A stretch of 64,000 bases of DNA from Halichondria panicea (taxonomy: Eukaryota > Porifera > Demospongiae > Suberitida > Halichondriidae), in the NCBI RefSeq assembly GCF_963675165.1, contig NC_087393.1:4513202-4577201 (forward strand). The letters are read 5' to 3'. The translations under genes and the position numbers were made by a program. Numbering within the stretch: the first letter of the stretch is position 1; each line of letters begins with the position of its first letter. Shown here piece after piece: positions 1 to 64,000 of the stretch. The notes beneath the pieces are model-generated. The model did not search any database, had not been told where the DNA came from, and saw nothing but the letters and a program-made list of their open reading frames with translations.

Positions 1-25
1 GTTATTAACAATGTAGTTTTAGTTT

Positions 26-1696
26 TTAGGGTAAGCATTCGTAAGTGTTTTCAATTTCCTCTCTTTCAGTGTCAGCAGTCACACTAGTGTATACCTCATT
101 CTCTGTGGTGGGTATTGAGGGGTCATTGTCAGAACTCGACTGTCTCACTCCAACATTTGTAATAGTCACATAGTCATAATTTCCTTCATCCTGAGCAGCC
201 ACATTAACATTATCATACAACTCATCTTCTATGGTGGGTACTGAAAGATGGTTGATATTGCCATAGGCTTTATTTTGGGTCAGTTTCATTTCCACTTCTC
301 CCTCGTTATTGTCATAGTAATCGTTTTCTTGAGCCAAGTTTTGTTTAGCTTCAGTATGAATGTGATCAATTTTTTCGTAAGTATCTTCCCCAGCTGTGTC
401 ATAATCAGTGCGTTGGATAGTAGCTTTCTTATTTGTGGTTGTGGGTTTGTTAAGAGCTGAAAAATGTATAGCGTGCACATGACATACTGTTCGTAATAAT
501 ATTGCATAAATGGTTACCTATATTAACTCTAGTTGCAGCAATGTATACAATAGCCGCCTACGGACGTACCTAGTGTCACAGTGGAGGTCTTTCTCTTCCA
601 CTTGACAATAGCACAACACACAACACATACAAACAGAATGATGAGCATCACCACACCGGTAACACCTACGGCCACTCCTATACTCAGCATTTGTACTCCA
701 GCATTCATTTCTGTCATATTGGGAAGTACAGAGTTAGTTGGCTTTGGAATCAGCTTTGTTGTAGTAGCAGAAGATTCCCTATTAAGTTGCATGGAAGTGT
801 GTGTCGTAGCACTTTCCAATGATGCTGTTGAACGTTGGGTGGTTATTTCCGAGTTCTTTGCCGGGAAAGTCGATGATAGTTGAGGTGCTGAGGTTCTTGT
901 GGTTTCGATGCATTTTGTAGGCACTAATATTGTGCAGTGGTCACATATAAACAGATGCATAAGCGCTCGGTGTACTTACTTACTACTCACCCCTTGTTTA
1001 GTTACTTGTATAGCTCTTATATAGCTTACCTATTATAGCTGTAATCAAAGGAGCACTATTTGTAGAGCGGAATTGCTCTGCATTGCACAGTGAAGTTGGT
1101 TCAATTCTGTCGCTGTTAATTGAATACAACACAGATTCATTAGTGTAGAGTTCATCACGACTGAAAAGTATTCCATTGTCATCATCAGTGCTAGTGAGAT
1201 TTAATCCGACCACGTCTCCTGGCTCCACTGATATCCATTCACTCTCTGGTACTGTCACGTTGATTAGACCTCTTTGAGGATCCAGAGAGCTTAATCCCCC
1301 CAGGCACATGTCTTGTAAGTAGTTTGCTCCAATCTTGCTATAACAGTTGTCTCCTAAAGATGAGTTGACTCTCCACACCTCAAAAGAAATAGAGTAGCAG
1401 TCTCGACCACTAGCTCTTTCCACAAAGGTTCTCCACTCAGTCACCACTCCACAGCAGTTGAACCTGTAGCTAGTGATGATAGCTTGGATGGGATTATCGC
1501 GAAATCGAGGTATTCTATCTTCTGTCCTCACAAAGTTTGGTAGAGGTAGTCTTCCATTACTTGCTTGAATACACCCATATGGTGTCAATTGTCCTATATA
1601 TACGTATATTAATTATACACAAGCTTATAATTATGCCTTACCATTACCCTTTCCCTGGAATATAGTCACAAGGCTTAGTACATATAGTAGCTTCAT
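26..1696 (-). CDS. Alpha-class receptor with tyrosine-motif tail (4 exons)
   Basis: Likely a type I membrane receptor; ligand unknown. My exon model is 1642-1696 (signal peptide starting MKLLYVLSLVTIFQ), 1030-1593 (ectodomain), 570-923 (stalk and TM) and 26-456 (tail). All junctions are GT-AG in phase 1 and sum to 467 aa. The ectodomain has the family signatures FNCCGVVTEW, SFEVWR and EPGDVVGLNL plus extra cysteines. The TM is a hydrophobic run after MLSIGVAVGV, followed by KWKRK. The tail carries EDTYEKI, NKAYGNI, EDELYDNV, NYDYVTI, ENEVYTSV and ENTYECL. The start of the TM exon is uncertain; a splice at 887 also keeps frame. It is the most divergent alpha member and looks intact. Signalling through phosphotyrosine-binding proteins is inferred from the tail. 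Confidence 0.75.
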
Positions 1697-2977
1697 TTCT
1701 TGAGCACCAATTAAAATTAGCCTGCTAATCTCTAAACTTAAAGAGAATGCACATACACAACGTATAAGGTACTGCCAAGGTTTCTGTTGTCTGCTTCAAA
1801 TAAATTAAACAGGTTACATGACATGACATCATTGCAAGAACTTTAACAAGTGCTTAATGTTCAGAATGAGAGGTTTCATATACACAAAACTGTGCCTGAG
1901 GGAGCTACGTGTATTTAGATCATGTTTGTCATAAATACTGCAATCTGATTGGTTAGAGGAAATGTTCTATCCAATTTAGAAAATCATGTACTTCAATAGA
2001 AAATCATGTACTTCACTTAGAAAATCATGTAGCAAAGATTAGATAAGAACATTCAAATCTGATTGGCTAAATACTCATGGTTGCTATGATCTAAAATGCT
2101 TAGACACTGTTTAGGAAGTTTCCACATGATTTAGAAGTCCTCAGGGCTAGTAGAACCCTCACTGCGTTCGGGATACTACAACCAGCCCTTTGGGCTTCTA
2201 AATCATGTAGAAACTTCCTAAACAGTGTCTAACTATTATATAGTGTACATAATTATAGTGTAACCGTAAAATGTTTGTACATGTAGACTGCTCATCTGCA
2301 TTGAAAGCACGAGCACAAATATTGACAAGAGGATAGCGATGCAATGTGGTTTCTTTGATCTTTGCTCAAGCAAGCAATGTCTGTCGGTTGTTTACTATAC
2401 ATTGAAAGTTTGTAGTGACCTTAATTGAGACTGTCATCAGTTTTTTCTTCTACAACACTCGCTCTACACAGTTACAATGTTGTTTTAGTTTGTAACGAAA
2501 TCTGCAGCTTTCTTACCATTATTTCTTTCAAAATTAACCAATATAGAGCCACAAAGATAGCTAGTGCAGTTTCATTCTTAGCCGATAATAATTATATTCT
2601 GTGCATGCTTTCATAAATGTACTGTACGTACTATGCTTACTGCTATGGACTGCTATGAACTGTTATGGTTTTTGTTTCTGTTTATAACACGTCATCAACT
2701 AACAGCGTATACTAATGATACCCGTGTCAACTATTGTTTCTTTGATGTATCACATATATGCTTTCGTAAAGCCTTTTAATAAGTATGTAGGTTTCAGAAG
2801 GAAAGATACACAAACACAATTTTGTAACTACACCATCACCCCACCCTCTCCAGCTGACAATAACGCTGAATTCAACAGCGTATGTATAATTATGGCTGAT
2901 GCATCCACACGTACACAATGACTGTTGTCAAAATCTATATATACACACACATTTTAGTGAACTTTATACTGTCATAA
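1697..2977. other. Intergenic stretch with one repeat and no gene seen
   Basis: About 1.3 kb lies between two receptor genes. It holds the AT-rich inverted repeat described at 1917-2231. No exon with receptor signatures is visible on either strand. Short open frames at 2425-2921 show no family motif and I do not consider them coding. Confidence 0.6.
1917..2231. repeat. MITE-like repeat with fold-back (TAGACACTGTTTAGGAAG family)
   Basis: TAGACACTGTTTAGGAAG at 2101 is answered by its reverse complement ending at 2231. This forms a hairpin of about 130 bp around the inverted arms of GATTTAGAAG. The flanking part, 1917-2100, repeats AGAAAATCATGTA several times. Related copies lie at about 15234-15545, 35028-35335 and 53569-53950. 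It is a non-autonomous DNA element by structure; no coding capacity is seen. Confidence 0.75.
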
Positions 2978-5364
2978 TCATTTATCTACAGCATTCGCAC
3001 TAGACACTTGATGTGTGTATGTATATATGTACGTCTCATCTTCTGCAATGGGTTCCAAATGTTGAAGCTCTCTTGTTTTAGTGTAGGCTTTGTTTTCTGT
3101 CATTCTCATTACTGCTGGCCCTCCCATCCCCTCGTTTACATAGTAGTCAGGGCAACTCAGCCTCGGATAATCATACTCCACAATGAACGGGTTGCTAGGG
3201 TAACTGTAGATCTCACTCTGACGAGAGGTGTCAATTACTTGTCCGTATGATACGTTTTGTTCTGTTTGTGGATCTGTGCTTAAATCTATTGTGCTATATC
3301 GGTCTTGGATTGTAGTACTTGTTCTCTGATCGGATGTATTCAGGTTGACTCCTGGAATGGAATCAAAACACACACATCTAAGTGGAATCCAAACACACAC
3401 ATCTAAGTTCATATTGTTTTGCTTCCGCAATGTATACATTGTTATTGTGTAAACGGATGTAATTGTATAGCTCTTTTATGTATTCACTCCATAAGGTATT
3501 TCACCTCCTTTTGGTATGTTTCCTCTTTTCTTCATCACAATGCACACCAAAATAACCGCCAGCGTTACTAGTAGTGCTAGCACCAGCATTGCCACAGTCA
3601 TACCAACATGCAATCCTACGTTCACGTTTTGATTTGGCAAGGTAGGAAGTGCAATAGGTGTAGCTAGTAGGTTCTTTGAAGTCATGATAGGATGGTTAGA
3701 AGACTCGATAAATACTGTTAGTGGTGTGGTGTGTGTTTCCGTAGGCATTTCCCGTGTTGCAAGTAAAGTTGATAGCATGGTCTCCATAGATACTGGTGTA
3801 GACTTTATCCCTATATAATGTTGCACCTGATTATTAAGAGTGAATCATGGTCCAACTTACCTGTGTTTGTGGTAGTAGGTTTAGGGATTCTTGATGTTGA
3901 AAATGCAGTTGATATCTGGCCAAGTAAAGTTGGTAGCATGGTCTCCATAGATACTGGTGTAGACTTTATCCCTATATAATGTTGCACCTGATTATTAAGA
4001 GTGAATCATGGTCCAACTTACCTGTGTTTGTGGTAGTAGGTTTAGGGATTTTTGATGTTGAAAATGCAGTTGATATCTGGCCTAGAGTCTCCATAGATAC
4101 TGATGTAGAGCTTATTTCTAATGCTGCACCTGAAACCATTATACGTACAGTAGTACTGACAATACACATGTGTGAATGTTACAACTTACCTGTGTGTATG
4201 GTAGTAGTATAAGTAGTGGTGAGGAAAATAGAGGATGAGGTCGATGTTGGGCAGACCAGCGTGGATGTGAATGTAGAGGGGCAGTTACCGTTCACCGTAG
4301 TAGCTGTAGGTGACATTGAGATACTAGTAGTAGCATCGCGACCATTATACGTTACTATGTTGAAATTGACATCGTTTACTGCATGATGTCTGATCTAATT
4401 TGCGTATAGCGGGTAATTTTCGTGGGACAAAATTTTCGTGGTTGGAGGTCTGACCACGAATATTTTACCCACGAATGAAGCGACCTTGCCTACCTTTACC
4501 TGCAGTGCAAGTAGCAACCACGAAAATATTATCCCCACGAAATGACTAAAATAATATTGCTCAACCACGAATATTAAATTTTTGCCCCCCCAAAAGTTAC
4601 CCGCTATCAGACATGTACGGTATGCGTATGTGTACTAACTTCAGTAATTATGTATTTTGTAGTTACTGTATCGTTGCTTACCCAAGGACACTGAGATGAT
4701 TGGTCCAAGGCTTGTAGACATGCTGAGGTCCCCTGCATTGCCCACTTCCAGTAAGCACTCATTTTGTAGTTCAGAGTTACCAGTCGCATACCATAGCTCC
4801 TCAAGATTGAAGTCCCGGCTATCAAACTTCAGTCCTACATTAGTGCCGCCATCCTCCTGTTCAAGATAGTATCCAACCACATCTCCTGGTTGGAAGTCAA
4901 GTTGCTCACTGTTGGCTGGTATTTTTTCAATGTCACTGTTGGTATTAGGATTATTAGCGAAGGTAAGTAAAGGAAAAGAGTTCTCTCCAATTTTAACAAA
5001 TCTGTTGCTACTCATAGGCCTCCATATCTGGAACTTTATTGAGTACACTTCACCACCACTAGCCTCCAAAAAAGCTGACCAACCGCCGACTTTCCCACAG
5101 CAGTGGAACTTGTAACTTTTGATGATGACTTGGATCGGATTCACCTCAATTCGAGGGGCATTTCTTCCCGGGTTTTGGAATCTAGGCAAACTGTCTGCAG
5201 AGTTAGCCCTAAGGCATTCTCGAGCTTTTGACATAATATGTAAATTAGATAGTAAATACTGTGAGCAGGCTATGTGCGTACAGTTACATGTCATTCTCAC
5301 CTTTACAATAATCTACTGTGGTTATTAGCATAATTGTGACAACTGTCCTTAGTGAAATGTTCAT
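2978..5364 (-). CDS. Alpha-class receptor with three-exon stalk and tyrosine-rich tail (7 exons)
   Basis: Exons are 5301-5364 (signal, MNISLRTVVTIMLITT), 4682-5224 (ectodomain), 4190-4303, 4022-4129 and 3861-3971 (Thr/Ser/Pro stalk), 3505-3810 (stalk plus TM) and 2978-3351 (tail). All junctions are GT-AG in phase 1, summing to 539 aa. The ectodomain shows FHCCGKVGGW, SIKFQIWRP and FQPGDVVGYYL. The first stalk exon has the family NCPSTFTST motif. The TM follows VNVGLHVGMTVAML and is capped by MKKR. The tail differs from most alpha members: VSYGQV, SEIYSYP, VEYDYP, DYYVNEG, ENKAYTKT and EDETYIYTYT. Two stalk exons arose from a 161-bp tandem duplication. The donor after the TM exon (GTGAAA) is weak. 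A MITE lies in the second intron. It looks intact. Confidence 0.75.
3761..4082. repeat. 161-bp tandem duplication of a stalk exon
   Basis: Two nearly identical 161-bp units (3761-3921 and 3922-4082) contain the same acceptor, stalk codons and donor. The duplication turned one stalk exon into two in-frame exons of 37 and 36 codons. The few mismatches indicate a recent event. A weaker older copy of the same motif starts near 4087. Confidence 0.85.
4407..4606. mobile_element. MITE with TAGCGGGTAA terminal inverted repeats
   Basis: TAGCGGGTAA at 4407 is matched by TTACCCGCTA ending at 4606, and the interior has repeated inverted CCACGAATATT arms. It sits in the intron between the ectodomain and stalk exons of the receptor at 2978-5364. 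A related element is at 58844-59035; elements at 43201 and 55151 share the GTATAGCGGGTA end. Confidence 0.75.
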
Positions 5365-6167
5365 TCTTGAAGAGAGCCAGATGGTTCAAGATTAGCTATA
5401 ATTATAGCTGGTGTTTATAGCATATGCTTTATATATGGTCATTGATTCAGAGCATTATTCATCAGCTGACAAAGTGATGAATTGTGTACATGGCATATTA
5501 GAGTAAATGAGAGACCGTTAATAATGGATGCCTTCCTTATTATAGTAAACATGCTACAAGTTAATTGTTATAGCCATCGCGTGAGCACTGGCAGCCAATG
5601 CATTAATTGCATACCATTCTTTTAGCTTCGTGCAGAATTATCTATAAAGCGTGCCGTTGAATATTTACATGCACACAACATTGGTGATTGATAGTTTGAT
5701 TGATAGTAACATGATTACTAAATAATTAAGCCGTGTGGAAAGTATAATGTATATTCACGGTTTAGTGTAAGTACGTTGTACTGACTTTTACATTGCTAAT
5801 TTAATATCTAACATACATAATCATAAGCACTCATGCAGTGCGCTAGTGTTAGCGGTCACACTAGTGTGTGCCTCATTCTCTGTGGTGGGTATTGAGGGAT
5901 CATGCTTTTGTTATGTATTAAACATTTAATGTGATGGTAAGCCATGCATGAAATATGTACGTAATACCGTATTTATACTTATAATAAGTACATTACTGTA
6001 TAACAATACACTGTATGAGATAATACCCAACACACAGCACATTCTCTAAGGATGCTAGACCTATAGTAAATGTATTGCCTATAACATAATCTTCAGTCTC
6101 AGTTTTAGCAGTCACACATTACTAGATCAGAGTCCCATGCATGTGTCTCTGTGCATATGCAGCTCCA
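5365..6167. other. Intergenic stretch with a relic of a receptor tail
   Basis: Positions about 5845-5905 match, on the minus strand, the tail segment that encodes ENEAYTSV in other genes, here with substitutions and no open exon around it. It reads as a relic of a lost receptor copy. The remainder is AT-rich and I see nothing else in it. Confidence 0.5.
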
Positions 6168-9153
6168 TCATATACATGCTTCGCTCAATACATCAATGCA
6201 TTGGTCATCATTTGCTACCGTGACAACCAATCCGCTATCTGACATAACATGGTTTGAAACACTTGATTCTTGTATTTGTGAAATTTCACCAGAGTTGCCT
6301 AATCTTCCATAAGCTTCGTTCTTGCTAATTACTGGATCTGGCCCTGCTTTGTTCAATGTACCAATGCAGTGGTCATCATTTGCTACCGTGACAACCAATC
6401 CGGCCCTATCTGATATACGGAACTTTAATCCTTGTGTTTGTGAAATCTCACTAGAGTTGCCCAATCTTCCATAAGCTTCATTCTCAGTGCCAATTATTAG
6501 ATCTAATCTCTGTGGTGGATGTGGAGGGGGCGTTGTCAGAGCTTGGCTGTCTAACTCTCGTCTCATTTCTTGTGGGTGACCATTTGTATTAATGTCACCC
6601 GGATCAGTATCGATGTAGTCGTACATAGGTTCTGTATTATGTTCTTCAATTCTCTCTGTGTGATAAGAAACATGGAGTATAATAGCTGTATACATACTTG
6701 TTGCATTTTGAGTGGGCAGATCAAATGAAACACTGTGCCAATATTAGCCTCGATTCAAGGCCGATTAAAATACGGCCTGGTACTTATTGCAGGGGTGATA
6801 GTGCGCATGCGCTTCAAATTACCCAGAATATGGATAATCGTACCACGAACGTAAAACCTTAGTAAATTATCCGGAAATTAGTCCGTTTACTAAGAATATG
6901 TTCCGTAATACTTATCTCAAAGACTGAGTTCTGTGAAGCTGTGGCTTATGCCGTCTATTGCGTTGGTCTAGAAGGCTTAAACACTAGTTTTAAGACAGAA
7001 GAGGCTCTCATCTACGTCTAGGATGGTCCTATAGCCGGGTTGTCTTTGCAAGTGGCAGTTTGAGGCACCATACACTTCTCATATAGCCTGTACAGATCCA
7101 AGGTAAGACATCCTGACCATACAACCGTCATAGAGGTAGATGAGAACCTCTTCTGGCTTCAGACTAGTGTGAAACAACGCAATAGAGAGCTAAGCTGATG
7201 TTACAAAGATAGAAAATAGATGAAGGAAGAAAAAGGGGATTCCCCAGATTCTGGTGAATAAACTAACGCATGCGCACTATCACCCCTGCAATAGGTACCA
7301 GGCCGTATTTTAATCGGCCTTGAATCGAGGCTATGCCAATATCTGCCATATGGCACAGGTCAAACGGTGAACTGTGCCATACTATGGCATGGGTGAAGTT
7401 ACCTAAAGCCCACCCTCCATCTAGATACTGGCATAGTATGGCTGAAGTTACCTAAAGCCGACCCTCCACCCAGTAACCTGAAACGGTCCCTTTTATAGTA
7501 TAACACTGTCAACAGATTCAGTGGTAGGCAGAAAACGTTTTTCATGCGGCTGGTGCATTCCACAGCCGACTACAAATAGTTGCAAACTATAGTTGTCCTA
7601 TAAAAGGAGTGATGTGTACACGGAAAGGAATGCAACAAGGAATGCAACAAATCAGTTGTTACACAGCTATAGATCTACTGCATACTAATTGCACTAAGTA
7701 CATGGGATTTAAGCAAAGAGACTTCTGAATCATCATTGTTGACTCATGTATATACGTCATACACACTTACCCATGCAGCCATGCCTTTTTATGCATATCA
7801 AGGTAGAAATAGATATGATTATGGCTACTACAACCACCAGTTGAAACTACACCAGCAATAACAAACACAGTCGTATCGGCAGTAGACATGGTGTTGTTGG
7901 TGGGTAATGTGGTCTGAGTAGGTTGAATCTGTGTCGTGGTAGTAGCAGGTTCAGCAGTAGTACCAGGTGCAGCAGTAGTAGTAGTAACTATTGTACTTGG
8001 AGCCTGCTGAACCACTCCCGTTCGCTGATTGGCCCAGTAGGTCATCCGTGTTTCAACTACAGCAAATCTGCAGTGTGTAAACAATGTGACATAATAAATA
8101 ACAGATAACAGTAGCTACTGAAAGACTAAAACACACTATTGAAGGTGTTTTAGGTGTGGGGGGACTATAACCATATCGCAGGTTATTTTGAGGGACTAAA
8201 TGTTCGCGAAATGCTCAAACTAAACATTTTGCGGATTATGTTTTCGAGGATAGAGGTTCAAACGACCACACCCCTACAGTAGAGAAGTTCCGGAAGTAAA
8301 CCAATTTTGAGGTTCGAGGTCAAACCTTGAAATTTAGTGCCTCAAAAATAACCAGCTGTACGGTACTATGCATATTTACTCAAGCGTAATAGGTTCCAAA
8401 CTCACCCAAATCTGATATCTCCAGTGTTACCCATAGGAGCTGTCCAAGTGAAATAAATGATGTCTTTATCAGCAGGTGAGTTGTGGGTGACTCCATCCTG
8501 AAAGGAAAAGTGGTTAGAGTGCAAATACAAACCAACATTTTGGTCTCAGTTTTGAACCAAGGATCATAATAAAATATGCAACTTAGCTTATTAGACCAAA
8601 GCTCCTACTGATATAAGCTAGGCCATGCATCAACGGTTAGCTAAACTGCAGATCTGCTTACCGTGTTAATAGGACAGCTGCTGAGTCTGCTTTGGTCTGC
8701 CAATGGCCCTGTTGGAGCGAAGACTCCAGCACGAGTGGTATCATCGTTCATCAGCCTTGCTTGCACGAAAAATCCTCTGAAAGTGCCTCCAACAGTTGCG
8801 TTAGCAATCGACACTACAAAAAAGCAAAAGTGGAAGCTTTTTCAGATACCTAACAAGAGCCTTCAGGTAGAATTGATTAAGCAGAACATGCAGCGCTGCA
8901 CCATACTGCAATGCAATATTATAATTCTCAACGTACAGGTGTAGGTTCTTCCAAGGTAGAATGTAAAAGAGTTGTCACTAGCATTATAGAAGGGCATGAG
9001 ACTAATAGCGTAGGGGACATCACTGGCCTGTGGCTGGGCTAAATGAATGGGGGAGAGGCTATCACAGGCACCAGCAGGTGCACCACTTGAATAACCCTCC
9101 ACAAGCAGTCCTATGGAGGACATCACCAAGGAGACACCGATAAGCAGCTTCAT
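6168..9153 (-). CDS. Reeler-domain receptor with beta-class TM and tail; TM exon frameshifted
   Basis: Exons are 8937-9153 (signal MKLLIGVSLVMSS and start of Reeler), 8662-8813, 8406-8497, 7771-8067 (end of Reeler, Thr-rich stalk, TM) and 6168-6655 (tail). The Reeler assignment rests on SSGAPAGACDSLSPIH, VGGTFRGFFVQAR, SCPIN, IYFTWTAP and FAVVETRMTYW, in family order. The stalk/TM is almost the same as in the beta receptors (TTLPTNNTMSTADTTVFV) but lacks 5 bp present in them near 7832. This shifts frame inside the TM helix. Lengths sum to a multiple of three only if 5 bp are added. The tail has MYDYIDTDPGD and two 56-residue repeats, each starting NEAYGRLGNS. As written, the product would stop at 7767 without a proper TM, so this is either a recent pseudogene, a soluble form or a sequence error. 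Confidence 0.7.
6180..6515. repeat. 168-bp tandem duplication inside the Reeler receptor tail
   Basis: Two in-frame copies, offset by 168 bp (56 codons), each contain NEAYGRLGNS and GLVVTVANDD. The unit duplicates one tyrosine module of the cytoplasmic tail. Divergence between copies is modest. Confidence 0.75.
6747..7331. mobile_element. Fold-back DNA transposon (GCCTCGATTCAAGG ends, TA target site)
   Basis: The outer arms GCCTCGATTCAAGGCCG... and ...CGGCCTTGAATCGAGGC are inverted over about 75 bp. Inner arms around AGAAGAGGCTCTCATCTAC also pair, so the whole 585 bp is nearly palindromic. TA flanks both ends, as for mariner-like MITEs. It lies in the intron before the tail exon of the Reeler receptor. 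Short deletion derivatives occur near 13909, 28026 and 33688. Confidence 0.8.
8181..8354. mobile_element. Intronic MITE-like inverted repeat
   Basis: GGTTATTTTGAGG at 8181 is answered by CCTCAAAAATAACC ending at 8354, with a second inner pair. It lies in the third intron of the Reeler receptor. No coding content is seen. Confidence 0.55.
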
Positions 9154-9853
9154 ACTCACAACAGGCTATTGAGACAATCTGCAAAGGAAAGAAAGTAACT
9201 CAAAGATTTCCAGGAAAATGTTCACATTAATTTATAGAGAGCTACACTTATTTTATCTATATATGTGACTATGCTTGGTCTATGTATACTCATGCACCTA
9301 AAATGCAATACAGCAGAAGCTCTTTACTCACCACTCAGTCTGATCTGCACAGACGTACTGAATATTTGTAGGTTAAGGGTGCCCGCACATAGTGACATAA
9401 TTTAACCACAAAAATGCAACGTTTAGATCACGTGTGCAATTTGAAACTTGCACTTGCAATATTTAATTTCAATGCGTGCGCTAGAGTATAAAGTATCAAT
9501 TGTCAGACAGAACATATAATCAGACAGCTGCCAGAGGAGAACGGATGGGCGAAACAAGCTGATTTTTCACCTGACAATAGATCTACCTATAAACAATGTA
9601 ACCTCCAAAAATATACACCAAAATGTGGTGTGTCTGATAAATTGATTAATCAGACAAAATAAACATAATATCGGACACAGGAACCAACGAATCACTAAAG
9701 AGGCAGAGCCACAAGATTTAATAGCCCAACATATCACAAAACAAAAGAGCTACATGTACCCTACACATGACAGCAGCAGTTACAAAACCACTAACTGCAC
9801 TGCACATAGACTATATTATAGCTGTTACAAAGTGCACATAGATTGATACTCAC
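9154..9853. other. Upstream region of the Reeler receptor
   Basis: No receptor exon or conserved motif is visible. It is AT-rich and probably includes the 5' UTR and promoter of the Reeler gene. I could not identify a clear TATA box or repeat. Confidence 0.4.
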
Positions 9854-10531
9854 TCGAGATGATTGGTCCAAGGTTTGTAGACATGCTGAGGTCCCCTGCA
9901 TTGCTCTTCCAACAAGCACTCATTTTGTAGGTCAGAGTTACCAGTCGTATACCATAGCTCTTCAACATTGAAGTTACTATCAAACAATTAACAGACCTCC
10001 GTTATTGTCACCAGCCTGCTCGAGATTGTAACCAACCACATCTCCTGGTTGGAAGTCAAGTTAATGGCTTTGGCTATGAGACTAGCATCAGCCAGTGTAG
10101 GAAATGAGTTCTCTCCGATTTTAACAAATCTGTTATCCCCCATAGACCTCCATATCTGGAACTTTATTGAGTACACCTCAGTATGAGCACCACCACCAGC
10201 GTCTACATACGCAGCCTAACCAGCAACTCTCCCATAGCAGTATATATAGAACTCGTAGCTTTTAATAATGGCTTGGATCGGATTCACAGCCATTTGAGGG
10301 GCACGGTTTCCTGGGTCTCCAAAGCTATATAGGCAGACTGTCTGCTCCATCAGAGTTAGCACGGACACAATCCTGAGCTGTATACAATCATAAACAAAGC
10401 TATGAAATTATCTGTAGATAGCTAGTATGACACTGACACTGACATTGTCATTGTGCACCTCTGTACATGCACTTACCTGTAACATGACTAGCAATTAGTA
10501 CCAGTGCTAGTGAAATAGTGATTAGTGTCAT
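9854..10531 (-). pseudogene. Alpha-class receptor pseudogene (signal exon and ectodomain only)
   Basis: The signal exon 10477-10531 is intact (MTLITISLALVLIASHVT, with donor). The ectodomain that follows is broken. The Trp codon of the usual GGWAAYV motif is TAG (near 10216), a TATATA insertion interrupts the CCG region, and several small deletions shift frame before the end near 9854. No stalk, TM or tail follows, because the next unit downstream is the unrelated Reeler gene. It is the left-block counterpart of the pseudogene at 29633-30294. Confidence 0.8.
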
Positions 10532-10719
10532 TCCTATTGTATTAGATCTAGGGTGCATGCGTAGATCTATATAGACGTCTATATGTGTTTCCTGGTGATC
10601 AAACTTGATTGTGGTCATATTGTTGTATGCTTGAAGGGTTTCTCTTATTTGAAACCAAAAATATCCACATACACAACTAACACGCATGTACGAGCAAGCA
10701 TATACAAAGTTCGGTTTCT

Positions 10720-11035
10720 TTATAGGTGGAATTTCCTTCGACATGTGTCCATCAATCAGTTTGTAATCAGTAATCACAACATTGTAATACTGTAGTTCAT
10801 ACTTACCGCTTTACAATGAACCCTAATAAGTTTTCTAATAGCAGCACTATTATGCAGCTTCACATTACACACCACTATAGATCATGCAGTACCACACCGA
10901 CCTTATCAGATGCACTCTCCGTATTTAGAGTTGAATGTGGATTTTTGCAACAAGCGTATAGTTGAGTGAACCTTGGACCCAGTTCCTGTAGTCCCACTTG
11001 TTTAGAATTCCTGAAAACGTACCTACACAAGAACA
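10720..11035 (-). pseudogene. Relic of RPF1 exons 5 and 4
   Basis: On the minus strand, 10720-10760 matches the last coding exon of RPF1 (MDTCRRKFHL then stop; the live gene has [10 protein letters not shown]). Positions about 10910-11028 match exon 4 ([16 protein letters not shown]) with a frame-breaking change after it. Intron sequence between and upstream is also alike. It is a DNA-level copy, with introns kept, of the gene at 54734-56954, and is not functional. Confidence 0.85.
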
Positions 11036-11099
11036 ACAAAACTGTCCTCACAACTATCACAACAGATCTACATGCATGAATGCACAAATTAACGACTAA

Positions 11100-11265
11100 T
11101 TACCCAGTGGAACATCAAGGTGCCACTTCGGCTGTAGTTTGAGCTGCTACTGACTGAGCAGCACACAAGACACTATTATTATGCAGTACAGGATTGTGTT
11201 TATTTCAACTTACCTGATAAGCTGAAAACAACTAGTATTAGCATAAACATGTTAATTCTTCCCAT
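11100..11265 (-). pseudogene. Beta-class receptor relic (signal exon plus start of ectodomain)
   Basis: The exon at 11214-11265 encodes MGRINMFMLILVVFSLS with a good donor, as in the beta receptor at 17013-18551. The next exon begins AQTTAEVAP and then meets a stop near 11115. The rest of the ectodomain is missing. The same relic occurs at about 30890-31029. Confidence 0.8.
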
Positions 11266-11798
11266 CTTGACAGTCCAGAGTCCTGGTCTCTTAATTACAT
11301 ACAATAAATTATTCTGGTGCTTGTGAACTTTGTTTGCATGTACTCTCGGTTTACTTTAAGCATCCCATTATTTTTTAACCACGCTCAATTTAATGGTGCA
11401 TGGGTAACCCGAAACTTATATTGCATTTTCATTGATCCAAGAACCTTGCAACAATGCAATTAAGAGCAGACCATCCTTTTCATATAAAAGCCATGCAATA
11501 TAATAATGTCGCCTATTGTGTGTTTATTGCCACTGTACACTTTTTAACCCACAAAACACATGTATTTACTATTATGGCTTCAAGCCAAACTTTATACAAC
11601 AACAATCACAGCATGCAGCTGTTGTGGAAACTCAAAATCAGAAGCTTTTTGCATAAACTATAAGATACACTCTCTGAAAACATTCCATCGCAGGACCATA
11701 CAAATTATTGCTGTAGTTTTACTCTACCATAGGCTATATAGACATTATATGTGAAGTTTTGTGGAACTCTGAGAGGGTCACCCGTTAGGTTTTGTTCA

Positions 11799-14700
11799 TT
11801 ACACAACATAGTCATAATATTCTTCAGCCTCGGTGTTAGCAGTGACACTAGTGTATGCCTCATTCTCTGTGGTGGGTATTGAGGGGCCATTGTCAGAACT
11901 CGACTGTCTTACTCCAACGTAGGCTTCATTTCTTATCATTGCCACTTCTGCTGTGACATATATAAATAGTATACATGTATATTTATAGTGCATATAGGTT
12001 TGAACATACCTCTTTGTCGTTTGTTTTCCCTCTTCTTTGTCACCACACAAGCCAAAAGCATCACTGCAGTCAGTATGACCAACAGCACTAGTACTGCAAC
12101 AGACACTGCGATTCCAGCAAACAGTCCCACGTTCACTTCTTGAGGTTGTGTTGTAGTAACTGCTGGTGTGACTTGAGGAGAGTTCATGGGAGAACTGCTT
12201 GGTTGTGGTAGACCAGTGGTTGTTATAGGTGCTGACACAGAGCTAGACTCAGCTTGAAGTCCGAAGTCACTACTAGAGGGTAATATTGTCATTCCAATAT
12301 TGTCTAGAGTAGCACTGCTTGGTTGTGGTAGACCAATGGTGGTTATAGGTGCTGACACAGAGCTAGACTCGGCTTGAAGTCCGAAGTCACTACTAGAGGG
12401 CAGTATTGTCTCAGAGGATATTCCAATCTTGCCTTGAGTAGCACTTACTGCTATGGTTGTTGGTTCTGTAATTATTGTGTACATGACGAAAATACATAAT
12501 ATTATACCTTCAGTCTGTTGTCTATTATGTAGTTTGTATAAGGTAACAGGGCGTGTGCATGTCCTTTCTATTACATGGTCGTTTTATGCAATATATATAT
12601 ACAAGCAACTAGCTCGCCCTCATACTTGTGCCTGTCTATTTCAGTCATTATGCTATACACACAGAGGAGGTTCGACACGGTCAAAAGGTCATTAATGAAT
12701 TAATCACTTGCTCTATGTTTCTAATGGAGATTCAACTTGATGCTGATTCATCGATGTACCCCAGATCTCTCATCATTTTCTCTTGATTCTTCAAACAAAA
12801 TAATAACAATCAATCCAATGTACCCCTCAGGTACATCAGTAGGAAGCGAGAAATTCTAGCTTAACCTTTTGAACTCTACACCACCCCAATTTTCACCAAC
12901 GCTTTGGAAACGCAAGAAAAATACAAGCATTGGCAGCCTTCAAAGACGTCGCTTAGACTATAATTATAAGCTTAGTTCTTTTACATCAAAAAAAGGTATT
13001 AATGTGCCTTCAAACGATTAAAGTACAGTTTGCGTTATATGCGTGTTAAGCATTGAATCCAAAGGTCAGGAATGCAATACGCTAGTGTTGTTATCCTTGA
13101 CCTTTTGACCTTGTCGAACCTTCTCTGTATTACACATGCATAACTCACCATTAACAGTTAATGGGGTCACAGTGGCCACATAGGTGGGGTTTAGGACCAT
13201 GGTCGAGGTGGAGGGACAGTCCACAGTGGTTGCTATAGTGTACATTAATAATTGAATTAAAACTATGCATGCAGCAATAACCTATCAGTTGGATATGTAT
13301 ACCATGCTGAAAGTAATGCTTGCATGGTTCTCGATGTTATGTCTACGTAGTTCGGTTACTTGTTGCAGCCTTTTCATAAAAGTGCATAGCAAAACTTATC
13401 CATGAAGTGTTGCTACTCTACTTAGTAGTTAGCTCTGTACTTAGAACGCTATAGCTATATATACAGACAAAATCAAATTGCACTGGAAGCCTTAACATCC
13501 TAGTATGTATATATAACACCGACAAAATCAATCACTACCGCCCGCATCAGTTTATTCTTCTCATTATTTCTACTACGCATGCATGTGGCACAAAATAGTG
13601 TGCAAATATGACATAATGACAAAAGCTGCCCACCCGCATGCAATTAGAAAAACTTCTGTACGAGAAACCAGAGTATCCTTGGAGTGGCCTTATATAGGTA
13701 GGAGGGAACAGCTGCAAGTTGACATATCAATACCATGACAAGAGGCCCAAAAATGTGTTACCATGGCTATGACATCATCACATTGCGGAACTGACTTCTA
13801 CCTTAGCATGCCTAGCCTCGTTCCCAGGCCTTCCTTTTTCTTGCTGCATCATAGCATCATAGATACCATATAGCGAGACGATATAAATGTTTGTGGTTTT
13901 CGCTGATTAAGCATTAGCCTTGATTTATTTTAATAGGCCTTGAATCGAGGCTTATTAAGCATGTACCGCAAACATTTATAATCCAGGATGACTTTATTAC
14001 CATGCGTGCATGCCGCTGCAAAATGTTTTTCCGCGAATATTTATACCCTCGAGCTCGAATAATACGGTATCTCAACATAAATAGAAGGCAGCAAAAACAA
14101 AAAGACGAAATGAGGCAGCAAAGAAAGACATGAGCGTATTTTTTCTATATAGTTCTTATGAACGATTGTGACAAAGAACAGAAAAGGAAGAGCCTGTGTA
14201 GAGGCATGCATACAGTAGAATCTCGCTATACCGGTATTCCGGTTCTCTGAAGTATGCCGCCTCGGTATACGGGCCATTTGGTACGAATTAATTGCTAGCT
14301 AGATGTTACTGCACAAAACTTGCCCTGAAATGCGGCCCCTTTGATGTGATCTGCCAGTATGCTATAAGACGAGAACTGACATCTATAGAATTCATGAAAA
14401 ACTCCAATGGGGGCCAGGTGTATATTTTCCATTTTTACTTGAGTGTTCTGACAAAATAACATAGATTGATACTCACTAATTGATATTGAGATGATTGGTC
14501 CAAGGCTTGCAGACATGCTGAGGTCCCCTGCATTGCCCACTTCCAGTGAGTTGTCATTTTGTAGGCCAGAGTTACCAGTCGCATACCATAGCTCTTCAGA
14601 AGTGAACCCAGCATCAAACTGCAGACCTCCATTAGTGCCACCATCCTGCTGGAGATAATATCCAACCACATCTCCTGGTTGGAAGTCAAGTTGTTGGCTG

Positions 14701-15179
14701 GGAAGTGGTGTTGCAGCAATGTAGCTGTTAGTAAGAGTAGCAGGGAAAAAGGAATTCTCTCCAATTTTTATGCAACTTGCACTATTCTCACTCGTTGGTC
14801 TCCATATCTGGAACTTTATGGAGTACGCATTAGTATGACTATTGCCACCAGGCTCCACATACGCAGCCCAACCACCAACTTTCCCACAGCAGTGGAACTC
14901 GTAGCTTTTAATGATGACTTGTATCGGATTCACACGAACTATAGAGTTCCAATTATTTGGGTCTAAGAAGCTAGGCAGACTGTCTGCTCCATCAGAGTTA
15001 CCACGGACACATTCTTGAGCTGTACAACAATCATAAGCAAAGCTATGAAATTATCTCAGTACTATAGCCAGTATACACTATAATACATGACACTGTCATT
15101 GTGCACCTCTGTACATGCACTTACCTGTAACGTGATTAGCAATTAGTACCAGTGCTAGTGAAATAGTGATTAGTGCCAT
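11799..15179 (-). CDS. Alpha-class receptor with short tail (6 exons)
   Basis: Exons are 15125-15179 (signal MALITISLALVLIANHVT), 14477-15019 (ectodomain), 13149-13232 (stalk, TTVDCPSTST), 12010-12465 (stalk repeats and TM) and 11799-11950 (tail), summing to 429 aa in frame. The ectodomain contains GADSLPSFLDP, FHCCGKVGGW, KFQIWRP, FQPGDVVGYYL and LGPIISISIS. The TM is VGLFAGIAVSVAVLVLLVIL with KKREN after it. The tail is only about 50 residues: the DLSLTDY half found in the receptors at 47714 and 38760 is absent, leaving NEAYVGV, ENEAYTSV and EEYYDYVV. Its near twin is at 31554-34976. It looks intact. Confidence 0.8.
12193..12432. repeat. Two 120-bp stalk repeats in coding sequence
   Basis: Two 120-bp units (40 codons each) encode ILPSSSDFGLQAESSSVSAP and the following PITT-GLPQPSS run. 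They lengthen the Ser/Thr/Pro stalk just outside the membrane. The same pair is at about 31948-32187. The receptor at 47714-49608 has one unit, so stalk length varies by copy number. Confidence 0.85.
13233..14476. other. Long intron with transposon pieces
   Basis: This intron of the short-tail alpha receptor holds a degenerate copy of the GCCTTGAATCGAGGC element near 13909-13955. It also holds a block (13600-14150) that is repeated at 24000-24234 plus 27911-28250 and at 33350-33930. No exon is visible in it. The 3.7-kb element at 24235 inserted into the equivalent of this block. Confidence 0.6.
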
Positions 15180-15233
15180 TTCTATTGTAGCTACAATCTG
15201 TAGTCTAGCTGCGGTGCATAGATCTATATAATA

Positions 15234-15545
15234 GTTATAGACACTGTTTAGGAAGTTTATCCTGGTTTAGAAGCCCAAAGGGCTGGTTGTAGTATCCCGA
15301 ACCTAGTGAGGGTTCTACTAGCCCTGAGGGCTTCTAAATCATGTCGTAAACAGTGTCTAGATCATAGCAATTATTCAAGTCTCTAGCCAATCAGACTTGT
15401 CTAAACTTTGCTACATGATTGTCTAAGTGTTGTCTAAGTGAATTACATGATTGTCTAAGTATAAGTATATTACATGATTTTCTAAGTTAGATAGAGCACT
15501 TCCTCTAACCAGGCAATCAGATTGCAGTTTATGACAAACATCTAT
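15234..15545. repeat. MITE-like repeat, TAGACACTGTTTAGGAAG family
   Basis: The hairpin TAGACACTGTTTAGGAAG...AACAGTGTCTA is followed by repeated TACATGATTGTCTAAGT. It is the same family as 1917-2231. It lies just upstream of the signal exon of the receptor at 11799-15179 and could overlap its promoter. Confidence 0.7.
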
Positions 15546-15689
15546 ATATATAGACGTCTATTTACAGTGTCCTGATGACCAGACTTTGTGGCCATATTAG
15601 GTTGCCTGAAGGGTTTCTCTACTATAATTATACTGAACCACATACATACAACTAACACATCAGGAAACAGCTTGTTTGACACTAATACT

Positions 15690-16045
15690 CACTGTCTAAT
15701 TTACCCAAGGAGAAAAGTCTTCCACTTCTCACCACACTGGAAGTAAAAAAATCAACTGGAGCTGATGGTATCTCGGCTCTAAATGCCAAAAAAACACAGC
15801 ACATTCTATAGTACCCAGCCTCTCTGGTAAGGTTCCCAGAGACTGAAAGTTTGTTCGAGTGACTCAAATTCCAAATTCTGGTGACAGAGAAAATCCTGCT
15901 AACTACGGACCAATACCTGTTATCAGTGGAAAGGCACATACTGAGTGTCATGGCAACCCATGCACCTCCATGCAAACTCTCTCCTTGTCTACTCACCAAT
16001 GGGGCTTCACTGCAGGGAACAGCACAACTTCTTATCTTTTTCACA
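15690..16045 (+). pseudogene. Decayed non-LTR reverse transcriptase fragment
   Basis: Broken plus-strand frames resemble the start of a non-LTR reverse-transcriptase domain. They include EVKKSTGADGIS, then in another frame NSGDRENPANYGPIPVIS (typically GDRxxxxNYRPIS), then a HANSPLSTHQWGF-like stretch. At least three frame changes separate these. No endonuclease or ends are visible. A parallel copy lies at 35470-35850. Confidence 0.7.
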
Positions 16046-16302
16046 AGACTTCCTCGAATTCACTTTTCATAATTGGGCTAAGCCTATACTGTAGATCCAT
16101 GCACTTTTTGCACAAATTCAATTTTATAGTGGTCGTTTCTACTATGCCACTACTTAAATCCCGATTAGATTATGTCAGCCTGCAATCTGATTGGTTAGAG
16201 GTAGTGTTCCTTTCAACTTTAAAAATTATGTGTATACTTCACTTTAATCATGTAGCCTGATTGGCTAGATATTCGTGGTTGCTATAATACATGATCTAAG
16301 CT

Positions 16303-16470
16303 TAGACACTATTTAGGAAGTTTTCGCGTGATTTAGAAGCACTAATGGCTTAGTGGAACCCTCACATACGTTCGGGATACTTGCAATTAGAGAGCTTAAA
16401 TTGTTTGTTGCAGGTATATGCATGTGGAGCTAATAAATAGCTTCAGACTAACTATAGTTTATTCGTATAC
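16303..16470. repeat. Partial MITE of the TAGACACTGTTTAGGAAG family
   Basis: One arm of the hairpin family (TTAGACACTATTTAGGAAG near 16303) and its TTTAGAAGC inner part are present. The other arm is missing, and unique sequence follows from about 16385. Confidence 0.55.
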
Positions 16471-16569
16471 AGGAGCAACGTGATCGAGTGTTCAGAACTT
16501 CTTCAGCATGAGTAAAACTTGGCAATGGCAAGAAATATTAAGCGATTTAAAAAGACAATGCTTTTGCCT

Positions 16570-16680
16570 GAGGCAGTAGCATGCATTACTGCCTGACATC
16601 TCTTTAACTAGGGAGGGGGCTAAACATCGAGGCAAGCGTCCTATAGCAATCGTGTGGGCCCAGTGAAATATCTAGCAATC
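16570..16680 (-). pseudogene. Relic of RPF1 exon 3
   Basis: The segment with ACATCGAGGCAAGCGTCCT and AGCAATCGTGTGGGCCCAGT is alike, base by base, to RPF1 exon 3 around 55433-55475, which encodes [13 protein letters not shown]. The frame is broken by small insertions. Similar relics lie near 20690, 36315 and 42885. Confidence 0.75.
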
Positions 16681-17012
16681 GTGTGGGCCCAGTGAAATCT
16701 CTGCATGCCATGTCTTTGTGCAACTATACACATGCACTTGAAATCTCAAAAAGAGTAATAAAAACATTCAAAGCACTGTTGTTCATCAGCTGCACAACAA
16801 AACTGTTGAATGTGCATAGCATATACTTTTAAACATAAAATTATAATTATAATGTTATAGCCATACAAAAATAGTTTACCGATAATTATAATGTGTACTG
16901 TCAAGCATTTGCCATGCAGAGAATGTTATTATGCTACACAATTAACACAGGATGCTATAAGCCTTATGTAGCTAATGCTATATAATCTTCATGCATGCAG
17001 ACAGTTTAGCAG

Positions 17013-18551
17013 TCATGTGTATATATTGTCTACTGCTCCTCTCATTCCCTCGTTCATGTGGTCATCACTTGTCGTGGCAACTTCCTCATAGGTTGGGTTC
17101 CCATTTGTTAAGATGTCACCTGGATCAGTATCAATGTAGTCGTACATAGGTTCTGTATTATGTTCTTCAATTCTCTCTGTGTGATAAGAAACATGGAGTG
17201 TATACATAACTTTATTGCTTTTTAAAAACTCGTTTGTGCCTATAGTAACTGTCACTCGTGCCTTGCAGGCACTCGTGCAGTTACTGGCCACACTTGTGAT
17301 AAATCTTCAATATCTATAGGATAATATCATAGTATATAAATACCGATGCATAGTCAATACATGGTCAATTAAACAACCAATTAGTAGGAAGCTATGCAGT
17401 ACAATACTATTGGAAGTAGGAGACCCTGAATCATTGTTGTGGTATGCAACTCATGTATATTGTCATGCACACTTACCCATGCAGCCATGCCTTTTTATGC
17501 ATATCAAGGTAGAAATAGATATGATTATGGCTACTACAAGCAGCCCACCAGTTGAAACTACACCAGCAATAACAAACACAGTCGTATCGGCAGTAGACAT
17601 GGTGTTGTTGGTGGGTAATGTGGTTTGAGTAGGTTGAATCTGTGTTGTAGATTCTAGACACGATAACGGAAGATTTTGTGGAGTGCATATTCCGTTAGCC
17701 AAAACAGTGCCTAAAGTTGCAGCTGTAGTTTCTGTAGGAGATAGTTAAACAATGTGTCATTTTTGTGCATGCAGTCTGATTCTATATATACAAATGTATG
17801 GACTTGTGTAGCGCTGCATATTATTCTTGATGTATATAACTCACCGTACTGCAGAGTAATGAGCGGGAGAGAGGATTGTTTTTGGACTTCTTTGTCGCAC
17901 GTATACAGCTCACAGGGATCGCTTGACGACACTTTGATAAGTAGTTCTGAGCTCAAGTCGGTGCTATACAAAGCTACACCAAAACCTCGTGTAAGTCCTT
18001 GTGATGGTGGACTGTACCAGCCCAGTACATCATCTGGTTGGAAATGAATTCGTTTGTTTTCAGAAATTTGACTAGTGAGCGTTGCGAATGTGATGTTGGA
18101 ATTATCAAGTGTCACTGTTTCAGTTCGAGGGCGATAAGTTAATAGGTTAGATCCAACTAGATCGAATTTTTCATCAAAATCTTGACTTGGCCTCCAAACT
18201 TGGAGATATAATAGGTGGGTAAGTCTTAGACCAGTCTCTTGATCTTTGACAGTGACTAGAGCTCTCCATTCTGTGATTTGTCCATGGCACTCAAACTTGA
18301 TCCCGGGAGTGATAACTTGTATATTCCTGAAATCCGGAGCTATCTCAGTGAGATCTGCACTCGGTTGGAGAGAGTCAACGGCTGGAAACCCAGTGCCACA
18401 TTGAGGAACCACTTCAGTTGTAGTTTGAGCTGCTACTGAGCAGCATATAGACACTATAGTATAATGCAGTACATCAGGATTGTGTTTGTTTCAACTTACC
18501 TGATAAGCTGAAAACAACTGGTATTAGCATAAACATGTTAATTCTTCCCAT
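17013..18551 (-). CDS. Beta-class receptor with NPTY tail (4 exons)
   Basis: Exons are 18500-18551 (signal MGRINMFMLIPVVFSLS), 17845-18435 (ectodomain), 17477-17731 (stalk and TM) and 17013-17176 (tail). All are phase 1, giving 353 aa. The ectodomain starts AQTTTEVVPQCGTGFPAVDS. It shares the deep plan of the alpha ectodomain (FECHGQITEWRALV, YLQVWRPSQ, FQPDDVLGWY, SSLPLITLQYGE), with a likely extra disulfide at DPCELYTCDKE. The TM is in VFVIAGVVSTGGLLVVAI and is followed by CIKRHGCM. The short tail has MYDYIDTDPGD and NPTYEEV; NPTY fits the NPxY consensus for PTB-domain binding and endocytosis. It looks intact. The acceptor of exon 2 could be 3 bp further in. Confidence 0.8.
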
Positions 18552-18934
18552 CTTTGACAGTCCAGAGTCCTGATCTCTTAATTACACACAATAAATTATT
18601 CTGGTGCATGTGAACTGTGTTTGTACTCTCGGTTTACTTTAGGCATTCCATTAACCACGCTCAATTTAATGGTGCATGGGTGACCCGAAACTTACTGCAT
18701 GTTCATTGATCCAAGAACCTTATTGTATATCTGGATATTTAGGTTGCAGACAATCCTTTTATTGTAAAGCACTATACGTTGTGTTGCCTATTGCGTGCAT
18801 ATTGCTATATATACTACACACTTTTTACCCCACAAAACACATTCATAATTATATGACTTCATGCAACAACAATCACAGCATGCAGCATACAGTTGTTGCC
18901 AATAAATTTTTCAATGAATAGAAGCCTTTTGCAG
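18552..18934. other. 5' flank of beta receptor ending at a deletion junction
   Basis: It matches 38247-38620 in the right copy. At about 18934 the similarity jumps from the 38.62-kb region to the 40.08-kb region. This marks loss of about 1.45 kb (tail and TM exons of the two-ectodomain receptor) from the left copy. Confidence 0.7.
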
Positions 18935-20462
18935 TCATGGAGCTGAAATCACCAGCCGAATACACACAAGGTGAGTCGAGTGCAAAACAACGAGTAGAAT
19001 CGAACCAAACATTATAAGAATTGTCTCCAGCAAACTGGATACCATCATCATCATTATACTACTCTCCAGATAGAACCCGACCACATCTCCTGATTGGACC
19101 TCAATCCTCTCACTCTCTAGTGGTACCCCAGTCACTATTCCTCTGTCAGTGTTAGGATCAGCCAGTGGAATAGGTGAGAATTCAACAATAGTGTATTGGC
19201 CATCAGGAGGAGAGTTTGGTCTCCACACTTGGAATGAAACGGAATAAGGTTGATCATCAAAATTTACAGGGCCTCTTCTCTCCACAAATGCTCTCCACTC
19301 AGTAATTTGCCCATAACAATTGAACTTGTAGCTAGGTATAATGACCTGTACTGGGCCCCCACCACCGGGTCTGACAAAGTTTGGTAGAGGACAGGTACCA
19401 TCCGTTGCCATCAGAGAGTCTGCAAAACAGTCAACCGGTTAATATAGCCACACTATTGTAATGAGAAGGAACTTCAATGTTGAAGCACTAATACACACAC
19501 TGTCTGAAGATGACCACACAGCTATTTTATGAGTACGTTCTCAACTCACTGTCTACAACAACTGGAGTACCAGGTCCAGTGGTGATGGGGGTGGGTGTGG
19601 GGGTGGGGGTGGGGCAGAACATGGTTGAGGTGAAGGTAGAGGGCCAGTTATATAGCCATATGCAGAGGTAATTGCTATAGTGAGGGAAGTATGAGTATAA
19701 AAGCAGTAACATTTGATCACACATATAATTATGTGTAATACTTTTACAGGAAACACATCATGTTCACACTCACTAAGTGATATGGAGAGGATTGGTCCAA
19801 GGTTTGACTGAGTCAAACCTTGTCAGTTTGTAAACATGCTGAGGTCCCCTGCATTGCCCACTTCCAACAAGTTGTCATTTTGTAGGTCAGGGTTACCAGT
19901 CGCATACCATAGCTCTTCAGAAGTGAAGCCACTATCAAACTGCAGACCTCCATTTTGGTTTATGTTGTCTTCTAGATAATATCCAACCACATCTCCTGGT
20001 TGGAAGTTAAGCTGCTCACTGTTGGCTGGTATTTCTTCAATGAGTCTAGTCAGTATAAGTGAAGGAAATGAGTTCTCTCCAATTTTGTTATCCCCCATAG
20101 GCCTCCATATCTGGAACTTTATCGAGTATAAGCATTTATAGTATGACCACTGCCACCAGGCTCCACATACGCAGCCCAACCATCAACTCTCCCACAACAG
20201 TGGAACTTGTAACTTTTAATGATGACAAGGATCGGATTCATTTCAATTCGAGGGGCTCCATTCCCTGGGTCTCCAAAGCTAGGCAGACTGTCCGCTCCAT
20301 CAGAGTTAGAACGGATACAATCCTGAGCTGTACGGATATGAAATTATCTCAGTGTATACTATAACTAGCATACACTTTATATACATGATATGCGTACATT
20401 CACTTACCTGTAGTGTGACCAACAGTCAGCATCAGTGCTAAAAAAGTTGTGGTTAGTGTTAT
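18935..20462 (-). pseudogene. Two-ectodomain alpha receptor pseudogene without TM or tail
   Basis: It is the left-copy counterpart of 38760-41540. It runs: signal exon relic 20407-20462 (start codon changed from ATG to ATA), first ectodomain 19775-20330, linker exon about 19550-19670 (WPSTFTSTMFCPTPTP) and second ectodomain 18935-19420 (MATDGTCPLPNFVRP). The first ectodomain has a frameshift near 20135 and an inserted duplication near 19800. The second is frameshifted near 19060, and an 11-bp stretch present at 40180 is missing. The downstream exons are deleted. Loss of function is clear. Confidence 0.85.
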
Positions 20463-21092
20463 TTTTTTATCCTGCTGTTATTGGTGTGTCCCTCTGACCA
20501 ATACTTAGATGTTATTCATGACTGGTTGATTTTACGTCAATCTTGTTATTCTAGTCTATAATAATTATCCTTTTAATCGATTGTGCGATAATTGCTTTAC
20601 CTCTGGGGGAAAATAGTAAAATGCAAAAAGTATTTGAGAGTGTAACGCTATATATACATAAGACTTTTAGTTACTTATGTTATGACCGCCTGACAGGCAT
20701 CTCTCGAACTGAGGGGGTGATGGGCGTGACTAAACATTGAGGCAAATTGTGTGCGCCCCAGTCGAATAAGCTCTGCCATGCATCATGTCCTTGTGCAGAT
20801 ACTATACATGCTTCTTGAAATCGAATAATAATTATTTGCCTGATTGCATGATCATTCATAGCACTGTTGTTCATCAGCTGCACAGCTAAACTGTTGAATC
20901 ATGCGCATAAACACGATTTCACTTTTGTGAAACGAATTATATATACGTGCGTATAAAATGGTAAGCCATGCAGAATTTGTTAATGTGTATCATTACGATG
21001 TCAAAGTATTGAGGAATATAATTACAATAAACACAGGATGCTAGGCGTTATAGTAAAGTGTATAATGCTATAATCTTTATGCATGCTCAGTT
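20463..21092. other. Intergenic stretch with RPF1 exon 3 relic
   Basis: Positions about 20680-20790 match RPF1 exon 3 on the minus strand with frame breaks (AACATTGAGGCAAA, GTGTGCGCCCCAGT). The flanks match 42120-43190 in the right copy, where a 580-bp repeat has been inserted. Nothing else is seen. Confidence 0.65.
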
Positions 21093-23185
21093 TTAGCAGT
21101 CATATGTTATAGTTGAATGTATTTGTGTGGAAGTGCCGTATGCTTCGTTTGCTGCCACTCTAATGTCTGCTGCTTCTCTCATTCCCTCGTTCATGTGGTC
21201 ATCACTTGTTGTGGCAACTTCCCCATAGGCTGGATTCCCATTTGTTAAGATGTCACTCGGATTAGTATCAATGTAGTCATACATAGGTTCTGTGTTATGT
21301 TCTTCAATTCTCTCTGTGTGATAGGAAACATGGAGTGTATATATATAGCTGTATACAGGTACCTATACGTATGGGTATAATTATGGTCTATTGAACAATA
21401 AACATACCCGTGCATACCAAAGGGAAGCTATACTGTATACTAATTGCACTAAGTGCATGGGAAGCAAGAATACTTCAATTGAATCATCATTTTTATGCTA
21501 TGCAACTCATGTATATTGTCATGCACACTTACCCATGCAGCCATGCCTTTTTATGCATATCAAAGTAGAAATAGATATGATTATGGCTACTACAAGCAGC
21601 CCACTTGAAACTACACCAGCAATAACAAACACAGTCGTATCGGCAGTAGACATGGTGTTGTTGGTGGGTAATGTGGTTTGAGTAGGTTGAATCTGTGTTG
21701 TAGATTCTGCACACGATAACGGAGAATTTTGTTGAGTGCATATTCCGTTAGCCGAAACAGTGCCTAAGGTTGCAGCTGTAGTTTCTGTATAGGAGACAGT
21801 TGTTATATACAATCAGGGTTTCATCTAGGATTGAAGGGTTTGGCAAAATGGTTGGCCACTCCCACATTTATTGATCACACCCTCCATTACATGCTCGTAG
21901 ACCTAGTTACATATTGCACATACTAATGTCCAACATTTTGGGGGGAAGGTTCACCCCTGCCCCTCCACTATAGATGACCCTGACAATTAGGGATTGGTAG
22001 ATTATGCTGGCATAATTTTGAACATAATAGGAACATTTTTTGGTGCTGGCATACTAGGCAGGCATAATAGGGGTCAGTATGAATCATAGTATAAACATTT
22101 CATAGGCTGATGGTTGTGATGTAAGTATACTGATGGTTAATTTATCTCCATGGTATTCTGTAGATAGAGCAATTATTTATAGTCACGAGTTGATGTTATA
22201 TACTTGTGCAATATCACATGGTGTCTATGTGGAGGAGTAATGTGGGAATAATAGGCGATTTGAAAAGAATAGTAGGCTGTTAACTTCAGCATAGCATAAT
22301 AGGTAATATCTCAAGCATAATCTACTACCAACCCCTACCGACAATGTGTTATTTTGTTCACTAAATGTATGGCTTGTAGCGCTGCATATTATTCTGTAAA
22401 CTAGGACACTTTTGATGTATATAACTCACTATACTGCAGAGTAATGAGCGGGAGAGAGGATTGTTTGTGGACTTCTTCGTCGCACATATACAGCTCACAG
22501 GGATCACTTGACGACACTTTGATAAGTAGGTCTGAGCTTGAGTCGTTGCTATGCAAAGCTACACCAAAACCGAGTGTAAGTCCTTGTGTTGTTGGACTGT
22601 ACCAGCCCAGTACATCATTTGGTTGGAAATGAATTCGTTCATCTTCAGAAACTTGACTAGTGAGCGTTGCGAATGTGATGTTGGAACTATCAAGTGTCAC
22701 TGTTTCAGTTCGAGGGCGATAACTTAATAGGTTAGATCCAACTAGATCGAATTTTTCATCAAAATCTTGACTTGACCTCCAAACTTGTAGATACAATGTG
22801 TGCACTAATCTTAGACCAGTGTTATAATCTTCGACAGTGACTAGAGCTCTCCATTCTGTGATTTGTCCATAGCACTTAAACTTTAGTCCTGGAGTGATAA
22901 CTTGTATTCCATCTTGTGTCCCAGAATCCGGAGCTATCTCAGTGAGATCTGTACTCGGTTGGAGAGAGTCAACGGCTGGAAACCCAGTGGAACATCGAGG
23001 TGCCACTTCATGATCAGCTGTAGTTTGAGCTGCTACTGAGCAGCACATAGACACTAAGATCAGCTGTAGTTTGAGCTGCTACTGAGCAGCACATAGACAC
23101 TAAGCACAATATGCTACAGGATTTTGTTTGTTTTAACTTACCCGTATAAGCTGAAAATAAATATAATCATGTTCACTTTTTCCAT
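21093..23185 (-). CDS. Beta-class receptor with NPAY tail; frame doubt at first exon
   Basis: Exons are 23142-23185 (signal MEKVNMIIFIFSLY), 22430-23035 (ectodomain), 21533-21784 (stalk and TM) and 21093-21313 (tail). From exon 2 on, the frame is open and in phase: CSTGFPAVDSLQPS, FKCYGQITEWRALV, YLQVWRSSQ, FQPNDVLGWY and CELYMCDEE. The TM is STADTTVFVIAGVVSSG plus LLVVAIII. The tail has MYDYIDTNPSD, NPAYGEV and ANEAYGTS. The signal exon ends TTATACGG before GTAAG, one base longer than TTATCAG in the twin gene at 18500. It therefore leaves phase 2 against a phase 1 exon, and total length is one base over a multiple of three. Either this is an early pseudogene, another start is used, or the base is an error. 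The signal peptide is also short. Confidence 0.65.
21985..22340. mobile_element. MITE with GGTAGATTATGCT inverted ends, intronic
   Basis: GGTAGATTATGCT near 21996 pairs with AGCATAATCTACTACC near 22312, and the interior repeats CATAATAGG. It sits in the intron between the TM and ectodomain exons of the beta receptor at 21093-23185 and is absent from the twin gene. The interior style resembles the element at 54144-54579. Confidence 0.65.
23012..23103. repeat. 46-bp tandem duplication at an acceptor site
   Basis: GATCAGCTGTAGTTTGAGCT and the following bases occur twice, offset by 46 bp (23012 and 23058). This duplicates the acceptor and first codons of the ectodomain exon. The upstream copy would lead to a stop in the receptor frame, so the downstream copy at 23035 must be used. 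Confidence 0.8.
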
Positions 23186-24234
23186 CTTGACAGTCCTGAG
23201 TCCTAGTCTCTTAATAGTTTATACTAACTGGTGTATGTGAACTGTGTTAGTGCTTTCTGTTTACTACAGGCATCCATAATTATGAAAAACATTCATTTAT
23301 CAATCAGCTGTTAATAAAACTCCAAATCATAATTTTATAGTCTCTATAATAGAAGCCTCTTGCACAGAATAATGTAAAGTAGTACAACTAGATGTAATTC
23401 TCACCTTCCATAACAGTACACTATGATTATCAGCACGCATTGTTGTGAAAACTGCTCTTAGTGAACTTTCTTGGGCACAGTCACTTTCAGATTGCTGATA
23501 TTCTATAGCCTACACGCTTCTAATTTGATTCAAAGTATTTACTTTTTATTCATAGCATACCCAAACTGCTGTTCCTGAGCGATAGCCTATATAGTGTAGC
23601 TCAATTAGATAACGTCAAAGGTGCATGCATGTATATAAAACTGACCCTCCTCCCGGACCCACCACCTATAGGTAGCTCTGCCGCTTATAGTCCCCATATT
23701 TTCAAATCCCCTGCTTACTCTGGGGGAAACACTGTTAAATTTATGGGAAACAAGTTATTGTAATCCAGATAACCAAAAAAGTGATGTCCTAAATCATATT
23801 CTGCTATAGATGTCGAGCGAGCACTGGCAGCCAATGCATGCACTTCTTGCATGTAGCCTCATGCATAACCCTGTGTGTGCGCAAGCGCAACAAGAGTTAG
23901 AGTGATTGGTGTGTATGTGGACACAAAAATGAGCTGTTTGAGCACTTTCATAGACTACTTTAACTGCTATAAAACAGTGGTTGAAAAATAGGCTATACTT
24001 ATACCGTATTATAGTGTGTTAATGTATGCAAATATGACATAATGACAAAAGCAGCCTGCCCGCATGCAATTAGAGAAACTTCTGTACGAGAAACCAGAGT
24101 ATCACTTGGAGTGGCCTTATATAGGTAGGAGGGAACAGCTGCAAGTTGACATACCAATACCATGACAAGAGGCCCAAAAATGTGTTACCATGGCTATGAC
24201 ATCATCACATTGCATTATTTGGAACTGACTTCTA
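23186..24234. other. Intergenic stretch, partly shared block
   Basis: Positions 23186-23990 are AT-rich and show no exon. Positions about 24000-24234 match 13600-13795 and 33350-33570. The match stops at the left end of the 3.7-kb insertion and resumes after 27910. Confidence 0.55.
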
Positions 24235-27200
24235 CACTGTTAAAAATGTGGTGCTATTGTAACACCCAAAAGTGGGGTAAAACCATTGTACCAAATATGG
24301 CACTCATATATGGAGTTATTACAGCACCAGATTTTAGTGTTATTAAAACACTCATTTTGGAGTTGTAACAGCATGAAAATGTGCTGTACTTGCACTTTCT
24401 TGGAGTTACTGCAACTCCAAACTGTGTGTAACTTTTACAACTACACCTACAATGGTGTTATTAAAGCACTGGGGATGGGTGCTGCTGTTACTATGTTACT
24501 ACAGGTACAGTTGTCATTGCATGCTATACTCTTCATGCAAAGCATAAAATATTGCATGCATGCTTATTGCACTTCTTGATAAGCTCATGCGCTTGACTTA
24601 AATGATGTATATAACATAATTATAGCATGTGTATAATGATATGCATCACGATAGCATACAATAAAAGTATAAAGATATGTATACCTATATAACCTCATAA
24701 AGTGTTTAATAACTACGACCACAATACACTTAGGCAGTTCGGGACCTTAAAAATAAAAAATAAAAGGGTGCCATGCTGACATGCACGTGGGTACTAAAAT
24801 GTCAAAAACATAGTTACTTGTACAAGAGTTTCATAGAATGAATCTACTTCATACACTTCTTTCTCTACGATGACGAAGTAGTTCATTGATCCAGATTCAA
24901 TAGCACTTTTTCTACCTTGAACGAACGTTGCATGTCATCCACCTGCATGTATATAATTATGATGGGATAAGGATGGGGCTCACAAAAACAGTAGGCAGTG
25001 ATATAAGTGATTAGGAGACAATTATTCAAATAAGCCGAAAGCCTAACACTTTAACATATCACCTTTTATTCTATCAAATATCCAGTGTGCATGCATTACT
25101 GTGTATAATTATATATGTATGATGACAGGGTTATTCTCGTTATAATAAGCATATACCCCCCCACACAGGATGAATTCAAGGGCAACAGAAGAATCTGTTC
25201 TCAAGTATCAAGTATTTGTAACAGTATATCAATTTAGCTGTTTATGCATTACATACGTGGAGCAGCAGCTTGACAAATATCATTTGTACTGCATCCTTCT
25301 TATTACAGTATCATCTTAAGAACTGAATAAAAAAAAATGTATGTTTGAAGATATGGGTTTCTATTTACCATTAGATTGTGACTGCACCAGTGACTGCATA
25401 GTCTTCGACCAGCTCCTGTAGCTTAACATTGTTCTCCTTTGTTTGAATTCTTTCCTCAAAAGTAAATCTATAGGTAAAAAATTCTATTACTACTGCGAAC
25501 ATTTACAGCTATATGCTTAAACACAATAATGATTAATAGTGGACTTACATAGACATAATCGGTCAGTGGTGGATAGAAGGTAAGTATATACGCACATCTG
25601 TAACTGCTGGTCGATCATAATTATCACTCCTGATATAGCACCTTTGTTACGCTTTGTTTTTGGACTATTCCTTTTAAAGAGCAGTGGTTTATCTTTGGAC
25701 AGATGTTGAATCTCAATTTGCGACGCATATTCTTTAACCTTGTTTAAAATAGCTCGACTCCATGAACCCTGCATGAAAAGAGTACCTATAGCTCTTACGA
25801 TGCGATAATTTTGTAAGAAACAACCATTATCTTGTATTGTCATTGGAAATTAGTTTAACAATAATCGGAAGACAAAAATTATAATTATGATGATTTGTAT
25901 GCAAATGTAGATACGTGCGAAAAACCAGTCTGACAGGAAAGTGTTCCTAACGCTCAACATACATCTAACTGACGGACACGTGCCCACAAAGCCCAACATA
26001 TCAGACTGACGGACAAGTGCCCACAAAGCCCAACATATCAGACTGACGGACAGCTGCCCACAAAGCCCAACATATCAGACTGACGGTCAAGTGCCCACAA
26101 AGCCCAACATATCAGACTGACGGACAAGTGCCCACAAAGTCCAACATATCAGACTGACAGACAGCTGCCCACAAATCCCAACATATCAGACTGACGGACA
26201 GCTGCCCACAAAGCCCGACATATCAGACTGACAGACAAGTGCCCACAAAGCCCAGCATATCAGACTGACGGACAGCTGCCCACAAAGCCCAGCATATCAG
26301 ACTGACGGACAGCTGCCCACAAAGCCCAACATATCAAACTGACGGACAGCTGCCCACAAAGCCCAACATATCAGACTGACGGACAGCTGCCCACAAAGCC
26401 CAACATATCAGACTGACGGACAGCTGCCCACAAAGCCCAACATATCAGACTGACGGACAGCTGCCCACAAAGCCCAACATATCAGACTGACGGACAGCTG
26501 CCCACAAAGCCCAACATATCAGACTGACAGACAGCTGCCCACAAAGCCCAACATATCAGACTGACGGACAGCTGCCCACAAAGCCCAACCAGAATTATTA
26601 TATAGTTACAATTATAGTAGTGAGTAGTAGACTTGCAGTCTGTCTATGTCAAGCTTTTTAGCACAACAATGGTTTTGCAGCAACTTACTCTATAGTTCCG
26701 AGTCAAAGCAGTGTGCCATCTTGCAGTGTAGTACATCTAGCAACTTAGTCCATGTAGTACCAGAGCAGCTAGAGTAGGCCCGGCGCCTTTGTACAGTTAA
26801 GGTGCACGCAGCTGTGTGCAGAGACTCTCATGCAGGCAGCTGTCTATCTCAAGGTTCACGTGAGATCAGTGCTGCACGTATTAGATCTACCACCCACGAT
26901 TTTGTTTTGTTTATGTAGTCTTGGCTACCCACCACGCATTTGAGTCTGTGCTCATCAATTAATTATGATCATATCATCAGTGTATGCCCTTGCATGGAAG
27001 AGGGGGGGTGGGAGCAGAGTAAGAGTTAAATTTGCAGGGCAACTGTATGAGTAGAAAGAACACACTATAAGCCAGCTACTTAGCTAAATACAGGATGTAT
27101 GATTTTTCAGACGATTGAATTGTTAATAATTATTGTTGAGCATTAATAATTAATTGTCCGTTAGCGTGACATGCACATAGTCTAGTCCTCAATAGATGTT

Positions 27201-27910
27201 GCAACTTCAAACACATAGTTACAGTAACTAATAATGATAACTGGTTCATCCGGCACATAAGTTATAAATACTGAATAGCTAAAATATTGCCGGTACACTT
27301 GAAAAGTGCACTAATTTTTTCTTGGAAAGTTCCTCACAGGCCGGGCCGATTGTTCCGTCATCAGTACAAGCTAGTGTGCTGCTTCACCCCTGTATACATA
27401 ATTACTCATGTGATTAGAATTTATAATAAGTATAATAAATAAGGTGACTATAATTATAATCTGCTCCTGCATGCATGCTTGAATACAAAGGTATAATAAT
27501 TATACCAGATTCAACTATTTTAATGGAACGGGTTTGTTACTATAATTATAAGCAACTATTTATTTACACATGCAACTACATGAATCATTATAGACTGGCC
27601 TTGATTTGCATGCAGGTGATTTATAGAGGTGCTTACATTGCACCATGTATAGTGCTACAATCACACAATTCTTATTTGAGTAACACCATCTGGTGTATAG
27701 TTACAGTAATATGATTTTAACAACTAGGTAAGTGCATGCACAACACTGTTTAAAGTGTTCCACAAGCACTTATAAGTGTATAATAGCACCCTTTATTGTT
27801 CTAGTAACACGTAGCAGTTACGACTGCACTCCTAGTGTTGTGATAGCACCATTAGGTGAGTGTTGGCATAGCACTTTGGGTGCTATTGTAACTACCCATT
27901 TTTAACAGTG
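24235..27910. mobile_element. 3.68-kb DNA element with CACTG...CAGTG ends and TA target duplication
   Basis: The ends are CACTGTTAAAAATG and CATTTTTAACAGTG, each flanked by TA. The empty site is visible near 13797 (GACTTCTACCTTAGC) and near 33570, so the insertion is directly proven. Subterminal regions repeat GGTGCTATTGTAAC and related words in both orientations. CACTG ends suggest the EnSpm/CACTA group, but a 2-bp TA duplication also fits other superfamilies. No transposase is recognised; the longest internal frame (25517-25843, minus) is unidentified. It is probably non-autonomous. Confidence 0.8.
25953..26590. repeat. 37-bp satellite array, about 17 copies
   Basis: The unit is CCCACAAAGCCCAACATATC followed by AGACTGACGGACAGCTG. 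Units differ at a few sites, the commonest being AAGT in place of CAGCTG. The array is in the middle of the 3.7-kb element. There are no spacers, so it is not a CRISPR array. Confidence 0.9.
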
Positions 27911-28398
27911 TACCTTAGCATGCCTAGCCTCGTTCCCAGGCCTTCCTTTTTCTTGCTGCATCATAGCATCATAGATGTCGTATAGCGAGACGATATAAAT
28001 GTTTGTGGTTTTCGCTGATTAACCATTAGCCTCGATTCAAGGCCGATTAAAATACTTATTTTAATAGGCCTTGAATCGAGGCTTATTAAGCATGTACCAC
28101 AAACATTTATAATCCAGGATGACTTTATTACCATGCGCATTGCCGCTGCAAAATGTTTTTCCGCAAATATTTATACCCTCGAGCTCAAATAATACGGTAT
28201 CTCAACATAAATACAAAAACGAAAAGACGAAATGAGGCAGCAAAGAAAGACATGAGCGTATTTTTTCTATCTTATGAACGATTGTGATAAAAAACAGAAT
28301 TCATGAAAAACTCCAATGGGGGCCGGGTGTATTTTCCATTTTTACTTGAGTGTTCTAATACTGTTACAATAGCAAGATTGAGCTAGATTGATACTCAC
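27911..28398. other. Shared block after the insertion
   Basis: It matches 13797-14470, the intron sequence downstream of the ectodomain in the receptor at 11799-15179. It includes a short GCCTCGATTCAAGG...CCTTGAATCGAGGC derivative at about 28026-28083. No exon is seen. Confidence 0.6.
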
Positions 28399-28917
28399 TA
28401 ATTGATATTGAGATGATTGGTCCAAGGCTTGTAGACATGCTGAGGTCCCCTGCATTTCCCACTTCCAGTAAGCACTCATTTTGTAGGTTAGAGTTACCAG
28501 TCGTATACCATAGCTCTTCAGAAGTGAAGGTACTATCGAACTGCAGACCTCCGTCTTGGTTTCTGTTGTCTTCGAGATAATATCCAACCACATCTCCTGG
28601 TTGGAAACCAATCTGCTCACTGGGAAGTGGTGTTGCAGCAATGTAGCTGTCAGTTAGATCAGCAGGGGAAAAGGAATTTTCTCCAATTTTTATGTAACTT
28701 GCACTACTCTCACTCGTTGGTCTCCATATCTGGAACTTTATTGAGTATGCATTAGTATGACCATTGCCACCAGGCTCCACATACGCAGCCCAACCACCAA
28801 CTTTCCCACAGCACTGGAACTCGTAGCTTTTCATGATGGCTTGGATCGGATTCACACCAACTATAGAGTTCCAATTATATGGGTCCGAAAAGCTAGGTAG
28901 ACTGTCCGCTCCATCTA
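28399..28917 (-). pseudogene. Orphan alpha ectodomain exon
   Basis: The ectodomain core is open: FQCCGKVGGWAAYV, KFQIWRPTS, FQPGDVVGYYL, LGPIISISIS, with a normal donor at 28399. At its 5' end it reads GADSLPSFSDP and then joins beta-class sequence at about 28917 instead of a signal exon. No stalk, TM or tail exon follows before the 3.7-kb element. I treat it as a gene fragment. Confidence 0.75.
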
Positions 28918-29632
28918 ATCCCGGTATTAGTTCTAGTGTTGGTGGACTGTGCCTGATAAGCTGAAAACAACTAGTATTAGCATAAATATGTTAATTCTTC
29001 CCATCTTGACAGTCCAGAGTCTTGGTCTCTTAATTACACACAATAAATTATTCTGGTGCATGTGAACTGTGTTTGTACTCTCGGTTTATTAGACATTCCA
29101 TTATTTGGTTGGAAATAAATTCTTTCGTTTTCAGAAACTTGACTAGTGAGCGTTGCGAATGTGATGTTGGAATTATCAGGTGTCACTGTTTCAGTTCGAG
29201 GACGATAACTTAAGAGGTTAGATCCAACTAGATCAAATTTTCCATCAAAATCTTGACTTGGCCTCCAAACTTGGTGATATAATAGGTGATATAATAGGTG
29301 GGTAAGCCTTAGACCAGCATCGACTTCGACAGTGACTAGAGCTCTCCATTCCGTGATTTGTCCATGGCACTCAAACTTGATCCCGGGAGTGATAACTTGT
29401 ATTCCATATAGAGTCCCGATATCCGGAGCTATCTCAGTGAGATCTGCACTCGGTTGGAGAGAGTCAACTGCTGGAAACCCAGTGCCACATTGAGGAACCA
29501 CTTCAGTTGTAGTTTGAGCTGCTACTGAGCAGGATATAGACACTATAGTATAATGTAGTACAGGATTGTGTTTATTTCAACTTACCTGACAAGCTGAAAA
29601 CAACTAGTATTAGCATAAACATGTTAATTCTT
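28918..29632 (-). pseudogene. Beta-class receptor fragments in a mosaic
   Basis: Three pieces are joined end to end. They are a short ectodomain piece (28918-28950), a signal exon with its 5' flank (28951-29102), and the first half of a beta ectodomain (about 29105-29530, AQTTTEVVPQCGTGFPAV to ISENERIYFQPNN-like) with its own signal exon (29587-29638). The joins fall in the middle of exons, so no functional gene results. The ectodomain half is itself open. Confidence 0.8.
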
Positions 29633-30294
29633 CCCGTCTTGACAGTCCCCTGTATTGCCCACTTCCAACAAGTTGTCATTTTGTAGGTCAGAGTTACCAG
29701 TCGCATACCACAGCTCTTCAAGATTGAAGTTACTATCAAACTGCAGACCTCCATTATTGTCACCATCCTGCTCGAGATAGTATCCAACCACATCTCCTGG
29801 TTGAAAGTCAAGGTGCTCACTGGGAAGTGGTGTTGCCAATGTAGCTGTTAATAACAGTAACAGGGGCAAAGGAATTCTCTCCGATTTTTATATAACTTGC
29901 ACTATTCTCACTCGTTGGTCTCCATATCTGGAACTTTATGGAGTATGCAGTAGTATGACCATTGCCACCAGGCTCCACATACGCAGCCCAATCACCAACT
30001 CTCCCACAGCAGTGGAACTCGTAGCTTTTAATGATGACTTGTATCGGATTCACTTTAATTCGAGGGGCATTTCCTCCTGGGTCCGAAAAGCTAGGTAGAC
30101 TGTCCGCTCCATCAGAGTTAGCACGGACACAATCCTGAGCTGTACAACAATCATAAACAAAGCTATGAAATTATCTAGATAGCTAGTATACACTATAATA
30201 CATGACATTGTCATTGTGTACCTCTGTACATGCACTTACCTGTAACGTGACTAGCAATTAGTACCAGTGCTAGTGAAATAGTGATTAGTGCCAT
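29633..30294 (-). pseudogene. Alpha-class receptor pseudogene (signal and truncated ectodomain)
   Basis: The signal exon 30240-30294 is intact (MALITISLALVLIASHVT). The ectodomain (from 30150 down) has a 2-bp loss near 29834 that shifts frame. It ends abruptly near 29645, where it is fused to a beta-class signal exon. It corresponds to the pseudogene at 9854-10531 in the left copy. Confidence 0.8.
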
Positions 30295-30487
30295 TTCTAG
30301 ATCTAGGTACGGTGCGTAGATAGACATCTATGTCTTTTTTTTAAGTGTTTCCTGATGACTAAACTTGATTGTGACCGTATTAGGTTGTATATTCCTGAAG
30401 TGTTTCTCTTATAATTGAAACCAAAAATATCCACAATCAAAACTAACACGTGTAAAAGCAAGCATATACAAAGTTCAGTTTCTTTAT

Positions 30488-30790
30488 AGGCGGAATTTCC
30501 TTCGACATGTGTCCATCAATCAGTTGTAATCAGTAATCACAACATCGTAATACTGTAGTTCATACTTACCGCTTTACAATGAACCCCAATAAGTTTTCTA
30601 ATAGCAGCACTATTATGCAGCTTCACATTACACACCACTATAGATCATACAGTACCACACCGACCTTATCAGATTTACTCTCCGTATTTAGAGTTGAATG
30701 TTGATTTTTGCAACTAGCGTATAGTTGAGTGAACCTTGGACCCAGTTCCTGTAGTCCCACTTGTTTAGAATTCCTGAAAACATACCTACA
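30488..30790 (-). pseudogene. Relic of RPF1 exons 5 and 4
   Basis: It has the same content as 10720-11035: the final exon MDTCRRKFHL-like end near 30490-30520 and exon 4 (ELGPRFT) near 30690-30785, with a frame break. It is adjacent to the alpha signal exon at 30240-30294. It is not functional. Confidence 0.8.
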
Positions 30791-30879
30791 CAAGAACAAT
30801 AAAACTGTCCTCACAAACTATCACAACAGATCTACATGCATGAATGCACAAATTAACGACTAATTACCCAGTGGAACAT

Positions 30880-31029
30880 CAAGGTGCCACTTCGGCTGTA
30901 GTTTGAGCTGCTACTGACTGAGCAGCATACAAGACACTATTATTATATAGTACAGGATTGTGTTTATTTCAACTTACCTGATAAGCTGAAAACAATTGGT
31001 ATTAGCATAAACATGTTAATTCTTCCCAT
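30880..31029 (-). pseudogene. Beta-class receptor relic
   Basis: The signal exon 30978-31029 is followed by the first codons of the ectodomain (AQTTAEVAP) and then a stop. It is a twin of 11100-11265. Confidence 0.8.
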
Positions 31030-31553
31030 CTTGACAGTCCAGAGTCCTGGTCTCTTAATTACATACAATAAATTATTCTGGTGCTTGTGAACTGTGTTTG
31101 CATGTACTCTCGGTTTACTTTAAGCATCCCATTATTTTCTCAATTTAATGGTGCATGGGTAACCCGAAACTTATGCTGCATTTTCATTGATCCAAGAACC
31201 TTGCAACAATGCAATTAAGAGCAGACCATCCTTTTCATATAAAAGCCATGCAATATAATAATGTCGCCTATTGTGTGTTTATTGCCACTGTACACTTTTT
31301 AACCCATAAAACACATTTATTTACTATTATGGCTTCAAGCCAAACCTTATACAACAACAATCACAGCATGCAGCTGTTGTGAAAACTCGAAATCAGAAGC
31401 TTTTTGCATAAACTATAAGATACACTCTCTGAAAACATTCCATCGCAGGACCATACAAATTATTGCTGTAGTTTTACTCTACCATAGGCTATATAGACAT
31501 TATATGTGAAGTTTTGTGGAACTCTGAGAGGGTCACCCGTTAGGTTTTGTTCA

Positions 31554-34500
31554 TTACACAACATAGTCATAATATTCTTCAGCCTCAGTGTTAGCAGTGA
31601 CACTAGTGTATGCCTCATTCTCTGTGGTGGGTATTGAGGGGCCATTGTCAGAACTCGACTGTCTTACTCCAACGTAGGCTTCATTTCTTATCATTGGCAC
31701 TTCTGCTGTGACATATATAAATAGTATACATGTATATTTATAGTGCATATAGGTTTGAACATACCTCTTTGTCGTTTGTTTTCCCTCTTCTTTTTCACCA
31801 CACAAGCCAAAAGCATCACTGCAGTCAGTATGACCAACAGCACTAGTACTGCAACAGACACTGCGATTCCAGCAAACAGTCCCACGTTCACTTCTTGAGG
31901 TTGTGTTGTAGTAACTGCTGGTGTGACTTGAGGAGAGTTCATGGGAGAACTGCTTGGTTGTGGTAGACCAGTGGTTGTTATAGGTGCTGACACAGAGCTA
32001 GACTCAGCTTGAAGTCCGAAGTCACTACTAGAGAGTAATATTGTCATTCCAATATTGTCTAGAGTAGCACTGCTTGGTTGTGGTAGACCAATGGTGGTTA
32101 TAGGTGCTGACACAGAGCTAGACTCGGCTTGAAGTCCGAAGTCACTACTAGAGGGCAGTATTGTCTCAGAGGATATTCCAATCTTGCCTTGAGTAGCACT
32201 TACTGCTATGGTTGTTGGTTCTGTAATTATTGTGTACATGACGAAAATACATAATATTATACCTTCAGTCTGTTGTCTATTATGTAGTTTGTATAAGGTA
32301 ACAGGGCGTGTGCATGTCCTTTTTATTACACGGTCGTTTTATGCAATATATATACAAGCAACTAGTTCGCCCTCGTGCTTGTGCCTGTCTACTTCAGTCA
32401 TTATGCTATACACACAGAGGAGGTTCGACACGGTCAAAAGGTCATTAATGAATTAATCACTTGCTCTATGTTTCTAATGGAGATCCAACCGGATGCTGAT
32501 TCATCGATGTACCCCAGATCTCTCATCATTTTCTCTTGATTCTTGACAAAATAATAACAATCAATCCGATGTACCCCTCAGGTACATCAGTAGGAAGCAA
32601 GAAATTCTAGCTTAACCTTTTGAACTCTACACCACCCCAATTTTCACCAACACTTTGGAAACGCAAGAAAAATACAAGCATTAGCAGCCTTCAAAGACGT
32701 CGCTTAGACTATAATTATAAGCTTAGTTCTTTTACATCAAAAAAAGGTTCTTAAAAGTATTAATGTGCCTTCAAACGATTAAGTATAGTTTGCGTTATAT
32801 GTGTGTTAAGCATTGAATCCAAAGGTCAGGAGAATGCAATACGCTAGTGTCGTTATCCTTGAACTTTTGACCCTGTCGAACCTTCTCTGTATTACACATG
32901 CATAACTCACCATTAACAGTTAATGGGGTCACAGTGGCCACATAGGTGGGGTTTAGGACCATGGTCGAGGTGGAGGGACAGTCCACAGTGGTTGCTATAG
33001 TGATATTATGTACATTAATAAAACTATGCATGCAGCAATAACCTATCAGTTGGATATGTATACCATGCAGAAAGTAATGCTTGCATGGTTCTCGATGTTA
33101 TGTCTACGTAGTTCGGTTACTTGTTGCAGCCTTTTCATAAAAGTGCATAGCAAAACTTATCCATGAAGTGTTGCTACTCTACTTAGTAGTTAGCTCTGTA
33201 CTTAGAACGCTATAGCTATATATATATATATACAGATAAAATCAAATTGCACTGGAAGCCTTAACATCCTAGTGTATAGCTATATAACACCAACAAAATC
33301 AATCACTACCGCCCGCATCAATTATACTACGCATGCATGTGGCACAAAATAGTGTGTTAATGTATGCAAATATGACATAATGACAAAAGCTGCCCGCCCG
33401 CATGCAATTAGAGAAACTTCTGTACGAGAAACCAGAGTATCACTTGGAGTGGCCTTATATAGGTAGGAGGGAACAGCTGCAAGTTGACATACCAATACCA
33501 TGACAAGAGGCCCAAAAATGTGTTACCATGGCTATGACATCATCACATTGCATTATTTGGAACTGACTTCTACCTTAGCATGCCTAGCCTCGTTCCCAGG
33601 CCTTCCTTTTTCTTGCTGCATCATAGCATCATAGATGCCGTATAGCGGGACGATATAAATGTTTGTGGTTTTCGCTGATTAAGCATTAGCCTTGATTCAA
33701 GGGCGATTCAAAATACTTATTTTAATAGGCCTTGAATCGAGGCTTATTAAGCATGTACCGCAAACATTTATAATCCAGGATGACTTTATTACCATGCGTG
33801 CATGCCGCTGCAAAATGTTTTTCCGCGAATATTTATACCCTCGAGCTCGAATAATACGGTATCTCAACATAAATAGAAGGCAGCAAAAACGAAAAGACGA
33901 AATGAGGCAGCAAAGAAAGACATGAGCGTATTTTTTCTATATAGTTCTTATGAACGATTGTGACAAAGAACAGAAAAGGAAGAGCCTGTGTAGAGGCATG
34001 CATATACAGTAGAATCTCGCTATACCGGTATTCCGGTTCTCTGCAGTATGCCGCCTCGGTATACGGGCCATTCATTTGGTACGAATTAATTGCTAGCTAG
34101 ATGTTATTGCACAAAACTCGCCCTGAAATGCGGCCCTTTTGATGTGATCTGCCAGTATGCTATAAGACGAGAACTGACATCTATAGAATTCATGAAAAAC
34201 TCCAATGGGGGCCGGGTGTATATTTTACATTTTTACTTGAGTGTTCTGACAAAATAACATAGATTGATACTCACTAATTGATATTGAGATGATTGGTCCA
34301 AGGCTTGCAGATATGCTGAGGTCCCCTGCATTGCCCACTTCCAGTGAGTTGTCATTTTGTAGGTCAGAGTTACCAGTCGCATACCATAGCTCTTCAGAAG
34401 TGAACCCAGCATCAAACTGCAGACCTCCATTAGTGCCACCATCCTGCTGGAGATAATATCCAACCACATCTCCTGGTTGGAAGTCAAGTTGTTGGTTGGG

Positions 34501-34976
34501 AAGTGGTGTTGCAGCAATGTAGCTGTTAGTAAGAGTAGCAGGGAAAAAGGAATTCTCTCCAATTTTTATGTAACTTGCACTATTCTCACTCGTTGGTCTC
34601 CATATCTGGAACTTTATGGAGTATGCAGTAGTATGACTACCACCACCAGGCTCCACATACGCAGCCCACGCTCCAACTTTCCCACAGCAGTGGAACTCGT
34701 AGCTTTTAATGATGACTTGTATCGGATTCACACGAACTATAGAGTTCCAATTATTTGGGTCTAAGAAGCTAGGCAGACTGTCCGCTCCATCAGAGTTACC
34801 ACGGACACAATCCTGAGCTGTACAACAATCAAAACAAAGCTATGAAATTATCTCAGTACTATAGCTAGTATACACTATAATACATGACACTGTCATCATG
34901 CACCTCTGTACATGCACTTACCTGTAACGTGTCTAGCAATTAGTACCAGTGCTAATGAAATAGTGATTAGTGCCAT
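31554..34976 (-). CDS. Alpha-class receptor with short tail, twin of 11799-15179
   Basis: Exons are 34922-34976 (signal MALITISLALVLIARHVT), 34275-34817 (ectodomain), 32911-32994 (stalk), 31765-32220 (stalk repeats and TM) and 31554-31705 (tail). Lengths equal those of the twin and sum to 429 aa in frame. Tail and TM exons are almost the same as the twin (for example TILLSSS for TILPSSS, and VVKKKREN for VVTKKREN). The ectodomain differs at a few surface-like sites (GAWAAYVEPGGGSHTT for GGWAAYVEPGGNSHTN). It looks intact, so the duplication gave two probably working genes. Confidence 0.8.
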
Positions 34977-35027
34977 TTCTCTTGTAGCTACAACTTGTAG
35001 TCTAGCTGCGGTAGATATATAATAGTT

Positions 35028-35335
35028 ATAGACACTGTTTAGGAAGTTTATCCTGGTTTAGAAGCCCAAAGGGCTGGTGGTAGTATCCCGAGTCTAGTGA
35101 GGGTTCTACTAGCCCTGAGGGCTTCTAAATCATGTGGTAAACAGTGTCTAGATCATAGCAACTATTCAAGTCTCTAGCCAATCAGACTTGTCTAAACTTT
35201 GCTACATGATTGTCTAAGTGTTGTCTAAGTGAATTACAGGATTGTCTAAGTATAAGTATATACATGTTTTGGATAGAGCACTTCCTCTAACCATGCAATC
35301 AGATTGCAGTTTATGACAAACATGATCTAAGGTCT
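35028..35335. repeat. MITE-like repeat, TAGACACTGTTTAGGAAG family
   Basis: It is the right-copy counterpart of 15234-15545, with the same hairpin and the trailing GATTGTCTAAGT repeats. It lies directly upstream of the signal exon of the receptor at 31554-34976. Confidence 0.7.
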
Positions 35336-35469
35336 ATATAGACGTCTATTTAAAGTGTTTCCTGATGACCAGACTTTGTGGCCATATTAGGTTGCCTGAA
35401 GGGTTTCTCTTATAATTATACTGAACCACATACACAACGAACACATCAGGAAACAGCTTGTTTGACACT

Positions 35470-35850
35470 AATACTCTGTCTAATTTACCTGATGACTCCC
35501 GAGGAGAAAAGTCTTCCACTTCTCACCACACTGGAAGTAAAAAAATCAACTGGAGCTGATGGTATCTCGGCTCTAAATGCTAAAAAACACAGCACATTCT
35601 ATAGTACCCAGCTTCTCTGGTAAGGTTCCCAGAGACTGGAAGTTTGTTGAGTGATTCCAATTCCAAATTCTGGTAACAGAGAAAATCCTGCTAACTACGG
35701 ACCAATATCTATTCTGCCTGTCATCAGTGGAAAGCACATACGAGTGTCATGACAACCCACCTCCATGCAAACTCTCCCCTTGTCTACTCACCAATGGGGC
35801 TTCATTGCAAGGACAGCACAACTTCTTATCTATACGGTTATTGTTGTATG
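35470..35850 (+). pseudogene. Decayed non-LTR reverse transcriptase fragment
   Basis: The plus-strand frame at 35494-35623 reads TPEEKSLPLLTTLEVKKSTG followed by ADGIS and then stops. Later frames give pieces alike to RENPANYxPI, LPVISG and LHANSPL. It is the counterpart of 15690-16045 and is not functional. Confidence 0.7.
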
Positions 35851-36120
35851 TGCTCTATTTCTAATAGAGTACCTGACAACACTATAGTAATTGCCTCTAG
35901 TGCTAGTGTAGATCATACAAACAGACATGATTAGTAAAAACAACCTTATAGCATGCTAATAGAATTATTGTATTGAAAGTCTTCTGTGGGAAATTATTTT
36001 CTTTTCTGTGCTGCATCTAAGTTGTAACTTGGAATATTTGAGCTTTGTTCCTTTTTAGCGATGGTACTGGCTGTACAGATAGGGCTTGCATGAGTATATG
36101 GTGCAGCATTTCTTGCAATT

Positions 36121-36677
36121 AGAGAGCTTGTTTTTTGCAGGTATATGGAGCTAATAAATAGCTTCAGACTAACTATAGTTCATTCGTATACAAGAGCAAC
36201 GTGATGAGTGTTCAGAACTTCTTCAGCATGAGTAAAACTTGGCAATGGCAAGCAATATTAAAATTGTTGCGATTTAAAAAGACAATGCTTTTGCCTGAGG
36301 CAGTAGCATTACTGCCTGACATCTCTTTAACTGCATGGGGGGGAAGGGGACGAAACATCGAGGCAAGCGTCCTAGCAATCGTGTGGGCCCAGTGAAATAT
36401 CTCTGCATGCCATGTCTTTGTGCAACTATACACATGCACTTGAAATCTCAAAAAGAGTAATAAAAACATTCAAAGCACTGTTGTTCATCAGCTGCACAGC
36501 AAAACTGTTGAATGTGCATCATGCATACTTTTGGTAAGTCATACAGAAATAGTTTACCGATAATTATAATGTGTACTGTCAAGCATTTGCCAGAGAATGT
36601 TATTATGCTACACAATTAACATAAGCCCTATGTAGCTAATGCTATAATCTTCATGCATGCAGACTTGGTTTTAGCAG
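36121..36677. other. Intergenic stretch with RPF1 exon 3 relic
   Basis: On the minus strand, about 36315-36410 encodes HTIARTLASMF, alike to [11 protein letters not shown] of RPF1 exon 3 (55347-55525), with frame breaks on both sides. The flanks match 16390-16990. No other gene is seen. Confidence 0.7.
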
Positions 36678-38246
36678 TCATGTGTATATATTGTCTACTG
36701 CTCCTCTCATTCCTTTGTTCATGTGGTCATCACTTGTTGTGGCAACTTCCTCATAGGTTGGGTTCCCATTTGTTAAGATGTCACCTGGATCAGTATCAAT
36801 GTATATATAGTCGTACATAGGTTCTGTATTTATATGTTCTTCAATTCTCTCTGTGTGATAAGAAACATGAAGTGTATAAAATACTTTTTAATAAATCTCG
36901 TCTGTGCCTATAGTAACTGTCACTCGTGCAGCTACTGGCACACACTCATGATAAGTCTTCAGTATAATAATAAAATTATTATCTGTAGGATAACATCGTA
37001 GTATACAAATACGGATACATGGTCAATGCATGGTCAATTAAACAATAACCATACCAATTGGAAGCTATCTACAATACTATTAGAAGCAAGGAGACCCTGA
37101 ATCATTGTATATACATCATGCACACTTACCCATGCAGCCATGCCTTTTTATACATATCAAAGTAGAAATAGATATGATTATGGCTACTACAAGCAGCCCA
37201 CTTGAAACTACACCAGCAATAACAAACACAGTCGTATCGGCAGTAGACATGGTGTTGTTGGTGGGTAATGTGGTTTGAGTAGGTTGAATCTGTGTCGTGG
37301 ATTCTGCACACGATAACGGAAGATTTTGTGGAGTGCATATTCCGTTAGGGACATTGCCTAAAGTTGCAGCTGTAGTTTTTGTAGGAGACAGTTATACAAT
37401 GTGTCATGTTGTGCAGATTTTGTGCAGTTATATAATGTATATGAACTTGTATAGCGCTGCATATAGTATTCTATATAGGACACTTTTGCTCACCGTACTG
37501 CAGAGTAATCAGCGGGAGAGAGAATTGTGTTTGTACTTCTTCGTCACACGTATATAGCTCACAGGTCTCGCTTGGCGACCTTCTGATAAGTAGTTCTGAG
37601 CTTGAGTTGTTGCTATGCAAAGCTACACCTAATCCCGGTATTTATTATTTAGTTCTAGTGTTGGTGGACTGTGCCAGCCCAGTACATCATTTGGTTGGAA
37701 ATAAATTCTTTCGTTTTCAGAAACTTGACTAGTGAGCGTTGCGATGTGATGTTGGAATTATCAGGTGTCACTGTTTCAGTTCGAGGACGATAACTTAAGA
37801 GGTTAGATCCAACTAGATCAAATTTTCCTCAAAATCTTGACTTGGCCTCCAAACTTGGAGATATAATAGGTGGGTAAGCCTTAGACCAGCATCGACTTCG
37901 ACAGTGACTAGAGCTCTCCATTCTGTGATTTGTCCATGGCACTCAAACTTGATCCCAGGAGTGATAACTTGTATTCCATATAGAGTCCCGATATCCGGAG
38001 CTATCTCAGTGAGATCTGCACTCGGTTGGAGAGAGTCAACGGCTGGAAACCCAGTGCCACATTGAGGAACCACTTCAGTTGTAGTTTGAGCTGCTACTGA
38101 GCAGGATATATATATAGACACTATAGTATAATGCAGCTAGCACACAAGACACTATAGTATAATGCAGTACAGGATTGTGTTTATTTCAACTTACCTGATA
38201 AGCTGAAAACAACTAGTATTAGCATAAACATGTTAATTCTTCCCAT
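36678..38246 (-). pseudogene. Beta-class receptor pseudogene
   Basis: It is the counterpart of 17013-18551. Signal (38195-38246), TM (37130-37369) and tail (36678-36850) exons are open. The tail gained two in-frame insertions, giving MYDYIYIDTDP, and keeps NPTYEEV. The TM exon lost its usual acceptor (CAG to CAA) but another AG nine bases on keeps phase. The ectodomain (37494-38100) carries one 8-bp insertion near 37640 and two 1-bp losses near 37742 and 37828, so the frame is broken. The open tail and TM suggest recent decay. Confidence 0.8.
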
Positions 38247-38759
38247 CTTGACAGTCCAGAGTCTTGGTCTCTTAATTACACACAATAAATTATTCTGGTG
38301 CATGTGAACTGTGTTTGTACTCTCGGTTTACTAGGCATTCCATTAACCACGCTCAATTTAATGGTGGGTGATGCGAAACTTATATACTGCATGTTCATTG
38401 ATCCAAGAACCTTATTGTATATCTGGATATTTAGGTTGCAGACAATCCTTTCATTGTAAAGCACTATACGTTGTTGCCTATTCCGTGCATATTGCTATAC
38501 TACAAACTTTTTACCCCACAAAACACATTCATAATTATATGACTTCATGCAACAACAATCACAGCATGCATGCAGTTGTTGCCAATCAATTTTATGAATA
38601 CAAGCCTTTTGCACAAACTATAAGATACACTCTCTCCATCTCAGGACGACCATACAATATCCTACTGTAGGTTTACTCTACTATAGCGTATAGATATATA
38701 CATGTGAAGTTTTGTGGAAGTCTGAGAGGGTTGGTCACCCGTTATAGGTTGTTTATACC
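38247..38759. other. 5' flank of beta pseudogene and 3' flank of next receptor
   Basis: The sequence matches 18552-18920 up to about 38620 and then 11640-11790 (region 3' of the short-tail receptor). No exon is seen. Confidence 0.5.
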
Positions 38760-41540
38760 TTAAGGTTTAACATATGCATAAGCATCTTCAGGCTCAGTGT
38801 TAGCAGTCACACTAGTGTATGCCTCATTCTCTGTGGTGGGTATTGAGGGATCATTGTCAGAACTCGACTGTCTTACTCCAACGTAGGCTTCGTTTCTTAT
38901 CATTGGCACTTCTGTTGTCACACCCAACCCCTTGACGACGTTATCATCATTTGCTATGACACTATATTCTGCAGTGGCAACATTACCATAGGCCAGGTTC
39001 TGAGTTGTGGAGGGATTGTACGTTTCAGCCAAAGAATTCACGACGTAATCATAGTCAGCGATCTGAGTTGCTTCTGTAAACTTTCCGTACGCCTCATTCT
39101 CATTGGTGGATGGTTCAGTGTTAGCATCCATTCTGATAGTTTGAAGAGTATCACTCTGTTCATTGATGGTCCTGTAGTCAGTCAAACTCAAATCTGCAAA
39201 GGAAACCTGTAATTACTTCTTTTTCCCACGCACAAAAAGTAAATATGTGTATAACACGACTATATGTACATGTACATGCATAAGCTCACTTTTAAACATA
39301 CCTCCTTGTCCTTTGTTTTCTCTTTTCTTTTTCATCGCACAAACTAAAAGCATCACTGCAGTTAGTATGACCAACAGCACGAGTACTGCAACAGACACTG
39401 CGATTCCAGCAAACAGTCCCACGTTCACTTCTTGAGGTTGTGTTGTAGCAGCTGCTGGTGTGACTTGAGGAGAGTTCATGGGAGAACTACTTGGTTGTGG
39501 TAGACCAGTGGTGGTTATAGGTGCTGACACAGAGCTAGACTCGGCTTCACGTCCAAAGTTACTACTTGAGGGTAATATTGTTTGAGTAGGGAAAGAGAGT
39601 GCAGAAATGGGGAGAGTGGAGACAAGGGGTGTGGAGATGGGGAGCATACTTGACGGGAGAAGCGTAAAGGAACTTGTCTGAGCATTCACTACACAAAAAA
39701 ACACAGCCATAATTGTAGTTTTGCATATGACTATAATTTTATAGGACATTAATTTTAACCACTCCTTCATTCACTGTGGAACTATAGAGGAGGAAACAAC
39801 AACACACTGCCCTGAACGTTATACTCAATGGTACATAAGCTTTTTAACAAAGAATCGAAAATTTAAATTTGACAAAGTTATGACAACTTTATGAAGATCA
39901 AACCCAACACACATGGATTTTAGTTCCACTAACCATTATTTAGCTGAGTAGAAGAGACCTGCAGTGCGAGGGTTGGGGATGGACTGCTTGGAGTGCTTAC
40001 TGTTAAAGAGAGGGCATAAAATAATGTAATCTTGTATGAACGAATGACATAAGCAGATGATGTCACTCACTAACTGTCAGGATGATAAGTGGAGCAAGGT
40101 TAGTCATGGAACCGAAATCATCAGCCGAATATATACAAGGTGGGTCGAGTGCAAGACATGGAGTGGAATCGAACCAAACAGTTTCTCCATTATAAGAATT
40201 GTCTCCAGCAAACTGGATACCATCATCATCAGTTCTACTACTCTCCAGATAGAACCCGACCACATCTCCTGGTTGGACCTCAATCCTCTCACTGTCTAGT
40301 GGTACCCCAGTCACTATTCCTCTGTCAGCAGTGTTAGGATCAGCTAGTGGAATGGGGAAGAATTCATTTAAACCAACAATAGTGTATTGGCCATCAGGAG
40401 GAGAGTTTGGTCTCCACACTTGGAATGTAGCGGAATATGACTGATTAGCATATTGTATATTGCCACTACCCTCCACAAATGCTCTCCACTCAGTGATTTG
40501 TCCGTAACAATTGAACTTGTAGCTAGGTATAATGACCTGTACTGGTGCCACTTCAAACCGTGGCTCTCCCCCACCACTAGGTCTGACAAAGTTTGGTAAA
40601 GATCTGGAGCCATCCGTTGCCATCAGACAGTCTGCAAAACAGGCCACTGGTTAACATAGACACACTATTGTAATGAGAAGGCACTTCTATAGTAATCAAT
40701 ATTGAAGCACTAATACACACATGCACTGTCTAGCTATGGTTGAAGATGACCCCAGGCTAAAATCGAAGATAAACTCACCATCTACAACAGCTGGAGTACC
40801 AGGTCCAGGTCCAGGTCCAGTGGTGATGGGGGTGGGAGTGGGGCAGAATATGGTCGAGGTGAAGGTAGAGGGGCAGTTATAATTAACAGCGGTTGCTATA
40901 ATGAGGAATGTATCTATAAAAGCAGTAACATTTGATTACACATATAGTATTTCTATGTTTGTGCAAGGTTATAATTATGTATAAATTTATTATACTTGTA
41001 CAGGAAACACACTATATGGCTGTTACAAAGTGCATGCACATATAGATTGATACTCACTAAGTGATATCGAGATGATTGGTCCAAGGCTTGTAGAAAAGCT
41101 GAGGTCGCCTGCATTGCCCACTTCCAGTAAGCACTTATTTTGTAGGTCAGAGTTACCAGTCGCATACCATAGCTCTTCAGAAGTGAAGCCACTATCAAAC
41201 TGCACACCTCCGTTTTGGTTTCTGTTGTCTTCGAGATAATATCCAACCACATCTCCTGGTTGGAAGTCAATCTGCTCACTGGGAAGTGGTGTTGCAGCAA
41301 TGTAGCTGTCAGTTAGAGTAGCAGGGAAAAAGGAATTCTCTCCAATTTTTATGTAAATTGCACTACTCTCACTCGTTGGTCTCCATATCTGGAACTTTAT
41401 GGAGTATGCAGTAGTATGACCACCACCACCAGGCTCCACATACGCAGCCCAACCACCAACTTTCCCACAGCAGTGAAACTCATAGCTTTTAATGATGACT
41501 TGTATCGGATTCACACCAACTATAGAGCCCCAATTACCTG
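38760..41540 (-). CDS. Two-ectodomain alpha receptor, first exon missing
   Basis: Open exons are 41058 to about 41540 (ectodomain 1), 40779-40895 (linker, NCPSTFTSTIFCPTPTP), 40071-40631 (ectodomain 2, starts DCLMATDGSRSLPNFVRP), 39934-39999 (stalk), 39302-39688 (stalk and TM) and 38760-39193 (tail). All are phase 1 and in frame. Ectodomain 2 (FNCYGQITEWRAFV, FQVWRPNSP, VQPGDVVGFYL, CLALDPPC) is closer to that of the receptor at 26-1696 than to ectodomain 1. The long tail has DLSLTDY, NEAYGKF, YDYV, NLAYGNV, AEYSVI, NEAYVGV, NEAYTSV and AYAYV. Upstream of GNWGSIVGVNP the family sequence stops at about 41540. No signal exon is seen, so it is 5'-truncated or uses an unseen first exon. Confidence 0.7.
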
Positions 41541-42225
41541 GGACAAACAGTATTATGGCAACTTGATGGCTGAACCTTACACAAGATTGTAATTATGTTG
41601 GAGAGTAAGACCCTGAGATACAGCTGCAATGGCTGAACCTAGCCATCTAACAGTACTGCATGGTAGCCTTGTACTTGTCCGGTTTTCGATTTTTACTTCA
41701 CTTGCTTTATGTTCACTCTCATGTTTATTTATTGATATTCAATTTAAAACACAGAATGATAATTAAACTGATGAGAGTGAAGTGAACATGAAAGCATAAA
41801 AACACTGTAATGATGAGATTGAGTGAATGAAGTGAACATGAAGCACCCCCTTGTCTCAAGCTACCTTACCTAGTTGCTCCTTGAATGTCATAGCTAGACT
41901 AGATGGATAGGCTTCCCCACAGCACCCCTTTACAAATACATCTTCTGCTATCAACTTTCACTACTGCAAAAAAATACAGAATGGTAATGGTCGTTCCGTT
42001 TTCCGTTTCCGCTTTCCGCCTTCCGTTTCCGTTTTCCGTTTCCTTCTTTTCCATGCACCCGTTCTATCTAGCTATAATTTATGGTATCATTTCTTTGGTA
42101 GTGGGGTGTGTCCTGCTGACCAAATTCTTGATAGATGTTATCGTGAACTTTTGATGTTATTCATGACTGTAGTATACACTCGTGAATTTACGTCAGTCAT
42201 AATAGCTCGATTGTGCGATAATTAT
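41541..42225. other. Insertion-like stretch that replaced a 5' end
   Basis: The stretch lacks family sequence until about 42090, where similarity to 20475-20560 (upstream of the left-copy pseudogene) resumes. It contains CACTTCACTCTCATC-like words in inverted orientation near 41700-41840 and a TTTCCGTTTTCCG-type simple repeat at 41993-42045. No gene is seen. Confidence 0.5.
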
Positions 42226-42806
42226 GCCTCGGTGCGCATGCGCAAGCGAGGTATACGGTAGTGTGTTTGTGTGTCTGTGTGTCTGTGTATCTGTGTGTCT
42301 GTGTGTGTGTGTGTGTAGACCGCTACAGCTGCTCAAGGATGAATCAAGTGCAAGTAAGAGTTTCTATAGGCTTCTAGTCATGTTTACTTGGATTTTAATT
42401 CGTGGATTTGCAAAATAATGCTTCGTTCTCGAGTTATGCCTAGTTTTGCTTACTTGGAATGCTATTGCAGCCTTTTCAGAAGAGTCCGTAGCAAAACTTG
42501 TTCACCGAGTGTTACTACTCTACTTAGTAGTTAGCTCTGCACTAGAACGCTAGCTATTGGTAGCTGCAAGAGTGAGCAGAGAGCTGCAAGGCTCTGCTGA
42601 CTTGCAGCCATTCATTTTAGACTTGAACTTTTGGCATCGATCGTTTTTAACAACAATCATGGTCGATCATTACCCACTATTCGGTTGATTGCATGCAGCA
42701 AAATTCATCATAATCAATGTGTGTATAATAAAAGCTAGCTATTAGTAGTTTTATGATATGTAGCTTTGGCACCTCCACCGAGGCATCAGCACCTGCGGTG
42801 CTTTCA
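42226..42806. repeat. Dispersed 580-bp repeat (GCCTCGGTGCGCATGCGC family)
   Basis: It begins GCCTCGGTGCGCATGCGCAA, then GCGAGGTATACGG and a GT-rich tract, and ends near CACCTCCACCGAGGC. Copies are at 46590-47040 (5' truncated), 56122-56696 and 57555-58022. An inverted short end piece is at 47321-47342. Terminal GCCTCGG/CCGAGGC suggests short inverted ends. No open frame is shared. Confidence 0.8.
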
Positions 42807-42849
42807 TTATTTGAATGCTTTACCTCTGGGGACAAACAGTATTATAAGT

Positions 42850-43000
42850 GTAACTTGAGTTACATTTACTTATGACTGCCTGGCCGCCTGATCTGATCTT
42901 GAACTGGGGTAGTGGGGGGCGTGACTAAACATCGAGGCAAACGTCCTAGCAATCGTGTGAGCCCAGTGAAATATCTCTGCCATGTCCGTGCAGATACTAC
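42850..43000 (-). pseudogene. Relic of RPF1 exon 3
   Basis: GACTGCCTGGCCGCC, AACTGGGG and CGAGGCAAACGTCCTAGCAA match 55391-55450 of the live gene, with a small insertion and a frame break. The CTCTGCCATGTCC stretch matches the exon's 5' end. It is the best preserved of the four exon 3 relics. Confidence 0.8.
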
Positions 43001-43200
43001 AGGCTCTTGAAATCTCAAAAAGAGTATTTGCCTGATTGATTCAGAACACTGTTGTACATCTCAGCTGCACAGCAAAACTGTTGAACATGTCAATAAGCAC
43101 AAATTCACTTTTGTGAAATGAATATGCATTTGTACACCTATATAATTATTATACGTACGTATAAAATGGTAAGCCATGGAGAATTTGTTAATCTGTGTAT

Positions 43201-43405
43201 ACCGTATAGCGGGTATATTTCGAGGGTATATATGTTCGTGGTTTTCGCAGATTAAGCACGCACCGCAAACATTTATAACCGCAAATTTAATATTGCATGC
43301 ATGCATGCTGCAAAAAAGGCTGCTATTCCACTAAAATTAAATCCGCAAAAACCTTTCTAGAGGCATTTCCGCGAAAATGTATACCCAATATACCTGCTAT
43401 ACGGT
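43201..43405. mobile_element. MITE with ACCGTATAGCGGGTA ends, TA target site
   Basis: ACCGTATAGCGGGTA at 43201 pairs with TACCTGCTATACGGT ending at 43405, and TA flanks both sides. The interior has GCAAACATTTATA. A sister copy is in RPF1 intron 4 at 55151-55325. Confidence 0.8.
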
Positions 43406-43507
43406 ATATACATTACGATGTCAATGCATTGAGGAATATATACATACTTTACAATAAACACAGGATGCTAGGCCTTAGTAAACTATAATCTTCATACAGA
43501 CTCAGTT

Positions 43508-45080
43508 TTAGCAGTCATATATGTTATAGCTGAATGTATTTGTGTGGAAGTGCCGTATGCTTTGTTTGCAGCCACTCGAATGTTTGCTGCATCCTCTCAT
43601 TCCTTTGTTCATGTGGTCATCACTTGTTGTGGCAACTTCCCCATAGGCTGGGTTCCCATTTGTTAAGATGTCACCTGGATCAGTATCAATGTAGTCGTAC
43701 ATAAGTTCTGTATTATGTTCTTCAATTCTCACTGTGTGATAGGAAACATGAAGTGTGTATATATACATGTAGCTGCATGTATGTATACAAGTTTCTAGTC
43801 AATTAAACAATAACCACCATACCAATAGTAGGAAGCTATATAATTTACATACTGTATTATACTATTGCAATTAGTGCATGCACATAATTATGGGAAGGAA
43901 GATTGAATCACAATAATTGTGGTATGCAACTCATGTATATTATACGTCATGCGATTGCCCACTTACCCACACTTTTATCCGTGATGGAACAACGCCGAGT
44001 TCAGTGTGGCACTTTTTGATGCATATCAAGGTAGAAATAGATATAACTATGGCTACTACAAGCAGCCCACTTGAAACTACACTAGCAGTAACAAACACAG
44101 TCGTATCGGCAGTAGACATGGTGTTGTTGGTGGGTAATGTGGTTTAATCTGGATTCTGCACACGATAACGGAAGATTTTGTAGAGTGCATGTTCTGTTAG
44201 AAACAGTGCCTAAGGTTGCAGCTGTAATTTCTGTATAGGATATAGGAATCAGTTACTATTATCATATGTGTTACCTTGGTGCAGAGTGAGTCTCTGCAGT
44301 CTATATTGAATTTATCGTACTGAATGACACGTGTAAACTACGTAGGATATATTTCATACTGTATACAACTCACCGTACTGCAAAATAATCAGCGGGAGAG
44401 AGGATTGTGTTTGAACTTCTTTGTCACATGTATACAGCTCACAGGGATCACTTGACGACCTTTTGATAATTAATAGTTCTGATGTTGAGTTATTGTATGT
44501 TATGCAACGCTACACCAAACCCTGGCTCAAGTCCTTGTGATGTTGAACTGTACCAGCCCAGTAGGTTGGAAATAAATTCGTTCATGCTACAGAAACTTGA
44601 TTAGTGAGCACTGCGAATGTGATATTGGAATTATCAGGTGTCACTGTTTCAGTTCGAGGGCAATAAGTTAACAGGTTAGACCCAACTAGATCTGAATTTT
44701 CCTTGACTTGACCTCCAAACTTAGATATGCAAGTTTTGCGTAAGTTTTAGACCAGCGTTGTAACCTTGGATAGTGACTGCAGCACTCCATTCAGTGATTT
44801 GTCCATAGCACTCAAACTTCAGCCCTGGTGTGAGAACTTGTATTCCATCTGGAGTTCTGAAATCCGGAGCTATCTAAGTGAGATCTGCACTTGGTTGGAG
44901 AGAGCCAACAGCTGGAAACCCAGTGGAACATTGAGGAACCACTTTAGCTGTAGTTTGAGCTGCTACTGGAGCAGCACATGACACTAAGCACAATACATTA
45001 CATTTATTTATTTCGATAAGCTGAAAATAAATTGAAGTTGCATAATCATGTTCATCTTGACACTCCTGTAGCTATAGCCT
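43508..45080 (-). pseudogene. Beta-class receptor pseudogene
   Basis: It is the right-copy counterpart of 21093-23185. The tail (43508-43730) keeps MYDYIDTDPGD and NPAYGEV but shifts frame after NKGMR. The stalk lost 17 bp near 44146. The donor region after the TM is changed, with an insertion reading KCHTELGV. The ectodomain (44386-44955) has many small deletions and in-frame stops. The signal exon (near 45015-45055) is degraded. Confidence 0.85.
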
Positions 45081-45199
45081 ATTGGTACATGTGAACACTG
45101 CATGTGTTAGTTTACTATCAGGAGCATGCACATACTATATATACAGGCATTCTACCTTGGGATACCATTCAAACAAAGTTTACAGTAACAATCAGCTGT

Positions 45200-45290
45200 T
45201 GTTGAGAAAACTCATACTGTAATGTGATTAGCAATTAGTTACCAGTGCTAAAGAAATAGTGATTTAGCGTCATTTCTATTGTAGCTAGAT
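45200..45290 (-). pseudogene. Relic of alpha signal exon
   Basis: The sequence AATGTGATTAGCAATTAG...AGTGATTTAGCGTCATTTC matches the alpha signal exon MALITISLALVLIANHVT on the minus strand, with single-base insertions that break the frame. No ectodomain follows. Confidence 0.7.
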
Positions 45291-45304
45291 CTAGCTATAA
45301 TTAT

Positions 45305-45860
45305 ATCCGACTAGAAAAACATTTGCAATGTGAAAAATTGCTAGGATTGGCCAGGGGAACCACAAAAAAGCGTGGGAACAAGAAATCAGACGAGAGCATA
45401 ACTCCAATCCGTTACAACGTCAATCACATGTATACTGGTAGTTTTCCCATGTTTTCCCAGCCAATATGCCACGCAATTTTTACTGGTGGAGTGATGACCA
45501 ATCCCTATATATATTTATTATACATCCATTTTAGAATGTGGGGCACATAATCATGATGATTTGTGATGAATTGATGTTCCTAATACATGCAGTGTTGAGC
45601 ACAGGTACACACAGTCCATCCATGCGTAGTAACATGCACGGACCGTACTGGTGACTGCATGGAATGATGTGGTGGATGGAAGCTGATAGGTGGATCTGGA
45701 ACACAGTCTATTATTTAATATACTATGTATTGTACATGTTCATGACGTTGTAACGGATTGGAGTTATGCTCTCGTCTGATTTCTTGTTCCCACGCTTTTT
45801 TGTGGTTCCCCTGGCCAATCCTAGCAATTTTTCACATTGCAAATGTTTTTCTAGTCGGAT
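45305..45860. mobile_element. Fold-back element with inverted repeats of about 115 bp
   Basis: ATCCGACTAGAAAAACATTT at 45305 is matched by its reverse complement ending at 45860, and the match extends inward for about 115 bp through GGATTGGCCAGGGGAACC. The central 320 bp is unique. No open frame has transposase features. It is a non-autonomous DNA element by structure. Confidence 0.85.
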
Positions 45861-46589
45861 TCCCTTTCTTTTTCAGTACAGTTTACGTATCATGACATGC
45901 ATAAGTGGAACGTCAAGAGGCAGTACAAGAAGAGAAGACAGGACTAATCAGATATCTTCTAGAATATCTCTGGACTAATAATTATAGTATAATGAGTAAT
46001 AATTTATTACTTGATAATTATGTTGAATTTGCGAATCAGTATTAAATGACAGCCATTTTAAGAGCATGATATCTAGCCAGTGCATATAGCATGCCTGTCA
46101 GAGAAAGGGAGCTAGAGCTGAACAGTGTGAAGAAAAGGAACACCTCAGGCTCTGGAAAAGCACTGCTGCACTGATTTTAGGCGCACGGTTTATTAGCCAC
46201 GCCTATCTATTATTATTGGCCACAACGCAATTGCTGAGTCATTAAAGATGGTGGAATTGTCTAGGTAAGAGAAATAGAGACTGAGAGGTCATCTGCCTTG
46301 TGGAAGCAATCGCAAATCTGAAGAAGCGCTTTGTAATCCAGGTTGTAGTCGTTTGGAAACCCTGTGCAGAATGTCCTGGAGATGGCTGTACTTGGAGTAA
46401 ATGCTGGGCAAGAAACTTACTTACTTACTTACTTACTCACTTACTTCATAGATAAAAGAGAGAGAGGGATTGGAAACGGATCACGTGATGCTACACAATT
46501 TGCTTATGTGACGTAACACCCCCAAATAACAACCGCGTTTTGCCCTCGAAATAGCTTTGTGCTATGTGAAAAATCGTTTAACCAAAGCT
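45861..46589. other. Intergenic stretch, no gene seen
   Basis: It contains a CTTA tetranucleotide tract (about 46418-46445). No exon, receptor motif or known repeat is recognised. Confidence 0.45.
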
Positions 46590-47342
46590 AGGAAGTCTCA
46601 TCATGTTTACTTGGATTTTAATTCGTGGATTTGCAAAATAATGCTTCGTTCTCGAGTTATGCCTAGTTTTGCTTACTTGGAATGCTATTGCAGCCTTTTC
46701 AGAAGAGTCCGTAGCAAAACTTGTTCACCGAGTGTTACTACTCTACTTAGTAGTTAGCTCTGCACTATAACGCTAGCTATTGGTAGCTGCAAGAGTGAGC
46801 AGAGAGCTGCAAGGCTCTGCTGACTTGCAGCCATTAATTTTAGACTTGAACTTTTGGCATCGATCGTTTTTAACAACAATGGTCGATCATATACCCACTA
46901 TTCGGTTGATTGCATGCAGCAAAATTCATCATAATCAATGTGTGTATAATAAAAGCTAGCTATTAGTAGTTTTATGATATGTAGCTTTGGCACCTCCACT
47001 GAGGCATCAGCACCTGCGGTGCTTTCATTAGAGTTGTGCCAAGAAACATTGTTTAGTGTTGGTAGTTTCAGTGCTTGGTAAGCGTGCAAAGACGGAGATA
47101 AATGTCTCACTGACGATTATCGATACATTCGGCAGCTCATTTCTCATGACCACCATTCCGTCCGTAAGCAAGTTATTCTTTCCAAATTTTGGGGAGCTGT
47201 TACTTTCTTACCCATCTGTAGATCCATGTAGTTAGTTTTGTGCAAAATTGTCTTGTGCTTCGTGCAATAGCCGCCGATTATAGGTGTCTGGCGAAGATAG
47301 GTTACTTACTCTACCTCGCTTGCGCATGCGCACCGAGGCATA
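46590..47342. repeat. Truncated GCCTCGG-family repeat with a flanking inverted end
   Basis: Positions 46590-47040 match 42383-42806 closely, without the GCCTCGGTGCGCATGCGC start. A reverse-oriented start (CTCGCTTGCGCATGCGCACCGAGGC) lies at 47318-47342. The two ends may bracket a rearranged copy. Confidence 0.65.
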
Positions 47343-47440
47343 ACAACAAAACTGTCCTCACAAACTATCACAACACAATGCACCTACATATATGCATACA
47401 CATGCACAATGCAAAATCAACTTCTCAGAATCAACGACTC
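47343..47440 (-). pseudogene. Relic of RPF1 intron 3 region
   Basis: AACTGTCCTCACAAACTATC and the CACAACACAATGCACCTACA region match RPF1 intron sequence at 55060-55110. No exon sequence remains. It supports inclusion of the RPF1 3' half in past duplications. Confidence 0.5.
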
Positions 47441-47713
47441 ATGTTGTCTACACAGTCACTGAATACAAGTTAATTGATTCATTCTGTTAGCTGCTGACTG
47501 GCTTGGGCCATGCAATTGCATGCTACACTTTACGTGCGTTTTCTTAGTAACCCTATAACCCTATAACGAACACAACATTAGTGATTTAATAAACAATTTA
47601 GTAATAATTAAGCCGTATTGAACTACGTGCACAATTTAGTGTGAGTTCCATGTACTGGCAATTCTTTTTTTATATTCAAACACAACACGCACCTTGTAAA
47701 AAAATAATAACGG

Positions 47714-49608
47714 TTAAACATAGTCATAAGTTTCTTCAAGCTCAGTCACGTTAGAAGTCACACTAGTGTATGCCTCATTCTCTGTGGTGGGTATTGAGGG
47801 GTCATTGTCAGAACTCGACTGTCTTACTCCAACGTAGGCTTCATTTCTTATCATTGCCATTTCCAACCCCTTGACAATGTTATCATCAGTTGCTATGACA
47901 CTATATTCTGCGGTTGCAAAATCACCATAGGCCTGGTTCTGAGTTGTGGAGGGCTCGTTAACTAGTGGATTTATAGCATAATCATAGTGAGCAATCTGAG
48001 TTTCTTCTGTTAACTTTCCGTACACCTCATTCTCATTGGTGTATGGTTTAGTGTTAGGATCCATCCTGATGATTTGATAAGTATCATTCCGTTCATTGAT
48101 GGTCCTGTAGTCAGTCAAACTCAAATCTGCAATGTGTATGGAGTCAGTTATTTTTAACCTGGCTCACAAAAAGTATTTCTGTACACTATTAAATAAGTAT
48201 TCATGTAGCGTACAAGTCATATACCTCCTTGTGAGTTTTTTTTCTTATTACTTTTCACCACACAAACCAAAAGTATCACTGCAGTCAGTATGACCAACAG
48301 CACTAGTACTGCAACAGACACTGCGATTCCAGCAAACAGTCCCACGTTCACTTCTTGAGGTTGTGTTGTAGTAGCTGCTGGTGTGACTTGAGGAGAGTTC
48401 ATGGGAGAACTGCTTGGTTGTGGTAGACCAGTGGTGGTTATAGGTGCTGACACAGAGCTAGACTCAGCTTGACGTCCGAAGTCACTACTATACTGTATAG
48501 AGGGCAGTATTGTCTCAGAGGATATTCCAATCTTGTCTTGAGTAGCACTTACTGCTATGGTTGTTGGTCCTGTATTATACATGTATGCAGGTGATTCACA
48601 TTCAGTGACGAAATACAGCAAACTATGTATGATTATCATCTTTTGTTGTAAGTATGTAGTTAGTGCATGTATCACTATACACACGCCATTAGCTCACTAT
48701 CAATAGTTGTTTGGGTCACAGTGGCCACAGGAGTGGGGAACATGGTCGAGGTGAATGTGGAGGGACAGTTATTCACAGAAGTTGCTATAGTGACATTGCG
48801 CATATTGAAAAACCAACATAATCTGTCAAACTTATACACATGCAGTTTCTGCATGAACAAAAAAAAACAAATACTGTTCCATAATCGCATATTGATACTC
48901 ACTAATTGATATCGAGATGATTGGTCCAAGGTTTGTAGACATGCTGAGGTCCCCTGCATTGCCCACTTCCAACAAGTTATCATTTTGTAGGTTAGAGTTA
49001 CCAGTCGCATACCATAGCTCTTCAGAAGTGAACCCATCATCAAACTGCACACCTCCGTCTTGTCTGTCGTTGTCTTGGAGATAATAGCCAACCACATCTC
49101 CTGGTTGGAAATCAATCTGCTCGCTGGGAAGTGGTGTTGCAGCAATGTAGCTGTCAGTTAGAGTAGCAGGGGAAAAGGCATTCTCTCCAATTTTCTCGTA
49201 TTGTGGACTGTTATCACCCAGTGGTCTCCATATCTGAAACTTTATTGAGTATGCAGTTGTGTGAAGTTTACCTCCAGGCTGTACGTACACAGCCCAACCA
49301 CCAACTTTCCCACAGCAGTGGAACTCGTAGCTTTTAATGATGACTTGGATTGGATTCACACCAATTAGAGAGTTAGTATTACGTGGGTCCACAAAGCTAG
49401 GCAGACTGTCGGCTCCACCAGAGTTAGGGCGAACACATTCTTGAGCTATATAGATCAATGAACAAGGTATGACATTATCTCAGTACTATACTAGATCTAG
49501 CATACACTTAATATATACATACCTCTGTATATACATGCATGTCTTTATACCTGTAATGTGACTAACAGTCAGTACCAGTGCTAAAGATTTAATAGTGATC
49601 AGTGCCAT
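47714..49608 (-). CDS. Alpha-class receptor with full-length tail (reference member, 6 exons)
   Basis: Exons are 49551-49608 (signal MALITIKSLALVLTVSHIT), 48903-49445 (ectodomain), 48698-48784 (stalk, NCPSTFTSTMFPTPVATVT), 48225-48569 (stalk and TM) and 47714-48126 (tail). All are GT-AG, phase 1, totalling 481 aa. The ectodomain (about 20-200) has GADSLPSFVDP, FHCCGKVGGWAVYV, KFQIWRPLG, FQPGDVVGYYL and LGPIISISIS. The TM (about 304-333) is VGLFAGIAVSVAVLVLLVIL plus TAVILLVCVV. The tail (about 345-481) has 12 tyrosines: DYRTI, TYQII, ENEVYGKL, HYDYA, NQAYGDF, AEYSVI, NEAYVGV, NEAYTSV and TYDYV. The repeated NxxYxx[VLF] pattern fits SH2/PTB docking. No lesion is seen. An RPF1 relic lies 190 bp upstream. 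Confidence 0.85.
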
Positions 49609-49794
49609 TTCTAGATCTACAACTATCTTTAAGGTGTGTCCTGCTGACTATATATGACTGTGGCCATAATAGGTTGCTGCATGCTCTGAATGACTTAAAA
49701 CTTAAAACAATATAACCTTTGTACAACATTAATTTGGTGAATAAAAACATAATTGCTAACACAAGCATAATTATACACAGTTCACTCTTTATAG

Positions 49795-49850
49795 TCTTTA
49801 TAGGTGGAATTTCTTTCGACTTGTGTCCATTGGTTTATCTGTAGAGTAAT
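49795..49850 (-). pseudogene. Relic of RPF1 last exon
   Basis: TATAGGTGGAATTTCTTTCG and ACTTGTGTCCATTGGTTT match the final RPF1 exon (minus strand, MDTSRKKFHL-like then stop) and its acceptor region (54734-54780). No other RPF1 exon remains here. Confidence 0.8.
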
Positions 49851-49971
49851 CACAATATTGTACTGCATGCATGTATATGTTACAGCAGTGGCGTAGGAAG
49901 TCAATAGCTATAATGGCTAGTTTTTGAATGGGAAAAAAGCACGGCTATTGTACGGCTAAGTATACATAGTG

Positions 49972-50450
49972 CAGCTGTGTTATTGTTGACTATACATGTG
50001 TACCCTCATAGGATACGTGAGTGTCCACTTCACCATGTACACACATCCACCAACGTGTGCCCACCCCCCACACACACACACACTTACCTCCACCCCCACC
50101 CCACACACACACACAAACACAGAGTTGGAGGACAGGACAATTTCTTCCACTGCGACAATTGTGGGTTCTGCCTCTCTCTGACCATGAAGGACAGGCACAC
50201 CTGTCGACGTCAGATGTCCAAAGACAACTGTCCAGTTTGCATGGAGGTACTACATGTAAATACCGTAGAGCCATGTTAATAGTAGCACTGTTCAGCAATG
50301 GCTGATGAAAGATGAAGGGGGCCATTTCTTGTGATATTTGGCAAGCTTTCGTAGTTTGATTACAGTACTTTAGTATCCTGTTTGTTCCCTCACAGGATAT
50401 CCACACTTCCAGGACAGCTGCACACGTACCTAACTGTGGACATCTTATTT
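49972..50450 (+). pseudogene. Relic of RCHY1 exons 4 and 5 with introns
   Basis: Nearly identical to 60905-61375, this copy has the CA-rich intron end, exon 4 (GGQDNFFHCDNCGFCLSL, then CRRQMSKDNCPVCME), the next intron and exon 5 (DIHTSRTAAHVPNCGH). It breaks off just before the donor of exon 5 and joins a receptor-tail fragment. Retained introns show DNA-level duplication. The RING motif is incomplete, so no function is expected. Confidence 0.9.
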
Positions 50451-50459
50451 GAAGAGTAT

Positions 50460-50515
50460 CACATGCACCCTTTCATTGATGGTCCTGTAGTCAGTCAACT
50501 CAAAGCTCAAAGTAG
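50460..50515 (-). pseudogene. Fragment of alpha receptor tail exon
   Basis: TTCATTGATGGTCCTGTAGT and the next 15 bases match the start of the tail exon (LSLTDYRTINE) at 48090-48125. It is fused to the RCHY1 relic. Confidence 0.75.
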
Positions 50516-50830
50516 CAAGTATAGATGATTCCGTTTTGTTAGCTTTTGAGTGAGCACTGGCCAATGCATGCACTTCTTGTCCATTCATAATTATCTAAAG
50601 CCCATGCATTTCCTAATTAAGTTATGCCAATTAAGTTACCCTAACCTTACAATAACGAATACTTACACGTATGTACACAACATTAATATAGCAACATTGA
50701 TTAGTAATTGAATAGTAATTATGTGCACAATATTTAGCCGTTGTATTGGCAATTCTTACAACATGCACACATAGTGAATATATATATAGATCTAACATGC
50801 GCAGTCATAAATTTCCCTAACAATTTAGGT
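50516..50830. other. 3' flank of the next receptor
   Basis: It is AT-rich and similar in part to the regions 3' of other receptor tails (5560-5780, 47510-47690). No gene is seen. Confidence 0.45.
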
Positions 50831-53055
50831 CTAACATACATAGTCATAAATTTCTTCAACCTCAGTGTCAGCAGTCACACTAGTGTATACCTCATTCTCT
50901 GTGGTGGGTATTGAGGGGTCATTGTCAGAACTCGACTGTCTTATTTCAACGTAGGCTTCATTTCTTATCATTGCCACTTCTGCTGTCCCACTGAACCCAT
51001 TGACAATGTTATCATCAGTTGCTATGACACTATATTCTGTGGTGGCAACGTCACCATAGGCCAGGTTCTGAGTTATGGAGGGATCGTACGTTTCAGCCAA
51101 AGAATTGAAGACGTAATCGCACTCGTCAATCGTTTCTTCTGTAAACTTTCCGTATGCCTCGTTCTCTTTAATGGATGGTTCACGATCAATGTTATTATCT
51201 ATCCTGTTGGTTTGAAGACTAGCACTGTGTTCATTAACGGTACTGTAGTCAGTCAAACTCAAATCTGCAAAGGATAAGAAACTGTAGTAAGGCTTCTTTA
51301 TTTGCACATCACAAAAATGAATGTTAGTACAATAATTATCAACCGTATGTGAGTTCATTAAATTGTTGTGATATACAATTTTGAGCCTAAACCCTACCTC
51401 TCTGTCTTCTATTTTCTCTCTTCTTTTTCACCACACAAACCAAAAGCACCACTGCAGTTAGTATCACCAACAGCACGAGTACTGCAACAGCCACTGCGAT
51501 TCCAGCAAACAGTCCCATGTTCACTTCTTGAGGAGCATTGGTGGTTAGAATTATAGGTGCTGACACAGAGCTAGACTCAGCTTGACGCCCAAACTCGCTA
51601 CTAGCTATAGAGGGTAGTATTGTTTCAGTAAGGACAAGGAGAGTGGCAACTGGCATGGCAACAAGGGACGTGGAGATGAGGGGGTTGGCAGCAGGGGGTG
51701 TGGAGATGGGGGGCATACTTGACGAGAGAAATGCAAATGAACTTGTCTGAGCATTCACTGCATGCACAAAAAACACACAACCATAATAGTATAGCTTTGC
51801 ATCAGACTATAGAAGATTGAACCATAATTATACTCATTTACTGGAGGGGAGACAAAAACACACTGCCCCCATGAACAATACATGCATGTATACTTACTTT
51901 AATCATGGTACAAAACACGGTACATGAATCTGTACGATGTGTGTATGCCCGCCAAACATAATGTAGCACTGACTGCATGAGCGATCTAATAATATACATG
52001 CAGTATATCATTATAGTTGTCCCACCAACCATTATTTGACAGAGTAGAGGAGACCTGCAACGGAGCACCAGGTCCAATGGGAGTGGGGATGGGACAGAAC
52101 ATAGTTCGGGTGAAAGAGATGAGGCAGTTCTCAATATTAGTGCACATGGTTGCTATAGTGAGGGAAGTATAAAAAAGACATGCATCGTATATAGATGGGT
52201 AAAAGCATGCAGTAAGTTTGATCCCACATCTAAGCAATGGGTATACATGTACAAATACATTAAATACTGCACATTGCTCACTAAGTGATATCGAGATAAT
52301 TGGTCCAAGGCTTGCAGATATGCTGAGGTCCCTTCCATTGCCCACTTCCAGTAAGCACTCATTTTGTAGGTCAGAGTTACCATGCAGTCGCATACCATAG
52401 CTCTTCAACATTGAAGCTACTATTATACTGCAAACCTCCATTAGTGCCACCATCCTGCTCGAGATAGTAGCCGACCACATCTCCTTGTAGAAAATCAAGT
52501 TGATCATAGAAGCTTGGTGTTGCAGCAATGTAGCTGTCAGTTAGATTAGCAGGGGAAAAGGCATTCTCTCCAATTTTTATGTAACTTGCACTATTCTCAC
52601 TCGTTGGTCTCCATATCTGGAACTTTATTGAGTATGCATTAGTATGACCATTGTCACCAGGCTCCACATACGCAGCCCACGCTCCAACTTTCCCACAGCA
52701 GTGGAACTCGTAGCTTTTGATGATGACTTGGATTGGATTCACACCAATTTCAGAGACAATATTTCCTGGGTCCATAAAGCTAGGCAGACTGTCCGCTCCA
52801 TCAGAGTTAGTACGGACACATTCTTGAGCTGTATAAAATAAAGCTACTCAATATACTAGACAAAATTAATGTTAGCATTAGGTGAATCGAAATACACAAC
52901 ATGCATGCATGCATGTAGGGCTAGGGACGATCACAATAACTATACCAACAATATACCATATACGCCTACACTGTGTACCTCTGCATGCACATGCACTTAC
53001 CTGTAATGTGACTAATAGTCACTATCAGTACTAAAGAAATTGTGATTAGTGCCAT
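50831..53055 (-). CDS. Alpha-class receptor with full tail; 4-bp insertion in ectodomain
   Basis: Exons are 53001-53055 (signal MALITISLVLIVTISHIT), 52282-52828 (ectodomain), 52030-52152 (stalk), 51398-51757 (stalk and TM) and 50831-51264 (tail). Compared with siblings the ectodomain has 4 extra bases near 52383 (ACCATGCAGTCG for ACCAGTCG), so the frame ends at ELWYATAW and a stop. The exons otherwise sum to a multiple of three. The TM (VGLFAGIAV-like, here MGLFAGIAVAVAVLVLLVIL) and tail (NEAYGKF, NLAYGDV, TEYSVI, NEAYVEI, NEVYTSV, IYDYV) are open. Possibilities are a very recent pseudogene, a secreted truncated form, or a sequence error. It is the receptor nearest to RPF1. Confidence 0.7.
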
Positions 53056-53568
53056 TCTATTGTATAGCTAGCTAGCTACCACTTTTAAATGTGTGTCCAG
53101 CTGGCAGCATGCTATAACTACAATAACTGGAATGTGTAGGTTGCATACCTGCATGATTTCTCATGCTAATAACTAATTGTTGCCTTTTGACCTCTGAGAA
53201 AAGGAATTGCAGTGCCAATATATAACATATTGCACTGTGGTGAGTTCTGTATATAATTCAGTATGGCATACAGAAAGTTCGATTCACCTTTGGAGGAAGA
53301 TTCCCTCTCACCTACCACCCAAAACTTCAAATCTATAGAAACACTCACTCTCCCACTATTTGTGAGACATGAGTGTATTCATGCCTGGCTTCATTGACAA
53401 GGCAACCAAGTAGTTATTACATAGAAAATCATGCCACAAACAGTTCAATTATGTAATGCAGTGGAGCCTCCGAATAAAGGACACTTTGGGAGCAGAGCTT
53501 TTATCCTCTTTTCGGAGATTGTCCTCTGGTGGGGGAGGTTCACTATTTATAGCCATATATATAATAGT

Positions 53569-53950
53569 TAGACACTGTTTAGGAAGTTTCTACATTATTT
53601 AGAAGCCCAAAGGGCTGGTTGTAGTATCCCGAACGCAGTAAGGGTTCTACTAGCCCTGAGGACTTCTAAATCATGTGGAAACTTCCTAAACAGTGTCTAA
53701 GCATTTTAGATCATAGCAACCATGAGTATTTACCAATCAGATTTGAATGTTCTTATCTAATCTTTGCTACATGATTTTCTAAGTGAAGTACTAGCCTCCT
53801 TCACAACCCAGGTCTCTCTTCGAGGAAGAGCGGCCTGGGATCGAGGCTAGTGAAGTACATGATTTTCTAATTAGTAAGTACATGATTTTCTAAGTTGGAT
53901 AGAACACTTCCTTTAGCCAATCAAATTGCAGTATTTATGGCAAACATGAT
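53569..53950. repeat. MITE-like repeat, TAGACACTGTTTAGGAAG family, with nested hairpin
   Basis: This is the fullest copy of the family seen in the window: the hairpin 53569-53702, then repeated ACATGATTTTCTAAGT words. A small hairpin (TAGCCTCCTTCACAACCCAG...GGATCGAGGCTA, 53782-53838) interrupts it. Confidence 0.7.
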
Positions 53951-54143
53951 CTAAAGTCATGTATGGTCTGTATGGACCCTATTTCTAAAATTGCTGTATG
54001 ATTAGCAATAACATGACAAACGACCTTTACCATATTAGTGGGCATAAAAAATTAATATGGGAGTGGTTTCCTGTCTGTCTGTCTGTCTGGAATCAAGGTT
54101 CCTCTCTACATGTACATGTACATGTAGTGAGAGGGTCTGTTGT

Positions 54144-54579
54144 AGGCCCTGATAAATTATGCTCGGAATAATTTTAGCATAATAGGTGTCTAAAGAATTA
54201 ATAGGCATCAATGTCCATTTTTGGTAAATAATAGGTGTCTAAAGAATAATTGGGAATAACAATGTCCATTTTTGGTAAAAGATCATTACATTACGTTTTG
54301 CATAACTATGTTTTCATGGCAAAAAATGGCTCAAGGTGAATATTGAATCAGCCGCCCTTTTAGGAATACCTAATTATGGATCAGTTCAATTTAGCGAGAT
54401 AACACGATGTACTAATTATGTCTTGAGTCAGTTGTGTGTAGTGTTTATTTCTACGTCTTAATTTTGTTATGTCACATTTTTTGGGAATAATCAGAGAATA
54501 ATTGGATTTTTTATGAGAATAATAGGCACATTTTTCAAGAATTAGAATGGCGAAAAAAAAGCATAATTTATCAGGGCCT
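54144..54579. mobile_element. MITE with AGGCCCTGATAAATTATGCT ends
   Basis: AGGCCCTGATAAATTATGCT at 54144 is matched by AGCATAATTTATCAGGGCCT ending at 54579 and is flanked by TA. Internal words such as GAATAATAGG repeat in both orientations. No coding potential is seen. Confidence 0.8.
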
Positions 54580-54733
54580 AGTCTATTATGGGATCGAGGT
54601 TCCACTGTAATACTAATACTCATTCTATATGACATGATTATGTACAGTACAACATTACAGTCGGTGAAAGCAAAAACATGAACATCATTAGTCAAACACA
54701 CACTAACACAAGCAAGTACACAAGGTTTTGTTT

Positions 54734-56954
54734 TTATAGGTGGAATTTCCTTCGACTTGTGTCCATTCGTTTTATCTGTAGAGAAACAGTCACAGTCCGT
54801 AATCAGTAATCACAACATCGAAACATAATTACGATGCTAGCTTTACAGTGAGCCCTAATAAGTTTTCTAACAGCAACGGTTACTATTAACATCACAAACC
54901 TCTAGTACCACTCCCACCTTATGCAGCCAGATGTACTCTCCATATTTAGAGTTGAATGTGCCTTTTTGCAATGAGCGTAACTTCAGAGTGAACCTTGGAC
55001 CCAGTTCCTGTAGTCCCACTCGTTCAGAATTCCTGAAAATGTACCTACAAGAACAACAAAACTGTTCTCACACACCATCACAACACAATGCACCTACATG
55101 CATGCACAATGCAAGAACAACCCCTCATAATTACTCACAATATTTATAATACCGTATAGCGGGTATATTTCGAGGGTATAAATGTTAGTGATTTTCACTG
55201 ATCAAGCATGTACTGCAAACATTTATACCCACGAATTTAATATCGCATGCATACATGTTGCAGAAAGGCTGCTATTCCGCGAAAACCTTTCCGTTTATAC
55301 CCTCAAAATATACCCGCTATACGGTACTTATTTTATGCTGGTCTACCTGTGATGTCTGAAGAAGATGTAATCCCTCTGGTTGTGGAAGGTGACTGCCTGG
55401 CGACCTTTGAACTGGGGGTCATGGTTGAACAGCGAGGCAAACATCCTAGCAACCGTGTGGCCCAGTCGAGTGGAGAAGTTGTTCAGAATCACCTCAGGTC
55501 TGTGGGAGGTAGCTCTGCCGTGTCCCTGAAAATGAGGGGGGGGGTAAAGGGGGTACAAACGTACATTAACAATCATGCAGTCATTAATTATGACCTACTT
55601 TAATATCATATCCTCGCTTGAAGTTGGTTAATTTGAATAGAGCAGTGGGTCCATTTGGCAAATGCACGACCATCAATCCATTGGGCTTCTTCCTGTCCTC
55701 GTTTACAACCAGCAAGTCTGTGTAACCTCTCTCTATGCACTGTGGAATTATCTTCTTCACATCGATACCTCTTCGAAGTCTCACGTCAGAGTTGGGAATA
55801 AATTTGGACAGTTCTCTTAATAGCAAGTTGGTTTGGAGTGAGGGTTTGTCCGAGGAGGTTAAGAGCACTTTGGGTAATATTGAGCGATCAAAGTAGCCGG
55901 AAAATTCGTCGGTTTGTTCATCTTGGAGCACTTCTTCATCGTCCGGTAATACTACAGTCTCGTCGGGAACCCGACAGTTTTCAATTGTCTTTGGTACCTC
56001 TTTTGGTGGAGCCTGAAAGAGATAGAGGCACACGTATAAGAATACTGTAGTGTGTACAGTCAGAATTTAATTCAGCTGCATATTGTACAACTACAAGCCA
56101 CACCTCAATCACATAATCATGCCTCAGTGCGCATGCGCAAGCGAGGTATACGGTAGTGTATTTGTGTGTGTAGACTGTTTCAGCTGCTCAAGGATCAATG
56201 AAGAGTTTCTATAGGCTTCTAGTCATGTTTTCTTGGCTTGGTATTTGTGGATTTGCAAAATAAAGCTTCGTTCTCGAGTTATGCCTAGTTTTGCTTACTT
56301 GGAATGCCATTGCAGCCTTTTCAGAAGAGTCCGTAGCAAAACTTGTTCACCAAGTGTTGCTACTCTACTTAGTAGTTAGCTCTGCACTAGAACGCTAGCT
56401 ATTGGTAGCTGCAAGAGTGAGAAGAGAGCTGCAAGGCTCTGCTGACTTGCAGCCATTAATTTTAGACTTGAACTGTTGGCATCGATCGTTATTAACAACA
56501 ACCATCGTCGATCATTACCCACTCTTTGAGTTTCCCTGTGATTCTGGATTCTGCATGCAGCAAAATTAAAAATGTTCATCATGATAATTATAATCAATGT
56601 GTGTATAAAAGCTAGCTATTAGTAGCTTTATCTTATGTAGCTTTGGCACCTCCACCGAGGCATTAGCACCCGCAGTGCTTTCATTAAATCAAGCCATGGT
56701 GCTATCCCACTGCACAGAGGCACTCTTCCCATTGACAATAATAAGCTATGTTAATAGATATGCTTTGTTTTATATACCTTATCCCCAAGTTTTTCTCGTT
56801 CTTTCTCTCTCTTCTCTCTCCTGGCTCGCTTATCTTTCTTCTTGCGCGCCCTCTCCTGCTGGAACAGTGCCATCCGACGCACCTTGTTCCTCACAGCCGC
56901 CGAGCGGAACAGCTTCTCAACAGTAGAGCTGCTAACAGGCTTTAAAGCAGGCAT
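54734..56954 (-). CDS. RPF1: RPF1, ribosome production factor 1 (Brix family, 5 exons)
   Basis: RPF1 is a nucleolar Brix-domain protein needed for large-subunit pre-rRNA processing. Exons are 56778-56954, 55599-56012, 55347-55525, 54918-55044 and 54734-54775. All junctions are GT-AG and the total is 312 aa in frame. Residues about 20-60 are a basic helix. Family hallmarks follow: [118 protein letters not shown] and the end [11 protein letters not shown] start at MPALKP because the frame further upstream has no ATG. The N-terminus is shorter than in vertebrates. Its 3' exons occur as relics inside the receptor array. It is head to head with RCHY1. Confidence 0.95.
55151..55325. mobile_element. 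MITE with ACCGTATAGCGGGTA ends in RPF1 intron
   Basis: ACCGTATAGCGGGTA at 55151 pairs with TACCCGCTATACGGT ending at 55325. It lies in the intron between RPF1 exons 3 and 4, ending 22 bp before exon 3. The element at 43201-43405 is a sister copy. Confidence 0.8.
56122..56696. repeat. GCCTCGG-family repeat in RPF1 intron 1
   Basis: A full-length copy, from GCCTCAGTGCGCATGCGCAA to CACCTCCACCGAGGC and the trailing GCACCCGCAGTGCTTTCATT. It fills most of RPF1 intron 1 (56013-56777). Compare 42226-42806. Confidence 0.8.
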
Positions 56955-57130
56955 CTTTGATCTACTTCTTCTACTCTCTCCACGTGGGTTTGGAGGCTTC
57001 AAAGAAAGACACTGATCTGATAGCTAAAGTGGGCGGGTCTCACTAGCAACAGTGCAGCCACAGTTACACGTGGTCTTGCTTCTGTTTTTGGTGATCTTTT
57101 TCGATGTTCTGAGGCTCTCCAAGGTCTGAA
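56955..57130. promoter_or_regulatory. Probable bidirectional promoter between RPF1 and RCHY1
   Basis: Only 176 bp separate the two start codons, which point away from each other, so both 5' UTRs and core promoters must fit here or extend into upstream exons. No TATA box is evident. The segment is more GC-rich than the array. Shared regulation is an inference from geometry. Confidence 0.6.
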
Positions 57131-60100
57131 ATGGCTGCTTGTATTGAGGAGGGAGCTAGTGCAATGTCCGAGGAGGAGGAATACAGGAAGGAATGCAGTC
57201 ACTACAGCAGAGGTTGCTCTTTTGTGGTGAGGCCTTGTTTTGGGCTCTACATCAACATCTGAATTATAGAATGCCACGTAAAGGTTTATATGATGTTCTA
57301 TGATGTTCTATTGAATGCGCCATTAATTTCCCTCAGTTATCCATCCATACATACATATATACACACAAATAGTCACCCTGCTGCGGTAGAGTGTATCCAT
57401 GCCGACTGTGTCATGATGACAAGGAGCTTCATGAGATAGACAGACATGCTGTATCTCAAGTCGTGTGTCGCAAATGCTCCAAAAGACAACCAGTAAGCAA
57501 TTAAATGACGTGTTTTGATAGCCATATTTTTGTTTTGGATTGTCTAATTACCGCAGCGAGGTATACGGCAGTGTGTGTCTGTATGTAGACTGCTACAGCT
57601 GCAAAAGCATTATTTTATAATTATATTCACTGATTGACATACAAGAAAACGTTACTAGAAACATTCTTATATGTTTCTAGTAATGTTTTCTTGTATGTCA
57701 TTCATATACTTTGTGTTCTAGAGTTATGCTAAATTAACTTTGAACGCCTTTGCAGACTCGTTTGCAGCAAAATCTGTTGATATAGCTTAGCTATTCTACT
57801 TAGTAGTTAGCTCTGCACTAGAACGCTAGCTATTGGTAGCTGCTTGAGTGAGAAAAATCACTGCTTCAAGCGTTGCAGCCATTAATAATTTAATATGGAC
57901 TTTGAGCTTTCAGCATCCTTTTTAGCAACAACCATGGTTGATCACTTTTTACTGTACATTACTCCAAAAGCTTCATGCCCTAAAACTTTGGTACCTTCAC
58001 CGAGGCATGTGCTTTCATTCCAACAGTAAACATTGCATTCCGTATACTGACATAGTAGACCAATGATTACTAGCCTCGTTTAAGAAAGCAAAATTATGCT
58101 AATTTTGAGTACCGACCAGTAACTTTGGTTGGATTTTCCGACTTACATACTTCACACTATTAGTCGAGAATTGTCTTGTTGATTCTAATGAACAATCCCC
58201 CACTGGTGACTCCCTCCCCACTTGTTTTTGTCTTATATGACTAATTGGTATCTGTTCAGTTGGGCATTGATAGAATATCTGTATTGTATGTTAATTAATC
58301 ATTAACAAACTCTATTTTAGTGAACTTTTCAGTGCTAGCAATTGTTATTTATATGATTAAGAATGAGTACAGTAAATCCGTAACAGTCACCAACGGCTGC
58401 AATAAAGAGGTGGCATACTAACATAGGTTGAAACACATGCTATGAAGACTTGGGGCCTATTTGAGGTCCGATATTCGTGCATGAATCACTACAAGTTTAG
58501 TGCATTGATGTCGTTGCGGTCATGTGATAGCGTCCTGGCCAATTGCACTAGCACTTGTAATGATTCATGCACCCATGTCAGGACCTCCTCTGGGCTGTAA
58601 TAGTACACGTATATATCAGGTGTACTTCTGTATGCACTCTTGATACTATGACCAGCTAGGGTGTATTGGATTTGTACTGGATTCCTAAGAGCACAGCCCA
58701 ATGGTTCAAATCCATGGGTATAGGTGGTTGGTTTGTATTGTGATTCTTTGATCTTTATGTAGCATCCTGTACTTTAGGAAGTCTAGTTCTCAACTGTATG
58801 TGGTGCGCTGAGGAATGCATATACTTCAGTAACTTCAATACTGTATAGCGGGTAATTTCGGTTGGGGGGAGGGGGAAAAACATTCGTTATTTAGTCACTT
58901 CGTGGATAAAAGTTTCGTGGTTGCTGCTTGCACTGCAGGTAAAAGTAGGCAAAGTCGCTTCATTCGTGGGTAAAATATTTGTAGTCAGAGCTTCTACCAC
59001 GAAAACCACGAATTTGCCCCACGACCGCTATACGGATTTTGTGGTCAGGCCAGGATCCACACTATAGAGTATACGAAGGTTTTTCCATAGTACTCGAGCA
59101 CATCATGGTACAAGACATTGTAGAAGATGACCTGCTTATTATATAGGGGGATCCCAATACACAATGCTTACTGAAACCTGTCACTATTAAGAGGGCCATA
59201 TTTGATTGTTGCTGTTTGCTCACCTGTACCCGTGCTACCAGCTGTAATATCGTGTTCTGTACGATACACGTAAATAAGGAAGTGGATGTATAGCTGTACT
59301 CCCGCTGTATATAGCCCCTTTGCAAGAAGTATGCGCCAGTCTGTCAGGTCAGTGTGGTCTTGCACTTTTAGGCTTCCCAACAATTCCCTCAACCACAAAC
59401 CCCAACCTCACTTGCCAGTATCACCGTGGTAACACACTTACGAGTGGACGATTGTGGTGGCCTAGAGTTGTTTGAAGCATCAGTTGTCCTTATTGTGGTG
59501 TAGAACAGCTGGCTGTGTTGTCACTACTGGCGTGCCATACCGAAATCATATACATGTCAATCTGTGATGTCAGAGACCCTACTGTCTGTTTAAACAAATA
59601 AACGTTTTTTTTTGTTCTGTACGCAAATATTCATTCCTGATTGAAATCACACTCTGGGTATGATTAAATCACGTATTCTGTTTGTGTATATTTGTAGGAG
59701 TACATTTTGTTGAAATTAAGTGCAAACATGTCTGCCACATTTTTCCCGTCGTAAAGAACTATGTTAAATGCTTGTTAAATCTTGCTCGAGGCATTATAAA
59801 CACTCCTTGAGGCTAGTGTCTGCACACAGATAACAGGCAATTACTGTAGTCTATGCATGTAGAGCTTGTAGTCAGTCTCTTATTCTGTGCGTGTAGAGCT
59901 TGTAGTCTCTTATTCTGTGCGTGTAGAGCTTGTAGTCTCTTATTCTGTGCGTGTAGAGCTTGTAGTCTCTTATTCTGTGCGTGTAGAGCTTGTAGTCTCT
60001 TATTCTGTGCGTGTAGAGCTTGTAGTCAGTCTCTTATTCTGTGCGTGTAGAGCTTGTAGTCTCTTATTCTGTGCGTGTAGAGCTTGTAGTCTCTTATTCT

Positions 60101-63100
60101 GTGCGTGTAGAGCTTGTAGTCAGTCTCTTATTCTGTGCGTGTAGAGCTTGTAGTCTCTTATTCTGTGCGTGTAGAGCTTGTAGTCTCTTATTCTGTGCGT
60201 GTAGAGCTTGTAGTCTCTTATTCTGTGCGTGTAGAGCTTGTAGTCTCTTATTCTGTGCGTGTAGAGCTTGTACTCTCTTATTCTGTGCGTGTAGAGCTTG
60301 TAGTCTCTTATTCTGTGCGTGTAGAGCTTGTAGTCTCTTATTCTGTGCGTGTAGAGCTTTTAGTCTCGTTTGTCGTGTGATCAATGGTAATGTGTCTGAT
60401 TGCTTGTTTAGGTGCAAGTCATGTCCTCACCTTATTTGAGGAGCGTAATAGAAGTAGCATGCTGAGATTGGTGCTGAGATTGGGTTGAGAGTTGTATGGC
60501 TTGTGCTTGATTTGTTTTAGATTCCATTCGAGTTTGTTTAGCAGGGAATTATGAGCCATAATTCCCCCAAAAATGTTAGGATACAAATGATGTAATGCTG
60601 CTAGCTATGCATGGTGGCATTAGATGTGCATTGTGTGTGTGTGTGGTGTGTGTGGTGTGTGTGTGTGTGTGGGTGACACTCTGTGTGGTTTTGCTCGTAC
60701 AGGTTGGTGAGAAGTGTGTCGAGTGTGGTATACTCTTTGGGAGGTATTTCTGTGCCGTGTGCCGTCTCTATGACGATGCGGACAAGGGTCAGTTCCATTG
60801 TGACAAGTGTGGACTATGCAGGTACATGTACATGTACACTCACAAACAAATAGCAGGCTTCCTGTGTAAGAACAATCTCTACCATTGCAGCACGAATGTT
60901 GTTGTGTCCTGTGTTATTGTTGACTATACACGTGTACCCTCATAGGATACATGAGTGTCCACTTCACCATGTACACACATCCACCAACGTGTGCCCACCC
61001 CCCACACACACACACACACTTACCTCCACCCCCACCCCACACACACACACAAACACAGAGTTGGAGGACAGGACAATTTCTTCCACTGCGACAACTGTGG
61101 GTTCTGCCTCTCTCTGGCCATGAAGGACGGGCACACCTGTCGACGTCAGATGTCCAAAGACAACTGTCCAGTTTGCATGGAGGTACTAACTACCCTAGAG
61201 CCACGTTAATGGTAGCACTATTCAGCAATGGCTGATGAAAGATGAAGGGGGCCATTTCTTGTGATATTTGGCAAGCTTTCGTAGTTTGATTACAGTACTT
61301 TAGTATCCTGTTTGTTCCCTCACAGGATATCCACACTTCCAGGACAGCTGCACACGTACCTAACTGTGGACATCTGCTACACATGTGAGCTATACATGGC
61401 TGGGCATGAATCCCCTCGAGGCATTTTGTACATGAGAATAATAATCTGAGCATATGTATCTGCCATGTTACGTTAATGAGGTGTAGTTACTTGTAATGCT
61501 CGTTTGTTCAAAACATATCATGTTTCAAGCTGTTTTTTCAGTGCATTCGGCTTGAAATGTATCTCATTAGCCTGCCAATAGTGAATTAGTGCAAGTATGT
61601 CCGTTAGCAGGTACTGGTAGGGTCCATTATTTGAAGCCATTCTGTGAGCTAGCTAGCAGGGGTAGAGTGTTGGTGTTTGTGTGTGTGGCTGACATGTTTG
61701 TGAGTGTGTGTTACTGTTACTCTTGCTCACACAGGACCTGCTATCAAGAGATGATGCGGAAAGGGTATGTCTTTGAACTGAGTAGTTTGCTAACAAATAC
61801 ACTGATTCACAATGGGCCTATGAACAAGATACATATCATATGGATTCCACACACTGCCTTTGTGTTCATAACAGCCGGTAGTGTCATCAATGCCTAAGAA
61901 TGTGCTTTCAGGAATAGTCTGTGGTACATACTTTGCAACTGATGTGGGTGTCATGTTTTCAGTGTTTAAGTCGCACTGCTACGAGTATTACGTCATGTTA
62001 CATAACACGCTTTTCTAAGGCTTTGCAAAGCATTCAGATATAAGACATTAGTCTAGCAGTCAACAGAGACACTCTATACATACTCAAAACTACGATTTTT
62101 GCAGTATTTAATTGTAATAACAAAAGTATTAGTTTGTAAACTAATGGAGCAATTTGGTCTTGTGTCTCTGTCCAGCCTGTACCAGTGTCCCCAGTGTCAG
62201 ACCAGTCTAGCAGACATGAGCTCTCATTGGAGGCACATGGACACAGAGAGAGAGGCATGGCAACTACCACAGCACCTGCAGGAGTTTAAAGTCAAGGTGT
62301 GTGCACTGAAGTATAGATGTACGGTGCAGTGCTAACTGTTTGCTTTGTATTGAGTGATGCATGCATATAGAGCTCTCCTGTGCTAGCTCAGGTTGCTTGG
62401 TATGTTTTGAAGCTGTGTTCTGAAGCTGTGCATTACTCGTAACTGCTAGCTAGTACAGTACAATGCAGTGTGGTGGCTTTCCTTGTGACTTTTAGTTGTG
62501 GTTTTAAGTTTTAAAATTGGACCACCATTGTTGAGATTTATTTATGAGTAGCCATATCCCTACTAATGAATGCATTCTTCCTCTTCAGGTGAGGTGTCGT
62601 GACACTAATTTCCATGTGGTTGGGTTCAAGTGTGCTGAGTGTGACTCATACAACACGGTGCGGTGCGGGACTGAGGAGCTACCTGAAGACCCTCACCCTG
62701 GTCCCGGGGGATTGGCGGGAATCATCAGGCGAGTAGCAGCGGCTGCTGGTGATGGAGACAACCAAGAAGGAGAAGAGGATGAGAGCGGTGCGTTTCTAAT
62801 GCAATACTTAGTGGTGTTGGGGGTTTGGAAGGTCCTATTTCAAATCAGTAATTGCATACGGTGCATGTACGTTTGTGTAAACAGTTGTGATTACTTAAGT
62901 TTCATATGTAACAGGCTTTTGTTAAAATAATGCTGTCCAACGTCACTACTATAATTATTTATTCTTTCTCTTCAGATTCCAGCTCTAATGATGAAAGTGG
63001 TGGTAACTCTGATAATGACTCGGACCATGATGGAGCCAATGAGGGGCCTGGTAGCTCGGCTCACCGTGGCAACCAACAACCAGACGCAACGGACAGAGAT

Positions 63101-63952
63101 CATCACCATGATGATGCGGCTAATGATGATCCAAGCGAGGATGCCCCTCGTAGACATATCCACGACGACGGAGATGTCGATGAGGCTAGTTATGATGGGG
63201 ACGAGAGTGACTATGAGGAAGATTATAATTCTGAAACTTCAGAAGAATTTTTCGATTGCTCGAGTCATATTGAGCGAAAGAATTTCCCCTTGATCCCTCG
63301 TCAAAGGCAGAGACAAAGCATGAGTCGACCAATCAGATTGCAGACGAGGCAGTGGCCCCAGTGGTGGGAGAGCGAGGGAGAGGAGGAAAAAGTTTGCGAA
63401 AGTTCTGTAATTAGAACACATCCAACGTCACATGTGTGTAGTAGCCCTGGTCACAAGCGATCTCGAAAACCACACCCACCTATTCAAGTCATGGTCGAGC
63501 AACTGAACGTTATGGATATATGGGGATCTGATTATTTCACCGACTCATTCTCTGAAATGAGCTCCGAGAACAGCTGCGAAGAAGATACCGGATTTGAGGG
63601 CATGAAGTTTTCACAACAACAGCCGGCTCCACTGAAAAAAAGACCATCGATTAATAATATACCGTCATTTAATGTCCAGAATGATACGGCCAGCCAAGAA
63701 GGTCAACTGACTCGAATGTATTGCAAATCTCCGTCTCTAACAGTTCCCATTCAGAACAGACTCAATACACGCTGCTCATGTGATGCTAGTAACGGTCATG
63801 ACTCTACCACCGTCTCATCGCTGAGAGAGACCGATTTGTTGCCGGTTAAGGACTCAAATAATGCCGTTTGTTCAACGTGGGTACGAAAATCATCAAGCGA
63901 AGAGTCTTGGGTGACAGCTAATGAGGACTTAGAACTGGGCACTCTTGTTTAA
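57131..63952 (+). CDS. RCHY1: RCHY1/PIRH2-like E3 ubiquitin ligase with long acidic C-terminal extension (9 exons)
   Basis: RCHY1 (PIRH2) is a RING-H2 ubiquitin ligase; known vertebrate targets include p53. Exons are 57131-57226, 57373-57492, 60703-60821, 61059-61182, 61326-61384, 61735-61764, 62176-62296, 62589-62787 and 62976-63952. They total 614 aa in frame. The CHY finger (about 20-95) has CSHYSRGC, CCGRVYPCRLCHDD and CRKC. The CTCHY finger (about 95-145) has YFCAVCRLYD, FHCDKCGLCR and FFHCDNCGFC. The RING (148-190) has CPVC, CGHLLH, TCYQEM and CPQC. The last finger keeps CAECDSYNT, but the first Cys pair is reduced to CRD. After about 265 there is a 350-residue extension rich in Asp, Glu, Ser and His, absent from vertebrate RCHY1 (about 260 aa). 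Intron 2 is 3.2 kb and repeat-filled. The acceptor of exon 4 follows a CA repeat rather than a pyrimidine tract. Confidence 0.93.
57555..58022. repeat. Diverged GCCTCGG-family repeat in RCHY1 intron 2
   Basis: It starts GCGAGGTATACGGCAGTGTG and ends TACCTTCACCGAGGCATGTG, with the middle motif TTAGCTCTGCACTAGAACGC as in 42226-42806. It is more diverged than the other copies. A 26-bp inverted pair around ACATACAAGAAAACGTTACT lies at 57638-57699. Confidence 0.7.
58844..59035. mobile_element. MITE related to 4407-4606 in RCHY1 intron 2
   Basis: TATAGCGGGTAATTTCG at 58844 is answered near 59022 by CGACCGCTATA, with interior arms TTCGTGGATAAAAG and CGTGGGTAAAATATTT. It shares the internal GTAAAAGTAGGCAAAGTCGC-like word (in reverse) with 4480-4510. 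Confidence 0.7.
59850..60365. repeat. 30-bp minisatellite, about 17 copies, in RCHY1 intron 2
   Basis: The unit is TCTTATTCTGTGCGTGTAGA plus GCTTGTAGTC. A few units carry four extra bases (AGTC), giving 34 bp. Repeats are almost identical, so the array is young or homogenised. It is open in several frames on both strands only because the unit lacks stops and is a multiple of three. Confidence 0.9.
60634..60673. repeat. GT microsatellite before RCHY1 exon 3
   Basis: An interrupted GT tract lies about 30 bp upstream of the exon 3 acceptor at 60703. A CA tract sits before exon 4 (61000-61057). Both lie inside RCHY1 introns. Confidence 0.7.
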
Positions 63953-64000
63953 TCATCTGTATCTATTCTTCCTCGTTTTTTTGTGCATTTCTAAATTTCT

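Follow-up and report, generated by a model that had tools for sequence, protein, structure and literature searches.

The receptors of the Hydractinia allorecognition complex (Alr) bear tyrosines in their tails, and the KIR and LILR families of vertebrates are tandem birth-and-death clusters with Ig domains and long or short tails. The sponge aggregation factors are secreted proteoglycans, the core of which has Calx-beta and Wreath domains. To our knowledge, the membrane receptors by which sponges discriminate between self and non-self, or between friendly and hostile microbes, have not been molecularly settled. Aggregation factors are presented as a cell-recognition system of sponges in PMC8380372.

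We analyzed a stretch of 64,000 nucleotides of the Halichondria panicea genome (hereafter the window), which carries a cluster of predicted transmembrane (TM) receptors. These proteins resemble Alr in being a clustered family of single-pass receptors with a stalk and a tyrosine-bearing tail, but differ from it in that no Ig match was found in Pfam and that neither ITIM nor ITAM was enriched. They share tandem birth and death, common stalk/TM/tail modules, and the presence of both long and short tails with the paired receptors of vertebrates, whereas they have no Ig match, no excess of ITIM, tyrosines in all of the tails read, and no Asp, Glu, Lys, or Arg within the TM stretches read by eye. 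In contrast to the aggregation factors, which are extracellular proteoglycans, the proteins possess a TM, and Calx-beta was absent from the Pfam matches of the scanned ectodomains, so that they are at most possible partners of those factors. No such receptor family appeared in the titles and abstract openings of the matches listed in the open-access literature, although the lack of a name under which to look for the family makes this weak evidence.

Gene content and arrangement of the cluster

Seed proteins of each module (ectodomain, TM, tail, linker, signal peptide, and Reeler) were used to search the two strands, and every match at E ≤ 0.01 was on the minus strand, as expected from the one-strand arrangement described in an earlier note on this DNA. 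Positions 26–53055 accommodate a row of 16 units, of which six are modelled as complete receptor genes, four show one or more apparent defects, and six are broken (Table 1), bearing out the tandem growth and copy decay proposed there. The count of at least nine receptor genes in the same note holds if the near-complete units are included, but strictly intact units amount to six of the 16. No RNA family or tRNA was found in the window.

The intact genes encode, in order, a signal peptide, an ectodomain of ~180 aa, a Ser/Thr/Pro stalk, a single TM, and a tyrosine tail, the signal peptides and TMs being called by hydropathy and by eye. Splice modelling yielded six complete models without internal stops, in which the exon junctions are predictions from sequence alone. 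All of the 22 introns modelled in these genes were GT-AG introns of phase 1, albeit this uniformity is partly by construction, because the splice-site scan took phase-1 sites only. We found no signal-peptide exon for G4, which has two ectodomains, the first (A) being devoid of about its first 20 codons; this absence is weak evidence, since the same scan overlooked the signal exons of G2 and G9.

Table 1. Receptor units and isolated exons of the cluster, with positions counted from the first nucleotide of the window.
Feature	Position	Strand	Content
G14	26..1696	-	Complete, 467 aa; signal peptide, C-type ectodomain, stalk/TM unlike the others, tyrosine tail; spliced model with 3 GT-AG phase-1 introns and free of stops
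G13	2978..5364	-	Complete, 466 aa; spliced model, 4 introns; A-type ectodomain, linker, stalk/TM, divergent tail
Orphan tail-exon scrap	5830..5904	-	phmmer E=1.2e-7
Reeler unit	6168..9153	-	Reeler ectodomain, then TM2/tail2 modules; TM frameshift
G12A, broken	9855..10558	-	Signal peptide and broken A ectodomain
Orphan B-type signal-peptide exon	11214..11265	-	
G11	11799..15179	-	Complete, 429 aa, short tail; spliced model
G10B	17013..18551	-	Complete, 353 aa; spliced model; signal peptide MGRINMF, B ectodomain, TM2, tail2
Broken unit	18930..20327	-	Split A ectodomain, linker, split C ectodomain
G9	21093..23185	-	B ectodomain, TM2, tail2, all with open frames; phase of signal-peptide donor does not fit ectodomain exon
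G7 and G8, broken	28399..30294	-	Two units, 28399-29637 (G7: signal peptide, split A) and 29642-30294 (G8: remnant of B signal exon, part B, A)
Orphan B-type signal-peptide exon	30978..31029	-	
G6	31554..34976	-	Complete, 429 aa; spliced model; signal peptide, A ectodomain, linker, stalk/TM1, short tail1
G5, broken	36678..38246	-	B ectodomain over several frames, TM2, tail2
G4	38760..41537	-	Open; A, linker, C ectodomains, stalk/TM1, long tail1
G3, broken	43508..45071	-	B ectodomain over several frames, TM2, tail2
G2	47714..49608	-	Complete, 481 aa; spliced model; signal peptide, A ectodomain, linker, stalk/TM1, long tail1 with five NxxYxx[VLIF]
G1	50831..53055	-	All five exon types; frameshift near 52385 within A ectodomain

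As 10 of the 16 units carry a defect, the cluster might be dying, with few genes expressed and the count inflated by assembly errors, to which single defects may be due, or by uncollapsed haplotypes. The near identity of G11 to G6 (94–100% in the exons, introns, and flanks that were compared) would also fit such an artefact. Nevertheless, we consider this explanation improbable in light of the six intact models, and G6 and G11 are separated by 20 kb in which other units lie. Furthermore, the ectodomain, TM, and tail exons of G1, G2, G4, and G6 share 82–94% identity, as against a likeness of only 45–60% in those introns after the first that were compared; thus, the exons are constrained or homogenised, which also speaks against this explanation.

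Ectodomains and their exchange among units

The A, B, and C types of ectodomain belong to one homologous family, with 16 invariant columns in an alignment of 11 sequences including a homologue from a Suberites-derived assembly. None of the 11 aligned ectodomains had a Pfam match above the cut-off (best E 0.12), none of the four scanned against NCBIfam had a match, and no match was found among PDB sequences, so that the domain remains of no namable family, as had been claimed. With E limits of 1 or 10, the ectodomains had no Pfam match to an Ig family, and the Foldseek lists for the ectodomain models were not headed by Ig folds, albeit a far-diverged Ig fold would escape such tests. In the structure prediction and fold search suggested in the earlier note, two models were all-beta, agreeing with the proposed beta-rich ectodomain, though their confidence was low to middling (pLDDT 56 and 61), and neither had a Foldseek match below E=0.01. 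Among the 50 matches listed for the pLDDT-61 model (best E 0.011), 23 were galactose-binding/discoidin-like or similar domains judging from titles read by eye (APC10, CBM, chitobiase C-terminal, discoidin, PHR, SUN, IFT25, or lectin-like domains), all with query TM-scores of 0.45 or lower. The same 50 also include six TNF-type matches and several to phage capsids, and few galactose-binding/discoidin-like rows were found in the list for the other model. Any fold assignment made from these models would be weak.

TM1 is paired with A or with A plus C, and TM2 with B or Reeler, in support of the modular architecture with exchanged ectodomains proposed earlier. In the one frameshifted unit in which a Reeler domain replaces the usual ectodomain, the joined exon pieces matched PF02014 with 32 bits against a gathering cut-off of 21, and the second piece alone scored 20.4 bits, just under that cut-off. 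TM2 of this unit is split across two frames near 7837, and its tail bears two NEAYGRL motifs. Judging from their order and strand, the Reeler, TM2, and tail2 pieces would form a single gene. The likeness to Reeler-domain proteins lies in this one unit, whereas the remaining ectodomain-bearing units have the unnamed domain.

The Suberites homologue has the same layout and was found in eukaryotic DNA misassembled into the genome of a symbiont, the host of which is Suberites sp. according to PMC5361782; its presence there accords with a sponge origin of the cluster. A profile built from the window sequences only detected it with an E-value of 7.5e-36; it contains no stops and comprises a Thr/Pro stalk, a TM, and a tail with NEAYISV, NSAYIAT, and YDYV. 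This misassembled stretch contained the one relative among 64 degenerate-pattern matches in prokaryote genomes, and the pattern matched that same genome only among 250 genomes of the symbiont's family. Two degenerate-pattern scans of viral contigs detected no relatives.

Transmembrane segments and tyrosine tails

The motif N-x-x-Y-x-x-[VLIF] occurs one to five times per tail. In a set of 10 tails, namely nine of the 12 located in the window (G3, G5, and G11 being left out) and that of the Suberites homologue, we counted 25 occurrences against 1.18 expected (0 of 2000 shuffles), and 12 against 0.6 expected in five divergent tails; the tails indeed bear many of the motifs reported earlier. Neither ITIM ([ILVS]xYxx[ILV]; three observed versus 3.05 expected) nor ITAM (paired Yxx[LI]; one versus 0.3, reached in 513 of 2000 shuffles) was enriched in the tails, and we reject both identities as the counts are near chance. 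TxYxx[VI] was weakly enriched in the full set (four versus 1.15; 57 of 2000 shuffles) and not enriched in the divergent tails. Consequently, the likeness to vertebrate paired receptors drawn in the earlier note stands by layout only.

GxxxG spacing was recognized by eye in the TM segments of TM1, G13, G14, and the Suberites homologue. Two matches below the cut-off, EphA2_TM to TM/stalk pieces (E=0.006) and Stevor to the Suberites stalk/TM/tail (E=0.0006), were set aside as TM/low-complexity likeness.

As far as the primary sequences tell, the proteins have the general layout of phosphotyrosine-docking single-pass receptors, with a signal peptide, an ectodomain, one TM, and a recurrent tyrosine motif. 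A beta-rich ectodomain on a mucin-like stalk would bind a surface ligand, such as a glycan, a microbe, or another cell, and the GxxxG spacing suggests that the receptor may cluster or dimerise. A Src-type kinase would then phosphorylate the tyrosines of N-x-[AV]-Y-x-x-phi, and SH2 or PTB adaptors would bind the phosphorylated tail, the strength of the signal perhaps being tuned by the number of motifs (one to five). Duplication and decay may renew the receptor repertoire.

Divergence of the copies and possible functions

Between G2 and G6, synonymous differences amount to 27.3 over 101 sites in the ectodomain and one over 69 sites in the TM exon (p=3.3e-6), and the modules can therefore have separate histories. 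This contrast was seen in only two of six gene pairs, G2/G6 and G2/G11, which involve the near copies G6 and G11. Tree tests of the A, TM, and tail exons of four copies detected no significant conflict: the A exon narrowly rejected one of the three topologies (p-AU 0.0485) and the TM and tail exons rejected none, and we thus reject a tree conflict between exons. For the G2/G6 TM exon, a dN/dS of 4.6 pointed to positive selection, which we likewise rejected, since the ungapped core gave no significant signal (Fisher p 0.13).

The dN/dS values of the ectodomain exons were below 1 in all of the 17 pairs, ranging from 0.35 to 0.66 in 15 paralogous pairs of type A, and being 0.92 in the type B pair and 0.17 in the type C pair, in which dS was saturated. 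These values among paralogues fall short of the strong diversification ideally expected for a recognition surface. They argue, together with the absence of Ig families from the Pfam matches, against an allorecognition locus like Alr, in which the receptors would be self/non-self determinants and their ectodomains highly polymorphic and perhaps homophilic. We regard such a locus as unlikely, albeit the tandem multigene cluster, the single TM, stalk, and tyrosine tail, the decayed copies, and the exon-specific homogenisation in one gene pair would agree with it.

The mostly purifying or relaxed selection and the many broken copies would suit ordinary receptors for adhesion or for the matrix (binding collagen, glycans, or the aggregation factor) multiplied by neutral tandem duplication. 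Reeler domains are linked with the extracellular matrix, and the Reeler unit hints at such a context. This alternative is possible yet rather doubtful: the multi-motif tyrosine tails kept in the intact copies and the distant homologue, as well as the two separate TM/tail modules, favor signalling, though adhesion receptors may signal too.

At the level of predicted genes, the anatomy, its modularity, the excess of tail motifs, copies at every stage of decay, and a Suberites homologue with the same layout are established. We propose that the cluster probably comprises tandem single-pass type I receptors built of interchangeable phase-1 exons, which would serve recognition through phosphotyrosine signalling and evolve by birth and death. 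Their most likely use would be the recognition of microbes or non-self cells. A bolder version, to which we assign a low probability, would be a sponge histocompatibility/immune-receptor locus independent of the immunoglobulin superfamily, with an unnamed non-Ig beta-sandwich ectodomain and its own N-x-[AV]-Y-x-x-phi code, which would owe its diversity to the shuffling of phase-1 exons and to exon-restricted conversion. The compact cluster, the unnamed ectodomain, and the clear tyrosine code provide concrete candidate genes for sponge sensing or non-self recognition, and would demonstrate that Ig domains are not required for a tandem tyrosine-receptor design to arise.

Gene models and module combinations

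The window was eukaryotic in style, with a GC content of about 0.40 across most of its length, a CpG observed/expected ratio of 0.42 to 0.55 in 8-kb blocks, and coding sequence in short exons; tRNA and Rfam scans of the window gave no match. When six-frame open stretches were queried with seeds for every receptor module, the matches at E<=0.01, spanning 53055 to 38, were on the minus strand throughout, in agreement with the one-strand placement claimed in the earlier note. The mixture of receptor genes and pseudogenes described there was recovered as intact and broken copies, but complete gene models were limited to six, whose spliced products of 353 to 481 aa were free of internal stops. The introns of these models (22/22) were GT-AG and in phase 1 with frames open throughout, albeit the uniform phase was partly assumed, as the splice-site search took phase-1 sites only. 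Besides the units in the table, six additional ones were broken.

Receptor units and other features of the window and of contig NZ_LQMW01000008.1 (L003)
Feature	Position	Strand	Remark
G14	26-1696	minus	complete
G13	2978-5364	minus	complete
Reeler unit	6168-9153	minus	at least one apparent defect, real or from assembly
G11	11799-15179	minus	complete; near copy of G6
G10B	17013-18551	minus	complete
G9	21093-23185	minus	at least one apparent defect, real or from assembly
G6	31554-34976	minus	complete
G4	38760-41537	minus	two ectodomains in tandem (A, linker, C), open reading; type A exon without start
G2	47714-49608	minus	complete
G1	50831-53055	minus	at least one apparent defect, real or from assembly
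Brix-domain exon	55584-56066	minus	adjoins high end of cluster
Pfam zinc_ribbon_6 match of zinc-finger gene	62535-62930	plus	
473-bp stretch	49974-50444; 60908-61374		96% identical; first copy in cluster between G1 and G2, second adjoins zinc-finger gene
175-bp inverted repeat	2068-2242; 53558-53732		99% complementary, 51 kb apart
Weaker copies of 175-bp repeat	about 15.2-15.6, 16.3 and 35.0-35.3 kb		
Dispersed repeat	42351-42650; 46574-46873; 56196-56495		three strong copies
Tandem repeat	25815-26702		37-base unit
Tandem repeat	59787-60425		30-base unit
Eukaryotic part of contig	L003:1-17500		approximate end
Tyrosine-bearing open frame (SSVYENRG)	L003:9811-10146		adjoins receptor gene; perhaps second tail

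We take the zinc-finger gene to be RCHY1-like and the Brix-domain exon to be RPF1-like. The 175-bp inverted repeat is probably a mobile element, because weaker copies occur elsewhere in the window, and the dispersed repeat is perhaps a transposon.

The three ectodomain types, A, B and C, shared one alignment of about 180 profile positions, in which F, C, G, W, WR, N and P-x-D-V-x-G were invariant. Signal-peptide exons, sought as an ATG with a hydrophobic stretch and a phase-1 donor, fell into two families, MALITISL... preceding type A and MGRINMF... preceding type B; none was found for G4. Of the two stalk/TM and tail modules, TM1/tail1 was partnered with A, or A plus C, and TM2/tail2 with B or, in one case, placed after a Reeler domain (32 bits vs a cut-off of 21). 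G14 joined a C ectodomain to a distinct TM, and the final part of its tail was common to tail1 (69-75% DNA identity). These pairings amount to exon exchange at the level of architecture.

Possible separate exon histories and selection

In global alignments of G1, G2, G4 and G6, the ectodomain, TM and tail exons were 82-94% identical, the linker exons 53-74% and the later introns compared 45-60%. The blastn matches of G2/G6 and G1/G6 broke off at most about 20 bases from a modelled exon border, the exception being the intron behind the signal-peptide exon in G2/G6. Those of G4/G6 stopped at the ectodomain and TM exons, yet extended beyond the stop codon, and matches crossed introns in G1/G2, G2/G4 and among the B genes. 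Synonymous differences between G2 and G6 were 27.3/101 in the ectodomain vs 1/69 in the TM exon (p=3.3e-6), for which exon-limited conversion or exon transfer is the simplest reading. G2/G11, with G11 nearly a copy of G6, gave the same contrast; it was not significant in the other four pairs tested (p 0.09 to 0.83), and when the topologies of four copies were tested, the exons did not conflict significantly.

The dN/dS values were 0.35 to 0.66 for type A exons (15 pairs of six open copies, one from a broken unit), 0.92 for the type B pair, 0.17 for the type C pair, in which dS was saturated, 0.29 to 2.27 for tail1 pairs, with few changes, and 0.33 to 1.23 for TM2 pairs. For TM1, 7/10 pairs gave 0.46 to 0.62, G6/G11 had no synonymous change, and the ratio rose to 4.6 in G2/G6 and 4.9 in G2/G11 because synonymous changes were nearly absent; the G2/G6 excess was not significant on the ungapped TM core (p 0.13). 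Overall, selection amounts to constraint or relaxed constraint, and positive selection is not clear.

The ectodomain family and its relatives

The ectodomain, for which the earlier note could name no family, had no match in Pfam above cut-off (11/11 members), in NCBIfam (4 scanned) or among PDB sequences. Two AlphaFold models were almost all beta, as that note had anticipated, but their confidence was low to middling (pLDDT 56 and 61, pTM 0.59 and 0.66). Foldseek with these models returned nothing below E=0.01 in either search, and among the 50 rows listed for the second, 23 were, judged by titles, discoidin-, CBM- or APC10-type sandwiches or similar; a jelly-roll, possibly glycan-binding domain may be suggested on this ground as a lead only.

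No relative was found among viral contigs in two scans, and the prokaryote genome scan gave one relative locus, in Nitrosopumilus sp. Nsub. Its gene was the sole match in that genome to a window-only profile (E=7.5e-36), its ectodomain being 20 to 39% identical to the window copies, and carried a Thr/Pro stalk, a TM, phase-1 borders judged by eye and the tail motifs NEAYISV, NSAYIAT and YDYV. The contig, NZ_LQMW01000008.1, looks chimeric: its first part has eukaryotic features, a GC content of 0.35-0.44 and a RING frame adjoining a TRAF/MATH protein, and prokaryote-type genes of lower GC lie beyond about 17.5 kb. The host of the assembly is Suberites sp., and its authors put contamination near 0% (PMC5361782). 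The receptor link suggests that the eukaryotic part is probably DNA of the host sponge, Suberites, and from the same link we infer that the window itself is sponge DNA.

Tail motifs and proposed function

The tails proved rich in NxxYxx[VLF]-type motifs, as had been claimed: N-x-x-Y-x-x-[VLIF] occurred 25 times in 10 tails vs 1.18 in shuffles, a count reached in 0/2000, albeit the tails are related and the samples not independent. In five mutually divergent tails there were 12 vs 0.6 expected. N-x-[AV]-Y (23 vs 0.94) and Y-[DA]-Y (12 vs 0.78) were also enriched; ITIM (3 vs 3.05) and ITAM (1 vs 0.3) were not. TxYxx[VI] was weakly enriched in the whole set (4 vs 1.15) but not in the five divergent tails (1 vs 0.66). 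The Asn at -3 resembles PTB-binding NPxY, and the hydrophobic residue at +3 resembles SH2 sites.

In the most economical mechanism, a ligand would induce clustering of the stalked receptor, the tail tyrosines would be phosphorylated, and SH2 or PTB proteins would dock on the tail. From the evolutionary pattern by itself, we argue that these receptors may have a role in the recognition of microbes or non-self.
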